In this document: one piece after another, positions 1 to 64,000 of the stretch | Layout of the letters: each line of letters starts with the position of its first letter | How positions within the stretch are numbered: position 1 is the first letter of the stretch | Origin: Roseimaritima ulvae | GTDB taxonomy: Bacteria; Planctomycetota; Planctomycetia; Pirellulales; Pirellulaceae | Direction of reading: 5' to 3' | DNA length: 64,000 nucleotides | Assembly (NCBI RefSeq): GCF_008065135.1 | Contig: NZ_CP042914.1 | Location: forward strand, 248,001-312,000 | Made by a program: the position numbers and the translations under genes | Notes under the pieces: model-generated | What the model saw: only the letters and a program-made list of their open reading frames with translations | The model's database searches: none | What the model was told of the DNA's origin: nothing

Positions 1-1520
1 GTGGGGTTGGAATCCAAGACAAGATTCATCAGTTGGTCCATGTTGATATGAGCTTCAAAGGCATCGGCCAGCCGATCCAGTGAGCGGTGCAATTGTTCGT
101 CCGCCGAGAGGTCCTGGTCGGTGATCGAGCCGATGCCCAAGTGGTTCAGCCAAGCGGTGCGGAAGGCATCGTTGTGAAACAGGCCGTGAAGGTAACAGCC
201 CCAAACCCGACCGTCGTCGCTGCGCGAACCGTCGCGGGCCTGCGCGTCGGCAACATCGTTGTTGGAGTGTCGGCATAACCAGGGCAAGCGGGGGGCGGTT
301 TGTCCGCAGTGGATTTCATACCCCGACAGGATTGCGCCACGGGCACCCGGCGCCAGGCTATCGTCGACAAGTTCAAACTGTACTTGTCGCGTCAGCTTTG
401 CCGGGTGGAACGTGGTTTCGGTAGGCAGTAAACCCAGGCCGTCGGCGTGGGGGATCCCGTTTTCCAGCCCATCGGGATTAAGGATCCGGCGGCCCAGCAT
501 TTGGTAGCCACCGCAGATGCCCACGATCTGAGTGCCTCGCTGTGCTAGTTGAACGATCCGTTTTGCCAGCCCCGACTGTTGCAGCCAAGCCAGGTCGCCC
601 AGCGTGTTTTTTGTGCCGGGCAGAATCACGACGTCGGAGTCGTTCAGTTCCTCCATCGATCGGACGTATCGCAAGTGAACGCCCGGCGTGCGTGCCAGCG
701 GATCAAAATCGTCGAAATTGGCGATGTGAGGCAAACGCACGACCGCGATCTGCAACCGGTCGCCGGCATGGTTTGATTCAGACGCCGCCGGGGAATCCAG
801 GGCCACGGCGTCTTCTTCGGGCAATCGCAGGGCATCGATCCAGGGCAATACACCCAACACCGGTACCCCGCCGCGCTGTTGCAGGATTTCTACACCGGAA
901 TCGAACAGCGACAGGTCACCGCGGAACTTGTTGACGATCAAGCCGGCAACCAGTCGACGATCTTCCGGCGGCAGCAACCACAGCGTGCCCAACAGTTGCG
1001 CGAATACACCGCCGCGTTCGATGTCGCCGATCAACAGCACCGGCGACTGGCAGTAGCGAGCCACGGACATGTTGACCATTTCCAGCTCGGCCAGATTCAA
1101 TTCCGCGGGGCTGCCGGCACCCTCGATGACCACCACGTCGTAACGCTCGCGCATCCGATCGAGAGCCGCGGTGACATGCGGCCACAGCTGCTGTCGACGT
1201 TGAAAGTAATCGTTGGCTTCCAGCGTTTGCAGCGGGCGGCCGTTAACGATCACTTGCGAACGCGTCTGGCCTTCGGGTTTCAGCAGGATCGGGTTCATGT
1301 CGCTGTCGGCGGGCACACCGGCGGCGACGGCTTGTAAGGCTTGGGAGCGTCCGATCTCGGCACCGCTGGCACATACGGCCGCGTTGTTGGACATGTTCTG
1401 TGCCTTAAACGGTGCGACGCGCAGACCACGACGGGCAAAGCAACGACACAGCGCCGTCGTCAGCAGGCTTTTCCCTGCCGACGAACTAGTGCCCATCACC
1501 ATTACGGTTTTTGCGGTCAT
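1..1520 (-). CDS. cobQ: Cobyric acid synthase (adenosylcobyrinate a,c-diamide amidotransferase), runs off the left edge
   Basis: This enzyme amidates the b, d, e and g side chains of adenosylcobyrinic acid a,c-diamide with glutamine and ATP in cobalamin synthesis. The frame starts at the ATG at 1518-1520 and stays open to base 1. The N-terminus has the dethiobiotin-synthetase-like P-loop GTSSSAGKS. The C-terminal half is a class I glutamine amidotransferase with the nucleophile in GICGGYQMLG (Cys about residue 336) and the histidine in GCYLHGLFHN. About 506 codons are visible, close to the usual CobQ length of about 490-510, so only the last few residues can be missing. It lies 40 bases downstream of a DUF1559 gene on the same strand, and a cobalamin riboswitch sits upstream of both. 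Confidence 0.93.
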   Translation of the reverse strand, partial: MTAKTVMVMGTSSSAGKSLLTTALCRCFARRGLRVAPFKAQNMSNNAAVCASGAEIGRSQALQAVAAGVPADSDMNPILLKPEGQTRSQVIVNGRPLQTLEANDYFQRRQQLWPHVTAALDRMRERYDVVVIEGAGSPAELNLAELEMVNMSVARYCQSPVLLIGDIERGGVFAQLLGTLWLLPPEDRRLVAGLIVNKFRGDLSLFDSGVEILQQRGGVPVLGVLPWIDALRLPEEDAVALDSPAASESNHAGDRLQIAVVRLPHIANFDDFDPLARTPGVHLRYVRSMEELNDSDVVILPGTKNTLGDLAWLQQSGLAKRIVQLAQRGTQIVGICGGYQMLGRRILNPDGLENGIPHADGLGLLPTETTFHPAKLTRQVQFELVDDSLAPGARGAILSGYEIHCGQTAPRLPWLCRHSNNDVADAQARDGSRSDDGRVWGCYLHGLFHNDAFRTAWLNHLGIGSITDQDLSADEQLHRSLDRLADAFEAHINMDQLMNLVLDSNP

Positions 1521-1560
1521 CGTTGCTATGCCTTGGGGTTGTCGATCAACGGGGTGTCGG

Positions 1561-2628
1561 TCAGGGGGCGGCAACCACTTCGCCACCGTTGCGGCTGACC
1601 AGTGCGGTCAGTTGTTCGATCGGCAGGGTTTCGGCCAGGAACCGCACCGACCCGTCGGACAATAACATCATCCCACCGCCGGGGTGAAATGCGTAGACCT
1701 CATTGTCGTTGCTGCAATTGACGGCGCAGGGGCCGGGTCGCAGCAGGGTGTTGCCGTCGCTCTGAGCTCCGTCGACGACAAACCCTTTGTTGTGGCTGGC
1801 CCAGACGCCGCCGGTGGGGAACGGCCGCGTGACGCTGGACGAGCCGCTCCAGGTTTTCGCCGCCCCGTCGGGAACCAGTCGGCCGTTTTGGTACAAGTTT
1901 GGGCGGCCCGCGCACTCGATCACCAAGGCTGTGTTGGACAGGCCGTCGGTGATTTCGGCCAGCCGTACCGCGGTGCTTTTGAGCACGCCACAGTTGCGCG
2001 GATCGCCGAGCTGGAACTGCGGCGGCAGGACCACGTTTAACTGGGTGCCCACACCACCGATGTTGGCGTAGTCGGTTACGGCACCGGGATAAAAGTCACG
2101 CGGGGTTAACGAGTAGGGGGCCGTGGGGCTGGCATAATTGACCAGCACCGTCCACTCAAAGCCTTCGCGCTGGGGGGCCGAGGGGCAGACCAGAGTCGGC
2201 ACCTGCGTCAACACGGCTTGGGAGTTTTCCGGGTCGTGCCAGTGTTTGCTGGGATCAAAGGACTGAAACAGCCCGTCTTGTTCGTAGAACGGTAGCACGG
2301 CCGTGAACCAGCTGCCGCGGCGGGCGGCAAATTCGGCTCCCGGGGCCGGCCCTGAGGACTGTGCGGGGAAGACGCCAAAGCTGGATTCGTAGTTGTGTAG
2401 CGAGAGTCCGATTTGCTTGAGGTTGTTGCTGCATTGCATCCGCCGGGCTGCTTCGCGTACCGCTTGAACGGCGGGCAGTAACAGTCCGACCAGGACGCCG
2501 ATAATGGCGATCACGACCAGTAGTTCCACCAGTGTAAAGCCGCGCCGTTGGGGTTTGCGGGAGGGAAGGCAAAGCGGGGAGGAAAACAGGTTTTGTGAGC
2601 GGCTGGAAGATGGATGGGTGTGAGTCAT
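1561..2628 (-). CDS. DUF1559 prepilin-like protein
   Basis: This is a member of the large planctomycete DUF1559 family (prepilin N-terminal methylation signal plus a C-terminal H-X9-DG region). The N-terminus has GFTLVELLVVIAIIGVLVG followed by the family helix with AARRMQCSNNLKQIG. The C-terminus has FHPGGGMMLLSDGSVRF, which matches the H-X9-DG motif. The ATG at 2626-2628 is chosen because it puts about 35 basic or polar residues before the GFTLVE site; an upstream in-frame start at 2685 would add 19 unlikely residues. The gene sits between the cobalamin riboswitch and cobQ. Function is unknown; surface or pseudopilus assembly is the usual guess for the family. Confidence 0.9.
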   Translation of the reverse strand: MTHTHPSSSRSQNLFSSPLCLPSRKPQRRGFTLVELLVVIAIIGVLVGLLLPAVQAVREAARRMQCSNNLKQIGLSLHNYESSFGVFPAQSSGPAPGAEFAARRGSWFTAVLPFYEQDGLFQSFDPSKHWHDPENSQAVLTQVPTLVCPSAPQREGFEWTVLVNYASPTAPYSLTPRDFYPGAVTDYANIGGVGTQLNVVLPPQFQLGDPRNCGVLKSTAVRLAEITDGLSNTALVIECAGRPNLYQNGRLVPDGAAKTWSGSSSVTRPFPTGGVWASHNKGFVVDGAQSDGNTLLRPGPCAVNCSNDNEVYAFHPGGGMMLLSDGSVRFLAETLPIEQLTALVSRNGGEVVAAP

Positions 2629-2849
2629 AACGAGTAACCGACGGGATTCGCTGTGAGAGAGCCGTCCGCATCCGCAGCAAGGCACGCAGTCGCGAGCGCA
2701 GGCAAGTTGAGCAGCCGATAGCAGCCAGCTGATTCGGAAGCAGGGGCACCGCAGCGAGACAAAGAAACGGATCTCAACCGAGGCTTCTCATGGGGAGGCA
2801 TCGATTGCAATGACCGCCCCAGACCTGGAGGGCACAATGTCATCTTGTT
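2629..2849. other. Leader between the riboswitch and the DUF1559 gene, no gene seen
   Basis: About 220 bases separate the 3' end of the cobalamin riboswitch from the DUF1559 start. Short frames exist here but none has recognisable protein features. If the riboswitch acts on this operon, this stretch should hold its expression platform, but I could not identify a clear terminator with a T run. Confidence 0.4.
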
Positions 2850-3025
2850 GGAGGTAGGTCTTCTGACTCACCACTTTTCGGTCACTCACAGCCTTCTCAT
2901 CCGCATCTCGGGCAGACAATGGCACTTCCAAAGAAGGAGTGACGGAAGCAACTGGTTTTGCAGTTGCAAGCGGCATACAGCGGCCGGACCGTCCCGGAAT
3001 CACACCGGAGTTCCCTGTTCACGAG
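2850..3025 (-). promoter_or_regulatory. Cobalamin (B12) riboswitch
   Basis: Read on the minus strand, the segment carries the conserved cobalamin-aptamer boxes in order. CAGGGAA (3011-3017) is followed by CCGGTGTGATTCCGGGACGG, then a GGCCGCTGTAT segment like the CCGCCACTGTAA box. GTGCCATTG lies in the middle, GATGAGAAGGCTGTGAG after it, and GAGTCAGAAGACCTACC (2853-2869) forms the 3' B12 box. Order, spacing and total length of about 175 nt fit the family. It points towards the DUF1559 gene and cobQ, so cobalamin probably represses cobQ through this leader. Boundaries are approximate. Confidence 0.88.
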
Positions 3026-3237
3026 CGTGGCACCACCACGCTCGTCACCTCTAACGCTGCCCACGATACCAGGGCGGCGGAACGGGTCAAGCGGAAAGCG
3101 ACGGATTCCGGGCAAAGCCGCGGAACTGTTCGCAAGAACACCGTCGTCGGGCCGCGGCGCCCCACCGACCCGCCAGCTGAACTATCATACGTCTCTGTTT
3201 TACCCCTCCCCTAACCCCCAATTGGGAACCCACCACG

Positions 3238-3963
3238 ATGCTATTGAGTTTTCGCTCCGCAATGACTTCTGTTCTGCTGCTGGCCTTGGTGGCCGTCAGT
3301 GCTCCGGCACAGGACGTCGCCACGGCCCCCGCTACCGTTAAACCCGTCCCCCGTGCGGGCGGATGGATGAACCGCCACGAGTCGATGAATGCGCGGGTCA
3401 AAAAGGGCAACGTCGACCTGGTGTTTATCGGCGACTCGATCACCCAAGGCTGGGAAGGCCGCGGCAAGGGTGTTTGGAAGGAATTTTATGGCGACCGCAA
3501 TGCCGTCAATCTGGGCATCGGTGGCGATCGCACGCAGCACGTGATCTGGCGGTTGGACAACGGCAACCTGGAAGGCATTTCGCCCAAGGCCGCCGTGATC
3601 ATGATCGGCACCAACAACTCCGGCAGCGATTCGCCCGAAGACATCGCCGAGGGTGTGGAAGTGATCGTCAAACAGTTACGAGAAAAAACGCCGGACACCA
3701 AAATCCTCGTCTTGGCGACCTTCCCCCGCGGAGCCAATCCGGCCGACGCCAAACGGCAGGTAAACGAAAAGAGCAACGCGATTGTCAAAAAGTTGGCCGA
3801 CGGCGAGCACGTGTTCTATCTGGACATCGGCGACAAGTTCTTGGACGACGAAGGCAACCTGTCGCGCGAGATCATGCCCGACCTGTTGCACCTGAGCGAA
3901 CAAGGCTACACGATCTGGGCCGAGTCGATCGAAGACTCCGTCGCCAAATTGATGGGCGAGTAG
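3238..3963 (+). CDS. Secreted SGNH/GDSL-family hydrolase
   Basis: The protein has 241 residues with a signal peptide (hydrophobic stretch about residues 8-21, cleavage probably near APAQ). It has the SGNH blocks: FIGDSITQG with nucleophile Ser67, GIGGDRT, GTNNSG, and the Asp215/His218 pair in PDLLHLS. The arrangement resembles the PAF-acetylhydrolase-gamma-like group of lipases and esterases, which in planctomycetes often deacetylate carbohydrates. It is a single-gene unit divergent from the riboswitch-led operon and convergent with the lactonase gene. The substrate cannot be read from sequence; an acetyl-ester of a sugar or lipid is the reasonable guess. Confidence 0.88.
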   Translation: MLLSFRSAMTSVLLLALVAVSAPAQDVATAPATVKPVPRAGGWMNRHESMNARVKKGNVDLVFIGDSITQGWEGRGKGVWKEFYGDRNAVNLGIGGDRTQHVIWRLDNGNLEGISPKAAVIMIGTNNSGSDSPEDIAEGVEVIVKQLREKTPDTKILVLATFPRGANPADAKRQVNEKSNAIVKKLADGEHVFYLDIGDKFLDDEGNLSREIMPDLLHLSEQGYTIWAESIEDSVAKLMGE

Positions 3964-3985
3964 ATCGCGTGTTACGTTGTCGCCG

Positions 3986-4009
3986 GGCCTAGGGCTGACG
4001 CCCTAGGCC
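3986..4009. terminator. Perfect 10-bp palindrome just after the GDSL gene
   Basis: Two perfect 10-base arms (3986-3995 and 4000-4009) flank the 4-base loop TGAC, 22 bases after the GDSL stop codon. There is no T run, so this is a terminator-like hairpin rather than a classical intrinsic terminator. The same core with one loop change (TAAC) recurs at 36233-36252, and a partial copy is at 4349-4364, so it belongs to a dispersed family. Confidence 0.5.
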
Positions 4010-4065
4010 ATCTACTTTGACGCCATACGGTTGGTTAGAGGCTAAGGGTAGACCCTAGACGTCTT

Positions 4066-4203
4066 AGGCCCGGAGGGCCGGCATAACCCTTGCCGGGGCT
4101 GGCAAGCCCCGGTACCGGGCCTCAACAAAACGAAGGCCCGGAGGGTCGACACAATCAATTTCTGTGCTGCGCATCGCCAGAACTATGCCGGCCCTCCGGG
4201 CCT
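4066..4203. repeat. 20-bp perfect inverted repeat with 98-base spacer
   Basis: AGGCCCGGAGGGCCGGCATA at 4066-4085 is the exact reverse complement of 4184-4203. Between the arms are further REP-like palindromes, for example TTGCCGGGGCTGGCAAGCCCCGG around 4090 and a partial copy GGCCCGGAGGGTCGAC near 4134. No protein-coding frame is supported in 3964-4582; the whole gap is repeat material. Confidence 0.75.
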
Positions 4204-4348
4204 TTTGGCTGTTCATATTTTAGGTCCGGGGGTTCACACCCCCGGCAGTGATTGTGTCGGCACTCCGTGCCTGGGCTGTTATGAGGCGGGGTCTTCGGCC
4301 TGTCGGAATTTACGCATCCCCAAACGGGGCGCCAAAGTCGATGGCATT

Positions 4349-4393
4349 GGGCTGACGCCCTAGGCTTTATGCTGCCGCTGCTCCGCAGCTAGG
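4349..4393. repeat. Dispersed GGGCTGACGCCCTAGG element copy
   Basis: GGGCTGACGCCCTAGGCTTT followed by ATGCTGCCGCTGCTCCGCAGCTAGG is the longer form of a dispersed element. A related copy lies at 36233-36280 (CCTAGGGCTAACGCCCTAGG followed by CTTTATGCTGCCGCCACTACGCGGCT), and the right-hand half recurs at 30769-30799. It is intergenic and non-coding. Confidence 0.6.
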
Positions 4394-4413
4394 GGCATGT
4401 CGCTTGGCGGGCC

Positions 4414-4581
4414 AAATCACAAATCACAAATCACAAATCACAAATCACAAATCACAAATCACAAATCACAAATCACAAATCACAAATCACAAATCACAAA
4501 TCACAAATCACAAATCTCAAATCTCAAATCTCAAATTTCAAATTTCAAATTTCAAATTTCAAATTTCAAATTTCAAATTTC
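4414..4581. repeat. Heptamer tandem repeat, 24 units in three sequence blocks
   Basis: The array is 24 uninterrupted 7-base units. By my count they are 14 copies of AAATCAC (4414-4511), then 3 of AAATCTC (4512-4532), then 7 of AAATTTC (4533-4581). Each block differs from the next by a single base change. The array lies between two convergent genes and ends within one base of the stop of the lactonase gene at 4583. Frames through it give artefact peptides such as ITNHKSQ repeats. Confidence 0.95.
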
Positions 4582-4582
4582 T

Positions 4583-5848
4583 CTATTTCCTCAAATCGAC
4601 GAAGGCGACGCTGGAGGGGTTGCCGACGGGGACGTAATGTTCGGTGAAGTCCAATCCGCCCGTCTTTTGATTCACCTTGAACACCGCCAAGTTGTCGGCT
4701 CTTTGGTTGCAACACACCAAAAACCGACCGGTGGGGTCGAAGGCGAAGCTGCGAGGGTAATTGCCGCGCGTCCATTCGTAGCCCAAGAAGCTCAGCTCGC
4801 CGCGCGGACCCACGGCAAAAATTCCGATGCTGTCGTGCAACCGGTTGCCGGCGTACACAAATCGTCCATCGGCCGAAACCAGAATCTCCGAACAGAAATT
4901 GCTGCCCGCATACCCCGGTGGCAACGTCGATATCGTTTGTCGCGACGTCAGCCGTCCAGTGGCGGCGTCGTAGTCGAACAACACGATCGTCGAGCCCTCT
5001 TCTTGGATCGAATAGAACCAGCGACCGTTGGGGTGAAAATAGAAGTGTCGCGGTCCGTCGCCCGGCGGCAAAGACACCGATGGCGGGTCGTTGGGCGACA
5101 GCGTGCCGGTTTGCGCATCGAACTTCCAGACAAAGATTTTGTCTAATCCCAAGTCGACGTGGATTACATATCGTCCCGAGGGATCGGACTGAATCATGTG
5201 TGCGTGTGTGCGGTCATGACCGCTAAAGGCGAAACTGCCGGGCGGCGCATGGACGGCGGTCGTGGGGCCGATTTCGCCTTCGTCCAATTTTACGTCGGTG
5301 GCTTTGCCCAAGCTGCCGTTCGCCAGGATCGGCAGGACCGAAACCGAACCGCCGAAATAGTTGGCGACCAGCAGGAACCGACCCGAGGGGTGCAAACTGG
5401 CATAGGTCGGGCCTTCGCCACCGGAGGGCACCGTGCCCAGTGGCGCCAATTGCCCGCTGTTCGGATCGATCGCAAAGGCGCTGACCGAACCCTGTTTGCT
5501 GTTGTCCACGCGATCGGTTTCGTTGGTCGAATACAAACGTGTGCCATCGGCATTGGCCACCACGCAGCTGGGACTGGTGCCCATCTCATGAACCCCCGCC
5601 GCCGTCATCGCTCCACTATCGCGATCGACCGTAAACAGGTGAATCCCGCGACCGTTGCCCGGCGGCAAATCGACTTGGGTGGGCAATACGTCGCCCAGCG
5701 GCGAACTAAAGGTGCCCACGTAAGCCATCAACGCTCGACCCTTGGAAGCAGACTGTGCGGACAACGAATGGGCAGCCAGGGGGGTGGTTCCCAGCAGAGC
5801 GGCCGAAGTTTTTATGAAGCAGCGCCGAGAGCGTGTGGTGGGATTCAT
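4583..5848 (-). CDS. Lactonase-family seven-bladed beta-propeller protein (6-phosphogluconolactonase-like), Tat-exported
   Basis: The protein has 421 residues from the ATG at 5846-5848. The start is chosen because it opens a twin-arginine signal, SRRCFIKTSAALLG, ending near LSAQS; the frame can be extended to 6001 but those residues look non-coding. The mature part has the repeated propeller blades of the YbhE/Pgl-like lactonase family, for example YSTNETDR, PTYASLHPSGRFLLVANYFGG, GDGPRHFYFHPNGRW and FVYAGNRLHDSIGIF. The cytosolic enzyme hydrolyses 6-phosphogluconolactone, but an exported copy is unlikely to do so, and the real substrate is unknown. It is a monocistronic gene whose 3' end abuts the heptamer array. 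Confidence 0.85.
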   Translation of the reverse strand: MNPTTRSRRCFIKTSAALLGTTPLAAHSLSAQSASKGRALMAYVGTFSSPLGDVLPTQVDLPPGNGRGIHLFTVDRDSGAMTAAGVHEMGTSPSCVVANADGTRLYSTNETDRVDNSKQGSVSAFAIDPNSGQLAPLGTVPSGGEGPTYASLHPSGRFLLVANYFGGSVSVLPILANGSLGKATDVKLDEGEIGPTTAVHAPPGSFAFSGHDRTHAHMIQSDPSGRYVIHVDLGLDKIFVWKFDAQTGTLSPNDPPSVSLPPGDGPRHFYFHPNGRWFYSIQEEGSTIVLFDYDAATGRLTSRQTISTLPPGYAGSNFCSEILVSADGRFVYAGNRLHDSIGIFAVGPRGELSFLGYEWTRGNYPRSFAFDPTGRFLVCCNQRADNLAVFKVNQKTGGLDFTEHYVPVGNPSSVAFVDLRK

Positions 5849-6137
5849 AGCAGCAATCAAACGGAAAGGCGGGTGGACTCGGGGAACCACTACTATACCT
5901 GCATTCCGCCGCGGTGGTTGGCCGATGGTACAGCGCTTGTAGCGTGTTGGCAGGCAAACGCAGGTTGTCGATTTGTCACGCAGTTTCGGGATAGACGTCA
6001 TGCAAGCAGCGTTGCGTTCGCGGAGCGAACGACGACCATGGATTTGCCGTGAGCGGATGGGGCCGATATGCTGAGCGTGCTATTCTCGGCTGTTTGCTGT
6101 TACGCCTTATTGGTTCTGCTCGTCTGGTCCCGTTGCT

Positions 6138-8657
6138 ATGAAGCCCACTGCGTTGCTCCGCTTGTCGATCGGCTTGGTGGTGTGGCTGACTGCGGCGGTG
6201 TGTAGAGCTCAGGACGCCGACGTCAACGACTCGCCGTCTCCCAAGGCCTCTCCCTTGTTCGTCACGGCGGTGGGTCGCCCGGCCGGGATGCAAGCTTACG
6301 CGCCCGGGCATTGGGGCGTGGTGGCTGTGATCGTTGGCAACCGCACCGCGACCCCGCAGGTGGTGCAGGCCACGGTACAGGTGAAGGGCTGGGAGGCACT
6401 GCGGTTTTCCCGCGACGTGCTGGTGCCGGCTCAATCCGTCCGGCAAGCCACGATTCCGGTTCATCTGCCCAAAGAACTTCCGCCCGACTCTAGATTGGAG
6501 ATCTTGGGGTACGTGGCGGCGGGCGAAAATGTTGCCAAAGCCGAATTCGATGGCTTTGCGAGTCTCGTCACCCGCAGCGATACGGCTTACGTTCAAGATC
6601 CCACGATTTCGCTCGAGCCCTCCGAGCCTCGTACCGATTTTGCCTATGAGGCAGCGTTGGCCATGCGGGTGGAGAACCGCTGGAAGCGGACAATGATCAT
6701 CGATCGCGACCGCATGTTGCCATCGACCTATGAGGGCTGGGACGCGGTTGGAAGCGTCGTGGTGTCCGGCAATCGTTTGGCCAATAACCCCGCCGCCCGT
6801 CGATCGCTGCGGGAATGGCTAGGAAGGGGAGGACGGATGTGGATTCAAGCCGACGTCACATCGGTCGAAACCATTCGTCTGCTGTTGGGGTCCGCCGTGT
6901 CAATTGAACAAGTTGATCAGGTACCGCTGCATGATTTCTCCATCCGGCACACCAGCGAAACTTTTCAGGGGGAGCCCACCGACGTGCAGCTGGAGCAACC
7001 GGTGCAGTTCAAGCGGGTGATCGCCGACGGCGTCGAGGTGATGTATCGAATCGATGGCTGGCCGGCTGTTATGAAAGCCCACGTGGGACGGGGCGTGGTG
7101 TATTTCACGATGCTGGAAGCTCGAGGTTTGATTCGCGGCCGTCGCAGCGGCGACCCGCCACCACACAACGAGCTGTTTTATACCGATTACCTTGCCCTGG
7201 ATCCGCTGCTGCAATTAGCGGTCGGACTGCGACCGCAAAAAATTGTTGATCCCGTGCCCGCCGACGTTCGCGCCGCCTATGTCACTGAGCGGATCGGATA
7301 CCAGGTCCCTTCGCGGATGCTGGTCACCAATATCCTGCTGGCGTTCTGTGGAGTCATCGGTCTGGCTGCGGTGGGGTTGCACTATACGGGCTGGCGCGAG
7401 CACCTGTTGTGGGTCACTTTGTCCGCGGCCGGTGTGGCCACGGCGATCGTGGTCGTGTTGGGACTGAGCAGCCACCAAGCTGTTCCGGCAACGGCGTCCT
7501 CGTTGCAAGTAGTTGAGGTGTTTCCGGAAATGGACGAGGTGGCCGTGACGGGCAGCGTCGCCAGCTACCAGTCCCAACCCGCCGACGCCGAGCTGTCGTC
7601 GGTCGATGCGGTGCGGCTGAACCCGCAGTCGACACGGTTGGCCGGCAAGATCCGCAACTATGTCTGGAGCGAATCGGGACGCTGGCAGTTGGGCGAAACC
7701 GAGATGCCCACGGGCGTGCAACTGTTTCCATTCGAACGTTATCGATCTTTGCCACAGGACGTCACGGCCATTGCTACCTTTGGTCCGCAAGGCTTGACCG
7801 GCCAGGTCCACGCGGACGCCCTGCAAACGACCGCGGCGACGGACCCGCTGCGGCTTGTCGATGGCGTATTGGTGTTTCCGCGTTCCCCGCCGCTGGCTGC
7901 CAATCTCACGCCCGAGGGAACTTTTGCAGCAGCCATCACCGACGTTTTGCCGCCGCACGAGTTTTTTAACTCCACCTTTGTCGATTCCACCCAGCGACAG
8001 CGGCGAGCGATCTATCAGGCTTGGTACGACAGCTATCTGAAACGCTCCGATGCAAGCAGTTATCTGATCGGCTGGACCGATTCGCTCAGTAGCGGATTGA
8101 GCTGGAATGAGGACGTCAACGTGATCGACGGTGCCTTGGTTGCGATCCCGCTGAGTCTGCGACGCACCGCTCCGGAAACCGAGGTTCAGGTACCGGGACC
8201 GACGATGCGGGTTCGGTCGGTTGCCTCGCAATCGGGCCGTTCCAACACATTCGAAAATTCCACCTCTCAATGGATCCATCCCTTCGGACGATCCGCCCGG
8301 ACACGGTTGCGATTTCAATTACCGAAGGAAATCTTGCCGTTGCAAGTCGATTCGGCTCGCCTGTTTCTCGATTGCAGCATTCCTTCGCGGACACTGAGCA
8401 TCGAAGTCATCGACGGTGAACAGCGTCGAAGTGTCATCGAAAGGCCCAACCAGTCGGGGAAGCTGACCTTTGATCTGGGCGGCGAGAGGCCGCTGAAGTT
8501 GGACGCGGAAGGCGGCCTGACGGTGGAGTTTGCGATCAGCGACGTCCATCAGGCTGCGGATAAAGACTTACGAGCCAGCGATACCTGGTCGATCCGAACG
8601 ACGCGTTTGGACGTTACCGGAACCACCCTGCCACCTGCGGAAGTCGAGCCCCAGTGA
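6138..8657 (+). CDS. Large exported membrane-anchored protein of an ABC-exporter operon, function unknown
   Basis: The protein has 839 residues and begins with a signal peptide (MKPTALLRLSIGLVVWLTAAVCRAQ). A segment near residues 200-240 (VVVSGNRLANNP, EWLGRGGRMWIQAD) resembles the amidotransferase-like fold of proteins that accompany ABC-2 exporters. Two hydrophobic segments lie near residues 395-445 (LLAFCGVIGLAAVGLHYTG and an alanine/valine-rich helix), followed by a long extracytoplasmic C-terminal part. The stop overlaps the ABC ATPase start (TGATG at 8655-8659), so the two are probably translated together. It likely works at the membrane with the transporter, in the manner of gliding or exopolysaccharide ABC accessory proteins; this role is inference. 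Confidence 0.7.
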   Translation: MKPTALLRLSIGLVVWLTAAVCRAQDADVNDSPSPKASPLFVTAVGRPAGMQAYAPGHWGVVAVIVGNRTATPQVVQATVQVKGWEALRFSRDVLVPAQSVRQATIPVHLPKELPPDSRLEILGYVAAGENVAKAEFDGFASLVTRSDTAYVQDPTISLEPSEPRTDFAYEAALAMRVENRWKRTMIIDRDRMLPSTYEGWDAVGSVVVSGNRLANNPAARRSLREWLGRGGRMWIQADVTSVETIRLLLGSAVSIEQVDQVPLHDFSIRHTSETFQGEPTDVQLEQPVQFKRVIADGVEVMYRIDGWPAVMKAHVGRGVVYFTMLEARGLIRGRRSGDPPPHNELFYTDYLALDPLLQLAVGLRPQKIVDPVPADVRAAYVTERIGYQVPSRMLVTNILLAFCGVIGLAAVGLHYTGWREHLLWVTLSAAGVATAIVVVLGLSSHQAVPATASSLQVVEVFPEMDEVAVTGSVASYQSQPADAELSSVDAVRLNPQSTRLAGKIRNYVWSESGRWQLGETEMPTGVQLFPFERYRSLPQDVTAIATFGPQGLTGQVHADALQTTAATDPLRLVDGVLVFPRSPPLAANLTPEGTFAAAITDVLPPHEFFNSTFVDSTQRQRRAIYQAWYDSYLKRSDASSYLIGWTDSLSSGLSWNEDVNVIDGALVAIPLSLRRTAPETEVQVPGPTMRVRSVASQSGRSNTFENSTSQWIHPFGRSARTRLRFQLPKEILPLQVDSARLFLDCSIPSRTLSIEVIDGEQRRSVIERPNQSGKLTFDLGGERPLKLDAEGGLTVEFAISDVHQAADKDLRASDTWSIRTTRLDVTGTTLPPAEVEPQ

Positions 8658-9643
8658 TGAGCGAGCTTCAACCGATCGTTGAAATTCAAAACCTGACCAA
8701 GCACTACGGTGATTTTGCGGCCCTCGAGGACCTCAGTTTGACCGTCCACCGCGGCCAGATTTTGGGATTCATCGGACCCAATGGCGCCGGCAAAACCACG
8801 ACGATCAAAATCCTCGTGGGGCTGGCCAAACCAACCTCGGGCGCCGCTCGCATCGCCGGCGTTGATTGTGCCAAACAGTCGGCCCGAATCAAACGCTTGG
8901 TCGGCTATATGCCCGACGGTTTCGGGGCCTACGACAATATGCGCGTCCGCGAATACTTGGACTTCTTTGGCGCCGCCTTTGGGATCCCCCGCCGCCAACG
9001 ACAACGCCGGATCGACGAAGTTCTGGAAATCACCGCCAGCACCTACATGCGTGATCGGTTCGTGGAAAGTCTCAGCCATGGCATGCAACAACGCGTCGGC
9101 ATCGCTCGCACACTGCTGCATGATCCCGAGGTGTTGATTTTCGACGAACCCGCCAACGGACTGGATCCACAAGCTCGTATCGAGATGCGGGAACTGCTGC
9201 TGCATCTGGCCGCCTGCGATAAAACGCTGATTGTGACCAGCCATATCTTGCCTGAATTGTCGCGGATCTGTGACCAAGTGGCCATCCTCACGCATGGCCG
9301 ACTGCGGGCCGCGGGATCGCTTGACAAAATCATGCACGATTTGAGACAGCGGCGCATGATCGAGATCCAGTTGACCTCCGGTGAGAAGGCCGAGCAAGCC
9401 GAGCAGGTGTTGCGGAAAATTCTGCACGATGATGAACCGGTGACGGTGTCCCCAGCCGAATCGATGGTTCGATTTGAGACCGTGCGAAGCGACGACGCGC
9501 TGAGCGAAGTGTTGGGCTCGCTGGTGCAAGCCGGCGTCAAGTTGGCTCAATTCCGTGAGCTGCAGGCGGACTTGGAAGATGCCTTCTTGTCGGTCATTCG
9601 GCAAACCGAGGACGAATCGGAACCGGCTGAGCCGGTGGGTTAG
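8657..9643 (+). CDS. ABC transporter ATP-binding protein
   Basis: This is the nucleotide-binding subunit of an ABC-2 type exporter. Visible motifs are Walker A GPNGAGKTT (residues 40-48), signature LSHGMQQR (about 139-146), Walker B VLIFDEPANGLD (about 159-170) and the switch histidine in TSHILPEL. Length (about 328 residues) fits the CcmA/DrrA-type family with a C-terminal extension. A GTG at 8654 is an alternative start 3 bases upstream. It is coupled to the preceding gene and followed after 64 bases by its permease. Confidence 0.95.
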   Translation: MSELQPIVEIQNLTKHYGDFAALEDLSLTVHRGQILGFIGPNGAGKTTTIKILVGLAKPTSGAARIAGVDCAKQSARIKRLVGYMPDGFGAYDNMRVREYLDFFGAAFGIPRRQRQRRIDEVLEITASTYMRDRFVESLSHGMQQRVGIARTLLHDPEVLIFDEPANGLDPQARIEMRELLLHLAACDKTLIVTSHILPELSRICDQVAILTHGRLRAAGSLDKIMHDLRQRRMIEIQLTSGEKAEQAEQVLRKILHDDEPVTVSPAESMVRFETVRSDDALSEVLGSLVQAGVKLAQFRELQADLEDAFLSVIRQTEDESEPAEPVG

Positions 9644-9707
9644 TGGGCCGGTGAGTTAGTGAGTTTGTATTTCTACAAAATTTCTTGAACGCTTCGAAAC
9701 AGTTCCG

Positions 9708-11363
9708 ATGCTTCCGATTATTCGACGCGAGTTTGTTGCCATCTTACGGACCCGGCGGGCCGCCATCATTCAGTGGCTGTTGGCGGTTTGTTATACGGCC
9801 ATCATCTTGATCCGTTGGCCGGGCGATGCGCGGACGGATCTGGCGGGTTCCAATTCGCAGGACTTGTTCGCTTTGTTCGCATACGGTTTGTTGGCCGTAG
9901 TGGTGTTGCTGACGCCGATCTTCCCTGCCACTTCGATCGTCATGGAGCGGCGGACCGGGACGTTGGCGTTACTGCTGAATTCGCCCTTAAAAACCCCCTC
10001 TATCTATCTCGGCAAACTTCTCGGCGTGCTGGGGTTTGTGGTCTTGATGATCGCCATTTCACTGCCCTCGGCCGCGGCTTGTTATGCGATGGGTGGTGTG
10101 GCCTTGCATGAGCAGCTGTTGACGCTGTACGCGTTCCTGCTGGTCGTGGCCGTGCAGTACGTGAGCGTGGGGTTACTGGTCAGCAGCTATGCGACCAGCG
10201 CGGATTCCGCGGTCCGATTGACTTACGGTTGTGTGCTGGGACTAGCCGTGATCACGCTGGGCCCGTACTTCTTGTTCCAGTCCGATAGCGGCTTGGTCGC
10301 ATCGGTGGTGCCTTGGCTGCGCTGCGTGTCGCCGATCCCTGCCGTGATGCAAATTGCCGGACAGGGCGACATCGGATCGCAGCAACAGATGCAGGGTTGG
10401 AGCGCGTTGGGGCGTTATGTTTTGCTGGCCGCCGTGTCTTCGATTGGGATGTCGGTATGGACGATGTATCGATTGCATTTTCGCGTGATGGACCGCAGTC
10501 GCAGCCAGGGCATGATCACCGACGACAAGGGCTGGGGAATTCGAGCCATCCGCCGCGTGGCGTTTTTGGTCGACCCCAGTCGTCGCAGTGGCGGCATTGG
10601 AAACTGGAGCAATCCGGTGATGATCAAAGAGTTTCGTTCGCGGCGTTTCGGTCGCTCGCACTGGATGATTCGATTAGTGATGGCGTGCGCCGTGCTGTCG
10701 TTGTTGATCGCGTTTTCGGTCACTGCGGGCACGGTTCGTTTGCAATTGGAAGCCGTCGGCGGACCGTTGGTGATGCTGCAAGTCGGTTTGTTGGTGATGT
10801 TCCTGCCAAGCTTGGCGGCGGGGTTGGTCAGCAGCGAACGCGAAAGTGGGGCTTGGCCCTTGCTGCGCAGTACACCGTTGTCGGGCGGCGCGATCGTCCG
10901 CGGCAAATTGCTGAGCGTGTTTTGGACGATGTTGTTGTTGATCGCGTCGACGATTCCCGGTTATCTGGTGATGATGTATATCCAGCCCACTCTCTGGGTG
11001 CAGGTCGTCCAAGGGTTTGTGTGTTTGATCCTGGCGGGGTTGTTGGCGTTGATGATCAGCGCCGCGGTGGGCAGTCTTTTTCGGCGGACCGCGGCGGCCA
11101 CCACGGCCGCCTATATCTGTGTGCTGACGCTGTTTGGCGGAACGCTATTGGTGTGGTTGGCTCGTGACGCTCCGTTTGGTTATGAAACGGTGGAAAACGT
11201 GTTAACGGTGAATCCCATGGCGGCGGCTTTGGGCGTGTTCCGCATCCCAGGATTCGATACTTACAATCTGCTGCCACTGTCCTGGTATCTGTCGGCGGCG
11301 ATCATCGTGACGATGTATTTCGCGATGCGTCTACAAGTCCAACGGTTGACGAGGCCCGAATGA
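9708..11363 (+). CDS. ABC-2 type transporter permease, two fused halves
   Basis: The protein has 551 residues. Two similar membrane halves can be seen, each opening with an amphipathic segment that leads into hydrophobic helices: IIRREFVAILRTRRAAII at the start and NPVMIKEFRSRRFGRSHWMIR near residue 305. About twelve membrane segments are apparent. The duplicated layout suggests that one polypeptide supplies the whole channel for the ATPase upstream. Its stop overlaps the next start (ATGA at 11360-11363). Substrate is unknown. Confidence 0.88.
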   Translation: MLPIIRREFVAILRTRRAAIIQWLLAVCYTAIILIRWPGDARTDLAGSNSQDLFALFAYGLLAVVVLLTPIFPATSIVMERRTGTLALLLNSPLKTPSIYLGKLLGVLGFVVLMIAISLPSAAACYAMGGVALHEQLLTLYAFLLVVAVQYVSVGLLVSSYATSADSAVRLTYGCVLGLAVITLGPYFLFQSDSGLVASVVPWLRCVSPIPAVMQIAGQGDIGSQQQMQGWSALGRYVLLAAVSSIGMSVWTMYRLHFRVMDRSRSQGMITDDKGWGIRAIRRVAFLVDPSRRSGGIGNWSNPVMIKEFRSRRFGRSHWMIRLVMACAVLSLLIAFSVTAGTVRLQLEAVGGPLVMLQVGLLVMFLPSLAAGLVSSERESGAWPLLRSTPLSGGAIVRGKLLSVFWTMLLLIASTIPGYLVMMYIQPTLWVQVVQGFVCLILAGLLALMISAAVGSLFRRTAAATTAAYICVLTLFGGTLLVWLARDAPFGYETVENVLTVNPMAAALGVFRIPGFDTYNLLPLSWYLSAAIIVTMYFAMRLQVQRLTRPE

Positions 11364-13147
11364 ATGTTTCTGTTTCCGCGCGGTTCAAGGCTGTGCCCAG
11401 GGCCATCATCGCGACGTGTGTGGCGACAATGTGCGTGGTGGCGACATGCCGAGCGGCCGATGGTCCGCCCATCAAGGACCCCAACGTTACCTGGCTGCAT
11501 TTAGAACAGCCGGAGATCGTCATCAAAAAGCCCGAGATCGGCTGGTCGGACAGCTTGCAAGACCTTTGGCTACGAAGCTTGCTGTTGGACGAAGCGGAAC
11601 TGAAACGCGATGTCACCGATGCGCTGACCCTGGCGCAGTCGTTGGGCATGCAGGCCAAGCCTGAATTTCGCGACGTGCTGTGGCAAATCATCCAGGATCC
11701 GGAGCTGCCGACAAGTGTTCGGGTGTCGGCGGCGCAGGCGTACGTGGCGATGGGCAAACCGCCGCAGATCGATGAACTGTCGGGGGTGGCCCAGCGCTGG
11801 CCCACGGCGTTGGCCGTCGTGCTGGAACCCGCCCTGGCGGCTTGGGATTACCGGCCATTGCGTGAACTCTGGCAGCGGCGGTTGCAGACCGATGATACGG
11901 ATCCGGTGCTGCGGCGGGTGGCGGTCGAAGCGCTGGGGACGGTTCGTGAAGGCGCGGCGGAAGCAGCCTTAGTGGAACTGCTGCAGGATCCGCATCAGCC
12001 GTCCAGTTTACAACTGGTGGCCGCTCGGTCTTTGGCACGCTTGCCCAGCCCTCGCCTACTGGAGTTGGCTCAAGCCGCTCTTGACGACCCCGCCGCGTCT
12101 GTAATGCAGCGATTGTTAGCCGTGCAGCTGTTGAAAGAACAGGATTCCGACGCGGCGATCGAGATGCTGGAACGGTTTGCCGACGTGGAGGATCGAGTGG
12201 TTGCTGGAGAAGCGTTGCGGCAACTGTTGCGAATCGCTCCGTCAAGTGTTCTGGCCCGCGCCGGAGAAACGATCGGTGATTCGGACGCCAATGTTCGCGC
12301 GGTCACCGTTGCCGCGCTGGCAACGGCGCCGACGCCAGCGAATATTGAACTGCTGGCCAAATCCTTATCGGACCCCGTGCTGGAAATTCGTCGTACCGCT
12401 CGGGGCCACCTGTTTCGGTTCGCCGAAGATCAAGCGTTGCGACCGCACGTGGTGCAGCAAGCCACCGCAGTGCTCAAGGGAGAAGCTTGGCGAGGCATCG
12501 AGCAAGCGTTGGTCCTGTTGACCAAATTACAGAATCGCGATTCGCGGCAGCGGTTGTTTCAGTTGCTCGAGCACGATCGGGACGAGGTCATGGAAACGGC
12601 GGCCTGGAGCATTAAAAAGCTGGCACAGCCCGCCTGGGCAGAGCAGTGTTTCGGCGCGCTACAGCAAGCTCTAGAACGTTTTGACGGTCAGGCCAGCGAC
12701 GCCATGGCAGACACCTTAACGCACTTAGTGGAGACCATGGGCGTGTTGCAGATGCAGGAGTCGCTGGAATTGCAACGGACGTTTGTGCCCAAAAACGCGC
12801 CGTTTTCGCGCACCATTCGCGGGGCCGCGGTGTGGTCGATCGGCGAAATTTTGCGGGACCAACCCCAGGCGGATGTGGTGGCCGAATTGGAATCACGGCT
12901 GAACGACGCCAATCCGGCTTTTCCTGAAACCGAGATCGTTCGCGGCATGGCGGCGGTAGCTCTGGGGAAGATGCAGTCCCAGGGATCTTTGCAGCACCTG
13001 GAGCAATGGCGCGAGATAGACGGGCTCAACTCGTTTACCGGTGGCCGTTCGGCCTGGGCGATTTTTAAGCTGACCGGGGAACCGATGGGCGAAGTCGAGA
13101 TGCCCGCCTCCACGCTCGGTGGTTGGTTTATCCAACCGCTCGAGTAA
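11360..13147 (+). CDS. Exported HEAT-repeat protein
   Basis: The protein has 595 residues with a signal peptide (hydrophobic segment about residues 14-30, ending CRAADG). The rest is a run of alpha-helical HEAT/PBS-lyase-like repeats, with units such as DPVLRRVAVEALGTVREGAA, SSLQLVAARSLARLPSPR and DANVRAVTVAALATAPTPAN. Such scaffolds usually bind other proteins. It is translationally coupled to the permease, so it is the last gene of the 6138-13147 exporter operon and may act as a periplasmic partner of it. No catalytic motif is visible. Confidence 0.85.
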   Translation: MNVSVSARFKAVPRAIIATCVATMCVVATCRAADGPPIKDPNVTWLHLEQPEIVIKKPEIGWSDSLQDLWLRSLLLDEAELKRDVTDALTLAQSLGMQAKPEFRDVLWQIIQDPELPTSVRVSAAQAYVAMGKPPQIDELSGVAQRWPTALAVVLEPALAAWDYRPLRELWQRRLQTDDTDPVLRRVAVEALGTVREGAAEAALVELLQDPHQPSSLQLVAARSLARLPSPRLLELAQAALDDPAASVMQRLLAVQLLKEQDSDAAIEMLERFADVEDRVVAGEALRQLLRIAPSSVLARAGETIGDSDANVRAVTVAALATAPTPANIELLAKSLSDPVLEIRRTARGHLFRFAEDQALRPHVVQQATAVLKGEAWRGIEQALVLLTKLQNRDSRQRLFQLLEHDRDEVMETAAWSIKKLAQPAWAEQCFGALQQALERFDGQASDAMADTLTHLVETMGVLQMQESLELQRTFVPKNAPFSRTIRGAAVWSIGEILRDQPQADVVAELESRLNDANPAFPETEIVRGMAAVALGKMQSQGSLQHLEQWREIDGLNSFTGGRSAWAIFKLTGEPMGEVEMPASTLGGWFIQPLE

Positions 13148-13154
13148 GCGAGCT

Positions 13155-13455
13155 CGTTTAACCCGCAGCCGGAGGAGCCTCGCCAAGTTCGGCACGCACC
13201 GTTAGGTCTTGCGGGCTCCGCAGGCGCAGGCGTTGTCCGGGGGGTGCGTTGCAATCAAAGCGAATAGGTTGTGTGCATCAAGCGGCCCTCAACAGTCCGT
13301 GGCGGCCCACGCCGGCGCCTTCGGAGACGCCTGACTTAATAGCATTGAATTGCCATACGGCCACACTCCACCCTCCCCCTGGGAGGGTCGAGCGTCAGCG
13401 AGGGGAGGGTGAAGTGCTACTGATTCAGCCGGCGCCTTCGGCTGCGGGTTAAACG
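13155..13455. repeat. Repeat-filled convergent gap between the HEAT gene and the lipoprotein gene
   Basis: The 369-base gap (13148-13516) has no gene. A copy of the GGGTTAAACG element lies at 13155-13179 in reverse orientation, and another at 13428-13455 in forward orientation. Together they form an imperfect inverted pair about 250 bases apart. Between them, 13363-13413 holds a hairpin of the second family (CACCCTCCCCCTGGGAGGGTCG followed by AGCGTCAGCGAGGGGAGGGTG). The second element is followed by GCAGCCGCAGGAGCCTCG, which echoes the sequence after the first. Confidence 0.7.
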
Positions 13456-13516
13456 ATGCAGCCGCAGGAGCCTCGAAACGTTTGGCTGCGCAAGTCGGGT
13501 TGGAAAACAACGCGAC

Positions 13517-14002
13517 CTATTCCAGGTCGAAGTCGAATTTGTTTTCTTGACCTTCGACCACACTGCGTTTCAGCCCCGATTGGGACGCATCGCTGTATTT
13601 CTCGGGTAGCGAATTTTTCTCCATCGCCGCCATGCTTCCCGAGCTCGCTGCCGCCATCATCTGTTCGTAGGATTCGCCGGGATTTTCGGCATCCACTTCT
13701 CCCATGTCGGCCTTGGGTTCGGATTTGGCGATGGTGACGTTGTATTCGCCTGGCAGCGCGCCGTCATTGGTACTGAAGGTAGTCAACTGGAATTTGCCTG
13801 ACGCGTCGGTGGTGCCACTGGCGGATCGGCCCGCGCCGTCACCGGCGGCGAGGAACGTCACCGTGGCTCCCTCAACCGGCTTGCCTTTGTAGGACACCGA
13901 GCCTTCGACGGGCGCGGGGTCGGGGAAGCCACTGCCTCCTCCACAGCCAACCATAGCGCACGCCAACACAGCAACGGACATAAACGAACTGCAACGTTTC
14001 AT
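13517..14002 (-). CDS. Lipoprotein with a carboxypeptidase-regulatory-like (transthyretin-type) domain
   Basis: The protein has 161 residues. The N-terminus MKRCSSFMSVAVLACAMVGC is a lipoprotein signal with the lipobox cysteine before GGGSGF. The rest begins PVEGSVSYKGKPVEGATVTF, the pattern of the small beta-sandwich domain common in planctomycete lipoproteins. Genes of this type very often sit beside DUF1559 genes, as here (95 bases from the 14098 gene on the same strand, with a terminator hairpin in between). It is probably an envelope protein of unknown role. Confidence 0.8.
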   Translation of the reverse strand: MKRCSSFMSVAVLACAMVGCGGGSGFPDPAPVEGSVSYKGKPVEGATVTFLAAGDGAGRSASGTTDASGKFQLTTFSTNDGALPGEYNVTIAKSEPKADMGEVDAENPGESYEQMMAAASSGSMAAMEKNSLPEKYSDASQSGLKRSVVEGQENKFDFDLE

Positions 14003-14037
14003 ACTTCAACACTCGAATTAAGAAAAAATTGTCTGGT

Positions 14038-14074
14038 TAAAAAAAGAAAGCGAAGGTTGGTAGCAACCTTCGCT
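14038..14074 (-). terminator. Intrinsic terminator after the 14098-15111 DUF1559 gene
   Basis: On the minus strand, AGCGAAGGTTG and CAACCTTCGCT form a perfect 11-bp stem with a 4-base loop (14049-14074), followed by a T-rich run (TTTCTTTTTTT, 14039-14049). This is the clearest classical terminator in the window. It lies between the DUF1559 stop and the lipoprotein start, so the lipoprotein should need its own promoter or read-through. Confidence 0.88.
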
Positions 14075-14097
14075 CTCTGGAAACCGCTCAACAAAGG

Positions 14098-15111
14098 TTA
14101 CGGCATTTGCAGGGGTTGGCCGTCGTTGCGGCCACCCAATTTCTGGTACGTGGCGTAATCGACAGTTTCCGGAATGAACCGGACCGAACCATCGCAAAGT
14201 GCAAACTGGGCACCACCGGGGTGTTGCGATTTAAACGCCTGCGAGGTCTGCCAGTTAGCATAGTGGTTGCAGCCTAGCGAAGTGTCGTTGTCGCGAACGC
14301 CGTTCCAACCGCAGGTGTTGAAGTTGATCGGGCCCGTGGTCGCGGTCCAAAGTGCATTGGCATTATACCAACCGCCGCGATGGTGGTCGCCGCAACTGGG
14401 GATGATTTCGCCAAACATAATCGTATTGGACGTGCCGTCGGTGATGTCGGAAAACTTAGCACCCCAGTACCACCTGGAAAAAACTCCAGAGATGTCCCGT
14501 TGCGTGTTGCTCGATCCGTGGCCGGTCGAACCGGGCCCGAACATTTCGCCACCAAGGATCGTGGGGTCGTCATTGGCATCCGGGTACTGGTTACAGCCGT
14601 AACGCCCGGGCATCACTTGGTTACCCATCGACTTGGCGTAGTTGTAGAACTGGTGAGCTCCACTGAGTTTGTTGCCGGTGGTGCCGTCGGAAGGGCAGAT
14701 GTAGACCGACATCTTGGTGCCGTTGGCGCCCGAGTAGCCCAAGGAGCCAATCTGCGCAACCACGTCGCCCTTAAAGTCGATTTGATCGAACAAGTTGCTC
14801 TGCTCGACAAAGGGAAGCATTTTTACGAGCACGGAACCCTTACGCCAAGGGCCGCCCTGCCAGGGCCTGCCGGTGGGCGTGTTTGACGGATCATTATCCC
14901 GCGTGCCCATCGGGAAACGCTCCGAGTTGGAATCGGCGTAATTGTGAACCGCTAAACCAATCTGCTTGAGGTTGTTACTGCACGACATCCGTCGTGCGGC
15001 CTCGCGGGCTGCTTGTACAGCTGGTAGTAGCAGGCCTACCAGCACCCCAATGATGGCGATAACCACCAATAATTCCACAAGGGTAAACCCTCGCCTGGAC
15101 CGTCGCGACAT
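14098..15111 (-). CDS. DUF1559 prepilin-like protein, tandem copy 1
   Basis: The protein has 337 residues starting MSRRSRRGFTLVELLVVIAI, with a GGAG-type ribosome site upstream. It carries the family pattern AARRMSCSNNLKQIG, a cysteine-containing middle (SVYICPSDGTTGN, GEIIPSCGDHHRGGW) and the H-X9-DG region QHPGGAQFALCDGSVRF. It is closely similar along its whole length to the protein at 15659-16675, so the two arose by duplication. It ends at a strong terminator. Function unknown. Confidence 0.93.
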   Translation of the reverse strand: MSRRSRRGFTLVELLVVIAIIGVLVGLLLPAVQAAREAARRMSCSNNLKQIGLAVHNYADSNSERFPMGTRDNDPSNTPTGRPWQGGPWRKGSVLVKMLPFVEQSNLFDQIDFKGDVVAQIGSLGYSGANGTKMSVYICPSDGTTGNKLSGAHQFYNYAKSMGNQVMPGRYGCNQYPDANDDPTILGGEMFGPGSTGHGSSNTQRDISGVFSRWYWGAKFSDITDGTSNTIMFGEIIPSCGDHHRGGWYNANALWTATTGPINFNTCGWNGVRDNDTSLGCNHYANWQTSQAFKSQHPGGAQFALCDGSVRFIPETVDYATYQKLGGRNDGQPLQMP

Positions 15112-15658
15112 AGTGCTTCTCCGTGATTAGAGCGAAAAGAGAATCGCAGCGCCGAGCGGGAAAAGGATAATGCTGACGCTGACTACTTCAGGCGAATGTA
15201 ACGGAGTTCAGATTAACATACAACAAAATTTCGATTTTTCGCGAAACTTTTTCAGTGGCTCGATTGTGGGGTTGGGCGAGCGCTGCGGGGGGGGGGGTTG
15301 TGGCTGTTGGCGATTGCGCAAGCTTTATTCCAGAGTCGCAAGGGACGCCAGATGGAGTGCTGACGGATTGCCTTCACTCTCCCTTGGGGAGAGTCGAGCG
15401 TCAGCGAGAAGAGGGCGCCCGCGCGGCTGCGATAACTATAAAAACCTCCCCTCGCTAAGGCTTGACCCTCCTTGAAAAGGAGGGTCAAGAAAGAGGCCTC
15501 AAGGTTCAGTCCTGCAGTATTTGGCGTCCCTCGCGGTTCCGGAAGGAAAACCTCGTGAACGAACACCGCGTCGATGCCAACCTTTTGACTGGCAAGTGCT
15601 AGCCTTGACGCGGCTTGGGACCGATGTCATTCGCTTTCCGGAAACCGCTCAGCAAATG
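15112..15658. repeat. Intergenic region between the DUF1559 duplicates, with a two-hairpin repeat
   Basis: No gene is supported in these 547 bases. The main content is an element at 15373-15490: a CTCTCCCTTGGGGAGAG hairpin with GTCGAGCGTCAGCGAG, an AT-rich middle, and a GACCCTCCTTGAAAAGGAGG hairpin. Its near-complete reverse-complement copy is at 32449-32565. An 11-base G run lies at about 15287-15297. The last ~25 bases before 15659 (GGAAACCGCTCAGCAAATGTTAC) repeat the sequence downstream of copy 1. Confidence 0.75.
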
Positions 15659-16675
15659 TTACGGCATTTGCAGGGGTTGGCCGTCGTTGCGGCCACCCAA
15701 TTTCTGGTACGTCGTATAGTCGACGGTTTCGGGAATGAACCGAACCGAACCATCACAGAGCACAAACTGGGCACCGCCGGGATGTTGCGATTTAAAAGCT
15801 TGTGACGTCTGCCAGTTCCGGTAGTCGTTGCAAGGAGCGGCGGTTTGTTGATTATCGGCCACGCCCTGCCAACCACAGGTATTGAAGTTGATCGGGCCGG
15901 TGGTGGCGGTCCAGAGTGCATTGGAGCTGTACCAGCCACCGCGATGGTGGTCGCCGCAGCTGGGAATGATTTCCCCAAACAGGATCGTATTGGACGTGCC
16001 GTCCGTAATGTCTGCAAATTTGGCGGACCAAATGAACCGCGAGAAAACTCCGGAGATACTGTTCGGAGTATTCGTTGAGCCGTGTCCGGTGCCGCCAGCG
16101 ACATACATTCGGCCACCCAGGATGGTTGGGTCGCCGTTGGCATCCGGGTACTGATTGCAGCCATACTGGCCCGGCATCAGCTGATTACCCATCGATTTGG
16201 CGTAATTATAAAATTGATGGGCGCCGCTTAATTTGTTGCCCGTAGTGCCGTCGGAAGGGCAAATGTAGACGGACATCTTGGTGCCGCTGGTGCCAGCGTA
16301 GCCCAGCGCGGGAAATTGAGATTCGACATCGAGTGAGAAGTCGATTTGCTCAAAAACATTATTTTGTTCAACAAACGGAAGTAACTTTACTAGTTCGGAA
16401 CCTTTGCGCCATGGGCCGGCATTCCATGGCCAGCCACTGCCGGTGTTGGCCGGATCATGGGCCATCGTACCGACGGGGAATCGTTCTTTGTTTGAGTCGG
16501 CATAATTGTGAATGGCCAAGCCAATTTGCTTAAGGTTATTGCTGCATGACATTCGCCGGGCCGCCTCGCGGGCCGCCTGGACGGCGGGCAAAAGCAGTCC
16601 TACCAACACTCCAATAATGGCAATAACCACAAGTAATTCGACTAGCGTAAAGCCAGCCCTGAGTCGATGCGACAC
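15659..16675 (-). CDS. DUF1559 prepilin-like protein, tandem copy 2
   Basis: The protein has 338 residues and nearly the same architecture as the neighbouring 337-residue copy (SVYICPSDGTTGN, GPINFNTCGW, QHPGGAQFVLCDGSVRF, and the shared ending LGGRNDGQPLQMP). I place the start at the GTG at 16673-16675, because AGGAGAATCGCC directly precedes it as a ribosome site and the resulting length matches the duplicate. An upstream in-frame start at 16792 would add 39 residues without family features. Confidence 0.92.
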   Translation of the reverse strand: MSHRLRAGFTLVELLVVIAIIGVLVGLLLPAVQAAREAARRMSCSNNLKQIGLAIHNYADSNKERFPVGTMAHDPANTGSGWPWNAGPWRKGSELVKLLPFVEQNNVFEQIDFSLDVESQFPALGYAGTSGTKMSVYICPSDGTTGNKLSGAHQFYNYAKSMGNQLMPGQYGCNQYPDANGDPTILGGRMYVAGGTGHGSTNTPNSISGVFSRFIWSAKFADITDGTSNTILFGEIIPSCGDHHRGGWYSSNALWTATTGPINFNTCGWQGVADNQQTAAPCNDYRNWQTSQAFKSQHPGGAQFVLCDGSVRFIPETVDYTTYQKLGGRNDGQPLQMP

Positions 16676-16794
16676 GGCGATTCTCCTGGATGAGACAAAA
16701 AAATAGTAATATGAGACGCGTAATGTGGTATGTGCGCCCACTGCGGCGAGTGTAGTGGGGTTCTGTCGCACATACAATAAAGATGCGTCCAATC

Positions 16795-18186
16795 TTATCT
16801 ATTTTTTAAACGCTCGATTGCGGCCGTCGCTTGGGCGCTATCCGGATCGAGTCCTAGCACGGCTTGGTACCACATCAGGGCCACTTGCGGCCGCCCGCTG
16901 GCTTCGGTCAGTTCGGCCAATTGCAGCCGGATGTCGATATCCTGTGGGTGGTCGATGGCTTGAATATGTAACTCTGCGATCTTTAGAAAGTTCTCCTTTA
17001 ATTCCGTTGAACGCTGAATTTCCTGTTTGCCTTGTTCGGCCTTTCCATCCAACAATAGCGCCCGTCCCAGCAGGAAGCGGGCTTCGTGGTCGCTGGGCTC
17101 CGCCGTCACGGCCTGCTCCAGGTGCTGCACCGCTTCGGCGGCCTGTCTCTGGGACAGCAGGACGCGTCCGCCCACCAGATGGGCTCGGCGATGATCCGGT
17201 TGCAGGTCCCAGGCCCGACGACAAGCTTCCAGGGCGGCTTCGGAGTCTCCTTGGGCTTCCAGAACGGCTGCGCGTGCGGCCCACACCGCGGCGCTGTCTG
17301 GACAGGCTTCGAGGGTGGTTATAGCTTCGTCAAATTGCCGTAATTCCCGCTGGGAATCGGCCAAACGCAGGCGGAGATCGCTGGCCATCGGTTCGGGCGG
17401 CTGACGCTCGAGCGCCCGCTGGCAATCTTTCACTGCTTCGGTGAAGTTCTGGTATTCGCTGTGGATCCGGGCCGCCAGCATCAGCGAGCGATAGTCCTTG
17501 GGGTTGATGTCGGCAACGTGCCGGAGGTGCTGCGTGGCTTGTTGCATGGCACCGATGTCGTAGTACAGGATCCCCAGCCAGCGATGAGCCCGCTCCAGGC
17601 CGGGATTCAACTGCACCGCATTGTTGAGGCAGCCAATGGCTTCGTTCCAACGTCCTTGGGAGCGGAATACATCGGCGGCAATCATGTACGATTCGGGTTG
17701 CATGACCGCGACGGTGGAAACTTCCTGCGCCCGTTGCATGGCCGCATCAAATTGTTGGTCGCGAGCCAATAACACGGCTTCGATGGCCGTGCCCAGGACC
17801 GCATAGGTCGGGTGGGTGGCCAGTTGCCGCTGGGCATCGATGGCGGGTTCTACCTGGCCGTTGTCGATCGCATCCAAGGCGCTGCGATACAGGAGTCCCT
17901 CGGGCATCGAGTCGATGGGCGAGTTGCTGACGATCCGCGGGCGTGCCGGTGGCGTTTCAGCAGGCGTTTCCCGCGGCGAATCGGCTGGGGGTTCCGCCCG
18001 CGAATCGGTCGCTGTGTCCGTGGGCGAATCCGGGGGGCGCTCCGTGGTGGCCCTGGCGTTGGCATTGTCGTTGGCGTCGGGGCCCGCGATGGGTTTCGAA
18101 TAACAACCGCTCAGCGACGCCGTGGCGAGCAGCGTTGCGATAAGGATTAGTCGGCCTGGGGGGCTGTGCTGGAGCCTTCCACCCAT
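16795..18186 (-). CDS. TPR-repeat lipoprotein
   Basis: The protein has 463 residues from the ATG at 18184-18186. This start gives a lipoprotein signal (LILIATLLATASLSGC with the lipobox LSGC). After an acidic, low-complexity linker there is a long series of tetratricopeptide repeats, for example RWNEAIGCLNNAVQLNPGLE, HRWLGILYYDIGAMQQATQH and EAVQHLEQAVTAEPSDHEAR. TPR arrays bind partner proteins. Its start lies 40 bases inside the end of the FG-GAP gene, so the two are translationally coupled. Confidence 0.9.
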   Translation of the reverse strand: MGGRLQHSPPGRLILIATLLATASLSGCYSKPIAGPDANDNANARATTERPPDSPTDTATDSRAEPPADSPRETPAETPPARPRIVSNSPIDSMPEGLLYRSALDAIDNGQVEPAIDAQRQLATHPTYAVLGTAIEAVLLARDQQFDAAMQRAQEVSTVAVMQPESYMIAADVFRSQGRWNEAIGCLNNAVQLNPGLERAHRWLGILYYDIGAMQQATQHLRHVADINPKDYRSLMLAARIHSEYQNFTEAVKDCQRALERQPPEPMASDLRLRLADSQRELRQFDEAITTLEACPDSAAVWAARAAVLEAQGDSEAALEACRRAWDLQPDHRRAHLVGGRVLLSQRQAAEAVQHLEQAVTAEPSDHEARFLLGRALLLDGKAEQGKQEIQRSTELKENFLKIAELHIQAIDHPQDIDIRLQLAELTEASGRPQVALMWYQAVLGLDPDSAQATAAIERLKNR

Positions 18187-19937
18187 AGAACGTGCCTGGT
18201 TTGCGTGGGAAAAGGAAAAGTTTCGGTGTGCTGCGAGTTCCATGTTACCTGGACTTCGGCTTCCGTTGCATGCTTTGGCAGGACGAGCAAGAACCGCGGG
18301 TCGCTGCTCGACAAGTAGCTGCCGCCGCCCAACCTTGGGAACGCTTGCCGGCGGTCTTTGGTTACCAGCTGAACGGTGGCGCCGATGGCATCGCGGTTGG
18401 TTTGTTTGCCCACCAATTCCACCACCGCCCAGGCGGCATCGGCGGGCGGGCGGGCGGCCAGGATCGACACGGGTTCTTCGCTGTTGCAGAAGATCATGTC
18501 CCAGCCGCCGTCGTTGTTCAGGTCCGCAGCGGCCAAGCCGCGACCGGAATGCGACTCGGCAAAATACCCTTCGCTCGGCAGCCGTTGGAATTTTCCCCTG
18601 CCGGTGTTTTCCAGCAGTAGGCCCTGTTGCAAGTAGGGGGAATGCTGGGAGTGGTAAGAGACGTGACCGTTAGCGACCACAAGGTCCTGATCGGCGTCGT
18701 GATCGAAGTCGACAAACACGGTGCCGAAACCAACGTACAATCCGCCCAGCGCGGCCAGCCCCGCCGGCCGGCTGGTGTGAGTGAAAGAGCCCGCCGATTC
18801 GTTGCGATACAAGGCGAACAATTCGCGTTCAAAGTTGGTCACCCATAGGTCGGGCAAGCCGTCGGCATTGCAGTCGCCCGCCGCGATGCCCATGCTTCCG
18901 GTGTTGACGCCCACGTCATCGCCGGATACACCACCGATGATGGCGGACTCGGTAAACACGCCCTGACCATCATTGATGTAGAGGAAATTGTCGGTGGTAT
19001 CGTTAGCGACATACACGTCCGTGTCGCCATCCAGGTCCACATCCAGGGCGACCGATCCCAGGCCTTTGCCGCCGTCGACCAGCCCCGCGGTGTCGGTCGT
19101 GTCGATGAATCCGCCCCTGGTATCGCTCAATAGCAGCGTATCATTCAGGCCACGGAACTCGCGCGGTCCGCAGACTTCCCGTACACCGGCCTCGGCGGCA
19201 AAGCACGGCGGATGCTCGTCCCAGGACCACGATACATAGTGCGGCACGTACAGGTCTAAATGCCCGTCTGCGTTGAAGTCGCCCCAGCTGACACCGGTGC
19301 TCCACTGCTGATCCGTTGCCTCCGCCCAGGGTTCGATGCTCTTCAGCGTACCGTCGCCTTGATTCTTCAGCAGTTGCAGGCCGCCATAGCCACTGACGAT
19401 CACGTCGGTAAAGCCGTCGCCGTTGAAGTCGGCAGGGTACACACCATGTGTGTAGAACCGATCCGCCGCCGCGCCGGCTAGCTGGGTTTGTTCGACGAAT
19501 TGATAGTCGCCCAGGTTGCGGTACAAGCCGCAAGCGTGAGGAGTGATGGTGCGATTATGGAGGTCTCCGCCGCCGGCAAACATCAAATCGACGCGACCGT
19601 CGCGATCAAAATCAAACACGCCCACGCCGCCGCCCAGCGATTCCAAAATGGCGTATTCTTCCGCGTCACGACCGCTGTGGAAGCGGAAGTCGATGCCCGT
19701 CACCAAGGTGATCTCGCGAAACGGAAGGTTCCGATCCGCGCCCGCGGAATCGGACGGTGGAAGATCGGTCTGGGCGGTGCCGGGCGATGTGGAGGGGGCG
19801 GGCGGAGTGGGGGCGGGCGAGATCGCCGGGACGTCCTCCGCCGGGGGCGTGCGGGAACGGCCGCAGCCCGACAGGAAGATGGCGGCGAGTGACAATAAAA
19901 CGGTTGTCAGGCGGAGCCGCCGGGGAATCGGAATCAT
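18147..19937 (-). CDS. FG-GAP/VCBS-repeat lipoprotein with ASPIC/UnbV C-terminal domain (CRTAC1-like)
   Basis: The protein has 596 residues. The N-terminus is a lipoprotein signal (LLSLAAIFLSGC). It has seven calcium-loop propeller repeats of the D-x-(D/N)-x-DG-x-x-D type, such as DFDRDGRVDLMFAGGGD, DFNGDGFTDVIVSGYGG, DVDLDGDTDVYVAND and DFDHDADQDLVVANG. The C-terminal ASPIC/UnbV-like part includes NRDAIGATVQLVTKDRR and QVTWNSQHTETF. It is probably an extracytoplasmic integrin-like propeller for protein or polysaccharide contacts. It overlaps the upstream membrane-protein gene by ATGA (19934-19937) and the downstream TPR gene by 40 bases. Confidence 0.92.
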   Translation of the reverse strand: MIPIPRRLRLTTVLLSLAAIFLSGCGRSRTPPAEDVPAISPAPTPPAPSTSPGTAQTDLPPSDSAGADRNLPFREITLVTGIDFRFHSGRDAEEYAILESLGGGVGVFDFDRDGRVDLMFAGGGDLHNRTITPHACGLYRNLGDYQFVEQTQLAGAAADRFYTHGVYPADFNGDGFTDVIVSGYGGLQLLKNQGDGTLKSIEPWAEATDQQWSTGVSWGDFNADGHLDLYVPHYVSWSWDEHPPCFAAEAGVREVCGPREFRGLNDTLLLSDTRGGFIDTTDTAGLVDGGKGLGSVALDVDLDGDTDVYVANDTTDNFLYINDGQGVFTESAIIGGVSGDDVGVNTGSMGIAAGDCNADGLPDLWVTNFERELFALYRNESAGSFTHTSRPAGLAALGGLYVGFGTVFVDFDHDADQDLVVANGHVSYHSQHSPYLQQGLLLENTGRGKFQRLPSEGYFAESHSGRGLAAADLNNDGGWDMIFCNSEEPVSILAARPPADAAWAVVELVGKQTNRDAIGATVQLVTKDRRQAFPRLGGGSYLSSSDPRFLLVLPKHATEAEVQVTWNSQHTETFPFPTQTRHVLWVEGSSTAPQAD

Positions 19938-20737
19938 GCTTCGCTATCAGTCGGGGCGTTTGCAGTTTTTGCGGTGTCGACGGCGTTTGCAGTAGACGCT
20001 GTGTCGTGGGTCTTGTCGGCGGCAGCGGACCCGCGGGGCCCGGTCGCCAGCGGAAGGAAGGCGGCCAACACCCCCAGCATACCAAACCACACCGCCGGCA
20101 GTCCCAGGCCTTCGGTGGGGAACACGTGCGTCAGCATGCCGGGAAATAGCGACGCCGTGATGGGCAACAGCAATCCGCTCAAGCCTCCCGCCATCAGCAC
20201 CGAAAACGCTTGCTGCCCCATCAGTTCGCGGCGTCCCAAGCCATACACTACCCATAACGCTCCGCTCAATACCAGGCTCACAATCACGAACAACAGTGTA
20301 TCGCGGAACAGGGGTTCTTCGATTTGAGCGATCATGCTGGGCGTGTTCAGCCACGCTCTCAGCGAATAGCCGACCTGTCCTGCCAGTGTGCCAAACAGCA
20401 GGCCGGCGACGGTGCCGGCCGCGATCAACAAGCCGCGGCGATGGGAACCACCGAAGGCCACAACCAGTGAGCTGACCAGACCCAAGCCGAGGCCGGCGAA
20501 GGCGAACCGCAACAGGCAATTCTCCCAAGTCACCCACGGTACCAGTTCCTCGTATTGAGTTTGGATTTCCGGCGGGCTGTACATGTCGACAGCCCGCAAT
20601 TCCGGCGGCAGCGTGCGTTGGATGGGCGTAAAGTTCAGCAGCCCCCAGGCCGCCAGCGAAGCGAGCAGCGCGCCGGCAATCCAAGTGCGGTGAAAAGACG
20701 AAGAGGTAGTGGAAGGAGTCGTTTCGGATTCCGGCAT
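19934..20737 (-). CDS. Integral membrane protein, first gene of the FG-GAP/TPR operon
   Basis: The protein has 267 residues from the ATG at 20735-20737 (MPESETTPSTTSSSFHRTW). An extension to 20815 is possible but looks non-coding. About six hydrophobic segments are visible, for example LLASLAAWGLLNF, LRFAFAGLGLGLVSSLVVAF, TVAGLLFGTLAGQVG and VWFGMLGVLAAFLPLATG, plus a short extracytoplasmic loop (RTLPPELRAVDMYSPPEIQ). I recognise no family. Coupling to the two lipoproteins suggests a shared membrane complex. Confidence 0.75.
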   Translation of the reverse strand: MPESETTPSTTSSSFHRTWIAGALLASLAAWGLLNFTPIQRTLPPELRAVDMYSPPEIQTQYEELVPWVTWENCLLRFAFAGLGLGLVSSLVVAFGGSHRRGLLIAAGTVAGLLFGTLAGQVGYSLRAWLNTPSMIAQIEEPLFRDTLLFVIVSLVLSGALWVVYGLGRRELMGQQAFSVLMAGGLSGLLLPITASLFPGMLTHVFPTEGLGLPAVWFGMLGVLAAFLPLATGPRGSAAADKTHDTASTANAVDTAKTANAPTDSEA

Positions 20738-20761
20738 GGCAGACCGCCTATGGTTTGTGGA

Positions 20762-20835
20762 ACAGCGAGACGTGGAAAAGCGCGACGAGACGTAGACAAG
20801 CAAGACGCGAAACAACGCGACGCGGAAAAGCTAGA
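20762..20835. repeat. Degenerate short GCGAC/GAAAAGC repeats in a divergent gap
   Basis: The sequence GCGAGACGTGGAAAAGC, GCGACGAGACGTAGACAAGC, AAGACGCGAAACAAC, GCGACGCGGAAAAGC looks like four decayed copies of a 15-20 base unit just upstream of the membrane-protein gene. It may influence expression of either divergent gene; this is only a visual impression. Confidence 0.4.
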
Positions 20836-20987
20836 CATCGTACAATGTGTCGCTAGTCTACGCGATCAAAAATCAACAATCGAGCGGGAGCGGCGGTTTG
20901 GCGTATACTTGTCCTATTGTCTGTTCTCCCCTGCCCCGCAGCAAATTGCGTGGGAAATCATTTCGCCGGTTGCTTGTGAGGTTCAGT

Positions 20988-22076
20988 ATGAAACGGTTTG
21001 TGTTTGCCGCCGCACTGCTCGTGCTGAGTATCCATTGGTCCGGCGAGACGCTCGCGCAGGAACTCCGCTTGCCGCGCAGCACGCCCGAGGCCGAAGGAGT
21101 TTCGTCATCGCAAATTCGCGAGTTTATTGTGGCGGCGGACGAGCAAGTGAACTCGATGCACAGTTTTATGTTACTGCGTCACGGCAAGGTGATCGCGGAA
21201 GCGTGGTGGGAGCCGGAATCGGCCGACAAGCCGCATGTACTGTGGTCGCTCAGCAAAAGTTTTACGTCCACCGCCGTGGGCTTGGCCGTGGAAGAAGGCA
21301 AGCTGGACATCGACGACAAGGTATTAGAATTCTTTCCCGACGATGCTCCTGAAGAACCTTCGGAAAATTTAAAAGCGATGCGCGTTCGTGATCTGCTGAC
21401 CATGACCGCCGGTCACCAGGACGAACTGAACTGGTGGAACGAGCCGCACTGGGCAAAAGCGTTTCTGGCCCATCCGGTACCGCACGAGCCCGGCACGCAC
21501 TTCCGTTACAACACGCCGGCAACCTACATGCTGTCGGCGATCGTGCAAAAGGTGACGGGCGAAACGGTACGGGATTATCTCACGCCGCGACTGTTTGAAC
21601 CGCTGGGAATCGGCAAACCGAAATGGGACACCAGCCCGCAAGGCATCTCGATCGGCGGTTACGGTTTATACCTGCGGACCGAAGACATCGCCAAGTTCGG
21701 TCAGTTGTATCTGCAAAAAGGCAAATGGAACGGCCAGCAACTGATCCCCGAATCCTGGGTCCAGCAAGCCACATCCAAACAGGTATCCAACGGCAGCAAC
21801 GCGCAGAGCGACTGGAACCAGGGCTACGGATTCCAGTTTTGGAGAAGCCGCCACGGAGCTTATCGAGGCGACGGCAAAGACGGTCAGTACTGCATCGTGT
21901 TGCCCGAGCAAGATGCCGTGATCGCCATCACCGCGAAAACGAAAAACATGCAAGCCGAATTAAACATCGTCTGGGACAAGCTGCTACCTGCTTTCAAAGA
22001 CCAGCCGCTGCCAGTCGATCCCGAGGAGCAGGAAAAGTTGAAGGCGACGATCGAAAAGCTGAAAGCGACGAGGTGA
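20988..22076 (+). CDS. Exported serine hydrolase of the beta-lactamase/esterase (class C-like) family
   Basis: The protein has 362 residues. The ATG at 20988 is chosen because GTGAGG lies upstream and it opens a signal peptide (MKRFVFAAALLVLSIHWSGE, cleavage near TLAQ); the longer frame from 20847 is unlikely. Catalytic motifs of the family are present: S-x-x-K as SLSK (Ser87, Lys90) and the tyrosine motif YNT (Tyr174). Proteins of this type are usually esterases or peptidases rather than true beta-lactamases. A fragment similar to its last 19 codons is found at 24446-24505. Confidence 0.92.
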   Translation: MKRFVFAAALLVLSIHWSGETLAQELRLPRSTPEAEGVSSSQIREFIVAADEQVNSMHSFMLLRHGKVIAEAWWEPESADKPHVLWSLSKSFTSTAVGLAVEEGKLDIDDKVLEFFPDDAPEEPSENLKAMRVRDLLTMTAGHQDELNWWNEPHWAKAFLAHPVPHEPGTHFRYNTPATYMLSAIVQKVTGETVRDYLTPRLFEPLGIGKPKWDTSPQGISIGGYGLYLRTEDIAKFGQLYLQKGKWNGQQLIPESWVQQATSKQVSNGSNAQSDWNQGYGFQFWRSRHGAYRGDGKDGQYCIVLPEQDAVIAITAKTKNMQAELNIVWDKLLPAFKDQPLPVDPEEQEKLKATIEKLKATR

Positions 22077-22166
22077 GTGGATGTCGCCTCGGCGTTAAGA
22101 ACGGGCGGATGGGCCGCTGTTCAGCGAACGTTTACTTTCCTTTGCCACTTAGCAAGAAGAAGATAG

Positions 22167-23027
22167 ATGGTACTACAGAAAACTCTGGCGGCTGCAATCT
22201 TGCTTGTCCCTCTTCCGACAATGGCGGTTGCCCAATCGGCAGCTACGGTGGTTGCAGAGGATGAAGCTGCGTCATGGAAAGCCTACTACCAGCAACGGGC
22301 GGCAGACGATTACGAGTTGACGTGGGGCAAGGATGAGCAGCCACTGAGGTTGCGATCCAAAGCGATTGTGAACTGGACCAATCCGCTCGAGCAAGGCCAA
22401 ATCCATGGCTCCACATTCGTGTGGGAACATGGCGGACGACCGGTTGTGGTCGGGCAACTGTTTTCTTACTTGACGAGTGCGGGACAACGAAGTTATTGCC
22501 ACGTGTTCTCCACGCTGACCGACAAACAGGTGATCGGAAAGCGACATGAAGAAGTTTTTTGGCAGCCGAAGCTTCCTGAGAAAACGGACTGGCATGCGTT
22601 TAAACCAGCCATCACGCCAGCGAAAAATCCTGCTGGTCGAAGGTTGCAGCTGCGCCGACTCGCTCGGCAATTTGAGGCCTATACCGAGGAGGCGAGTCGC
22701 GGCAAACGAGTGCTGCGGTTGCTGCCCGAGCCGTTGTATCGCAGTGACGCGACCCTCACAAATTATGACAGCGGTCTGTTTGCCTACGTCGTTGGCACCG
22801 ATCCCGAACTGCTGATTTTGATCGAAACCGATCTCGCCCAAGACGCTCCGGTGTGGCGTTACCGATTCGTGCAGTCAACGCAGAGCACGACGGTGGCTGC
22901 GTTGAATGGACAGGAGGTGTATCGCTATGAGAAAAGCCAAGCGAATCCCGGAGCGGTGAACGCGGTGTACCTGTCGCGGCACGGTGTGGAAACCATTCCC
23001 GCCCAGTTATCCGCCGCATCCCGCTAG
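22167..23027 (+). CDS. Exported protein of unknown function
   Basis: The protein has 286 residues with a signal peptide (LAAAILLVPLPTMAVAQ). I recognise no catalytic motif. Notable segments are KAIVNWTNPLEQGQIHGSTF, WRYRFVQSTQSTTVAALNGQ and LRLLPEPLYRSD, a pattern I associate with uncharacterised planctomycete secreted proteins, though I cannot name a domain. It follows the serine hydrolase after 90 bases on the same strand and could be co-transcribed. Confidence 0.7.
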   Translation: MVLQKTLAAAILLVPLPTMAVAQSAATVVAEDEAASWKAYYQQRAADDYELTWGKDEQPLRLRSKAIVNWTNPLEQGQIHGSTFVWEHGGRPVVVGQLFSYLTSAGQRSYCHVFSTLTDKQVIGKRHEEVFWQPKLPEKTDWHAFKPAITPAKNPAGRRLQLRRLARQFEAYTEEASRGKRVLRLLPEPLYRSDATLTNYDSGLFAYVVGTDPELLILIETDLAQDAPVWRYRFVQSTQSTTVAALNGQEVYRYEKSQANPGAVNAVYLSRHGVETIPAQLSAASR

Positions 23028-23343
23028 CGACCGTTTCGAGCACACAACGTCGGGGCGTCCCTTCGGGCACGCAAGACGGGCGCAGCTTAGGCTGTCACCA
23101 AGGTTGGTTGGTAGAAACATGGGCAGCATGATTTTCCAACCTCCATTTCCCTACCTTACTTCTGCTCCGAAAATAAGCCCGACCGCTCTCGGTACCATCA
23201 TGCGAATCCTGGGAACCGTGGGCTAGCGCCCAAACGGCTGATAAATAATTCGGGTGAAACGATGCCATCGACAACTCAACCGCTTGTTAGCTGTCGAGTA
23301 GTGCAAGCCGAGATGCTCTTGCTTTGCACTTTGTTCTTTCACG
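23028..23343. other. Gap with no recognised content
   Basis: These 316 bases between two plus-strand genes contain only short frames without protein features. A short G/C-rich palindromic segment (GGGGCGTCCCTTCGGGCACG near 23052) is the only structure I see. Promoter elements for the CPBP gene may lie here. Confidence 0.4.
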
Positions 23344-24075
23344 GTGAAATTCATGAATGATCGGCCCGGAAACGGCTGGCTCCCCTACGTCGCTCCAATA
23401 TTCGCGTTCTTGTTGCTGGTCGAGATCAGTAGTCGGATATCGGATCGTTATGCGCTGGCGATGTTAGTGCTGCGAATAGCGATTCCGTTGGGGCTGATCG
23501 TTTACTTTCGATTTCGCGGTGCCTACACCGAGTTACGTTTGCGGCTAACATCCATGACGGCGGTGGATGTCGTCGTCGGGATCGCTTTGGCTGGTCTGTG
23601 GATCGCCCCGTATGTACTGCTGCCGCAATTGCGCCCCGAGGGAGATGAGCATGGCTTTGATCCGAGTCTCGCCGGCGCCGCAATGATTCCGTTGGTGTTG
23701 TCATTACGGATGCTGGGTTACGCTGTGGTTACACCGCTGATGGAAGAGTTGTTCATGCGCAGCTTCCTGATGCGGTACGCCGATGCCTACGATACAGAGA
23801 AGGACTTTCGCGACCTGCCGATGGCAAGATTCAGCTGGCGGAGCTTCACTGTGGTGGTCGTCGTCTTCCTGGCGACGCATATGATGTGGGAATGGTGGGT
23901 GATGTTGCCCTGGGCGGTGTTAACCAACCTGTGGTTCTATTTTCGCAAGGATCTGTTTTCACTTGTTGTGGTGCATGCCGCAACCAACGCGTCGATTCTG
24001 TTGGCGGCCATTTTCCTGGAAGACGTGTTTTCTGACGGCGACGGTGGAACACTGCCACTCTGGTTTTTCGTGTAA
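23344..24075 (+). CDS. CPBP-family intramembrane glutamic protease (CAAX-prenyl-protease-related)
   Basis: The protein has 243 residues and about seven hydrophobic segments. It has the signature of the Abi/CPBP family: EE followed by R in MEELFMRSFLMRY (Glu134, Glu135, Arg139), a second-motif histidine in FLATHMMWEWW (His179), and H-x-x-x-N in VVVHAATNAS (His211, Asn215). It is like the shorter CAAX-protease-related proteins often linked to exosortase systems, but no exosortase gene is seen here. The start is the GTG at 23344; an ATG at 23353 is an alternative. Confidence 0.9.
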   Translation: MKFMNDRPGNGWLPYVAPIFAFLLLVEISSRISDRYALAMLVLRIAIPLGLIVYFRFRGAYTELRLRLTSMTAVDVVVGIALAGLWIAPYVLLPQLRPEGDEHGFDPSLAGAAMIPLVLSLRMLGYAVVTPLMEELFMRSFLMRYADAYDTEKDFRDLPMARFSWRSFTVVVVVFLATHMMWEWWVMLPWAVLTNLWFYFRKDLFSLVVVHAATNASILLAAIFLEDVFSDGDGGTLPLWFFV

Positions 24076-24330
24076 ATCGGAATGAAAGCATGACGAGTTG
24101 GTGAGCCCCTGAGCGGCAAAGCACACAAAGCTTAGGAAACTCGTTTGGATCGTCCACAATGATCGTCCCCACGGGCTGCGGTTCAAGAATTGTTGTAGTT
24201 GTCTCAGACGACTCCATAGTTCCGTGCGAGATTACGGCCTGTTTTCCCTAAATCGACAAGAGACAATTGCTATTTTTGAGAATCAAGGACCTCGAAATCG
24301 CATCAACTTGTGAGGCTGATCCAACCCCAG

Positions 24331-24434
24331 GCAAGAAAAGGGGGAAGGGCAAGAAAAGGGGGAAGGGGTCGTTATAGCGCCCCGGTCCTATATGACCCCC
24401 TTCCCCTTTGCCTTTGTTTCCCCTTTGCCTTTGT
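24331..24434. repeat. Double-arm inverted repeat (AAAAGGGGGAAGGG / CCCCTTCCCCTTT)
   Basis: The left arm is two direct 18-base units (CAAGAAAAGGGGGAAGGG at 24332-24349 and 24350-24367). The right arm is CCCCTTCCCCTTTGCCTTTG and a second CCCCTTTGCCTTTG copy, complementary to the left. The centre, GTCGTTATAGCGCCCCGGTC followed by CTATATGAC, pairs ATAG with CTAT. It resembles planctomycete REP/MITE-type intergenic elements. Confidence 0.65.
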
Positions 24435-24445
24435 CGCTAAAAGCC

Positions 24446-24505
24446 AACCCTGAGGAAGTGGAAAAGTTGGAGGCGGTGATTGAAACGCTGAAAGCGACGA
24501 GGTAG
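24446..24505 (+). pseudogene. Remnant of the 3' end of a serine-hydrolase paralogue
   Basis: Nineteen codons plus stop read NPEEVEKLEAVIETLKATR, against DPEEQEKLKATIEKLKATR at the end of the intact serine hydrolase (22017-22076). By hand count 14 of 19 residues and 47 of 60 bases match, and the stop is in the same place. Upstream similarity stops abruptly at the G/A-rich inverted repeat. So this is the surviving tail of a second, diverged copy whose body has been lost. Confidence 0.75.
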
Positions 24506-24828
24506 GCGGTGGTTGCACCGGCGTCGGCCACCGGAGCATTGAAAGTCGCAGCGGTCGCGGGTACCAAAAGCACTTCTCGGATTTGGCAAGCCTGTGACGT
24601 TTGTCCAACTGCGGTAAGCTTGGGAGTGGCAAACTTGCGTCGGTGTGCTAGTTTTGAATCCGGAGTTTGAGACTTTGGGCGGTTCGCCCTTACGCAGTTG
24701 ATAGCGTCGGCCGAAGTGTCTGGGGCATGCATTGTCGGGTACAACCGACACACGAATGCCAATCAACGCTTCACTCAGCAGCGAAGCGTATGTCTCTAAG
24801 CGCCACTTGATCCAAATGAGTGTTGAAT

Positions 24829-27800
24829 TCAATCGTCTGGTAACGAGTCAAGAAGGCGATCTCGGAGTGCCATAGCCGCATGATTTCCTCGGGATGACAG
24901 GGCCGTCAGCAACCCCAAGAAAGCGGTCTGCAGGTCCCGTTCAGTACATACAGCCTGGTTATGCTTCTCCCAGCAACGATGAAGTGCAGAAATCAGATTG
25001 GACTCGATCCCGTGTGTCCGCCAAAACTGATAGTCGCTGGAACTCGGCATCGCACGATGCAGCCATCGAACTCCGTGGCAGAGAATTCGTTCATAACCAG
25101 GTTCGGACAAACTTCTGGCGAATCCGTTGACAACTCTGGGCATCGAAAACCACTTCTGAGCGGCGGCGTCAAGCAGTGGAAGCATTTCTGCCAAATTGTC
25201 AGCGCACTTTGGATCTGCCGCGATCGAATGCATCCCGAAGTGATACCCCATCAGCTCGAATACCATCTCGTCGAGTCCAAACGATTGGACACGTTCAGGG
25301 TCCCATTCAGCTGCAGAAAGGGCGAACGTGATCATCTCCGACCACCGCAGAAAGAATGTGTTGGTGTCGGGAGTCGCTTGGTAGCCATCAGAAAACCAGT
25401 ACCAGAAGAATCTCCCGATCCAATCGTGCGCCTCTTCATTCAACGATAAGATTGGCTTCCAGACAGACGCTGGATCATCTTTATCATCCATTGCAACGAT
25501 GGCTCTTGCCGCCAATCCGAAAACCCATCCATCGAACTCTCCGGGCAATCCATCCGCGTCGTCATCGTCGTCAACCTGAATGCACGACAACACGACGTCA
25601 ACTAGATCTTTGACACGCGACACGCACTGACGACATTCTGACTGTGAGATCGGGAGAGCTTCGCTGACCCAAGAGAATGCTGCAGACACGACCTTGCCAT
25701 CAATTCCTCGATCTTTTCGTCGTGTGCGACGTCGGCGTCCAGTTGCTTGCTTTGGCCGCGGCTGTTGCTTGCGTGACGGAAACCTGATGCACATGACGGC
25801 CTCGACTTCCTCCTGACCTATGTGGCCAACATCCGCAAATGTTGTTGGATGAGGCTCACGACTAATAAACTGCTCAACAATCCGAATATGTTCCACACGC
25901 CATCGTTCAGCTACTGCTTCAAGTTCCTTGAGCATTTCGGACAAGCTGGAATCTGCATTGTCTGTTTTCCTCCAATGAGTGGCCTCTGCAAGGTAATGCT
26001 CACTCTGCGACCTCAGTCGACGAACGAGAGACCAACGAATCGCCAGGTATTGCATCAGTTCAAAATCATCTCCCAACGACTGACGATATCGATGCGCAAG
26101 TGTCATCGTCTTCTGTGTCGTGCCGTAGTGAAACCCAGCAATCCCGGTTGCAACCAAGTCACGAATAAAGAGGTTTTCTGGGGCTACTTTCAGGAGCCCC
26201 ACCCCCGCCTCAGCAACGAAGCAATCCCAGTCCCAATCACCGGCAGAATTGGGCACGTCGAATTGGCGGCGTTTCGGGGGATTGTCAATGATCTGTTGCA
26301 ACTGTTGAAGGCACCAGCTCAGTCGCTCGGGGTCACCCTCGATCCAGTCAAGGTGTAGGTTCACGAGAACAGCAACTGCTCCAGAAACCGCTGCAGCCTT
26401 CTTGGCAAGGTCATCTTGGCCCGCTACGGATTGTTTTTCGATTTGTCGAGCCGTATCCCAGAAACTCTCGCAATCCGCCGCTAACAGCTCCTTTTCTCCG
26501 TCGAGAATTCGACGACATTCCATTGGAAATCCCATGAGGCGCATTGAATCGTCGGCACGCTTCACATCCTCCTGAGCCTTGGCTGCGAGGTTGCCTGGGA
26601 GGACAAACTCGGAGCGAATTTTATTTCCCTCCACGAGTTCTTCACGATAGTTGCTCCTATCAAACACTGCGATCAGGATCTGTAGGTCATCCGGTGACTG
26701 AGCCGTCTCAATTTCTTGAGTCCAGCGAGCACGACACTCCTGAAAGAAAGTCTCCATTTCTGAAGACATAAACATCAACCAAATTGCGATCCGACGTAGT
26801 TCGTGCTTTCTATGCGGAGCTAGATGCCATTCGCGGGCGAGTGTGACAAGGTCTTGAGGTTGTCTCCACCATCCCATGAGTCCAACTGGTGTCGCGGACC
26901 GCTCCATCAGAATTCGCGGCTCCCATAGGTAAAATGTCGACGCACTTAAAAGGGGGCGAAGGCAAGTCAAAAAGAGTTCCGGTTTTCGTTTCCCAACGTC
27001 GATCAGCAATCCGGCGAAAGCGACGGATTCACTCCTTCCAACGATTTCACGGAGAATTTGGTCTACGTCCTGCTCGGCGTCGATCTGCTCATAAATCCAT
27101 TTCTCCAATGCCATGAGCACGCAAGGAATGATTCGACAGTCAACTGGCCAGTCCAAATACCAGCGGAATACCCGTCGGTCACCAATCCAGGATTTGGCAT
27201 CCGCTTCAACTTGAACAAGTACTTCGAGGTTGTCGTCCACTTCGATGAGTCCGGCAAGGTCGGGAGAAGCCGGGCCGCGACGTTGTCTGGAACGGAGTTC
27301 CTTGGCGGCCCATCGGCCTGTTGCGAAGTTGATCAGCTTTAGGGTGAAGTCAATTCCCTGACGGGGGCACAACCTGAAGAGTGGCAAGAATGGCCCTTGA
27401 TAATAAATGGCGGGATCGTGATCGCGCCAGGATTCCAGGCCACAGTCGTCCATCAAATCTGAGCCGTAAGGGTTTTCGTGGTATGGCGGCTCAATACAGA
27501 CCGCCAGCAGGACCTCGAATGCGGTGTCTGGGCGCGACTCTGCCAGAGGAAGGATGGCGGAATTGTCAAAGACTGCCTCGCGAAACGCATCTTCGACATG
27601 TTCCGTGGGACCATCTGGCCAAGGTCCGACCAGGTCACCAAGCGGCAAGGGTGATTCCCCAAGGTGTCGCAACTGCTCGACGCGGTCTGGATTCCCTTCC
27701 TCCCATTGCCGCCTCTTCACTTCAGCCGCAACTTTCGCGGCCTCTGCTCGCTCCTGGACTTCTTGCAATGCGGGCCTTCTTCGAGCCATTTCCAGAGCAA

Positions 27801-30264
27801 ATGTAGAAACTTCATCAGGAAGTTCATGAGCCGCGAGCAGTGCTGCCTGATATGCAGTTTGCTCCTCTGCATCGTGCTGATACTTGCCTTCTGCCCGAAG
27901 CGCCTGGAACTCTCTCGCCAGTGACAAAGCAGCTTTGGCAGCATGATCTCGAAATGGAAACGGAGTTCCTGGCGCGATCTCCGATGGAGTCTTCTCCAGC
28001 CACAGCTTGCAAACCCGCGCCGCTTCACTGGGCACAAGGCGGCAGACGACGGCGCAGTGTTCATTGAGCGTTGCCAAGACCGCACCCCAATACGGCCAGA
28101 GCGGAACGCGGAACGCAACTTCAACTTGTGGAGCAACGTTCCCGTTCTTGACGAGTTTGGGAAGTCTAAGGTCCGGGATGGTAGCGGTGAACATGAACCG
28201 GTCGAGCAAGAACTTGAGCAGCCGGCCCTCATTCTCGATCAATACCGGCCACGCCATTGAGAGCAACGCTCTGGAATTCTCGCTCACCACGACCGATTCA
28301 AGCAGCAAGTCGCGAATGACGGTTCCTTCATCGGTGCCATTTTCTTCAGTTCGTCTGACCGCCTCCGACCATCGACGAACTCCGTCTTTCTGAGAGAGAA
28401 GCCATCTGCCGAACAGCCGGACGGCTCGATGCCAACGAGCCATCGCGATTCGCTGAATTCCTTCGCGCGATACAGTTGGGTCATCACCGATGAGGACTCT
28501 CAACCTCGCCCAATCACCCAGGAGATCGTGTGAAAACTTGATGCGTTCAGACCGCCTCTTCAGTAGGTCGGCCGACATCAGAGAGTTGAGTGCTTGTTGT
28601 TCCGAATACTCGAGGGAGGTTAACGGCACTCCAGCAGCCAATCCCGATGCTTCGATGACGGCTATCTTCTTGAGCAGCCCGCCACCAGCGATACCGCGAT
28701 CGTCTGACTCAATCCACCGGCTCCAGAGGTAGTCAATCAGTGAGATCAGCCCAGACAGATTGGCTGTACCAAGTTCGCGACCGGATTGGGATGCACGAAC
28801 AACCCAGTCGAGGATTTTGAGGTTCCGCAACAGAGGCCGCATCTCAATGTGCAAAGTTACCCATGCGATCCCAGCTGAATCCTGAAGGACCTGCTTGATT
28901 GCGAGGTCAGGTGGTGAGCCGATTGGAGTAATGTCGAGCCTGGATTGGTCGACCCCCGCTTCACTGAGCCGAGTGACGACGCGCTGGGTAGCGTCGTACT
29001 GCATCAACAGCAGCACATCCACGTGCGAGCATCGACGGTCAGCGAGAACCTCGGAAACAAGCCTTCCTGCGATCCGGAGACCTCGCTCCGAGTACCGTTC
29101 CAACGAGTCCAAGACTAGCAGACAGCGGTCCCGGCTCGAACTGAGCACTTCGATCAGAGGATGAGTGATTCCGAGTTTCCCGTCGAGTTGTTTCAATCGC
29201 TCGACTTCACAGTCCTCGGGTAGGATCGCAACCGTCGCGTCGTAGAAGTCTTCTGACACGCGTTTCGCCAGCGCGGACTTTCCACATCCTGACTCGCCTG
29301 CCGCCAAGCAGACCCTCAGAGTACTAAGGGCGTTTGCGATCGCATTCGCCTCTTGTTCCCGATCGATTGACGTGTTCGCACCGATCTCACTTCGAACGTC
29401 TGAAAGCACGTCGTCAGAGGATTGCCTGATGGCACTCCAATCGCTCGCGAAATCAGGGTGATCAACAAGTTGAAATGTCGCACGCAATTCCGAGACAAGA
29501 GAAGGGAGGTCCAAAGAACCTCCCATTCCTCTGTTCTCTGCTGCTATCCCAACCAGCGTCTCCCAGAGACTCTGGCCTTCGCCAACACTGGAGTCTTTCA
29601 GTAGTCGCTGACAGTCAGCCACTGCCCGAGCAAGATCTCGACTTGGATCGGATTCGAAATCGAAACTCAACAGTCGAATTCGTCGCAGCATCTCCACCGC
29701 AGCCTTATCGTCCGTCTGCCCCTGACTCAGCAAGACCTTCGGGCACTGCAGACTCGTGAACATTTCACGTGCCGTCTCAGAAGCCTGAGAGCCATCATCT
29801 GGGGCCGGTACTTGGAGTCGGCTGATGAGACGGTCGGGAGATGTCGCACGCGCCTGCCGGAGGAGCGTTGACCATGTCTCATCAACATCATTGGCAATCT
29901 CTCCAGTGACCAAGACCAAGAGATCGCGGTCGTTCTCAAATATCGAAGTTTTAGTATGTAGCCACTCTTCCCAGCAAGCCTCAACAAAATTTGCCGGGAA
30001 CCCGCCACTTGTAACTTGACGGTGCTTCTTGATAGAAAGCTCGGCGATGTGCAGTCCGGTCTTGTTGGACATCGTCACAAGTAGATCATCGAGTAGTCGG
30101 CCTGTGTCCCTCGCCTGCCAATCGATCTTCGTGATAAAACCAAACTCAACTCCGAAGGGAACGATTCCGGACAGCATGTCAATCAAAAAACGAGCTGCGA
30201 CCCGGTCCTCGTAATTGAAACCTTCTCCGCCGGTCAACTCGACAGGTGCAGCTTGTTTGGCCAT
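24829..30264 (-). CDS. Giant STAND-type P-loop NTPase with putative N-terminal nuclease domain (Avs-like antiviral candidate)
   Basis: The protein has 1811 residues starting at the ATG at 30262-30264. Residues 12-20 (GGEGFNYED), 55-61 (GRLLDDL) and 72-81 (HIAELSIKKH) fit the layout of Cap4/DUF4297-type PD-(D/E)xK nucleases, although Ser77 stands where the acidic or Gln residue before the lysine is expected. Then come Walker A GESGCGKS (about 323-330) and Walker B CLLVLDSLE (about 381-389), a winged-helix-like region, and more than 1200 mostly helical residues with an arginine/lysine-rich patch near 1500-1525. Head nuclease, STAND ATPase and long helical sensor is the plan of antiviral STAND (Avs) proteins, which recognise phage proteins and cut DNA. 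It stands alone between gene fragments, as expected for an acquired defence gene. The nuclease assignment is tentative. Confidence 0.75.
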   Translation of the reverse strand: MAKQAAPVELTGGEGFNYEDRVAARFLIDMLSGIVPFGVEFGFITKIDWQARDTGRLLDDLLVTMSNKTGLHIAELSIKKHRQVTSGGFPANFVEACWEEWLHTKTSIFENDRDLLVLVTGEIANDVDETWSTLLRQARATSPDRLISRLQVPAPDDGSQASETAREMFTSLQCPKVLLSQGQTDDKAAVEMLRRIRLLSFDFESDPSRDLARAVADCQRLLKDSSVGEGQSLWETLVGIAAENRGMGGSLDLPSLVSELRATFQLVDHPDFASDWSAIRQSSDDVLSDVRSEIGANTSIDREQEANAIANALSTLRVCLAAGESGCGKSALAKRVSEDFYDATVAILPEDCEVERLKQLDGKLGITHPLIEVLSSSRDRCLLVLDSLERYSERGLRIAGRLVSEVLADRRCSHVDVLLLMQYDATQRVVTRLSEAGVDQSRLDITPIGSPPDLAIKQVLQDSAGIAWVTLHIEMRPLLRNLKILDWVVRASQSGRELGTANLSGLISLIDYLWSRWIESDDRGIAGGGLLKKIAVIEASGLAAGVPLTSLEYSEQQALNSLMSADLLKRRSERIKFSHDLLGDWARLRVLIGDDPTVSREGIQRIAMARWHRAVRLFGRWLLSQKDGVRRWSEAVRRTEENGTDEGTVIRDLLLESVVVSENSRALLSMAWPVLIENEGRLLKFLLDRFMFTATIPDLRLPKLVKNGNVAPQVEVAFRVPLWPYWGAVLATLNEHCAVVCRLVPSEAARVCKLWLEKTPSEIAPGTPFPFRDHAAKAALSLAREFQALRAEGKYQHDAEEQTAYQAALLAAHELPDEVSTFALEMARRRPALQEVQERAEAAKVAAEVKRRQWEEGNPDRVEQLRHLGESPLPLGDLVGPWPDGPTEHVEDAFREAVFDNSAILPLAESRPDTAFEVLLAVCIEPPYHENPYGSDLMDDCGLESWRDHDPAIYYQGPFLPLFRLCPRQGIDFTLKLINFATGRWAAKELRSRQRRGPASPDLAGLIEVDDNLEVLVQVEADAKSWIGDRRVFRWYLDWPVDCRIIPCVLMALEKWIYEQIDAEQDVDQILREIVGRSESVAFAGLLIDVGKRKPELFLTCLRPLLSASTFYLWEPRILMERSATPVGLMGWWRQPQDLVTLAREWHLAPHRKHELRRIAIWLMFMSSEMETFFQECRARWTQEIETAQSPDDLQILIAVFDRSNYREELVEGNKIRSEFVLPGNLAAKAQEDVKRADDSMRLMGFPMECRRILDGEKELLAADCESFWDTARQIEKQSVAGQDDLAKKAAAVSGAVAVLVNLHLDWIEGDPERLSWCLQQLQQIIDNPPKRRQFDVPNSAGDWDWDCFVAEAGVGLLKVAPENLFIRDLVATGIAGFHYGTTQKTMTLAHRYRQSLGDDFELMQYLAIRWSLVRRLRSQSEHYLAEATHWRKTDNADSSLSEMLKELEAVAERWRVEHIRIVEQFISREPHPTTFADVGHIGQEEVEAVMCIRFPSRKQQPRPKQATGRRRRTRRKDRGIDGKVVSAAFSWVSEALPISQSECRQCVSRVKDLVDVVLSCIQVDDDDDADGLPGEFDGWVFGLAARAIVAMDDKDDPASVWKPILSLNEEAHDWIGRFFWYWFSDGYQATPDTNTFFLRWSEMITFALSAAEWDPERVQSFGLDEMVFELMGYHFGMHSIAADPKCADNLAEMLPLLDAAAQKWFSMPRVVNGFARSLSEPGYERILCHGVRWLHRAMPSSSDYQFWRTHGIESNLISALHRCWEKHNQAVCTERDLQTAFLGLLTALSSRGNHAAMALRDRLLDSLPDD

Positions 30265-30371
30265 GATGAGATTCCATCAATCATCGAACACACGTTGTCC
30301 ATCGACCCAGTAGGCCGAAAGTCTGAATTGATGAGCATTATATGAAACCCGTCGTGGTTAGGGAGATCTAG

Positions 30372-30599
30372 ACGGAGCTCTTTGCTGGGGAAGAAGCGTC
30401 AATTCCTGTTCCGAACCTGCACACCGCAGCAGGCTGGTCAACTTCAGTCGACAGCGGGAATGCAGCGAGTTTCATTAATTATGACAGTCAAGGTGAGATT
30501 CGTTCACGCTTCGTGACACAGGAGGGTGTGTCCTTTGCAATTGCGAAGAGCAAGTTTTTGTTGAAACCTACGCAAGTTCGGAGAAAGGCGAAGTGCTAA
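30372..30599 (+). pseudogene. Open fragment without a start codon, possible gene remnant
   Basis: A 75-codon frame with no suitable start runs from just after an in-frame TAG at 30369-30371 to a TAA at 30597-30599. It reads as protein-like (TELFAGEEASIPVPNLHTAA, INYDSQGEIRSRFVTQEG, VSFAIAKSKFLLKPTQV). I do not recognise the family. It lies about 100 bases upstream of the STAND gene on the other strand and, with the remnant at 24446, suggests that both sides of the STAND gene are broken genes. Confidence 0.45.
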
Positions 30600-30983
30600 C
30601 GGTTGCATCGGCCGAACCGATCGAAACGGTGGATTGGGGCGGACCATAGGGGACGTAGGTCTTTCTCGCTTCGCACCGCCGCGATCCGGTGGCCGACGCC
30701 GGAGCTTTCTATGCCTGCTTGCGAGAATGTTTTGCGCCCCTGCCTGTGGAGTGGGCAAACTGCGACCCAGGCTTTGTGCGACCGCCGCTCCGCAGCTAAA
30801 AATCCAGCCGAACTACAAGACTGGATACTTGCATATCTGCCGTTGCAAAACTTGCTGTTCTTTTCTGTTTTGTAGTACTTTAGACCACCTGTAAACCTTC
30901 GTCCCGCAAGGGCAGCGGTGAACGTATTCGCCGGCGCCTGCGGCTACGGGTTAAACGAATAAAGCGACAACCGATCCAAATCT
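30600..30983. other. Gap before the sulfatase with dispersed repeat pieces
   Basis: No gene is supported. 30769-30799 (AGGCTTTGTGCGACCGCCGC followed by TCCGCAGCTAA) is a diverged half of the element at 4349-4393. 30929-30958 (CGCCGGCGCCTGCGGCTACG followed by GGTTAAACGA) is a full copy of the GGGTTAAACG family and ends 25 bases before the sulfatase start, so it could affect that gene's leader. Confidence 0.6.
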
Positions 30984-32420
30984 ATGAAAGCTACATCTCT
31001 GTTTCTTCTGTTGACGCTGTTGGCCTCCTCTGCGCTGGCAGCGGAGACGGACCAACCGAACATTGTCTTTATCCTTGCTGATGATCTGGCTTGGTCGGAC
31101 CTGCATTGTTACGGGCACCGTTATCACCACACTCCGCACCTGGATCGTTTGGCTGCCGAGGGGCTGCGGTTCACCGCTGGCTACTCCCCTGCCCCGATTT
31201 GCTCGGCCGCTCGGGCTAGTATTTTGACGGGAAAGACGGTGGCTCGGTTGGGCTTTGAATTTGTCACCAAGAATACGCCGGGTCGGCAGTCGCTCGACAC
31301 CGCGGTGCCGCTGTTGGCGCCCGAGTTGACGCTGAACTTGCCCACCGCCGAGGTCACGATTGCCGAGCGACTGGCGGGGCTTGGTTATCAAACGGCCTTC
31401 TTCGGCAAATGGCACGTCAGCCAACACTTTCAACGACGGTACCTCGCTTGGCATCCCGATTTCGGTCCGCAGCAACAAGGCTTTGCGGTCGCCGTTGAAG
31501 ATTTTGGCGATCACCCTTATGCCTGGAACAAAACGCATCCTCCAACGGCCGCGCCCGATGGCGTGATTCCTCCGGATTCGATGATTCAGCGGACGGCTGA
31601 CTTTATTCGCCACCAAGCCGACGCCACCAAACCCTATTTCCTGATGACTTCGTCTTTTTATGTGCATACACCGGTGAAGACCCGCTGTCGTTGGCTGGTC
31701 GAAAAATATCAGCAGCATCTACCCTCCGGCGCCAAAAACCGTCAGCGACGACTGGAATACGCAGCGTTTGTGGAGGCGCTGGATCATCATGTGGGGACGA
31801 TCCTGGATGCCATCGACCAGTCGGGACAGCGAGAAAACACGTTGGTGTTTTTTATGTCCGACAACGGTGGCCATCCGGAGTATTGTTCCAACGCGCCCCT
31901 GCGGGGATCGAAATGGAATCTGTACGAAGGCGGCATACGCGTGCCGATGATTGCTAGGTGGCCGGGAAAGATCGACGCGGGCGTTACCAGCGATACACCG
32001 CTGATTGGCTACGATCTGCTGCCGACCTTTGTCGGTCTGGCGGGTGGTGAGTCGAAGGGCGTGGACGGGGTTGATATGCAGGAAGTGTTTAGCGATCCAA
32101 GTTGGCGGCCGGCTCGAAACCTGCTGTGGCACTTTCCGTACTATCATCCTGAAAAAACGTTTTCGAAGGCTCTCGACAAGATTGGTGTCGATGATTTTGA
32201 AACCAGCAAGACGCGACCTCAATCCGCGCTCCGTAGCGGCAACTACAAACTGATTCAGTTTGCCGAAGACGATCGCGTGGAGTTGTACGACATCGCGGCG
32301 GACATCTCCGAAGCGAATGACCTCAGCGAGTCGCACCCTGACAAGGCTGCCGAGTTGCGGGAAACCCTGCAGCAGCAACTCGATGCGATGAATGCCCGCC
32401 GTGCTGTGCCGCGGGAATAA
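30984..32420 (+). CDS. Secreted sulfatase (formylglycine-type)
   Basis: The protein has 478 residues with a signal peptide (LFLLLTLLASSALAAE). It opens with the alkaline-phosphatase-superfamily metal site QPNIVFILADDLAWSDL. The modification motif is CSAARASILTG with Cys73, so it has the C-x-A-x-R form accepted by anaerobic sulfatase-maturing enzymes rather than the commoner C-x-P-x-R. Later metal and active-site segments are FFGKWHVSQH and FFMSDNGGHPE. It probably removes sulfate from algal polysaccharides in the periplasm or outside the cell. It is convergent with the dockerin-like gene across a repeat element. Confidence 0.94.
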   Translation: MKATSLFLLLTLLASSALAAETDQPNIVFILADDLAWSDLHCYGHRYHHTPHLDRLAAEGLRFTAGYSPAPICSAARASILTGKTVARLGFEFVTKNTPGRQSLDTAVPLLAPELTLNLPTAEVTIAERLAGLGYQTAFFGKWHVSQHFQRRYLAWHPDFGPQQQGFAVAVEDFGDHPYAWNKTHPPTAAPDGVIPPDSMIQRTADFIRHQADATKPYFLMTSSFYVHTPVKTRCRWLVEKYQQHLPSGAKNRQRRLEYAAFVEALDHHVGTILDAIDQSGQRENTLVFFMSDNGGHPEYCSNAPLRGSKWNLYEGGIRVPMIARWPGKIDAGVTSDTPLIGYDLLPTFVGLAGGESKGVDGVDMQEVFSDPSWRPARNLLWHFPYYHPEKTFSKALDKIGVDDFETSKTRPQSALRSGNYKLIQFAEDDRVELYDIAADISEANDLSESHPDKAAELRETLQQQLDAMNARRAVPRE

Positions 32421-32448
32421 GAGAGACGCCTCCTTGCTGCAAAAACAT

Positions 32449-32565
32449 TTCACCCTCCTTTTCAAGGAGGGGCGAGCCCTAGCGAGGAGAGGTTTTTGTG
32501 GTTTTTGCAGCGGCGCGGTCGCCCTCTCCTCGCTGACGCTCGACTCTCCCAGAGGGAGAGTGAAA
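32449..32565. repeat. Two-hairpin repeat, inverted copy of 15373-15490
   Basis: The element reads CACCCTCCTTTTCAAGGAGG, then CGAGCCCTAGCGAGGAGAGG, an AT-rich middle, GCGGCGCGGTCGCCCTCTCC, then GACGCTCGACTCTCCCAGAG and GGAGAGTGAA. It is the reverse complement of the 15373-15490 element over nearly its whole length, with scattered changes. It fills the convergent gap between the sulfatase and the dockerin-like gene, where its two hairpins could end transcription from both sides. Confidence 0.8.
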
Positions 32566-32575
32566 AATTACTAAG

Positions 32576-33754
32576 TCAGAGCGGCCTGTCATGCGCAAGT
32601 AGTGTGAGCAGACTATCGTCTAGGCGTTGATGGAGCTGGTATGGTTCCAATTCATCATCGGTACTGTTCGTGCTCCAAACATCCGGACCCACTCCCGTAG
32701 TCTTCACTTCATTGGAGGCCAAGCTTGTCTGAGAAGTTGATGCGGACGAGTCTAGTGGAGAGGTCGGGGGAGTTGTGGTGGTTGGGGCATGGGTGAACGA
32801 CGGGAGAATGGATGATTCTGGCTGTCCATTTTGCGGGGCCTGCGGTGCGGCGGCTATCCGATCCATTCTGGTTTGTCGATTGAGCCCGTTGACGGCAAGT
32901 AAGGCATCGTAGGGCGTGAGCAGGCCATCGGCGGACGTGTCGTAGAAGCGTAGTGCGAACGAATGCTGCAGCTCCGTTGGGTTGCCTAGTTGCGAATTCC
33001 CCGGGTCCTCACGCGTCCTGCGATTCAGCTCATTAAATAACAGCAACAGATCATAGGATTCAAATGTGTTGGAGTTGTCCACGTCTAAGCGGTCGAGTGG
33101 ATTAGCCCATCCTAGCCCGCCGATTCGGAGAGGCGTGCCGGCGAGCGATTCGGCCATGACGAAGAACTGGCCGTCTTCAACCACCGTACCAACGATTTCA
33201 AAGTCGCTGTTCAATATCTCAAGAGTATCATCGCCCTCCAGCATGACGGTGAGGGGATTTTCACTAATGGACAGGGCCGCAATGTCACCCTCCGAGAACG
33301 TCAAGTGATTCGCGCCATGGCCGCGAATGTCGATCCATTCCAGTCCCGAGACCGAGATTTGGGCTTCCTCCGCGAAGTCGATGCGATGGTCCATGCCAAC
33401 GAAATTCAACCGATCCGTTCCGTCTTTCAGGTCAAGATGGATGTTGCCTTGAAAGACGCTGTCCAGATTCGAGAGGTTAACGGTGTCGGGCTGTGCAGTG
33501 CCTTGCAAATCCAATCTGGCAATGTTGGATGCGGGTGCGCGAAATAGTTCGGCTAGTTCGCTGCGAACGACAAGGCTGTTGCCGTCAAGTTCGACGTCGA
33601 TTCTGTCCGACTCCGGCAGATTGATCACAACTTCTGCGGCGGCAGAAAGGTCCGACTGCTCGACTCCACTGAGCATCATGCGTGACTCAAAATTTTTGAT
33701 CCGCACGATCCGGCAGCGTTTGGAAGTGAGAGACCCTTTTTCGTAGGTGTTCAT
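32576..33754 (-). CDS. Extracellular dockerin/EF-hand-like protein
   Basis: The protein has 392 residues. Near the N-terminus, after a basic segment (KRCRIVRIKNFESRMMLSG), there is a form of the planctomycete LEPRxLLS-type surface-protein motif. The middle is beta-rich. Two calcium-loop repeats follow, LDVDNSNTFESYDLLLLFNE and FYDTSADGLLTPYDALLAVN, each ending in LNR, as in planctomycete dockerin-like domains. The C-terminus is a low-complexity Ser/Thr/Pro region. It is probably a cell-surface or matrix protein. No enzymatic motif is visible. Confidence 0.78.
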   Translation of the reverse strand: MNTYEKGSLTSKRCRIVRIKNFESRMMLSGVEQSDLSAAAEVVINLPESDRIDVELDGNSLVVRSELAELFRAPASNIARLDLQGTAQPDTVNLSNLDSVFQGNIHLDLKDGTDRLNFVGMDHRIDFAEEAQISVSGLEWIDIRGHGANHLTFSEGDIAALSISENPLTVMLEGDDTLEILNSDFEIVGTVVEDGQFFVMAESLAGTPLRIGGLGWANPLDRLDVDNSNTFESYDLLLLFNELNRRTREDPGNSQLGNPTELQHSFALRFYDTSADGLLTPYDALLAVNGLNRQTRMDRIAAAPQAPQNGQPESSILPSFTHAPTTTTPPTSPLDSSASTSQTSLASNEVKTTGVGPDVWSTNSTDDELEPYQLHQRLDDSLLTLLAHDRPL

Positions 33755-33923
33755 GACTGCACCATCACCATTGCTGAAGGAGTTTCAGTCAGCGGTGCGT
33801 ACAATCGCCTACCGATCAAGCAATCGCATCGATTGGGATCGCAACGACCGGACGACGAATGTCATGGCCCGCTACTATGAGTGCGAGTTTTTCGCGGTAT
33901 CCATCTCAGCAAAAAGGAGTCAT

Positions 33924-35486
33924 TCAGCAATTTTGATGATGCAGTCTGATTGCCGCGGGTATCGCCATGGCAAAGACAATTGTTTGCATCGCGGCAAACA
34001 CGGAGTTGATGAGCGTGGCGATGTAGGCGGCGGCTGGAAAGTCGATGTAGATGTCGAAAGCCGGGATGATCTGAAGCAGCATTAGCGTCGCTGTGACGAG
34101 ATAGGCCACGGACATCGTTAGCCCGCACGGTATGGACCACCAATAACCGGCGATCGCTTTAAGCCCCATGATTGCAGAGGGGACGTTGACACCCACGACG
34201 ATGGCTCCGGCTTGGAGCCCGTAGGCCGCGACATCGGAGCCGAAGGGGCTAATGCCGAGCACGATCGCGGCTCCCAGGATAATGAGGCTCAACATTCCGG
34301 GGACTTGGATGGCCAGCATGGCGATACCAGCATGACGTATCCGCTCGGCGTTGGTCAGCCAGTACCACATTCTTCGTCCGGCCGACGGCGGTCGTGCCTT
34401 AATTGGTGTGCGGTCTAAGAAACGTTGCAAATCGTTGCCCAGATCGGTCGCGTTGGCATAGCGATCGGTAGTACGACGTTGCAAGCATACTTTCCAAATG
34501 CACCGCAAGTCTTCGGGAACTTGTTTTTCTACATGGCTACTGGCAATCGAACCAGCACGGATTTCGTCTAGTATCTCGGTCGATGTGCCTCCTGAAAAAG
34601 GTCGCTTCCCATGAAGCAATTCAAACATCACGACGCCCAGCGCAAACACGTCGGTGTGGGGGCCGATCTCGGCACCTCGGCATTCCGCTTGTTCCGGTGA
34701 CATATATAGCGGTGTGCCCCGGATCACGCTGGTCTGGGTTTCTGCTTGGCTTTGTTCGACAACTCGAGACAATCCGAAATCGGTGAGCAGGGGCGTACCC
34801 AGACCGGTGTCTCCCGCTGCACGTTCCAGCATGATGTTGCCGGGTTTGATGTCCAGATGCAAAACGGCGGCTTGATGGCAGTGTCCAACCGCAGAGCAGA
34901 CTTGCATCATGAAGTTGGCAACCAGTTGCGGCCCGTGGGGGCCAGGATGCTTTTCGATCCAAGCGGCCAAGTCGCCTCCGTTGCACCATCGCGAGGCCAT
35001 GAAACAGAGCGAATCGTTGACCCCGTACTCGTAAATTTCGACCAGTCCAGGGTGCCGAAGTTTGGCAGCGACTTGCGCTTCACGCAGGAACTGTTTTCGT
35101 AATCCTGGATTACCGTAGAGGTCAATCCGAGGTAGTTTGAGCGCCACCAGACGTTCAAGTTGTTCGTCGAAGGCAAGGAAAATATTGCCCATCCCACCGC
35201 GCCCTACAAGTCGCTGGATCTGGAAATGGCCCACGGAAAGCAGTTCCGTGTTCGCCTCTTTACCAATCACTTGCGTCGGCTCGACGTAGGTGGTGGAAGC
35301 GGCGGACGGCGGCTGTAAATCATCTGCAGCAGCCGCGCCCGATCGATGTGCCGTCAGCAGCTCTTCGATTCGCTTTCGAAGCCCCACATCGCCGTCACAG
35401 TGTTGATCAAGAAACTTGGGCCAGTCAGCAGGTGGATGTCGTTCGACGGCCTGAAGAAACAGCTCTTTGCAGCGGGCTGGGTCCAT
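33924..35486 (-). CDS. Ser/Thr protein kinase with C-terminal membrane segments
   Basis: The protein has 520 residues from the ATG at 35484-35486; a GTG at 35519 that overlaps the sigma-factor stop (GTGA) is an alternative. The kinase domain shows the glycine loop GRGGMG (95-100), Lys117, Glu136, catalytic loop HLDIKPGNIML with Asp212, DFG (236-238) and YMSPEQ. The usual HRD arginine is a leucine, so it is a non-RD type. Four hydrophobic segments end the protein in place of the common sensor domains. It is paired with the ECF sigma factor upstream, a frequent planctomycete arrangement, and may transmit an envelope signal to that factor. Confidence 0.93.
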   Translation of the reverse strand: MDPARCKELFLQAVERHPPADWPKFLDQHCDGDVGLRKRIEELLTAHRSGAAAADDLQPPSAASTTYVEPTQVIGKEANTELLSVGHFQIQRLVGRGGMGNIFLAFDEQLERLVALKLPRIDLYGNPGLRKQFLREAQVAAKLRHPGLVEIYEYGVNDSLCFMASRWCNGGDLAAWIEKHPGPHGPQLVANFMMQVCSAVGHCHQAAVLHLDIKPGNIMLERAAGDTGLGTPLLTDFGLSRVVEQSQAETQTSVIRGTPLYMSPEQAECRGAEIGPHTDVFALGVVMFELLHGKRPFSGGTSTEILDEIRAGSIASSHVEKQVPEDLRCIWKVCLQRRTTDRYANATDLGNDLQRFLDRTPIKARPPSAGRRMWYWLTNAERIRHAGIAMLAIQVPGMLSLIILGAAIVLGISPFGSDVAAYGLQAGAIVVGVNVPSAIMGLKAIAGYWWSIPCGLTMSVAYLVTATLMLLQIIPAFDIYIDFPAAAYIATLINSVFAAMQTIVFAMAIPAAIRLHHQNC

Positions 35487-35515
35487 TTTATGGTGCCCCG
35501 AAAGTTGGAGACGTC

Positions 35516-36058
35516 TCACAACGAGCCGGATACAAATTCAGCACGCAGGAAGGCTCGGGCGTAGGTCCAATGGCGAAAGGCATTCGCTCTTGATGTGTCC
35601 GCAATTTCGGCAGCCGCTTCGACGGTATGTCCGGTCAGGTGAAGCATCGCAATGGCGGCTGCCTGAGGATCCTGTGTCGCCAGCTTCTGCAGGCTGTCGT
35701 CAAGATCGGCTAAGAATTGTTGGCTTTCCCGCACGTCAGCGAAGTCATGACAAACCACCCGGTGCATTTGCCCGCCCCGCTTGATCGCTGTTTTGGCACG
35801 GGCATGATCGATCAGCACACGCCGCATGGCGGTTGCGGCTGCGGCAAAAAAATGGCCCCGCGAACTCCATTCGTTTTGGGTTGAGTTCGACTCCAGCCGC
35901 ATCCAAGCTTCGTGAAGCAGGGCGGTTGGCTGCAGCGTATGATTCGCCCGTTCGTGTCTCAGCAGCCGTTCGGCGCAAAACCGCAACTCAGAGTACATCA
36001 ACTCGACGAGCTGTTCGCCTCGTTCGTGGGGCGTGCCGTCCGTGCGGTCGTCTAACAT
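35516..36058 (-). CDS. ECF-type RNA polymerase sigma factor (planctomycete group)
   Basis: The protein has 180 residues. The sigma region 2 pattern appears in HTLQPTALLHEAWMRL and GHFFAAAATAMRRVLIDHAR, and region 4 in TGHTVEAAAEIADTSRANAF followed by RHWTYARAFLRAEF. This fits the Sig-70_X6 group that is abundant in planctomycetes and usually sits beside a protein kinase. It overlaps or nearly touches the downstream kinase gene, so the two should be co-expressed. Target genes cannot be deduced. Confidence 0.92.
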   Translation of the reverse strand: MLDDRTDGTPHERGEQLVELMYSELRFCAERLLRHERANHTLQPTALLHEAWMRLESNSTQNEWSSRGHFFAAAATAMRRVLIDHARAKTAIKRGGQMHRVVCHDFADVRESQQFLADLDDSLQKLATQDPQAAAIAMLHLTGHTVEAAAEIADTSRANAFRHWTYARAFLRAEFVSGSL

Positions 36059-36354
36059 GATCGTTCGACGGTGTTAGTGCAGGGTTGGTGATTCTAGCAA
36101 TCGCGAAGCACCATCCTGCGAATATATCACGGACTACCCTGTTGGTGGGGGTTGAGTGTTGGGGGCGGGGAGAAAACTCCAATTTTCTAAAACGCGGGGA
36201 CCGTTACGCTCCGTATCGGCGGTGTCGCCAGACCTAGGGCTAACGCCCTAGGCTTTATGCTGCCGCCACTACGCGGCTGAGAATGGCTCGCCTGAAACAT
36301 GCAACTTATTCGTTTCACGGACCCCGGCGCCTGCGGGTTAAACGCTTGCTCAGC
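36059..36354. repeat. Gap with two dispersed repeat copies
   Basis: 36233-36252 is the palindrome CCTAGGGCTAACGCCCTAGG, continued by the right-hand part CTTTATGCTGCCGCCACTAC up to about 36280. 36324-36343 (CCGGCGCCTGCGGGTTAAAC) is a shortened GGGTTAAACG element that ends 12 bases from the dehydrogenase stop. No gene is seen. Confidence 0.65.
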
Positions 36355-37854
36355 TTACTTGCTGGGGATTTCGTTTAACGTGTAGTAGGCGTTGACGTGG
36401 ACCAGCTGTTCATCGTCGGCTGAGCGGATGGCGGTCATGTCGAACTCGTGGACGTGACCTTGCACCAATCCATCGACCTGCAGGTGCGCGGTCAGGCCGT
36501 CCTGGGAAACAATCGCTTTCGTAACCGTGGGCGTGGTCTGGTCGACTTCGGGACTGCCGTAACCCTGGCGGTAAATATGCGTGTAGCTGCTCAGCTGGTA
36601 AGACTGCGGATCGGCGGCGGTTTTCGGATCGACGGGTTTGGTGAAGGTCACCAAAAATCCGTCGGGGCGGGCGTTGATCTGTTTGATTTCAAACGGCGTG
36701 ATGCCGGTCCAGTCCAGTCGCTGCAGAGCGAATTCCCGCGGACCTCGCACCGGCCAGCCGCGGTTAGTGCCACCCACGATCAAGTCACCCTCCGGCGTGA
36801 AGGTATTGGCCAGCAGTCCGGTCGCCAAGCCTTCACGAAACGGATAGCAGGCTCCCTGCCAAACGCCGTTGACCTGTTCCGTCGTCGCTCGCATCACCAC
36901 GCTCAAACTGAAATCGCCGATGAAGATTTGGTTTTCAAACGGACCGAATTTGCCGCCCGTGCGATCGACTACGAAACCCGATATGGATCGTCCCATTTTG
37001 ATGTAGGGAAAGACCACGGCGTAGGGCACCAGTTCTTTTACCCGTTGGCGTTCGATCTCCAACCGCGAGGGCGTATTGGGTTCCACGGCGGGTTTGGTCA
37101 GCGTGTCGGTCAGCTCGTACCAGTTGAAACTGATCGGGTGCCCCATGAAACCGCCCGGCTGCAAGACTTTTAACGAACACGAACCGTTCCAGGGACCCTG
37201 GCTCTCGGCATAAAACATCACTCCGTGTTCGTTGGGACCCACGCCGCCGGGGCTGCGGATGCCGCTGCAGATCGGAATCGTTTCGCCTTCCGGGGTGACT
37301 TTCACACACCAACCGCGAAACGGCACTTTGGAACGATACGATTCCGATAGACACAGCGCAACCCAGACGTTGCCGTCTGCGTCCGGCTTGGAGCCAAACG
37401 CAAATTCGTGATAGTTGCGAAATCCCCAGATGTCGCTGAGCGTTTCGAAGCTGTCGGCGCGGTCGTCGCCGTTGGTGTCGCGAATCCGAGTGACCTCGGC
37501 TTGTTGAGTGATGATGAAGGCGTCGTCGCGGTAGGCGATGCCCATGACTTCGTCCAGGCCAGCGGCATAGCGGTGGTACTGCGGGTTGGGATTTTCATCG
37601 AAGACGCCTTCGACCAGATAGATGTCGCCGCGGCGGGTGCCGATGCCCAGCCGATTGTCGGGCATGACTTCAAAACAACCGGCTTCCAGAGCCATGCCGC
37701 CGGGGATCGGCACTTCGACGATTTTGTAGTACTTGGCTTCTTGTTCCGCCGTGTTCCAGTATTCACCCAGGGGCTGAGCCGCCAGTGGGGAGGCGAACAG
37801 TCCGGCGAATAAAAAGCTTGCCAGAATCGAAGTATGCGCAGGTCGTGTTGTCAT
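36355..37854 (-). CDS. Exported sorbosone/glucose-dehydrogenase-like beta-propeller protein
   Basis: The protein has 499 residues with a signal peptide ending near SPLAAQ. The body looks like the PQQ-type sorbosone dehydrogenase propeller found in planctomycetes, with segments such as IPGGMALEAGCFEVMPDNRL, VMGIAYRDDAFIITQQAEVT, NGDDRADSFETLSDIWGFRN and HGVMFYAESQGPWNGSC. It starts 5 bases after the stop of the multi-CxxCH cytochrome gene. A dehydrogenase domain and CxxCH modules are often fused in this lineage; here they are separate but adjacent, so electrons from sugar oxidation may pass to the cytochrome. Substrate unknown. Confidence 0.82.
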   Translation of the reverse strand: MTTRPAHTSILASFLFAGLFASPLAAQPLGEYWNTAEQEAKYYKIVEVPIPGGMALEAGCFEVMPDNRLGIGTRRGDIYLVEGVFDENPNPQYHRYAAGLDEVMGIAYRDDAFIITQQAEVTRIRDTNGDDRADSFETLSDIWGFRNYHEFAFGSKPDADGNVWVALCLSESYRSKVPFRGWCVKVTPEGETIPICSGIRSPGGVGPNEHGVMFYAESQGPWNGSCSLKVLQPGGFMGHPISFNWYELTDTLTKPAVEPNTPSRLEIERQRVKELVPYAVVFPYIKMGRSISGFVVDRTGGKFGPFENQIFIGDFSLSVVMRATTEQVNGVWQGACYPFREGLATGLLANTFTPEGDLIVGGTNRGWPVRGPREFALQRLDWTGITPFEIKQINARPDGFLVTFTKPVDPKTAADPQSYQLSSYTHIYRQGYGSPEVDQTTPTVTKAIVSQDGLTAHLQVDGLVQGHVHEFDMTAIRSADDEQLVHVNAYYTLNEIPSK

Positions 37855-37859
37855 TCGAT

Positions 37860-40682
37860 CTACCAGATGTACTCGAGCTGGAGGGTGGTTTTTTCGGGAC
37901 CGATGGTCAGCGGGATTTGCAACTGTTTGCCTGTGGGCGTTTCGAGGATACGGCCTTGGTGAGCGTCATCGATATGGAGCCGCAGCTTGTCGCCGATCAG
38001 GAAACTGCCCGGGTGCGTTTCGTCGTTACGGATGTCTGCGGCGGAGGCCAGGCGGAACACGACGTCGGCGTGCGGTTGCGGCGAGGAGAAGGTCAACGTC
38101 CGCAAGATCCGCGAGGTATCAGGACCGTCGGCAGGAGCGTCGTGCGGGAAGTCGGTCACTTCGATATCGTTGTAGCGATACATGAACGTGGGACGTTGCA
38201 GTTCGTCCAGCGTGTAGCCTTTAAAATGGTGTGTGGGCGGGCGACCATCATCGACCGGCCAGGGTTCGCTGGCGCTGTCCAGTTCGGGACCGGGTTCGAA
38301 ACGCACGAGGTCGTGACCGAGCGGTTGCACGGTGCCGTGTCCCTGGCTGCCCCAGACGCCGCCGGGGTTGGCGAATTTCCCTTTCCAGATCATGCCGATC
38401 CGCATCTGTTCGGCGTCGTAGGCCAAGTTCACACCGGCCGGGTAACCGACACCGATGCCGCGTTTGCCGATGCTTTGGTAGCTGCGCCGCAGCATCACGG
38501 CTTCGTCGCCGGCCAGCAGCTCGATCGGTTTACGGACCAAGCCTTGGGGCACGCGAGCTTGTCGGCCTTCTTCCAAATACAGCCACAACGCCTCCAACTG
38601 CTGCGACGTGTCGCCGTCCAAGATGTCTTTGCGCATAGCTTGGCCGCCCGGCCAGAAGGTGGGCATCACGGTGCCCGGGTTAAATCGTTGCGGGTCGCGC
38701 ATGTAGTGATAGAACCAATCCTTGTGCAGCCGCTCACCCATTTCCGTAAGGTCCAACGCCGGCATCGTGGAGGCGGGTTTTTGGCGGAAGTTGTGGCAGG
38801 CCACGCAGTTCAGCCCCTTGGAACCGACCATTTCATGTCCGGATTTGCGAGCTTCTTTTGCATCGTCGAAATCGCCGTGAGAGACATCGGGCAGTTGGTC
38901 GACGCGCTGGAACAGGTCGACCAGATGAGCAACATTGTCGGCACCGTACTGGGGCATGCGAGTGTGCATGTAGGGACGCGACGAGCGACCGCTGACAAGT
39001 ACTTGGCGCATCCACTTGGGTTGTAGTTTGGCACCGATGCCGGTCAACCGCGGCGGGATGCGACCCTGGGGGCCGAGGTTGGGATTGGCGGTTTGGAAGT
39101 AGGCGTCGCGCAGGTTGGAAACGCCCCCCTGCCCGTCACGCTGGTGACAAGCGATGCAGTTCAGCGCCGTCAGCGTCACGGCGATCTGCTGCTGATCGTT
39201 GAGGTTCTCGGGAGCTTGTTCGATGGCGGCTTGGATCTGACTTCGTTGTTCCGCGTCGAGCGTATATCGCGGCCACGGTCCGATGGATTTGGAAAGGCAA
39301 CCCTTGTCGGCCACTGCGGCCGCGAGTGCCGGAAAATCGCGTCGCCCGCGTGGACCGCCTTGAGGGTGACACTGATTGCAGCCCAAGCGATCGAATTGCC
39401 GTCGACCGGCGGCGGCCAGTTTGCGATCGAGCTGGAACGGGGCGTGACTCGGGGCGTCCGCTGATATGTCGGCAGGCGACAGCAAGTAGTTAGCGATGTC
39501 GATGGCTTCCCAGTGCGTCAGCTTCAGGTTGGGCATGCGTCCGCCGGGGCGGGCGGCGTGGGGGTCTTCCAAAAATTCAACCAAGCCGTCGAGGTTGTAT
39601 TTGTCCGCCGGGGTGTCCAGCGAGATCGAATCTTCCGGCAATGTTTCCTTGCCGTGGGCGTCGCGGGGCGAATGACAGGCGACGCAGCCGACCGAATGAA
39701 ACAACGCCTCGCCGCGATGGGCCGCTTCGGCGTCGAGCGGTTGGCGGTGAAAGGCTGTGTCGCCGAGGGAGACCAGGTAGTGGGTGATTTGTCGAGCGGT
39801 GGTGCGGCGGGAGTCCTCATCCAGGGAAGCCATCAAGTCGGGCATTTGCGTGCCGGGTTTGACGGCCTGCGGATCGGCGATGAAGCGTTCGATGTATTGC
39901 GGGTCGATCTTGCCGCTGCCCCAGGCCAGCCGAGGCGCATGCTGTGGAGCAGCCACGGTGGGCAGGGAGCCGCGTTGGTGGCAGGCATGGCAGTTGAAGG
40001 CATCCAGCCAGACCAATCCTTGCAGTTCGTCGCTGAGGCTCGGCTGCGGGGAGTCAAGCGTCGCCGCAAGGGCGGGCTGTGTGGTGCCCGTGGCTTTGAT
40101 TTCGATCAGATACTTGACCAGGTCCAGCAGTTGTTGACGGTTGGCCAATTGGTCGACCAAGTCATCCGGCATGATGGATGTTTTGTTGGGCACGACCTCT
40201 TCGATATCTTCCTGCTGCAGCTTGATCTGTTTGGGCTCGGTCGATCCGCTGCTGAGGATCAGCAGGTCGTCGGTTTCACTGAGGATGTGTCCGGTGTGGA
40301 TCTCACCCCCCACGGTCAGTGCCGAAACGGATTCAAAACCTTTGCGGATGGTTTTGGAAGGGAACAGCAGGGCTTCGACCAAATGCTCGTCGGTCGTATC
40401 GGCGGCCAACGCGGTCAGATCGGGAGCGAGTTTGTGTTGTCCGGCGATGTGGCATTTGGCACAGGCCAGCTTAGCCTGAGGGAACAGGATGGCCCCCCGC
40501 ACCGCATCGCCCTTCTCGCGGGCGGCCTTGGCCAGCACGGCCACGCCTTCGGCCTTCAGGTTCTCGGACAGCGTTTGTGCAGGAGCCTCCGAACAAACGA
40601 AGGCGAACATTAGAATGCTCGCCGAGAGCAGCCTTGATGGAAAACGCGTTTTCGATTCGGACGTGGGATGCTGATGCGTCAC
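37860..40682 (-). CDS. Periplasmic multi-CxxCH cytochrome c protein
   Basis: The protein has about 940 residues from a GTG at 40680-40682 (a TTG lies just before), with a signal peptide near SASILMFAFVCSEAPAQ. Six haem-binding motifs are visible: CAKCH (about 75), CHACH (232), CVACH (334), CNQCH (436), CIACH (510) and CVACH (627). The first part matches the planctomycete haem-binding domain (TIGR02603-like) with the ESVSALTVGGEIHTGHI type sequence. The last 250 residues have no CxxCH and look like a beta-rich sugar-binding region. It is co-transcribed with the dehydrogenase-like gene downstream. Confidence 0.9.
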   Translation of the reverse strand: MTHQHPTSESKTRFPSRLLSASILMFAFVCSEAPAQTLSENLKAEGVAVLAKAAREKGDAVRGAILFPQAKLACAKCHIAGQHKLAPDLTALAADTTDEHLVEALLFPSKTIRKGFESVSALTVGGEIHTGHILSETDDLLILSSGSTEPKQIKLQQEDIEEVVPNKTSIMPDDLVDQLANRQQLLDLVKYLIEIKATGTTQPALAATLDSPQPSLSDELQGLVWLDAFNCHACHQRGSLPTVAAPQHAPRLAWGSGKIDPQYIERFIADPQAVKPGTQMPDLMASLDEDSRRTTARQITHYLVSLGDTAFHRQPLDAEAAHRGEALFHSVGCVACHSPRDAHGKETLPEDSISLDTPADKYNLDGLVEFLEDPHAARPGGRMPNLKLTHWEAIDIANYLLSPADISADAPSHAPFQLDRKLAAAGRRQFDRLGCNQCHPQGGPRGRRDFPALAAAVADKGCLSKSIGPWPRYTLDAEQRSQIQAAIEQAPENLNDQQQIAVTLTALNCIACHQRDGQGGVSNLRDAYFQTANPNLGPQGRIPPRLTGIGAKLQPKWMRQVLVSGRSSRPYMHTRMPQYGADNVAHLVDLFQRVDQLPDVSHGDFDDAKEARKSGHEMVGSKGLNCVACHNFRQKPASTMPALDLTEMGERLHKDWFYHYMRDPQRFNPGTVMPTFWPGGQAMRKDILDGDTSQQLEALWLYLEEGRQARVPQGLVRKPIELLAGDEAVMLRRSYQSIGKRGIGVGYPAGVNLAYDAEQMRIGMIWKGKFANPGGVWGSQGHGTVQPLGHDLVRFEPGPELDSASEPWPVDDGRPPTHHFKGYTLDELQRPTFMYRYNDIEVTDFPHDAPADGPDTSRILRTLTFSSPQPHADVVFRLASAADIRNDETHPGSFLIGDKLRLHIDDAHQGRILETPTGKQLQIPLTIGPEKTTLQLEYIW

Positions 40683-40708
40683 CAAACGTTCTCCGGGATT
40701 CTGAGTTT

Positions 40709-40733
40709 CGTAGCTACGCTCGCCAGAGCGTGG
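40709..40733. repeat. CGTAGCTACGCTCGCCAGAG dispersed repeat
   Basis: CGTAGCTACGCTCGCCAGAG with CGTGG following begins with the palindrome CGTAGCTACG, and a second GTAGCTACG lies at about 40764. Such sequences are familiar short intergenic repeats in planctomycete genomes (from memory). It lies in the 240-base divergent gap between the cytochrome gene and the DUF3419 gene. Confidence 0.45.
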
Positions 40734-40921
40734 GGACCGACACGATCCACCGCGAACGCGACGGTAGCTACGATGCGCAGTCCACTGGGTGCCTTCTCGA
40801 CAATGCTGGAAAACGCCTGGAAATATCGCTAGATTTGCGCATCCTCACGCGTCCCATTGGTCTCCTATTCTAGCAACGGCGAAACACAACGATAGCTCCG
40901 AAATGCAAAGGCGGCCGTTTG

Positions 40922-42052
40922 ATGTCCATGGAACTTGATTCCAAACTCGCAGACGATGCGATTCAGCTGCGGGCTGAGTTCGACTTCGTCCGATACGCGA
41001 ACTGTTGGGAGGACGCCGATCTGCTCGTGCAAGCGCTGCGGCCGGGACCCAATAAGCGAATCCTTTCCATCGCTTCGTCGGGCGACAATTCACTGGCCCT
41101 GCTGGCTACGGGTGCCGAAGTGGTCGCCGCCGATTTAAATGCCGCCCAGTTGGCTTGTGTGGAGCTCCGCTGTGCTGCGTTTCGGCATCTCGAATATGAG
41201 CAACTGCTCGCGTTCTTGGGAGTCCATGCGTCTGTCGATCGATTGAGCACTTACCAGCGACTGCAGCAGGACCTAACCGCTGAATCGAAAGCATTTTGGT
41301 CTCAGAGGGAGCCGGAGATCACCCGGGGAATCATCCACATCGGCAAATTCGAAACGTACTTTCAGACATTTCGCACACGCGTCTTGCCGCTGATCCACGG
41401 CCCGAAAACGATTGCCCGCATGTTGCAAGCGAAAACCGAAGAGGAGCGAATCGTGTTTTGGAATGAGACTTGGAACAATCGCCGCTGGCGGCTGCTGTTG
41501 CGTGTGTTCTTTAGCCGCTTCTTGATGAGCCGCATGGGACGTGATCCAGAATTTTTCCGTTATGTCGAGGGTTCGATCGGAGACCAAATTCAGAAGCGTA
41601 CACGGCATGCCTTGTGTGCTCTGCCGACCGATTCGAATCCGTATCTTATGTACATTGCCACCGGTAATTTTTCGAACGCATTACCCCGGTATCTACAGCG
41701 TTCGAACTTCGAAAAGATTCGCGATGGGCTGGACCGTTTGACGCTCTACCACGGACCCATCGAACAGGCCGCCGCCGTGCATGGCGAGGCAGGTTTCGAT
41801 GGATACAACCTTTCCGATATTTTCGAATACGTCAGCGACTCCACCACTCAGACTGTTTATGGTGAGCTTGTTCAGCAGGCGAATGCGGGTGCGCGGCTAG
41901 CTTATTGGAACGCGTTTGTGCCCAGGTCCTGCCCTGAGCAGTACCGAGATCGAGTCAAGCGGCTGACCGAACAGTCGGCGGAATTGTTTGCGCAGGATAA
42001 GGCCTTTTTCTATGGGCATTTTGAATTGGATGAGGTGCAAGTCCCCGTTTGA
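40922..42052 (+). CDS. btaA: DUF3419 family protein, BtaA-like AdoMet:diacylglycerol 3-amino-3-carboxypropyltransferase
   Basis: The protein has 376 residues. The family signature is clear: FVRYANCWEDADLLVQALRP, RILSIASSGDNSLALLATGA and VVAADLNAAQLACVELR, which is the AdoMet-binding core of BtaA-type enzymes, and later GNFSNALPRYLQ and YNLSDIFEY. BtaA transfers the aminocarboxypropyl group of AdoMet to diacylglycerol, the first step to betaine lipids. No btaB N-methyltransferase is next to it. It converges on the biosynthetic cluster at 42224-57955, and its product could be a head group or substrate there (inference). The ATG at 40922 is used; ATG 40928 is also possible. Confidence 0.82.
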   Translation: MSMELDSKLADDAIQLRAEFDFVRYANCWEDADLLVQALRPGPNKRILSIASSGDNSLALLATGAEVVAADLNAAQLACVELRCAAFRHLEYEQLLAFLGVHASVDRLSTYQRLQQDLTAESKAFWSQREPEITRGIIHIGKFETYFQTFRTRVLPLIHGPKTIARMLQAKTEEERIVFWNETWNNRRWRLLLRVFFSRFLMSRMGRDPEFFRYVEGSIGDQIQKRTRHALCALPTDSNPYLMYIATGNFSNALPRYLQRSNFEKIRDGLDRLTLYHGPIEQAAAVHGEAGFDGYNLSDIFEYVSDSTTQTVYGELVQQANAGARLAYWNAFVPRSCPEQYRDRVKRLTEQSAELFAQDKAFFYGHFELDEVQVPV

Positions 42053-42064
42053 TCGCGTCTAATG

Positions 42065-42189
42065 CTGCACTCTCCCGCAAGCGGGAGGGTCGGGCTCTCA
42101 GGCCCGGGGAGGGTCTGCAATACAAAGAATAAGAATCCGAAAAGCCTTCTCCGGTCCTTCAGCCCAACTCTACCAGAGGGAGAGTGAAG
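42065..42189. repeat. Diverged two-hairpin repeat in a convergent gap
   Basis: CACTCTCCCGCAAGCGGGAG and GGTCGGGCTCTCAGGCCCGG form the left hairpins, then an AT-rich middle, then CTCTACCAGAGGGAGAGTG at the right. It is laid out like the elements at 15373-15490 and 32449-32565 but with lower similarity. It fills the gap between btaA-like and the first PEP-synthase-like gene. Confidence 0.65.
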
Positions 42190-42223
42190 GGGCATGCCGG
42201 AATGGCGCACGGCTTGTTCCGGC

Positions 42224-44992
42224 CTACAGCTGCCACGACTCATCCACAATCGTGACGGTTCCGGTTCGGCCGTCCATCTTGATCGATTGACCCGATTGCA
42301 GTTTGGTTGTCAGGCCTTGAATCCCGACAATCGTGGGAATGCCCATTTCACGAGCCACAATCGCCGAGTGGGAAAGTAAGCTTCCGCGTTCGACCAAAAT
42401 TCCGGCGAAGGCTGGAAAGAACGGCACCCAGCCGGGGTCGGTTCGTTCAGCCACCAAGATGTCTCCTTTGAAATAACTGTCCGTGGCCGGATCATGCACG
42501 ATTTGAGCTCGCCCGCTGACCACGCCTGGGCAACAGCCTGTGCCGGTCAATGAAGGTTCCGACGCCTGCTCATTCGAAGGCGGTAGCTGGCAAAAGTCAT
42601 TGTCGTGGTAGGCCATACCATGAGTTTCAAATCGATCGCCAGGTGGTGGCGAAAATTCTTGACGGTAGGTTTCGTATTCGCGCCGGCGGCAGTTTGCCAG
42701 GCCACGCAGGTCGGTGGACACAGCCGTGCCTTTGACAAAATCCCAAACCTCGTCGATCGTCAGATAGAAGATGTCCTCGCGCCCGTCCAGAATGTTTTCG
42801 TCGGCAAAATGCTGGCCCATCGAACGCAGCATGCGTCGCAGGATGCCGTAGATGCGGGTGCGGGCAAATCGCATGTTCTCACGATTGCGCACACCGGTTC
42901 GGGCGTTTTTCAAAACCCATCGAAACAGCAACCGTCGCGGAAACCAACTGCGCGAATTCGACAACGCTTGAGCCACTTGTTGTTCCGCTTGACTGCGAAT
43001 CGTTTGCTCACGTTGCTCCATGTCCGACAGATCATGCAGCGAAGTATTTTCGCATTGCAGGTAGCCTCGCAGGATTTTGTAGAGACGTTCGGGTCGATCT
43101 TGGTAGGAAAACGACTCCAGCTTCAACTCGTTGGCGCAGCGAAGTCCGAATTGCTCGAGGTAGATCGCCATCTGTTGATTGAATTTGCTGAACTTTGGTT
43201 CCGCGGCGATTTGCCGGGGCAGTTGCTCGAGGGGATCGTTAACGATCCGGTCGAACAGGTCCTGGTTTTCGCGGGCGGTTTGAGCCATTCGCAGCAGTAG
43301 CTTGGCGGGTTCGTCACTTTGCAGTCCGCCCTGTCCGCAAATCAACCCGTTCTGCAGCGATGCATCGCCACACCAGCGTTCACACAGTTTTCGTAAGACG
43401 CCGTAAAACACCATTACGTAAAAGTCGTTGATGATCGGCGCTTTCCAATTCCACAGCATCTTCCGCTCCATCATCTCGTACAGACGAGCCATCTCATGCG
43501 GCGGGATCACGCTGAAGTCGATCTGGGTCCACTCGTCGTAGTAGCGATAGAAATGCTGCTCGAACCGTTTGACGATCGTCTGAATTCGCAAAAAGTTCCA
43601 GCTTGAACGCAACAGCAGCTTGAGCAAGGCCGGGAGATCGACAAACCAGCGACGCAGTCGCCCTGCGGGTGGCGGTGTTTCATCGAGAAACAGCGATTGT
43701 TTCAGGCCCATCATCGATTCCATAAAGCCCCGGTTGTAGTTGTAGCCGGGGAACATCCGCACCAAGCGATACCAGTTCTTCAAGTTGTAATAGACTCGGC
43801 CATGGAACAGGCCCAGCATGTTGTCGAACGCGTCACGGTGTTGGTCGACAACTTTGGGGGAAATCCCCATGACTTCGGAAAAGCAGTGATAGACAATCGA
43901 GTAGGCATGACGAATGAAGCTGAACGTCATCGGCGTGGTCACGCCTGAATAGCTTTCGATAATATTGCTGTTGTCCCAAACGATATGATTTCCGCGTTCG
44001 GGGATCGGCGGTTGGACGACGTTTTGAGTGGGGAGCACGGTTACCGGCCGTGCCTGTAGAAAGTACCAGCGTCCATCGCCATCGAAACAGAACTCAATGT
44101 CTTGCGGGCCGCCGAGCTGCTGTTCGACATCGATCGCCGCCCGTGCGAGCTCGACCGCTTCCAAATCCGATAGCGAAGCAAGTTGTTGTGTCTCTGGGGT
44201 GACATCCGACTGTCGCAGTGGCTGCCAAGCCTTGGGACTGACGTTGCCGTCTGGTTGCCGGTTGCACGAAGGCAGTATCTGGTGGGGTTTGGCGACGATC
44301 TCCGAACGGACGGAAAAGTCACTGCGACGAACGTAAAATGAGTCGGCGGGAAAGCCTCGGCTGACCAATCCTTCGCCAATGCCGAACAATGAATGGATGA
44401 CAACCGATTCCTGGCTGCCGGTGAGGGGATCACAAGTGAAACACACACCCGAACGCGTGGCGCGGATCATCCGCTGCACAATCACGGCCATTGAAACGTC
44501 CAGCAGTGGGAGCCCGTGGGCGTGCCGGTACGCGATGGCACTGGGACTGATCGCGGACAGCCAAACCGTTTTGATGGCCGCTGCAATGGATCGATGGTCA
44601 GCAATGCCAAGCAGGCTGTCGTGGATTCCCGCGAACGAATGTTTGCCGCCGTCTTCCGCAACCGACGAGGATCGCACGGCGGCCATTTTGCCATCGCCAA
44701 TACAGTGGCAATGGACCCGCTTCAGCTCGTCCAGTAGGTCCGGTGGAAACTCAAACGCCTGGATGGGTTCAGCTAATTCGGTCGCTTGCCGCGTCGCTGA
44801 TTTTACATCGTTGACGGTGTCGATGGGACCAATCGCCCCGGTCAATACGTCCGCCGAGATCACGTAAAAAGCCGGTACACGCCAACCGGATTGTGTCAGC
44901 CGAATCAAGCCAGCCGCTTTGCCGCCGATGTGGTTCGCGTCCGCTTCGGCCGATGCATCGGTACTCGAAATGATCAATGGCAAGGGCATCAC
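42224..44992 (-). CDS. PEP-synthase/pyruvate-phosphate-dikinase-like enzyme A of the biosynthetic cluster
   Basis: The protein has 922 residues. The N-terminal ATP-grasp part (PPDK-N type) shows IGGKAAGLIRLTQSGWRVPA, VRSSSVAEDGGKHSFAG, IVQRMIRATRSGVCFTCDP and the strand DIEFCFDGDGRWYFLQARPV. The C-terminal swivelling domain has GRAQIVHDPATDSYFKGDIL and LLSHSAIVAREMGIPTIVG, with the phospho-carrier His at about 875. The middle 450 residues differ from PEP synthase and lack its PEP-binding barrel. This is the layout of rifampicin phosphotransferase and of the prodigiosin/tambjamine condensing enzymes PigC/TamQ. It starts at GTG 44992 (GTGA overlap with the upstream stop); ATG 44989 is an alternative. 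I infer an ATP-driven phosphorylation or condensation of a lipid-like substrate. Confidence 0.85.
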   Translation of the reverse strand: MMPLPLIISSTDASAEADANHIGGKAAGLIRLTQSGWRVPAFYVISADVLTGAIGPIDTVNDVKSATRQATELAEPIQAFEFPPDLLDELKRVHCHCIGDGKMAAVRSSSVAEDGGKHSFAGIHDSLLGIADHRSIAAAIKTVWLSAISPSAIAYRHAHGLPLLDVSMAVIVQRMIRATRSGVCFTCDPLTGSQESVVIHSLFGIGEGLVSRGFPADSFYVRRSDFSVRSEIVAKPHQILPSCNRQPDGNVSPKAWQPLRQSDVTPETQQLASLSDLEAVELARAAIDVEQQLGGPQDIEFCFDGDGRWYFLQARPVTVLPTQNVVQPPIPERGNHIVWDNSNIIESYSGVTTPMTFSFIRHAYSIVYHCFSEVMGISPKVVDQHRDAFDNMLGLFHGRVYYNLKNWYRLVRMFPGYNYNRGFMESMMGLKQSLFLDETPPPAGRLRRWFVDLPALLKLLLRSSWNFLRIQTIVKRFEQHFYRYYDEWTQIDFSVIPPHEMARLYEMMERKMLWNWKAPIINDFYVMVFYGVLRKLCERWCGDASLQNGLICGQGGLQSDEPAKLLLRMAQTARENQDLFDRIVNDPLEQLPRQIAAEPKFSKFNQQMAIYLEQFGLRCANELKLESFSYQDRPERLYKILRGYLQCENTSLHDLSDMEQREQTIRSQAEQQVAQALSNSRSWFPRRLLFRWVLKNARTGVRNRENMRFARTRIYGILRRMLRSMGQHFADENILDGREDIFYLTIDEVWDFVKGTAVSTDLRGLANCRRREYETYRQEFSPPPGDRFETHGMAYHDNDFCQLPPSNEQASEPSLTGTGCCPGVVSGRAQIVHDPATDSYFKGDILVAERTDPGWVPFFPAFAGILVERGSLLSHSAIVAREMGIPTIVGIQGLTTKLQSGQSIKMDGRTGTVTIVDESWQL

Positions 44993-45945
44993 AGGGTTCC
45001 GCTAAATTGGATTCCGAACGTCCGCACCAACTCGATTGCTAAAGCGATATCGAATGCCACGATGTAGACCCCCGCATAAATACTTAATCGATGAGCGGTG
45101 GTTGTGGAAGTTTGGAAACGATACTGAATGACGCCGACCAAGCAGACCATGAACAGGGCCACGATCAAACCATAAAACCAGAGGCTTAATCCTAGATGAT
45201 ACGCGACCAACGAAACCAGCACCGTGTCGATCATCCGCACGACCAGTACTAGATAAGCCGCCCCATAGGTCCCGAAGATGCGTGTGTAGGAATCCAGCCC
45301 TTCCCGTTCGTCCTCGGGTACACGGATCTTACGGGAAATCTCCCAGTTGAACGCCAGGAAGTAGTTGACGCCCGAATACAGCAGATACCAAACGGGGATT
45401 TGCCAAAGGAAACGCTTGGTCGCAAAACTCCAGATCGTCATTGCTAACAGGGGCATGATCAGCATGTGGACGGATGCGTACAACAGAAAACGTCGCTTGA
45501 GCCATTCGCCTAAGAAGAACTCTTTCAGCATTAACAGGCTAAAGCAAAATGCGATCAGCAGCGAAAGCACCGCGGCAGGTCCGGCAATCGCCGCCAAGGC
45601 AAACTCAACGGCAATCGCTGCCGCAGCGAGCCACTTCAGCTCATTCAGCGTGACCACGTTTCGCTGCAGGACTCGGTCGGGGAAATGCCGGCAATCGTCG
45701 AGGTAGTCTTTGTGGTCATCAAAGATGCGTATATGCAGAAAGAAACACAGCAGTGTCAGGCAACCACACAGCGTACTGTAGTCGTACCGCATTGGTTCGC
45801 CGGGATGGCAGAGCGCATGCGCTAAGAACTGGTTGGACGAATAAAAGCTGAGGATCAACAGGCAATTGCCGAGCAGCGGGAAACGCTCTCGCAGGTAGGC
45901 CAGCAATCGGCTGGGAAGCGCGGCGTGTTCCTCAACCCTATTCAT
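44989..45945 (-). CDS. UbiA-like integral membrane prenyltransferase-type protein
   Basis: The protein has 318 residues and about eight membrane helices. The loop after helix 2 has RIFDDHKDYLDD (Asp76, Asp77, Asp80, Asp83), the place and style of the first aspartate motif of UbiA enzymes. A second acidic loop, NWEISRKIRVPEDEREGLDS (residues 200-219), fits the second motif. UbiA enzymes join a prenyl diphosphate, or in some branches another activated group, to an acceptor within the membrane. It overlaps both neighbours by four bases. The family call is fairly likely but the motifs are not canonical, so acceptor and donor are open. Confidence 0.7.
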   Translation of the reverse strand: MNRVEEHAALPSRLLAYLRERFPLLGNCLLILSFYSSNQFLAHALCHPGEPMRYDYSTLCGCLTLLCFFLHIRIFDDHKDYLDDCRHFPDRVLQRNVVTLNELKWLAAAAIAVEFALAAIAGPAAVLSLLIAFCFSLLMLKEFFLGEWLKRRFLLYASVHMLIMPLLAMTIWSFATKRFLWQIPVWYLLYSGVNYFLAFNWEISRKIRVPEDEREGLDSYTRIFGTYGAAYLVLVVRMIDTVLVSLVAYHLGLSLWFYGLIVALFMVCLVGVIQYRFQTSTTTAHRLSIYAGVYIVAFDIALAIELVRTFGIQFSGTL

Positions 45946-47516
45946 TGTGCCAACAACTGATGCAGTGCCGGATAGTCGATTTTCGAATGGTGGCGTCGAT
46001 CAACAGGCAGCCGTTTGAGAATCCGGATGGTATCGACATTGGCGAAGGCCAGTGATTTTAACAGCGAGGCCAAATCGGGTTGCGCATTGGCATCGTCCAG
46101 CGTGACGACCAACACGCGTTCTCCGCCGTGCGAGACCATCGCGGCTTGTCCGATGCAGGGATGCCGCATGGCGGCTTGTTCGACGCCCAGGGGATACAGT
46201 GCGCCATGTTCGTCGTCGACACGCGCGGCACATCGGCCGAGCAGCCACAAGCGACCACGGTGGTCAAAGTATCCGGCGTCGCCGGTTCGGTGCCAGCAGG
46301 TTCCGCCCACTTGAAACTTGTTCTCCGCGTCCGCATCGCCATGTAAATAACCTGCCAGAACATGCGGTCCGGCGACCACGATTTCGCCTGCTGCGCCAGC
46401 GGGCTGGCAAAGCTGGTCAAAGTCGTCGGCGCTGAGTGTTCCCACTGACTGGCCCCAATGGTCACTCATGATTCGCACGTCGAGCGATTGCACTGGGCGT
46501 CCCACCAATAAGCCTTTCCCCTGCCCCATTGCGATGCGGTCGGTTGCGTCGGTATCGCTGGCCGCCACGATGCTAATCGGTTCGGCTTCGGTGGACCCGT
46601 AGACAACGGTCACTTCGGCCGCTGGTGCGGTTACCGCAAAACGCTCCAGCAACCGCGGCGGCACCGGCCCGCCACCGGTGAAGATTTGTCGCAAGGATCG
46701 AAGTCGAGGATCGTTGGAATTACAGTCGGTAAGCAACCGGTTGAAAAACGCGGGCGAGGCAGCGATACGGTTCGGTTGGTGTTGGTGGATCTGTTTTAAG
46801 ATGCGATCCGGTGAAATCTCGGACGGTCGTCGTAGGTCACCATCGGCAATCACACTGGTCACCCGCGAAGCGAGGTTGGCCAAGACAAAAATCGGCATGG
46901 TAACCAGTTCGACCTGCCCCGCCGCTAAGCCGAAGCTCTGTTCAATCGCCTGATGTTGTGCCAGCAGAAACCGGTGCGTGCGGATGGTCGCCTTGGGCAA
47001 TCCCGTGCTGCCGCTGGTGAAGCTGGCCAGGGCCGGTGTTTCCGCGTCGCAGTCGTGGACAAATCCATCGTCGCTCCAAGACTGGGCTTTCTCAAAGGGT
47101 CGCGCGAAGGGAATGCGTCGGCCGATCGACCATTTACGGGGAATGCGTCGCAACGTCGGTGACACCAGTCGCAACAAATGGGCTTTGGAGCTTGCCATCA
47201 ACGCTTGGGGCGGAAGCAGTTCGCAGCACCGATCGATGTAACGCCAACCGGCCGACGGGTCGACAAACATTGCCGTCATCCCGCTACGCAAAATGGCCGC
47301 CAACGCGGTGTACAGTTCCACGGACATCGGATGAAACAACAACACCGTGTCGCCGGCCTTGAGTCCTGACTGTCGCAGCATGGTTGCCGTGCGTCCGATC
47401 GCTTGATCGAATTCGTGATAGGTCGTGCAGCGACTGCGTCCCCGGTACCGGTCGATGATTGCGACGTCCTGGGGAAATTGTTTCGCGTGTTGCTGGACGA
47501 TCTCCGTAATGTTCAT
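45942..47516 (-). CDS. AMP-dependent acyl ligase, OleC-like
   Basis: The protein has 524 residues. It has the adenylation motifs FTSGSTGLPKATIRTH (about 166-181), YGSTEAEP (306-313), WHRTGDAGYFDHRGRLWLLG and the C-terminal catalytic lysine in HHSKIDYPAL (about Lys512). The stretch TAMFVDPSAGWRYIDRCCEL and the YGSTEAEP form recall OleC (beta-lactone synthetase) and related fatty-acid ligases rather than acetyl-CoA synthetase. It probably activates a fatty or beta-hydroxy acid as acyl-AMP. It overlaps the GNAT gene upstream and the UbiA-like gene downstream by ATGA. No acyl carrier protein gene is visible in the cluster. Confidence 0.88.
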   Translation of the reverse strand: MNITEIVQQHAKQFPQDVAIIDRYRGRSRCTTYHEFDQAIGRTATMLRQSGLKAGDTVLLFHPMSVELYTALAAILRSGMTAMFVDPSAGWRYIDRCCELLPPQALMASSKAHLLRLVSPTLRRIPRKWSIGRRIPFARPFEKAQSWSDDGFVHDCDAETPALASFTSGSTGLPKATIRTHRFLLAQHQAIEQSFGLAAGQVELVTMPIFVLANLASRVTSVIADGDLRRPSEISPDRILKQIHQHQPNRIAASPAFFNRLLTDCNSNDPRLRSLRQIFTGGGPVPPRLLERFAVTAPAAEVTVVYGSTEAEPISIVAASDTDATDRIAMGQGKGLLVGRPVQSLDVRIMSDHWGQSVGTLSADDFDQLCQPAGAAGEIVVAGPHVLAGYLHGDADAENKFQVGGTCWHRTGDAGYFDHRGRLWLLGRCAARVDDEHGALYPLGVEQAAMRHPCIGQAAMVSHGGERVLVVTLDDANAQPDLASLLKSLAFANVDTIRILKRLPVDRRHHSKIDYPALHQLLAQ

Positions 47517-48520
47517 GGCGACAACTCCAAGGACTTGCCGAACAAGCCGTAGCGGCGGATGGGAGTCGCGTAACGTCGGCTGATGTTTTGCACCGCCCCT
47601 GCCTCGCGGACCAACGCATGGATGCCGTATTTAAATCCTTGGGCAGCCGCCCGATGTTGGGTTTCTTCCAGCATCACTTGGCCCAGTCCGGCAAATTGAC
47701 GATCGGGGAGCCTGCCGAATGTCTTGATGATCACGGTATTCACGTTCTCGCCGCGTCGCAATTGAAGCAGGTCTGGAACGGCGAAGCAAAACCCGATGAC
47801 TTCACCGCCGCGTTCGGCCAGCAGGATCAGGTCGGTGGGAACGGAATGTTGAAATGGCCGGTACAGGTCGATGAACGCGGCTTCGGAAATAGGGCTGAAG
47901 TACTGATGGTCTTGAAAGGCGATTCGGGCCACAGAATAAATTTGTTTCATGTCCGCTTCGTACGCATCCATGACTCTCAGGCGGATTCCCTGTTGATGTA
48001 TGCGTTCGCAGGTGCGGGCGAGTCGTGGTGATTGGATAGTGAGGTCTTCGACGAACGCCGAAAAATAGCTGGCCACCTGTTGGAAGCCACTTGCCAGAAA
48101 TGCCTCGGGAGCGGAGGGTGGATTTACCGGTTCGAACAAGAAGGGAGGGCGTTCGCTGGATTCGATCACGAATCGATAGTCGTGCCAAGTGTTTTGGTTC
48201 ATGGGGCCGAGTACTTGCCGCGCCCCCTCGGCTGCCAATTTTCGACAGGCGAAGTCCAGCAAATCCGCAGTGGCCTGTTCGTCGGCTGCGGCGTAGTGAC
48301 CAATAACTCCGGCGGGACGTCCGTCAACGATGGGCGTTTCCCGCCACCACAGCGAACAGCGAGCCGTGATCGTTTGATTTTGGATCTGTACCCAATGGGC
48401 GTCCGGTCGGTGAACCAACAACTGGTCAGCATCGAAGACCGGCAGGCGGTCGTCTTGTTCCCATTGCTGGTACTGGTCAGCCGATTCGATTTGCACGATT
48501 TCTCGGTTGGCGGTTTGCAT
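47513..48520 (-). CDS. GNAT-like N-acyltransferase
   Basis: The protein has 335 residues. The segments VLGPMNQNTWHDYRFV, FLFEPVNPPSAPEAF and the C-terminal QFAGLGQVMLEETQHRAAAQ followed by GFKYGIHALVRE, with VIGFCFAVPDLLQL before them, are like two-lobed GNAT proteins that occur near lipid and surface-polymer genes. The acetyl-CoA signature Q/R-x-x-G-x-G/A is recognisable only as FAGLGQVML. It is the first gene of the downstream coupled run (GNAT, ligase, UbiA-like, dikinase A). It may acylate the amine made by the aminotransferase, which is inference. Confidence 0.72.
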   Translation of the reverse strand: MQTANREIVQIESADQYQQWEQDDRLPVFDADQLLVHRPDAHWVQIQNQTITARCSLWWRETPIVDGRPAGVIGHYAAADEQATADLLDFACRKLAAEGARQVLGPMNQNTWHDYRFVIESSERPPFLFEPVNPPSAPEAFLASGFQQVASYFSAFVEDLTIQSPRLARTCERIHQQGIRLRVMDAYEADMKQIYSVARIAFQDHQYFSPISEAAFIDLYRPFQHSVPTDLILLAERGGEVIGFCFAVPDLLQLRRGENVNTVIIKTFGRLPDRQFAGLGQVMLEETQHRAAAQGFKYGIHALVREAGAVQNISRRYATPIRRYGLFGKSLELSP

Positions 48521-48547
48521 GGTGAATATTCAAGAATCGTGTTAGTC

Positions 48548-48603
48548 GTAGCATAGGCTTCCAGACTGTGAAGGAGCATTCACAGGCTGGAAGCCTATGC
48601 TAC
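48548..48603. repeat. 25-bp inverted repeat splitting the biosynthetic cluster
   Basis: GTAGCATAGGCTTCCAGACT with GTGAA (48548-48572) and TTCACAGGCTGGAAGCCTAT with GCTAC (48579-48603) form a 25-bp stem with a single mismatch and a 6-base loop. It lies in the only real gap of the cluster, directly after the MFS stop codon. It could be a terminator or attenuator on the minus strand, although there is no T run. The sequence resembles a repeat I recall from planctomycete genomes. Confidence 0.8.
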
Positions 48604-50160
48604 TTAAGTTTGTGAACACCGCCGAATCAACACTGCAGTGGCTAGGGTACTTGCGCCGACGCCAACAGCGAACAGGCACGAGACCAACCGAAACGCATCG
48701 ACGTAGGCCAGCCGAATCGCCTGTTCGATGGCCGTGGTCAGTGACTCGCTCAGTCCTGGCGGAGGGGCTGCGTCGGCAAACATGCGGGATTGTTGTTCCA
48801 GAGTTTTCATGGCGGGTGCATCCAGCGAAAAAGCTTCGCCCCGTTGCAGCAAAGATCCTCGGAACTGAATGATTGCAATCGGACCAAGCAATGCCAAACC
48901 GAGAACGCTGGAGAGGCGCGAAAGGGTGGAGTTAATCCCGGAGGCGATTCCCAATTGACTCGCTGGCACACTGTTCATGATCGTGGTACTGAGTGGTGCG
49001 GCACTCAAGCCCATCGCTGTGCCAATCAGGACCAGGGCCGGGAAAAAGCTCGTCCAGTAATCGGCCGGCCCCGAAGTAAGCGATGGATAGGCGAATAATG
49101 CGAACCCGATCGTCGCCAGCGTGCCCGCCATCGTCAACGGAAGCCGCGGACCGTGACGATCGACCAGATGCCCGGCCAGCGGAGATATCAAAATCACCAA
49201 GACCATGACCGGCAATTGCGCCAGGCCCGCCGTGGTGGAGGGATAATTCTGAACTTGGATCAGGTTGAGAGACAAGAAGAACAACATGGCGTATAAGCCG
49301 GAGTAAAAACAGAGCGACAACTGACAGGCCGCAGCAAAGGTCCGATTGGTGAACAAACTCATCGGCAGCATCGGGTGGGTAACACGCCGTTCGTTCCATA
49401 CGAACGCCGCCATACAACTACATCCGACCAGTATCGAGCCAACCACGAAGGGATCCTTCCAGTCCCGCGAGGCAACCTCGATCAGGCCCAGGTTCAAACA
49501 GAACAGTCCCACGATGCTAAACGCGGCACCCGCATAGTCTAGAGACCACGACGGCGGTTTTTCTTCGCCGTTTTGTTGGGGTTTTAAACACAGGATTCCA
49601 ATCGCCGCCAAGCCAATGGGAAGATTGATAAAAAAGATCCCCCGCCACCAACCGGCGTCCGCTAAGGCTCCTCCTAAAATCGGTCCCAACGCGGTCATCA
49701 CGACGCTACAAGCGGACCAGATGCCAATCGCTCGCCCGCGTCGAGAGGGTTCAATGCTGCTGGATAGCATCGCCAGGCTGCCCGGGATCATCAACGCCGC
49801 GCCCAAGCCTTGGAAGCCACGTGCGATGATCAGGTGCGTTGTATTCAGCGACAGTCCACCCGCCAGCGAAGCTGTCACGAACAGGCTAATTCCGGAGGTG
49901 AAAACGCGTTGGCGCCCTTGGCGGTCGCCCAACGCACCGCCGAATAATATCAACGCCGCCGTGACCACGGTATAAGCGTTGACGATCCACAGCACCTGCC
50001 TGCCGGTTGCGCCAAATCCCTCTTGGATAGCAGGGATCGCAACGTTCAGTGCCGTGGCATCGATAAACGCCATTCCGGACGCCATGATCGAGGCCAGCAG
50101 AACCCAGTGTTCGTGCGAGCCGCGGCGCGAGGACTGTTTGTCTGGGGGGGCTAATTGCAT
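48604..50160 (-). CDS. MFS multidrug-type exporter (DHA2/EmrB-QacA group)
   Basis: The protein has 518 residues from the ATG at 50158-50160, which overlaps the end of the P450 gene by 10 bases; the longer frame from 50322 is discarded. About fourteen hydrophobic helices are present. The first helices carry the family pattern MAFIDATALNVAIPAIQEGF, VNAYTVVTAALILFGGALGD and the loop GDRQGRQRVF. It closes the six-gene run that begins with the aminotransferase-reductase fusion and is the obvious candidate to export the pathway product. Confidence 0.92.
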   Translation of the reverse strand: MQLAPPDKQSSRRGSHEHWVLLASIMASGMAFIDATALNVAIPAIQEGFGATGRQVLWIVNAYTVVTAALILFGGALGDRQGRQRVFTSGISLFVTASLAGGLSLNTTHLIIARGFQGLGAALMIPGSLAMLSSSIEPSRRGRAIGIWSACSVVMTALGPILGGALADAGWWRGIFFINLPIGLAAIGILCLKPQQNGEEKPPSWSLDYAGAAFSIVGLFCLNLGLIEVASRDWKDPFVVGSILVGCSCMAAFVWNERRVTHPMLPMSLFTNRTFAAACQLSLCFYSGLYAMLFFLSLNLIQVQNYPSTTAGLAQLPVMVLVILISPLAGHLVDRHGPRLPLTMAGTLATIGFALFAYPSLTSGPADYWTSFFPALVLIGTAMGLSAAPLSTTIMNSVPASQLGIASGINSTLSRLSSVLGLALLGPIAIIQFRGSLLQRGEAFSLDAPAMKTLEQQSRMFADAAPPPGLSESLTTAIEQAIRLAYVDAFRLVSCLFAVGVGASTLATAVLIRRCSQT

Positions 50161-51512
50161 GGAATCGGTTTCAGTTTCATCCTCAATTCGCCAGCGTGTC
50201 GAAGCGTAATTCCCGGTAGCGTCTTGATCGTTTGACCCGGTACCACGCTCAACTGAAACCGGGACAGCGTTCGGGCGACGATGTGAGTGGCGACCGTCAG
50301 AGCCATGTGTTCGCCGATGCACTTGTGCGGCCCGATACCGAAAGGAAGGTACGCATGGCGAGGTCGACTTGCGATGTTGGGGGGCGTGAACCTGGTTGGG
50401 TCAAATCGCTCGGGTTCGGACCAAAACTCCGCGTGTCGGTGCAGCAGGTACGGCGAGGTCAGCACCATGGAACCGCGCGGGATGGCAAATCCACCAATCC
50501 GATCGTCGGCCATGGCTCGTCGCTCAATAATCCAAATCGACGGATATAATCGAATCGCCTCCGAAAACGCCATTTGAGTTTGAGTCGCATTGCGTGTGGA
50601 TTCAAACTGCACGCCCTCTTCGTGCAGCTTTAGTTCGACTTCGGGATGTTGCGAAATCAGGAAAAAGGTCCAGGTCAGCGCATTGGCGGTCGTTTCGTGA
50701 CCTGCCAACAACAGCGTCACGCAGGCATCGCGGAGCTCTTGATCCGACAAGCCCGCCTCGGCTTGCGTCTGGTGGGCTGCTAACAGACGGGACAATAGAT
50801 CGTCATGCTGCGACCCGCCCGATCGCCGTTGTTCGATGATCCGATAGACGATTCGATCGATGTCTTGCAGCGCTCGGCGAAAACGAGGCCGGTGAAATCG
50901 TGGTGAGATGGACGCGAGATCAACAGGTGCCTCAATGCGCCGCCAGGTGTCTTCTAGAATCACGGCCAGTGCGCGTTCGATGACTTCCGAGTCCTTTTCG
51001 ATCTCGGCGGTGAACAAAATGCGAGCCGCAATCGTCATTGTCAAACGCATCATCTCCGAAACAATGGCGATGTCTTGTTGACGGCTAGCCAAGTCCTGCC
51101 AGCGGTTTAACGTGTCTCCGATGACATCATCAATCGTCGGTCCGAGTGACTCGAAAAACCGCGGCTGGAACACGGGCTGAATGAGTCGACGATGTCGCAG
51201 CCATGCCGGGCCCTCAGACGAAAGCAGGCTGTCGCCACAGGTGGCGCGGATCCGCGCGACGCTGCGTGTTTGTTTGTCGTACCGACCAACCGCTCCCGCC
51301 AGTATGTGTTCAGCGTATTCGGGTCGATTCACTAGATGCGCGGTAATCGGCCCGAAACGCAACCGCACGATGTCGCCGTGATCGTGTACCGCCTGGGTTA
51401 GGAATCCGATCGCGTCTTGTTGGAAGTCGGCCAAGTTGCCCCAGAGGAAACTTCCGCGTGGTCCGGGAGCTTTGGTAGGTGCGGCCGCTGATGGAGTGGC
51501 TTGACCGGTCAT
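50151..51512 (-). CDS. Cytochrome P450
   Basis: The protein has 453 residues from the ATG at 51510-51512, which overlaps the sulfotransferase stop by ATGA; MGLLG at 51527 is an alternative. It has the oxygen-binding helix LLLAGHETTANAL, the ExxR motif EAIRLYPSIW, and the haem loop PFGIGPHKCIGEHMAL with the axial cysteine at about 398. It looks like the CYP102/CYP4-like fatty-acid hydroxylase group by its LRLYPS-type motif, though the substrate is not certain. Within the cluster it may hydroxylate the lipid chain, giving the site for sulfation by the next enzyme (inference). No ferredoxin partner gene is adjacent. Confidence 0.95.
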   Translation of the reverse strand: MTGQATPSAAAPTKAPGPRGSFLWGNLADFQQDAIGFLTQAVHDHGDIVRLRFGPITAHLVNRPEYAEHILAGAVGRYDKQTRSVARIRATCGDSLLSSEGPAWLRHRRLIQPVFQPRFFESLGPTIDDVIGDTLNRWQDLASRQQDIAIVSEMMRLTMTIAARILFTAEIEKDSEVIERALAVILEDTWRRIEAPVDLASISPRFHRPRFRRALQDIDRIVYRIIEQRRSGGSQHDDLLSRLLAAHQTQAEAGLSDQELRDACVTLLLAGHETTANALTWTFFLISQHPEVELKLHEEGVQFESTRNATQTQMAFSEAIRLYPSIWIIERRAMADDRIGGFAIPRGSMVLTSPYLLHRHAEFWSEPERFDPTRFTPPNIASRPRHAYLPFGIGPHKCIGEHMALTVATHIVARTLSRFQLSVVPGQTIKTLPGITLRHAGELRMKLKPIPCN

Positions 51513-52642
51513 ACCGAGTAACCCCAACGCTGAAAACTGCGGGACCAGTGCGTTGCCACGAGCTCGCGACTATGTTCGTCGAGCGTGGGGAAACGATTGG
51601 GTTGATAGTCCGCCAGCGAGTCGACGTAGGTTCGCAATTTCGGTTCGAACGACTCAAAATCCGGCAGCGATAATTGCTCATAAATTTGTCGCGTCTGGCC
51701 AACCGGGTCCGCGACCAGATCGTCGAAACGGACTTCACAAAAACGGTCCGGAGCGATCAAGGCCAGGTCTTCGAAGTAGGCATCGTACATCGTGGTGTAT
51801 CGCTGCAAAATATCGTCATCCATGGTCGATAGATCTGGGGCCTGCAGGTACGTGTACCATCCGGCGGTATCAAAGAAATGTTTCTGCGATTGAAAAACTC
51901 GATAGGGATCGCGATGAATGTGAACAAATCGAGCGTCCGGAAACATCTCCAGCAGTAGCCGGATCCGAGCCGTATGCGGAGGCGATTTCAGCAGCAGACT
52001 GCGCGGATTTTGTAGCGTCAGTTTCTTGCAGAACCAAATAAACGCTTGCTGCCACGCTTCGATGGTCGGTCGGGGCACGCCGTGAAAAGTCAGGTACTTG
52101 GCGTAGTTGTCGATGTGGTGTGGAAAGCTGATACCGAGATAGGGTGAGCAGAGCGTGAGCAACAACGGAGCGAACTCGTCTTCCTGCGGTGTGTTGAAGC
52201 TGAGTTGCATGTTGTCCATCGGACGCGTCGGCGGCACGAGTCGAGAACCAAACCGTTTGACGACTTTTTCGGTCGTCAAAAACGTACGCGGGTTAACGAC
52301 TTGGTAGGTGTTGGCAAAGTTGAATTGGGTGTCGTGTTGAGCCAGTAGGTAATGCAGTAGCGTTGTGCCGCTGCGCCAATGGCCCAGCAAGAACAGGGGG
52401 GGCTGGGTCAGTTCCGTGCGTTCAATCGCATCACCAAAACGCCAGCGTTCGATCAGGCTGCTGCACGAATTGATGACGCTGGACGCCGTTATGAAGGCGG
52501 CTCGATGCCAATACGCGGCGGAGACTTGGAAGCGATTCTCGCGGAGCAAGCGATACCATGCCCCGCTGGTAATGCCGGCGAGATAGTTATGCCCCAAGCT
52601 CCAGCGATGCTTCAGCGGCGTGGACGTGCTGCGTCGGATCAT
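51509..52642 (-). CDS. PAPS-dependent sulfotransferase
   Basis: The protein has 377 residues from the ATG at 52640-52642 (ATGA overlap with the upstream stop); the frame open to 52807 runs into the neighbouring gene. The 5'-phosphosulfate loop LLGHWRSGTTLLHYLL (85-100) and the 3'-phosphate-binding segment FVHIHRDPYRVFQSQ (239-253) are clear, as is KSPPHTARIRLLLE between them. It is of the Sulfotransfer_3 type seen in lipid and glycan tailoring. In this cluster it would sulfate a hydroxyl group of the product. Confidence 0.93.
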   Translation of the reverse strand: MIRRSTSTPLKHRWSLGHNYLAGITSGAWYRLLRENRFQVSAAYWHRAAFITASSVINSCSSLIERWRFGDAIERTELTQPPLFLLGHWRSGTTLLHYLLAQHDTQFNFANTYQVVNPRTFLTTEKVVKRFGSRLVPPTRPMDNMQLSFNTPQEDEFAPLLLTLCSPYLGISFPHHIDNYAKYLTFHGVPRPTIEAWQQAFIWFCKKLTLQNPRSLLLKSPPHTARIRLLLEMFPDARFVHIHRDPYRVFQSQKHFFDTAGWYTYLQAPDLSTMDDDILQRYTTMYDAYFEDLALIAPDRFCEVRFDDLVADPVGQTRQIYEQLSLPDFESFEPKLRTYVDSLADYQPNRFPTLDEHSRELVATHWSRSFQRWGYSV

Positions 52643-53304
52643 GCGGGATTCGACTTGCTCTTGTTCATGATTTTCATCAGCAGCATCCCTGCCAGCAGTC
52701 CGACCACCGCCGCGATCCCGCCGACCCAGACAAGCGACCCCTTGGCCGCATCGAGGACCGGATTGTCGAGAATATTGCCGGAGACGTGGTAGGCGGCCAG
52801 TTTCCATTGGCCGTCCTTTTTTACAAGCGTAGCAGTCCAGCGATTCTCTAAGTCAAATTCCATGCCCATGATCTTGTAGTGCGGTACCGACTTGCCAACC
52901 GCAATCGCGGTATGGCCACCGTGCAGGACGGAAATGTCATCGGCCGCCGGTCGAACGGTGTATCCCTGAAAAACCTTGCTGTCTCCCGAACTCATCTCTG
53001 CCATAAAGGCTTCAAGTCCCTCTCGGCCTCGGGCGACTTGATTGTTCTGCCAAGTCGTGACGATTTGGTCATCCACATGTTGCAATTGGGTTTCGACATC
53101 ATTCTTGAGCACCGCTTCGGTCAGGATTTCTCTCAGTTCGCGAAGCTGTTCATGGTCGGCTGAGGCGTCATCCGTTGCTGCTTCTGCTGTGTCTGGTTGG
53201 GTGGCGGCGGGAGCATCGGGCGGAGTGTCTTGCGACCAAGCGAGTGTCGTGATTGCGACTGTCATCGACAAAAACATCAGGACGGTTGGATAGAATTTCA
53301 TCAT
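52639..53304 (-). CDS. Exported NTF2/SnoaL-like (DUF4440-type) protein with C-terminal membrane anchor
   Basis: The protein has 221 residues. A signal peptide (MKFYPTVLMFLSMTVAITTL, cleavage near AWSQ) is followed by an acidic Ala/Asp-rich linker and an NTF2-fold-like domain with the family pattern DDQIVTTWQNNQVARGREGL and WTATLVKKDGQWKLAAYHVS. A final helix (GSLVWVGGIAAVVGLLAGML) and a basic tail anchor it in the membrane. It overlaps both neighbours by four bases. It is unusual to see an exported NTF2-like protein inside a biosynthetic run; it may bind the product at export or catalyse a late step. Confidence 0.78.
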   Translation of the reverse strand: MMKFYPTVLMFLSMTVAITTLAWSQDTPPDAPAATQPDTAEAATDDASADHEQLRELREILTEAVLKNDVETQLQHVDDQIVTTWQNNQVARGREGLEAFMAEMSSGDSKVFQGYTVRPAADDISVLHGGHTAIAVGKSVPHYKIMGMEFDLENRWTATLVKKDGQWKLAAYHVSGNILDNPVLDAAKGSLVWVGGIAAVVGLLAGMLLMKIMNKSKSNPA

Positions 53305-55463
53305 GCTTCTCTTTGGTTAAGGGGTTCCACTCGGCCTCGGCCACCATCGATCAAAATCATCTCGCCCGCAGCGATGGTTGTCATTGCGTTGCGCACATTA
53401 AGCACGGCGGGGATACCGTATTCACGGCACAGGATCGCGGCATGAGAGAGCATGCCGCCTGTTTCGGTAACGACCCCAGCGGCGCGGTCGAGCACAGCCG
53501 TCCAACCGGGATCGGTGAACGGGCAAACCAGAATTTGGCCCCGTGGCATGTTCGCCGCTTGCTCGACATTTTTGGCAAGGAAGGCCGTGGCCGTGCAGGT
53601 TCCTGGGCTGACGCCAATGCCGCGGAGGTCACCCGCCGCGGACGGTACGTCGGCGGGTGCCGGTCCGCCGATCTCGTTGGGCGCTGGGAAGCAGCGATAG
53701 CTATCGTAGATCTCGCGATTGGTTTCGATGTGGTCTCGTCGATCGGCAAAGATGTCTTGAAAGGTTTGGAAGAAAATCGAATCTCCCAAGTCCCGTTGAT
53801 GTCCGAGCTCGAGTGCATGTTGTCGTATGTGGTAATAGATTTGGCTGGATACATCACGCAGTTCTTCGCGTAGCCACAGGAAATGCCGCAGTGTCGCCAG
53901 CTTTCGTTCAAACGTCCGACGCTTCCAGCGAGGCGTTTGCTGTAACGTTTCGGCATACGCTGTATGGTAGGCCTGGATGGGGTTTCGGCCACCGGAATCC
54001 GGCAGGTCAACAAGCATATTGTGGACAAACGTTTGATCTTCGTCCCAGCGGGGGAAGATCACATCCAGGCCGTTTCGGTAGTGATGGCGATACGTGTTAG
54101 TAACTTCAGCGATCGATTCAGGTGTCCGCTGCGGCAACGATTGCACGGCACGAACGGGCGCCATATGACGCAACGGGGGAAGCCCGGCAACCAGTGCTCC
54201 ACAGTCGGCGTTGGGAAAAGAACTGACAAAATCGAGTTTTGCCAAGGAGGCCGCAAAGATGGTCCTGAAGTAGGTGTACTCGACTTCGGCGTAGACCTGT
54301 TCGATTAGTTGGCGGAAAGAATGTTCGGTCCGCGGCATGTCGTGCCATGGAGAAAAACTTCCACTGTCTGCCGAGTCCAACAGGGCTTCGGCAGCTTGTT
54401 TTTGAGATCGCAGGAATCGTTTCACCGCCAGCACGGTCGGGATCGCTCTTAGTACGCGACCCACCGTAACCGGAGTCACCTTGCCATCGCCGGTGTAGTT
54501 AACTTGAATGCTTAAGTCGTCATCAAACTCGCGTTCTTTGTAACCCGGCAGTTGGGCGAGACAGTCTTTCAGTGCGGCGAGATTCCAATACGGCCGGCCG
54601 AAAAACATTTTTGCGGCTTGGAAGTCATGTTTCCATAAGCGAAGCTGACGCAGGGTGTCTTTGAGGGAACAATCCCAGATGGATTCATACAGCGACCACA
54701 TCAACGGACTGCAGACCGTGCTGGAGACGCCCCCATCGCGAAAGTCCGCAGTGGTCCATTCACCGGCTTCGCTGGAAAAGGTGATGCGAGTTATGGGCCG
54801 CGCCTGCAGCACCCAAATCCTGTCCTCGGCGATCGCAAATTCGATGTCCTGCGGTGTGCCGAAATGACGCTGGATGCGACGAGCGAGCGATTCGATACCG
54901 CGCCTGTGTTTGCGTAATAACGGATGGTCTGCTGGCAGCGGTGATTGCTGGCCGGAAAGCAACGCGTCGGCCGTGCCCTCGCAGGCTTCGATGACCATCT
55001 GGTCCGATCCGGTGGTTGGGTTGACCGTAAACACCACGCCGGCCAGCTCGGGTTCAATCATTCGTTGCACAATCACGTGCATCTTCAATTGATCAAACGG
55101 CACCGCGTGTTTGCGGCAGTAGTCCGCTACGGAGGGTTGCCGCACCGAATCATGACAGCGCTCAACGGCTTGCGCGACCTGTTCGAGGGTGTTCAGGTTC
55201 AGGTAGCTTTCAAATTGACCCGCGAAAGATACCGCGTCGCCGTCTTCACCCGTGGCCGAGGAACGAACCACCAGTGGCGTACCCAATCGCGCAACCGTTG
55301 CGGAAAGATTGTCAGGAGAGACAACAAACGGAGGTACATCAAAACCCGCGGCTTGCAGTGATTGCAGGTTGGCGGCTTTGCCCCCGATGTCGGAGGGCAA
55401 CGAAGCATAGGGCGGCTGGTGATCTGGAGTGGTTGGGGATTGTGGAAGTTGCTTTACAGGCAT
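53301..55463 (-). CDS. PEP-synthase/pyruvate-phosphate-dikinase-like enzyme B of the biosynthetic cluster
   Basis: The protein has 720 residues from the ATG at 55461-55463, which overlaps the upstream stop by 10 bases; the frame open to 55847 lies over the neighbour. The N-terminal ATP-grasp has SDIGGKAANLQSLQAAGFDV, VVRSSATGEDGDAVSFAGQF, VQRMIEPELAGVVFTVNP and DIEFAIAEDRIWVLQARPI. The swivelling domain has GILVCPFTDP-like RGQILVCPFTDPGWTAVLD and GGMLSHAAILCREYGIPAVL, with His at about 674. It is shorter than enzyme A by about 200 residues but has the same order of parts, so the two are distant paralogues. By analogy with PigC/TamQ it may condense an amine with a carbonyl partner using ATP; this is inference. 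Confidence 0.85.
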   Translation of the reverse strand: MPVKQLPQSPTTPDHQPPYASLPSDIGGKAANLQSLQAAGFDVPPFVVSPDNLSATVARLGTPLVVRSSATGEDGDAVSFAGQFESYLNLNTLEQVAQAVERCHDSVRQPSVADYCRKHAVPFDQLKMHVIVQRMIEPELAGVVFTVNPTTGSDQMVIEACEGTADALLSGQQSPLPADHPLLRKHRRGIESLARRIQRHFGTPQDIEFAIAEDRIWVLQARPITRITFSSEAGEWTTADFRDGGVSSTVCSPLMWSLYESIWDCSLKDTLRQLRLWKHDFQAAKMFFGRPYWNLAALKDCLAQLPGYKEREFDDDLSIQVNYTGDGKVTPVTVGRVLRAIPTVLAVKRFLRSQKQAAEALLDSADSGSFSPWHDMPRTEHSFRQLIEQVYAEVEYTYFRTIFAASLAKLDFVSSFPNADCGALVAGLPPLRHMAPVRAVQSLPQRTPESIAEVTNTYRHHYRNGLDVIFPRWDEDQTFVHNMLVDLPDSGGRNPIQAYHTAYAETLQQTPRWKRRTFERKLATLRHFLWLREELRDVSSQIYYHIRQHALELGHQRDLGDSIFFQTFQDIFADRRDHIETNREIYDSYRCFPAPNEIGGPAPADVPSAAGDLRGIGVSPGTCTATAFLAKNVEQAANMPRGQILVCPFTDPGWTAVLDRAAGVVTETGGMLSHAAILCREYGIPAVLNVRNAMTTIAAGEMILIDGGRGRVEPLNQREA

Positions 55464-57955
55464 GGTTCCACCACCGTCGATGAGGATGCACGGGTGCCTT
55501 GCTGGGACCGTAACGTAAACCCGTGCTTGGCCGCGATTTGTGCCATGCGTTGTGCGCTTTCGACCGAGGTCGGCGTGACGGAGGGGGAGTGTCGTCGGCC
55601 TTCGAGTCCGAGCAGCAGTCCCTCGGCCATGCAGCCGTAGGTCCGACCGGACGGCAACGGAAATCCAGGGATTCTTAAGCATTCGTGATGCGGTAGGTCG
55701 ACCGTTCCTCCATCCACGATGGTGATGTTTGGATACCTGTCGGTAGCCACTGGAAGCAACGCACCGGGTATCGAAACGTCGCAAACGATGGCATTCGGGT
55801 TCAGGCTTTCGAGGCTGACCGAGGCGGCGATTTGGTTGGTCGCGCACAGCACGACATCCGCTTGTCCAATCATTTGGGCACTTGTTGCCACCGACGTTCC
55901 AGGAATGTCACGGGCTACCTGTTGCAGGCGATCCAACGAGTCACGGCGCTGGCTGCCAAACAACAGGCAACGCCCAAACTTGGCGGCTAGCAGGGCGGCA
56001 CAGGTGCGGCCGATCTCGCCTGCCCCACCAATCACGGCCAACGTCAACCCCCGGCCATTCAGCGAGCGTCGTGTCAGTTCCAAACGGATAGCCTGCTCGG
56101 CGAGCGCGGCGGTGTAGCTAGCTCCGGTGGTAATGAGCAGATCGCGAGGCTGAAGGGACTTGCCACGCTGCGTGACGATGGACGTGAATTGTCCCAACGA
56201 AACAACGTCGCAATGAATCGCGGACGCCGTTTCGACCGCTCGTTCGACGAGTGCCGTGGCGGTTCCGCTTCGCGCGTGTTTCAGCATCCAGCGAGACGTA
56301 ACCGGCAGCAGAATGGGATGCAGGCGAACGGTGTTTCCATGGCGAGAGCGAATGTCGACCGTGTCCATCATCAGCGGCTCACACAGTCGGCTCCAGCGTT
56401 CACTGAAAGCACCTTGTTCTGCCCGCGACCAGTCCGCCAGTGCCGGTTCCAGGTGCCCGATGTTCGACTCGTCGACAAGATGGAAAATCCATCCAACTCG
56501 AGCCGGCGAGTTGGGAGTGGATGCTTCCGTCGAGGTGTCGAAGAACGGATTGCCGCGATAGGAAAAGATGGCGACATCGGTTAGACGCGGTTCTTTGAGA
56601 GGCTTGGGCGGGGATGACGTCGGCCGTGGTTTTACGGAAAGAAAGCGAGTCAAACCAGCCGTGTCGTCCGCGGAGAGTTTTTCGCAAACGTCTGTCAATG
56701 CGGAAACGAAACGATCCAGTTGCCCACGGTCCACAGTGAGCGAAGGTTGGATTCTCAGCGTGAATGAATCGCTCAGCGTGGGGGCCACGCGGATCTGGTG
56801 TTGATGCAGCAAATAGCTCGCGATCATCGGGCCGAGCAGTTCCCGATCCACCAGATGGTTCAGCAAAAAGCTCTGTGGCTTGGCCCGTCGGTTCAGCTCG
56901 ACGCCGAGCATCAAGCCGCGACCGCGAACATCGCGGATGGTTTCCGGGAAGCGTTGCTGTACCGTGGCCAGGGCGCCGAGTAGATAATCGCCTTGCTGCT
57001 TGCAGCGTGCGAGTGCGTCGTCACTCAATAATTCCAGAACCTTCAGCGCGATCGCAGACGAAAATTCATCATCCGCGAAGGTGCTGCTGTGCAGCAGATC
57101 GAAGTCCTCCCGGTAGCGAGCACGGTCGATCAATAACGCCGCTATTTTCGCTAATCCTCCGCCCAGTGCTTTGGACAGCAGGATGTAGTCGGGCCGTACA
57201 CCCAGGCTGTGGCTGGCAAGGAATTCGCCGGTGCGTCCCAACCCGGTCTGGCATTCGTCAGCGATCAGAGGAATATTTCTTGACGCGCACAACTCCGCCG
57301 CACGCTGCAGGTAGCCGGCATCCAAGGGCCGGACGCCGGCTTCGCCCTGAATCGGTTCGTACAGCACTCCGGCTAGATCGGTGCATTGTTCGAAAGTCGT
57401 TTCGAGTTGTAGGAGATCGTTTGCATCGACACGCCGGAGTTCCAGGTTGCCATGGCCAAATGGTGTTCGGAAGCGTGGGTTCGAGGACGCGTGAAGGGAT
57501 CCGAGCGTTTTTCCATGAAAGCCGCCGTTCAACGAAATCAGCGTACGGCCACCCGTTTCCAGCATGGCATGTTTCAGGGCCGCCTCCACGGCTTCGGTGC
57601 CTGAATTGGCAAACACGGCGCAGAAGTCCCCTCGAAGTCGAGCGTTCAGCACGTTTGCCAATTGTTGGGCACCCTGCCGGAGGGAGCCCTGAGCATGGTT
57701 GACGTTTCCGGATTGGAGGAATTCCGTCGCTGCGGCCAGTACCCCAGGATGATTGTGTCCCAGCAGCAGCGTGCCGTACCCGCCAACAAGGTCCAAGACT
57801 TGAACTTCAGCATCCCCGCTATCCCGATAGAAAAGGAAGTCCCCCGAGGCCCGATGGTAGGTGAGGTCCATGCCCATCGCTGACAACAGGTTGTGCAGTC
57901 CGGGCTTGTGGCGAACCGTGAATCGGGCAGCTGATTTATGGCGATCAAATTCCAT
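55454..57955 (-). CDS. Class III aminotransferase fused to an acyl-ACP-reductase-like domain
   Basis: The protein has 833 residues. Residues 1-430 are a PLP class III aminotransferase: NSGTEAVEAA (118-127), IADECQTGLGRTGEF with Asp233, and the Schiff-base lysine in LLSKALGGG (Lys262). Residues 485-815 resemble cyanobacterial acyl-ACP reductase: GWIFHLVDESNIGHLEPALA, SLGQFTSIV, TTGASYTAAL, the Rossmann loop VIGGAGEIGR (641-650) and TYGCMAEGLLLGLEG. In the segment aligned with the cyanobacterial PCLxIDGGYP I see NAIVCDVSIP, so the cysteine is three residues later (Cys725). The fusion predicts reduction of an acyl thioester to an aldehyde and transamination to a terminal amine in one polypeptide, as in TamH of tambjamine synthesis. 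It heads the six-gene run. Confidence 0.85.
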   Translation of the reverse strand: MEFDRHKSAARFTVRHKPGLHNLLSAMGMDLTYHRASGDFLFYRDSGDAEVQVLDLVGGYGTLLLGHNHPGVLAAATEFLQSGNVNHAQGSLRQGAQQLANVLNARLRGDFCAVFANSGTEAVEAALKHAMLETGGRTLISLNGGFHGKTLGSLHASSNPRFRTPFGHGNLELRRVDANDLLQLETTFEQCTDLAGVLYEPIQGEAGVRPLDAGYLQRAAELCASRNIPLIADECQTGLGRTGEFLASHSLGVRPDYILLSKALGGGLAKIAALLIDRARYREDFDLLHSSTFADDEFSSAIALKVLELLSDDALARCKQQGDYLLGALATVQQRFPETIRDVRGRGLMLGVELNRRAKPQSFLLNHLVDRELLGPMIASYLLHQHQIRVAPTLSDSFTLRIQPSLTVDRGQLDRFVSALTDVCEKLSADDTAGLTRFLSVKPRPTSSPPKPLKEPRLTDVAIFSYRGNPFFDTSTEASTPNSPARVGWIFHLVDESNIGHLEPALADWSRAEQGAFSERWSRLCEPLMMDTVDIRSRHGNTVRLHPILLPVTSRWMLKHARSGTATALVERAVETASAIHCDVVSLGQFTSIVTQRGKSLQPRDLLITTGASYTAALAEQAIRLELTRRSLNGRGLTLAVIGGAGEIGRTCAALLAAKFGRCLLFGSQRRDSLDRLQQVARDIPGTSVATSAQMIGQADVVLCATNQIAASVSLESLNPNAIVCDVSIPGALLPVATDRYPNITIVDGGTVDLPHHECLRIPGFPLPSGRTYGCMAEGLLLGLEGRRHSPSVTPTSVESAQRMAQIAAKHGFTLRSQQGTRASSSTVVEPCL

Positions 57956-58194
57956 CAGGATTCACAAGTCATGGCCAAAGTCGGAAAAGCGGCGGTAACT
58001 ACTATAGAGCCCCCCGGTTCGGGCTTGTGTTCGTCGCTGTAAATAATATTTTTCAGATCTGGGCATTCGCCGCGGATTGCGGTGGCCACCGCCGCGCATT
58101 GGATGCGGCAAGTGGTTAAAGTAATAAGCTGCCTGCCGGTTAGCCGAACCTCTTCGCAAACCAATCCAATTTCACGTTTACATACCCTGTCACC
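57956..58194. promoter_or_regulatory. Divergent promoter gap for the biosynthetic cluster and the sulfatase fusion
   Basis: The 239 bases separate the head of the biosynthetic cluster (minus) from the sulfatase gene (plus). A GC-rich palindromic segment (GCCGCGGATTGCGGTGGCCA followed by CCGCCGCGC, about 58071-58099) could be an operator or hairpin. AT-rich TAAATAATATTTTTCAG at about 58040 is the best promoter-like stretch. No start-site can be given. Confidence 0.4.
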
Positions 58195-60396
58195 ATGAAA
58201 ACTGTTCTTTTCACGCTTGCTTTGCTGATCCTTACGTGTGCGAGGCCGTTGGGCACTGCCGAAGCCAACGAACCGCCGAATATCGTGTTCTTCTTTGCCG
58301 ATGATCAGACGACCAGCACGCTCGGGTGCTATGGCAATCCGATCGTGCAGACACCTAATATCGATTCGTTGGCGGCCCGGGGCACGCGCTTCGAAAACGC
58401 GTTTGTCAGCCAGTCGATTTGTTGGGTTAGCCGCACGACGATTTTGACCGGACTGACCGGCCGCAGCTACGGTACCTCGGCGAACCCGGACGTGGCTCGG
58501 GCCGACGCCGTGGAAACGTTGTACTCCGACATCCTTCGCCAGCACGGCTATCGCACGGGATATTTTGGTAAGTGGCACGCCAAGATGCCCAAGGGCTATC
58601 GCCAGCAAGATCATTTTGACGCGTTTGAAGCGATCGGTCGCACGCCCTATTACAAACCGCAACCCGACGGCAGCTTGCGGCATGAAACCGAATTGATCGT
58701 CGATCGCGGCATCGAGTTTGTGCAGGCGCAGCCCAAGGACAAGCCCTTTGCGCTTAACATGTGGTTTAACGCCTGCCATGCCGAAGACAACGATCGCCGG
58801 CCAGGTATCGGTCAATTTCCCTGGCCGCGAGCCGTCGATGGGATGTATGAGGATGTCGACATCCCCGCACCGCGGTTGAATGACCCCGCCATCTTCAATG
58901 GCTTGCCCGACTTCTTAAAAACGACCATCAATCGCGAGCGTTACTTCTGGCGATGGAATACCCCCGAAAAATATCAAACCAACATGCGTGCTTACTATCG
59001 CATGGTCAGCGGCATCGACGGCGCGATCGGTCGCTTCATGGCGGCTCTGGAAGAAGCCGGCTTGGCGGACAACACGATCATCGTGTATTCGGCTGACAAC
59101 GGTTATTACATGGCCAACCGCGGGCTGGCCGGCAAATGGTCCCACTACGAAGAATCGCTCCGCGTGCCACTGATCGTCGTCGACCCGCGACTGGACAACG
59201 CGCAGCAGGGCAAAGTCACCGACGCGGCGGCGCTGAACTTGGACTTGCCGGCTACGTTCTTGGATTGGGCGGGTGTGGAAGTGCCCGAGCGTTATCAGGG
59301 GCACAGCCTGCGTCCGGTCGTCGAACAGGGCAAGCCCGCAGACTGGCGTAGCGAAACCTTTCACGAGCACTTTGCGGTTCGCAATCGTATCCCGGCCTTC
59401 GAAGGCCTGCGCAACGAACGTTTTAAGTACGTGCGTTATTTCGATCACGGCAACCACGAATTCCTGCATGATCTGCAGCGAGATCCGGATGAATTGATTA
59501 ACTTTGCCGTCGACCCGGCCTACGCCGACACTTTGCAGGCGATGCGGAAGCGGACGACCGAGCGGGTTAGCGAACTGGGCGGACCCCTGGACCCCTTACG
59601 CGGAACCTTCAACCCTTCCACACCGCCTCACCCGGTGGCCTCAGCTGCCGTGGGCAGTCGGCCGGATAAAGACGGGTTCGTCAAAGTCTTCGATGGCAAG
59701 ACGTTGCGACAGTGGTCGGGCGATAAGAAGTATTGGTCGGTCCAAGACGGCGCGTTGACGGGCGAGACCGACGGGGCGCTGAAGTCCAATCGTTTTATCT
59801 CTTGGAAAAATTCTACGATCCGTAACTTTGATTTGCGCGTAAAGGTGAAAGTCACCGCCGGTGGCAACAGCGGTATCCAGTACCGTGGCACCTCGCGGCC
59901 CGATTTAGGGTTGGACGTGGTGACCGGCTATCAGTGTGACGTGGTGGCTAACATTCCCAAGTACAACGGCATGTTGTACGAGGAAAAGGGACGACGGATC
60001 TTGTCGCACACCGGTGAGAAAGTGATCGTCGATAGCGATGGCCAACCGTGGGTGGTCGATACGTTCCCGGTCAAAACGTTTGAAGCCGACCAGTGGCATG
60101 ACTACCGCGTATTGGTTCAGGGCAATCATCATCAACACTGGATCGACGGTCATCCCACGGCCGACCTGATCGATCTGGACGAAGACGGTCGAGCGCTGGA
60201 GGGCGTGTTGGCCGTGCAGGTGCACGTCGGTCCGGCGATGAAGATCCAGTACAAGGATTTTAAGATCAAACATCTGCCGGATGACCTGCCGTTGCTGAAA
60301 GCCGAAGACCATCCGATTCCGGCCGATGCATATGGGGTGCGACCGCAGGGACGATTGCCCAAAGATTGGCAGCCCCCGGTATACGGCCAGCGGTAG
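58195..60396 (+). CDS. Secreted sulfatase-like protein fused to a DUF1080 (3-keto-disaccharide hydrolase-like) domain
   Basis: The protein has 733 residues with a signal peptide (LFTLALLILTCARPLGTAEA). Residues 26-470 are a sulfatase domain: PPNIVFFFADDQTTSTLGCY, FGKWHAKMPKGYRQQDHF and VYSADNGYYMANRGLAGKWS. The modification site is CWVSRTTILTG (Cys76), with Val where Pro or Ala is normal. Residues about 490-715 are a DUF1080 beta-sandwich: DGFVKVFDGKTLRQWSG, GGNSGIQYRGTS, YQCDVVANIPKYNGMLYEEK and QWHDYRVLVQGNHHQHWIDG. Both parts act on carbohydrates, so one secreted protein may desulfate and cleave or bind the same sugar. It is probably a lone transcription unit. Confidence 0.9.
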   Translation: MKTVLFTLALLILTCARPLGTAEANEPPNIVFFFADDQTTSTLGCYGNPIVQTPNIDSLAARGTRFENAFVSQSICWVSRTTILTGLTGRSYGTSANPDVARADAVETLYSDILRQHGYRTGYFGKWHAKMPKGYRQQDHFDAFEAIGRTPYYKPQPDGSLRHETELIVDRGIEFVQAQPKDKPFALNMWFNACHAEDNDRRPGIGQFPWPRAVDGMYEDVDIPAPRLNDPAIFNGLPDFLKTTINRERYFWRWNTPEKYQTNMRAYYRMVSGIDGAIGRFMAALEEAGLADNTIIVYSADNGYYMANRGLAGKWSHYEESLRVPLIVVDPRLDNAQQGKVTDAAALNLDLPATFLDWAGVEVPERYQGHSLRPVVEQGKPADWRSETFHEHFAVRNRIPAFEGLRNERFKYVRYFDHGNHEFLHDLQRDPDELINFAVDPAYADTLQAMRKRTTERVSELGGPLDPLRGTFNPSTPPHPVASAAVGSRPDKDGFVKVFDGKTLRQWSGDKKYWSVQDGALTGETDGALKSNRFISWKNSTIRNFDLRVKVKVTAGGNSGIQYRGTSRPDLGLDVVTGYQCDVVANIPKYNGMLYEEKGRRILSHTGEKVIVDSDGQPWVVDTFPVKTFEADQWHDYRVLVQGNHHQHWIDGHPTADLIDLDEDGRALEGVLAVQVHVGPAMKIQYKDFKIKHLPDDLPLLKAEDHPIPADAYGVRPQGRLPKDWQPPVYGQR

Positions 60397-60412
60397 GGGG
60401 CACGCATCCGTA

Positions 60413-61014
60413 GTTACCGTCTTAGCGGAACGGCGCAAGCCGTCCGGTGCCGTGAAACCGGAGGGCTTGCGCCCTGCCGCTACAATTTGATGTGGTGACC
60501 TACCGTCGCCAGACGATGGGGAGTGGTTAAGCAAGCGGCGATTCAATCGTTTAGGCACCGTCCACAACGAAGTTACCGTCTTCGCGGAACGGCGCGAGCC
60601 GTCCGGTGCGGTGAAACCGGAGGGCTTGCGCCCTGCCGCTACAATTTGATTTGGTGACCTATCGTCGCCAGACGATGGGGAGTGGTTAAGCAAACGGCGA
60701 CTCAATCGTTTAGGCACCGTCCACAACGAAGTTACTGTCTTAGCGGAACGGCGCAAGCCGTCCGGTGCCGTGAAACCGGAGGGCTTGCGCCCTGCCGCTA
60801 CAATTTGATTGGGTGAGCTACCGTCGCCAGTTACCGTCTTAGCGGAACGGCGCAAGCCGTCCGGTTCGGTGAAACCGGAGGGCTTGCGCCCTGCCGCTAC
60901 AACTTGATTGGGTGAGCTACCGTCGCCAGTTACCGTCTTCGCGGAACGGCGCAAGCCGTCCGGTGCCGTGAAACCGGAGGGCTTGCGCCCTGCCGCTACA
61001 ATTTGATTTGGTGA
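60413..61014. repeat. Five-copy tandem array of a hairpin element (159-base and 99-base periods)
   Basis: Copies of GTTACCGTCTTAGCGGAACG (with small changes) start at 60413, 60572, 60731, 60830 and 60929. The spacing is 159, 159, 99 and 99 bases: the last units lack a precise 60-base segment (ACGATGGGGAGTGGTTAAGC to CCACAACGAA). Each copy has an imperfect stem of about 24 bases, AGCGGAACGGCGCAAGCCGT with CCGG against CCGGAGGGCTTGCGCCCTGC with CGCT. The minus-strand open frame at 59905-61035 is a by-product of the repeat. Between the sulfatase fusion and glpK it may act as transcription-end or RNA-structure element. Confidence 0.92.
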
Positions 61015-61118
61015 CCGTTCCGGTGGTGTCGCCATTCTTGCTGACGCTCGAACCGCTTACCACCGGCTATTGTCTTTAATCGCTTCGCGATACCCCGTGG
61101 GGTTGAGGACATATATTT

Positions 61119-61148
61119 CGCCGGCGCCTTCGGCTACGGGTTAAACGA
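61119..61148. repeat. GGGTTAAACG dispersed element upstream of glpK
   Basis: CGCCGGCGCCTTCGGCTACG followed by GGTTAAACGA differs by one base from the 30929-30958 copy, and the preceding TAT(T)TCG also matches. It lies 117 bases upstream of the glpK start. Other copies are at 13155-13179 (reverse), 13428-13455 and 36324-36343. The rest of the gap 61015-61265 has no gene. Confidence 0.8.
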
Positions 61149-61265
61149 TAGCGCGGGCCCGGCGAAGGCGGAGGGCCCACTACGGGAAGGAGCGTGCAGT
61201 GGCCGCGCGGCAATGGTAAGCTCTAGACCCTTCCGCTTGTTCCCTTCTCTTTCGATGACCGCATC

Positions 61266-62756
61266 ATGTCCATCATCTTGGCCTTTGATCAGGGCACAAC
61301 CAGTTCCCGCGCGATCGCGTTTGACCACAGCGGTTCGATCATCAAGGTCGCGCAGCGCGAATTAACACAGCACTATCCGCAATCCGGTTGGGTTGAACAC
61401 GATGCCAACGAAATTTGGGAATCCCAGTTGGCCGTGGGACGCGAAGTGCTTGAGCAGTGTCAACTGACGGCTGCGGACGTGGCCGCGATCGGCATCACCA
61501 ATCAACGCGAAACCACCGTGCTGTGGGATCGCCACACGGGCCAACCGGTGCATCACGCGATCGTTTGGCAGGATCGACGCACGGCCGAATACTGCGACTC
61601 GCTGCGCGAGGCCGGCCACACCGATCGAGTCCAACAGAAAACGGGGCTGCTGATCGATTCCTACTTCTGCGCCACCAAGCTGCGGTGGATGTTGGACAAC
61701 GTTCCCGGGGCGCGGCAAAAAGCGGAAAACGGCGATCTGGCATTTGGCACCGTCGACAGCTGGCTGTTTTGGAAACTGACGGGCGGAAAAGTGCATGCCA
61801 CCGACATCACCAACGCTTCGCGAACGATGCTGTTCAACATCGCGGCGCGGCAGTGGGATGATGAACTGCTGGAGTTATTCGAAATCCCTAAATCGCTGCT
61901 GCCGGAAGTGCATCCTTCCAGCCATGTGTATGGCGAGTCGCAATCGGAATGGTTTGGCACGCCGATCAAACTGGGCGGTGCCGCGGGGGACCAACAGTCG
62001 GCGCTGTTTGGCCAAAATTGCACTCAAGCGGGGATGGTTAAAAACACCTACGGTACGGGCTGTTTCATGCTGATGAACATCGGCAACGAACCGAAGCCGT
62101 CGCAGTGCAAATTGCTGACCACCGTGGCCTGTAGCACGGGAGACGTGCGGGAATACGCGCTGGAGGGCAGCATCTTTATCGCCGGCGCGATCGTGCAGTG
62201 GTTGCGTGACGGGCTGGGCATCATCGAATCGTCGACGGAGGTGGAAGCTTTGGCGGCGAGTGTGGATGATACCGACGGCGTGTACTTGGTGCCCGCTTTC
62301 GCCGGACTTGGGGCCCCGCACTGGGACGCCTATGCACGAGGCACTCTGGTCGGGCTGACCCGCGGCACCACAAAAGCTCATATCGCCAGGGCGGCATTGG
62401 AAGGTATCGCCTTTCAGGTCGCCGATGTACTGGACGCCATGCGCCAGGATGCCGAACTGCCGATCGAAGAACTGCGAGTCGACGGCGGCGCGGCGGCCAA
62501 TGATCTCCTAATGCAGTTTCAAGCCGACATCATCGGGGTCCCCGTGGTGCGTCCCAAGGTGATCGAAACGACCGCTTTGGGAGCCGCTTATCTGGCGGGT
62601 TTGTCGAGTGGGTTCTGGAACAGCCTGCAAGAACTTTCTCAGGTCTGGCAAACCGAACGCGTCTTCAAGCCTCAGATGTCTGCTGAAGAAGTTGCCACCC
62701 GTCGCAAACGTTGGACCGCGGCCCTGGATCGCGCCCGGTCCTGGGAACAGCCATAG
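61266..62756 (+). CDS. glpK: Glycerol kinase
   Basis: The protein has 496 residues, the usual length. It phosphorylates glycerol to sn-glycerol 3-phosphate with ATP in the cytoplasm. FGGY-kinase motifs are intact: [17 protein letters not shown] at the start, [49 protein letters not shown] and [19 protein letters not shown]. It is followed after nine bases by glpD with an AGGAG site overlapping the glpK stop, so the two form a glycerol-use operon. No glycerol facilitator gene or regulator is adjacent in the window. Confidence 0.98.
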
Positions 62757-62765
62757 GAGTTGGGT

Positions 62766-64000
62766 ATGAGTCGAGAGAATTACATTGCCTGGCTGCGTGG
62801 TCGAACCGAGCCGTGGGATTTGGTCATCATCGGCGGCGGTGCCACCGGCGTCGGTACCGCTCTGGACGCGGCCAGTCGTGGTCTGGATGTCGTGCTGTTG
62901 GAACAATCCGATTTCGGCAAAGGCACCTCCAGCCGCAGCACCAAACTGGTGCATGGCGGCGTACGGTATCTGCAGCAGGGCAACATCACGCTGGTTCGTG
63001 ATGCCTTACGCGAACGGTCGTTGCTGCGCAACAACGCGCCGCACCTGGTTCACGACATGCCGTTTTTGATTCCCTGCCGAAATTTGTGGCAGCGGTTTTT
63101 TTACGGCGTTGGACTGAAGGTTTACGACCTGCTGGCGACCCGTAAGAGTTTCGGAAAGTCGCATGGTGTGTCTGGTGGCCAAGCCGTACGCCAGGTGCCC
63201 ACGATTCGTCGTGAGTTGTTGAGCAGCGGCGTGATCTACCACGATGGTCAGTTCGATGATGCGCGGCTGTTGATCAACATGGCTCAGACCGCTCATGAGC
63301 AAGGTGCCACGCTGTTGAACTATTTCGCCGTGACGGGGCTAACGAAAAACGCGAAAGGTAAAATCTCGGGCGTAGTAGCGGAAGATCGGGAAACCTCTGA
63401 AGCCTTCGAAATCGCGGCCCGTTGTGTGGTCAATGCGGCCGGGCCATTTTGCGATGCCGTGCGCAGGCTGGACGATCAGGATTGTGAACGCATGGTGGCG
63501 GCCAGTCAGGGCGTGCACATCGTTCTGCCGCGGTCGTTTTTTCCCGGTGACACCGCGCTGATTGTGCCCAAAACCTCCGACGGCCGGGTGCTGTTTATGA
63601 TCCCCTGGCATGATCATACGTTGGTGGGCACCACCGATACGTCGATCCCCACCGCGACGCTGGAGCCGACGGCGCAAGAGGATGAAATTCAGTTTCTGCT
63701 GGACACCACGGCCGAGTACTTAAATCAGGCACCCACGCGAGCGGATGTGTTGAGCGTGTTTGTGGGCATTCGTCCGTTGGTCAAAGGCGACAAGTCGGCT
63801 CGCACCGCGTCGTTGTCGCGCGACCATGTGATACGTGCCTCCGATTCGGGGCTGTTGACGATCACCGGCGGCAAGTGGACCACGGTGCGAAAAATGTCCG
63901 AAGACTGTGTCGACCGAGTGATCGAAGCGACAGGCCTGACCGCGCAGCCTTGCCCCACCAAAGAATTGCACCTGCACGGCTATCTGCAGCGACCCGAGGA
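62766..64000 (+). CDS. glpD: Glycerol-3-phosphate dehydrogenase (FAD), runs off the right edge
   Basis: The first 411 codons are present. The enzyme oxidises glycerol 3-phosphate to dihydroxyacetone phosphate and passes electrons to quinone at the membrane. It has the FAD loop VIIGGGATGVGTALDAASRG, the DFGKGTSSRSTKLVHGGVRY family motif, GPFCDAVRRLDD, and SGLLTITGGKWTTVRKMSED near the visible end. The ATG at 62766 follows AGGAGTTGGGT with good spacing. It uses the product of glpK. Confidence 0.97.
   Translation, partial: MSRENYIAWLRGRTEPWDLVIIGGGATGVGTALDAASRGLDVVLLEQSDFGKGTSSRSTKLVHGGVRYLQQGNITLVRDALRERSLLRNNAPHLVHDMPFLIPCRNLWQRFFYGVGLKVYDLLATRKSFGKSHGVSGGQAVRQVPTIRRELLSSGVIYHDGQFDDARLLINMAQTAHEQGATLLNYFAVTGLTKNAKGKISGVVAEDRETSEAFEIAARCVVNAAGPFCDAVRRLDDQDCERMVAASQGVHIVLPRSFFPGDTALIVPKTSDGRVLFMIPWHDHTLVGTTDTSIPTATLEPTAQEDEIQFLLDTTAEYLNQAPTRADVLSVFVGIRPLVKGDKSARTASLSRDHVIRASDSGLLTITGGKWTTVRKMSEDCVDRVIEATGLTAQPCPTKELHLHGYLQRPE

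Follow-up and report, generated by a model that had tools for sequence, protein, structure and literature searches.

A ten-gene operon of Roseimaritima ulvae and its convergent DUF3419 gene, a candidate pathway for an unusual amine-bearing lipid

Among the closest described systems is tambjamine YP1 synthesis (the tam genes, including TamA, TamH and TamQ). Here TamA is described as activating the fatty acid and TamT as a predicted dehydrogenase (PMC5939613, PMC6667630), so the activating role given to TamT in a preliminary description of the present locus belongs to TamA. TamA and TamH are reported to turn fatty acids into amines in vitro, and in the experiments described there acyl-CoA gave no amine with the TamH reductase domain (PMC9594044). 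Koreenceine KecF, from a polyketide-fed alkaloid cluster, is described as an N-terminal aminotransferase joined to a C-terminal region with acyl-ACP-reductase features, in a description of KecF that names no dikinase, UbiA or DUF3419 protein (PMC6498172). The prodiginine enzymes PigE and PigC/RedH share their domain families with proteins of the locus, rifampin phosphotransferase (RPH) shares with one of its dikinases an ATP-grasp, a middle and a C-terminal phosphohistidine domain, and BtaA of betaine-lipid synthesis shares the DUF3419 Pfam family. No published description of the lipid pathway considered below was found in the open-licence PMC literature searched.

The window, a 64,000-nucleotide stretch of R. 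ulvae DNA, contains one operon of ten minus-strand genes at 42224-57955 (Table 1). Eight of the nine junctions are 4- or 10-base overlaps, as in the preliminary description, and the remaining one is an 83-base gap; from first gene to last there are overlaps of 10, 4, 4, 4 and 10, the gap before the GNAT gene, and overlaps of 4, 4 and 4, lengths that depend on the start codons chosen in this analysis. The Pfam families present (PPDK_N plus PEP-utilizers, twice; UbiA; AMP-binding; GNAT; MFS; P450; Sulfotransfer_3; SnoaL/DUF4440; Aminotran_3) include every enzyme family originally named. GNAT is weak by sequence in P0007 (20.9 bits, cut-off 20.7) and is backed by an AlphaFold model (mean pLDDT 88) that matches tandem GNAT structures.

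Table 1. Genes of the operon and the convergent DUF3419 gene, with coordinates in the window
Gene	Position	Strand	Assignment
DUF3419 gene	40919..42052	+	BtaA-family homologue of SAM-dependent 3-amino-3-carboxypropyltransferase; convergent with dik1
P0010 (dik1)	42224..44992	-	core dikinase: ATP-grasp, helical middle domain, phosphohistidine-type domain
P0009	44989..45945	-	UbiA-family membrane prenyltransferase homologue; Asp76, Asp80 and Asp84 invariant in 16/16
P0008	45942..47516	-	AMP-forming acid ligase; nearest models PRK09274 and OleC, below both cut-offs
P0007	47513..48520	-	tandem GNAT-fold transferase
P0006	48604..50160	-	DHA2/EmrB-type MFS exporter; start ATG 50160; TIGR00711, 264 bits (cut-off 230)
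P0005	50151..51512	-	cytochrome P450; start ATG 51512; FGIGPHKCIG, which we take to be the haem-Cys motif
P0004	51509..52642	-	sulfotransferase (Sulfotransfer_3); start ATG 52642
P0003	52639..53304	-	SnoaL/DUF4440 (NTF2-like); signal-peptide-like N terminus and C-terminal hydrophobic segment (by eye)
P0002 (dik2)	53301..55463	-	PPDK_N ATP-grasp and phosphohistidine-type domain, PigC/RPH-type layout; likely start ATG 55463
P0001	55454..57955	-	N-terminal class III aminotransferase and C-terminal acyl-ACP-reductase-like domain, TamH/KecF-type architecture

Like the tam genes, the locus encodes fatty-acid activation, an aminotransferase plus acyl-ACP-reductase-like protein and a PigC-type enzyme; unlike them, it has two dikinases, UbiA, DUF3419, a P450, a sulfotransferase and a GNAT protein, and neither bipyrrole genes nor an ACP were seen. 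Genes for 4-methoxy-bipyrrole-carbaldehyde were recognised neither among the ten genes, as already proposed, nor among eight further ORFs (the DUF3419 gene and seven nearby). An ACP gene or domain was not seen in the locus, where P0008 has only AMP-binding (Pfam), and in 38-62 kb one narrow ACP-like motif pattern fitted none of the ORFs of 55-150 codons. P0008 scores 366 of the 478 bits of the PRK09274 cut-off and 217 of the 900 bits for OleC, the model considered for beta-lactone synthesis. Stieleriacine (N-acyl dehydrotyrosine) clusters are described as combining a NasY synthase with ThiF and nitroreductase genes (PMC12479983); this type of synthesis was considered and rejected, as Pfam gave no ThiF or nitroreductase in the same eighteen proteins.

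All ten genes recur in one other genome (G252), in the same order and with protein identities of 49-71%, and three further genomes carry ten, ten and eight of them, partly across contig breaks, making five window-type genomes in all. The seven ORFs outside 40919-57955 were compared with six relative loci, and the only match was a sulfatase (22-26% identity, two of the six). Since gene order is kept at such identities while the flanking ORFs are nearly unmatched, the clustering is not due to chance. The ten genes thus stay together where they occur, as the preliminary description had anticipated, though such genomes are few: a close P0001 orthologue is found in 2 of 296 genomes of the order, those of the window and G252.

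Beyond these genomes, dik1, UbiA and DUF3419 form a core that is present in several phyla. Loci of the dik1 type were located with two exact peptide patterns, which do not amount to a census; in 20 of 26 such loci a DUF3419 gene is found no more than 2.7 kb from dik1, and in 19 of 26 UbiA is no more than 1.4 kb away. Four of the six loci lacking DUF3419 (L026, L042, L044, L045) stop inside or just past dik1; the DNA of L027 and L031 is long enough, yet no DUF3419 gene was found near dik1, and no nearby UbiA was found at L028, L030, L047 and L048. By this conservation the DUF3419 gene, overlooked when the cluster was taken to be ten genes, is its eleventh member; its product scores 222.9 bits with the Pfam family (cut-off 28.2), and being convergent with the operon it lies outside the operon's transcript. 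A wider comparison used 32 core loci, with profile score thresholds set by hand and profiles built partly from the same loci (L016, on the same contig as L024, L042, on that of L080, and the control L088 were left out). An amine-forming gene occurs in only 6 of the 32, including four window-type loci with the P0001 homologue on adjoining or separate DNA; thus the core is not built around an amine. Its surroundings include lipid-related genes, namely MMPL genes (Pfam, all seven loci scanned), LolA-like genes, DAGK and CDP-alcohol transferase, with PS decarboxylase beside DUF3419; the window-type loci carry the MFS pump, and neither MMPL nor LolA-like genes were seen there. In 5 of 32 loci DUF3419 adjoins a membrane protein weakly like phytol/dolichol kinase (VTE5/VTE6). 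Pfam gives it E values of 0.077 (DUF92) and 0.29 (CTP_transf_1), and hhalign gives a 95% match with the N-terminal portion of a single protein bearing DUF92, presumably a kinase, which weakly suggests a VTE5/VTE6-like kinase. An apparent GNAT-UbiA fusion in L071 was ruled out, the two tblastn matches (in L067 coordinates) lying in different frames.

In other groups the place of P0001 at the core is taken by an HMG-CoA-reductase (HMGR) homologue or by an NAD_binding_4 reductase, and no two of the three reductase kinds occur together in any of the 32 loci (DNA scanned). Thus what is fixed looks to be the reduction of an activated acid, with amine formation as one version of that step. The HMGR homologue is present in 12 of 16 core genomes, at the core locus in ten and on another contig in two (G676, G682), and is fused to the AMP ligase in L035, L039 and L040. 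HMG-CoA synthase was found in none of these twelve genomes, several of them incomplete MAGs, at E values up to 0.001, and the MEP-pathway enzyme DXR is present in eleven; matches to HMG-CoA synthase occur in G545 (over the cut-off) and G680 (under it), both genomes without HMGR. Mevalonate supply is therefore an unlikely role in eleven of the twelve genomes, and the core HMGR homologue, judged from gene content, probably reduces a thioester other than HMG-CoA. In the twelfth genome (G681) DXR gave no match and a second protein of the HMGR family is encoded, so mevalonate use is possible there. Four family motifs are kept in all eight aligned HMGR homologues, and the Lys that solved HMGRs have in their (Y/L)KNL segment is kept in none.

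The aminotransferase/acyl reductase fusion originally recognised in P0001 is borne out, since both domains have their key motifs: Lys262 of the SK motif, presumably the PLP-binding residue by family, GxxGxxG and Cys775 are kept in all seven aligned homologues. PigE differs in having the reductase domain first, and P0001 reaches 354.6 bits with the PigE equivalog profile (cut-off 850). A P0001 homologue adjoins dik2 in all five window-type genomes. Of six more P0001-like places, four have dikinase-like genes as neighbors (L111, L112/L071, L114/L119, L115) and two (L113 and L117, both in G443) have none. Given the TamH-type architecture and the adjoining PigC/RPH-type dikinase, it is fair to read here the conversion of an acid via an aldehyde to an amine, together with an enzyme that transfers phosphoryl groups at the expense of ATP.

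Housekeeping PEP synthase and PPDK have a C-terminal PEP/pyruvate-binding domain after the phosphohistidine domain. PPDK_N and PEP-utilizers are the sole Pfam families found in dik1 and dik2, and PEP-utilizers stops 10-11 residues short of the C terminus in both; by domain content both have the RPH/PigC layout and not the housekeeping one, in agreement with their first assignment. His875 of dik1 is invariant in 19/19 aligned sequences. Aligned over the full length of dik1, the RedH and PigC profiles give 356.9 and 323.8 bits (cut-offs 1350 and 1300), dik2 scores 194.9 and 209.7 bits with them, and dik1 scores 287.8 bits with RPH (NCBIfam cut-off 999); none of these cut-offs is reached. Unlike RPH, dik1 stands in a biosynthetic gene context. 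We consider it somewhat unlikely that the dikinases are RPH-type phosphotransferases and not condensing enzymes. On this view they would make phosphorylated intermediates, such as a phosphate or diphosphate of a lipid alcohol for UbiA to use, or inactivate the product as self-protection, and the operon would yield a polar membrane lipid without amine condensation. Among solved structures RPH (5hv1; Foldseek, E 1.9e-41, 21% identity) indeed matches the dik1 model best, dik1 accompanies UbiA and DUF3419 at loci that lack an amine gene, and the weakly kinase-like membrane protein beside DUF3419 is consistent with such chemistry; however, RedH and PigC outscore RPH over the whole of dik1, and dik2 keeps company with the amine-forming gene in every window-type genome.

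That the operon and the convergent DUF3419 gene constitute a pathway for an unusual amine-bearing lipid is, in our judgment, evenly balanced, and the product is one we infer. By homology, P0008 would activate a long-chain acid, the P0001 reductase domain would convert the resulting thioester to an aldehyde and its aminotransferase domain the aldehyde to a primary amine; the P450 and sulfotransferase would put on a hydroxyl and a sulfate, and the EmrB-type MFS pump would export the product. The DUF3419 protein might transfer 3-amino-3-carboxypropyl from SAM to a lipid oxygen or nitrogen, which makes this group a candidate partner, the GNAT protein might N-acylate, and UbiA might attach a prenyl-type chain. 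With ATP, and via phosphohistidine, the dikinases could phosphorylate a carbonyl or hydroxyl; the group phosphorylated by dik2, which is linked to P0001, could then be condensed with the amine, and that from dik1, linked to UbiA and DUF3419, handed to the UbiA/DUF3419 step. The activated acid would be reduced to an alcohol or, in the window, an amine, and then joined to the aminocarboxypropyl and/or prenyl chain. No acceptor for UbiA was recognised in the locus, which counts against the amine-lipid reading. We also count against it the missing ACP, the convergent orientation of DUF3419 and the presence of GNAT in only 13 of 32 core loci. Further such points are the core loci without DUF3419 or UbiA, P0001-like proteins without UbiA, dikinase or DUF3419 matches (L018-L022, L121, L122), and the second dikinase of L119, which scores slightly higher with the dik1 profile than with the dik2 profile (419 against 380).

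More tentatively, the UbiA-dikinase-DUF3419 core might specify an undescribed bacterial lipid class in many phyla. A long-chain acid, once activated, would be reduced, either to an alcohol through a repurposed HMGR homologue or, in the window type, to an amine through a TamH-type enzyme. A phosphohistidine dikinase would assist in joining it to a prenyl-type chain and to a 3-amino-3-carboxypropyl head drawn from SAM; in some groups a PS-decarboxylase homologue would then decarboxylate this head, and MMPL/LolA-like proteins would carry the lipid to the outer membrane. We find it improbable that the HMGR- and P0001-bearing clusters are unrelated, merely drawing on common enzyme families, and that the window operon stands alone as a secondary metabolite cluster. 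The patchy occurrence of close P0001 orthologues fits that explanation, as does the confinement of P450, sulfotransferase, MFS and NTF2 matches to window-type loci (4 of 32). Against it, both types share one order of GNAT, AMP ligase, UbiA and dik1, after which comes DUF3419; the distant planctomycete loci L076, L085 and L087 read GNAT-AMP ligase-HMGR-UbiA-dik1-DUF3419 on one strand. In addition, one Methylomirabilis genome (G679) carries both types, L040 and L119 (the latter UbiA-PS decarboxylase-DUF3419-dik1-P0001 homologue-second dikinase), each with UbiA, dik1 and DUF3419. A true tambjamine/prodiginine-like alkaloid, with a TamQ-like enzyme condensing the alkylamine with an aromatic aldehyde whose genes lie outside the locus, is very improbable despite the TamH architecture of P0001 and the PigC/RedH similarity of the dikinases, for no bipyrrole or ACP gene was found among the ORFs scanned, scores fall far under the family cut-offs, the core exists without an amine gene in several phyla, and UbiA, DUF3419 and sulfotransferase have no role in those pathways. 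The operon observation is confirmed and its tambjamine-like interpretation partly supported: the TamH architecture beside a PigC/RPH-type dikinase stands, and the missed PigE, PigC and RedH cut-offs, the lack of an ACP and a core not centered on an amine speak against it.

If the proposed lipid pathway is real, it would be one spread over several phyla and not described in the literature searched, in which an HMG-CoA-reductase homologue works outside isoprenoid synthesis, a BtaA relative acts on a substrate other than diacylglycerol, and PigC-type dikinases take part in lipid assembly. In the window operon it would take a compact form whose predicted product bears an amine and a sulfate; G252 offers a second source of the genes. 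The window DUF3419 protein differs from BtaA in that no methyltransferase gene lies beside it (no paired BtaB N-methyltransferase by Pfam among the ten genes and eight further ORFs), and it is 23% identical to a second DUF3419 protein encoded elsewhere in the genome. That second gene (389.7 bits) overlaps a methyltransferase gene, and the two are likely the true btaA-btaB pair.

The dikinase-like gene dik1, a UbiA gene and a DUF3419 (BtaA family) gene form a core that is a lipid-type cassette, to which an amine gene is dispensable. When GTDB genomes were scanned with a dik1 alignment, 26 loci were recovered, in records labelled Planctomycetes, Riflebacteria/Ozemobacter, Acetothermia, Cyanobacteria, Methylomirabilis, Bacteroidia/Saprospiraceae, Ignavibacterium and Chthoniobacterales, together with a record labelled Erysipelotrichia and another called just "bacterium". 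By our own profiles, 20 of these loci have DUF3419 no more than 2.7 kb from dik1, and 19 have UbiA no more than 1.4 kb from it. Four of the six loci lacking DUF3419 (L026, L042, L044 and L045) end inside or just after dik1, and L027 and L031 have none despite room beside dik1. The cluster in the Erysipelotrichia record (L036, SABV01000024.1) is like the Riflebacteria ones in content, and the record's label may be wrong.

Starting instead from the UbiA pair, a search of 392 genomes of the phylum matched 18, the window's included; it gave 18 loci beyond the window, and in the available DNA dik1 was above threshold at 13 of them. With L016, L042 and L088 left out and the window counted, dik1 and UbiA occur together at 32 loci; these have DUF3419 in 21, GNAT in 13 and an AMP ligase in 15, plus three ligases fused to a homologue of HMG-CoA reductase (HMGR). 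Three kinds of reductase occur at these loci: HMGR at nine, a NAD_binding_4 reductase at two and the type of P0001, the aminotransferase/reductase fusion that begins the window's operon, at two (six if four loci with operons like the window's are credited with a homologue on adjoining or separate DNA). No two kinds were found together in the DNA scanned at the 32 loci. Distant planctomycetes (L076, L085 and L087) have GNAT, AMP ligase, HMGR, UbiA, dik1, DUF3419 and then a membrane protein; the window has this order minus HMGR, with DUF3419 inverted. All seven genes called MMPL by eye match Pfam MMPL, and LolA-like proteins were confirmed in L035 and L040. Genes labelled "barrel" by eye have no Pfam match. 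L043 carries DAGK and phosphatidylserine (PS) decarboxylase genes and L046 a CDP-alcohol transferase.

We tested 16 core genomes and found HMGR in 12: ten carry it at the core locus (two of them split over contig ends), while G676 and G682 have it on another contig. HMG-CoA synthase was found in none of the 12 (E up to 0.001); its two matches, one above the cut-off, come from genomes that lack HMGR. The MEP-pathway enzyme DXR is present in 11 of the 12, and in 13 of all 14 genomes examined, with no match in G681, the genome of L045. The (N/S)(I/V)E, GDKK, GQD and AH motifs, which we take to be catalytic, are kept in all eight aligned homologues, and the lysine of the (Y/L)KNL segment (6hr7, 8ecg), which presumably holds the HMG carboxylate, in none, the solved sequences being aligned to L076 and L035 only. 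Most simply read, the core homologue reduces the thioester of some other acyl group. L035, L039 and L040 carry it as a fusion with an AMP ligase; counting neighbours as well as fusions, HMGR accompanies AMP ligases or UbiA in these three and in L045, L073, L076 and L084-L087.

The preliminary description compared the cluster with tambjamine synthesis, and this holds for one module but not as a frame. The N-terminal aminotransferase of P0001 matches PigE (4ppm), CrmG and putrescine aminotransferase, and the last 388 residues match PigE's N-terminal region (E 5.6e-15) as well as the long-chain acyl-ACP reductase 6jzu (E 8e-10). The SK-motif lysine (262), GxxGxxG and cysteine 775 are kept in seven of seven aligned homologues. 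P0001 shares its domain order with TamH, an N-terminal transaminase with a C-terminal thioester reductase that, with TamA, turns fatty acids into amines in vitro; the same paper reports no amine from TamH on acyl-CoA (PMC9594044). No ACP was found among the ORFs of the locus. Outside the window type, six P0001-like places were found in 23 genomes: four adjoin dikinase-like genes (L111, L112/L071, L114/L119 and L115), and two, both in G443, do not. L119, in a Methylomirabilis-record genome, repeats the central gene set of the window outside its phylum: UbiA, PS decarboxylase, DUF3419, dik1, a P0001 homologue and another dikinase share one strand, and an MMPL gene adjoins them; that genome also carries an HMGR-type cluster (L040). 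P0001-like proteins are also present in L018-L022, which show no match to UbiA, dikinases or DUF3419. A radical SAM gene lies upstream of a dik2-like/P0001-like pair in two Riflebacteria genomes.

In dik1 and dik2, ATP-grasp and phosphohistidine-type domains lie at opposite ends with nothing recognised behind them by Pfam, an arrangement shared with PigC and rifampin phosphotransferase (RPH). The RedH (357 bits) and PigC (324) profiles span dik1 end to end, against 288 for RPH and 253 for a PEP synthase model, all far under their cut-offs; the nearest group is PRK06241.2-2 (795, cut-off 883). Modelled with AlphaFold, dik1 (mean pLDDT 82, pTM 0.60) best matches rifampin phosphotransferase 5hv1 (E 1.9e-41, TM 0.48). 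Only one other PPDK_N gene, at 2.6 Mb, is present in the window's genome.

Positions of the features discussed (in the window unless a locus is named)
Feature	Position	Strand	Remark
Ten operon genes	42224-57955	minus	Pfam
DUF3419 (BtaA family, PF11899)	40919-42052	plus	convergent with operon; Pfam 222.9 bits, cut-off 28.2
1811-codon ORF	24829-30264	minus	
941-codon multi-domain cytochrome c gene	37860-40685		adjoins DUF3419 gene; no match in relative loci searched
Second DUF3419 gene (L088)	G000:C1:5142182-5143330		389.7 bits
PS decarboxylase homologues	L043:13550-14665 (Ignavibacterium record); L119:16998-17906		directly beside DUF3419
Radical SAM genes	L118:15021-16382; L120:740-2101		
Conserved membrane protein	L073:5100-6416; L076:4738-6123; L085:889-2220; L086:1538-2896; L087:16237-17619; L041:3186-3869		adjoins DUF3419

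The amine was said to need another partner, and a candidate answer is DUF3419, whose gene lies just beyond the set first described. BtaA makes diacylglycerol-O-homoserine from diacylglycerol and SAM (PMC10685587). Elsewhere in the window's genome is another DUF3419 gene, which scores higher and overlaps a methyltransferase gene, likely a btaA-btaB pair; since the two DUF3419 proteins are only 23% identical, that of the window may have a different acceptor. From their families, the operon's enzymes would activate an acid, reduce the thioester, form an amine, hydroxylate and sulfate, and the product would be exported. DUF3419 would transfer an aminocarboxypropyl group and UbiA a prenyl group, the tandem GNAT protein (GNAT fold from structure matches) may N-acylate, and the dikinases could provide ATP-driven activation. 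The PS decarboxylase homologues beside DUF3419 are consistent with loss of a carboxyl group from an amino-acid head group. The membrane protein adjoining DUF3419 elsewhere bears a weak resemblance to two families, phytol/dolichol kinase and DUF92.

The ten operon genes are real by their Pfam domains: PPDK_N and PEP-utilizers (two genes), UbiA, AMP-binding, MFS, P450, Sulfotransfer_3, SnoaL/DUF4440, Aminotran_3 and, as a weak match, GNAT. Judged by likely starts, the junctions are overlaps of 10, 4, 4, 4 and 10 bases, an 83-base gap separating MFS from GNAT, and finally overlaps of 4, 4 and 4, so the overlaps first described are borne out at eight of nine junctions. Seven flanking ORFs lack conservation in relative loci except for a sulfatase match at 22-26% identity, and we therefore place the borders at P0001 and DUF3419. 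The ten-gene set is rare within the order: among its 296 genomes, close P0001 orthologues occur only in the window's and in G252, and seven more match P0001 at E 1e-61 to 1e-88. All ten genes are present in G252 (same order and strand, 49-71% identity, 38,315-base contig), in the Planctomycetaceae MAG G684 across a contig break (L124 and L023), and in the Planctomycetales MAG G685 on a 17,249-base contig (L025 and L110, taken as one on the strength of its length). The Rubripirellula MAG G686 has eight on two fragments (L123 and L026), where P450 and MFS were not seen. In four of the five window-type genomes (the window's and these four), DUF3419 and dik1 converge; in G686 the contig ends inside dik1.
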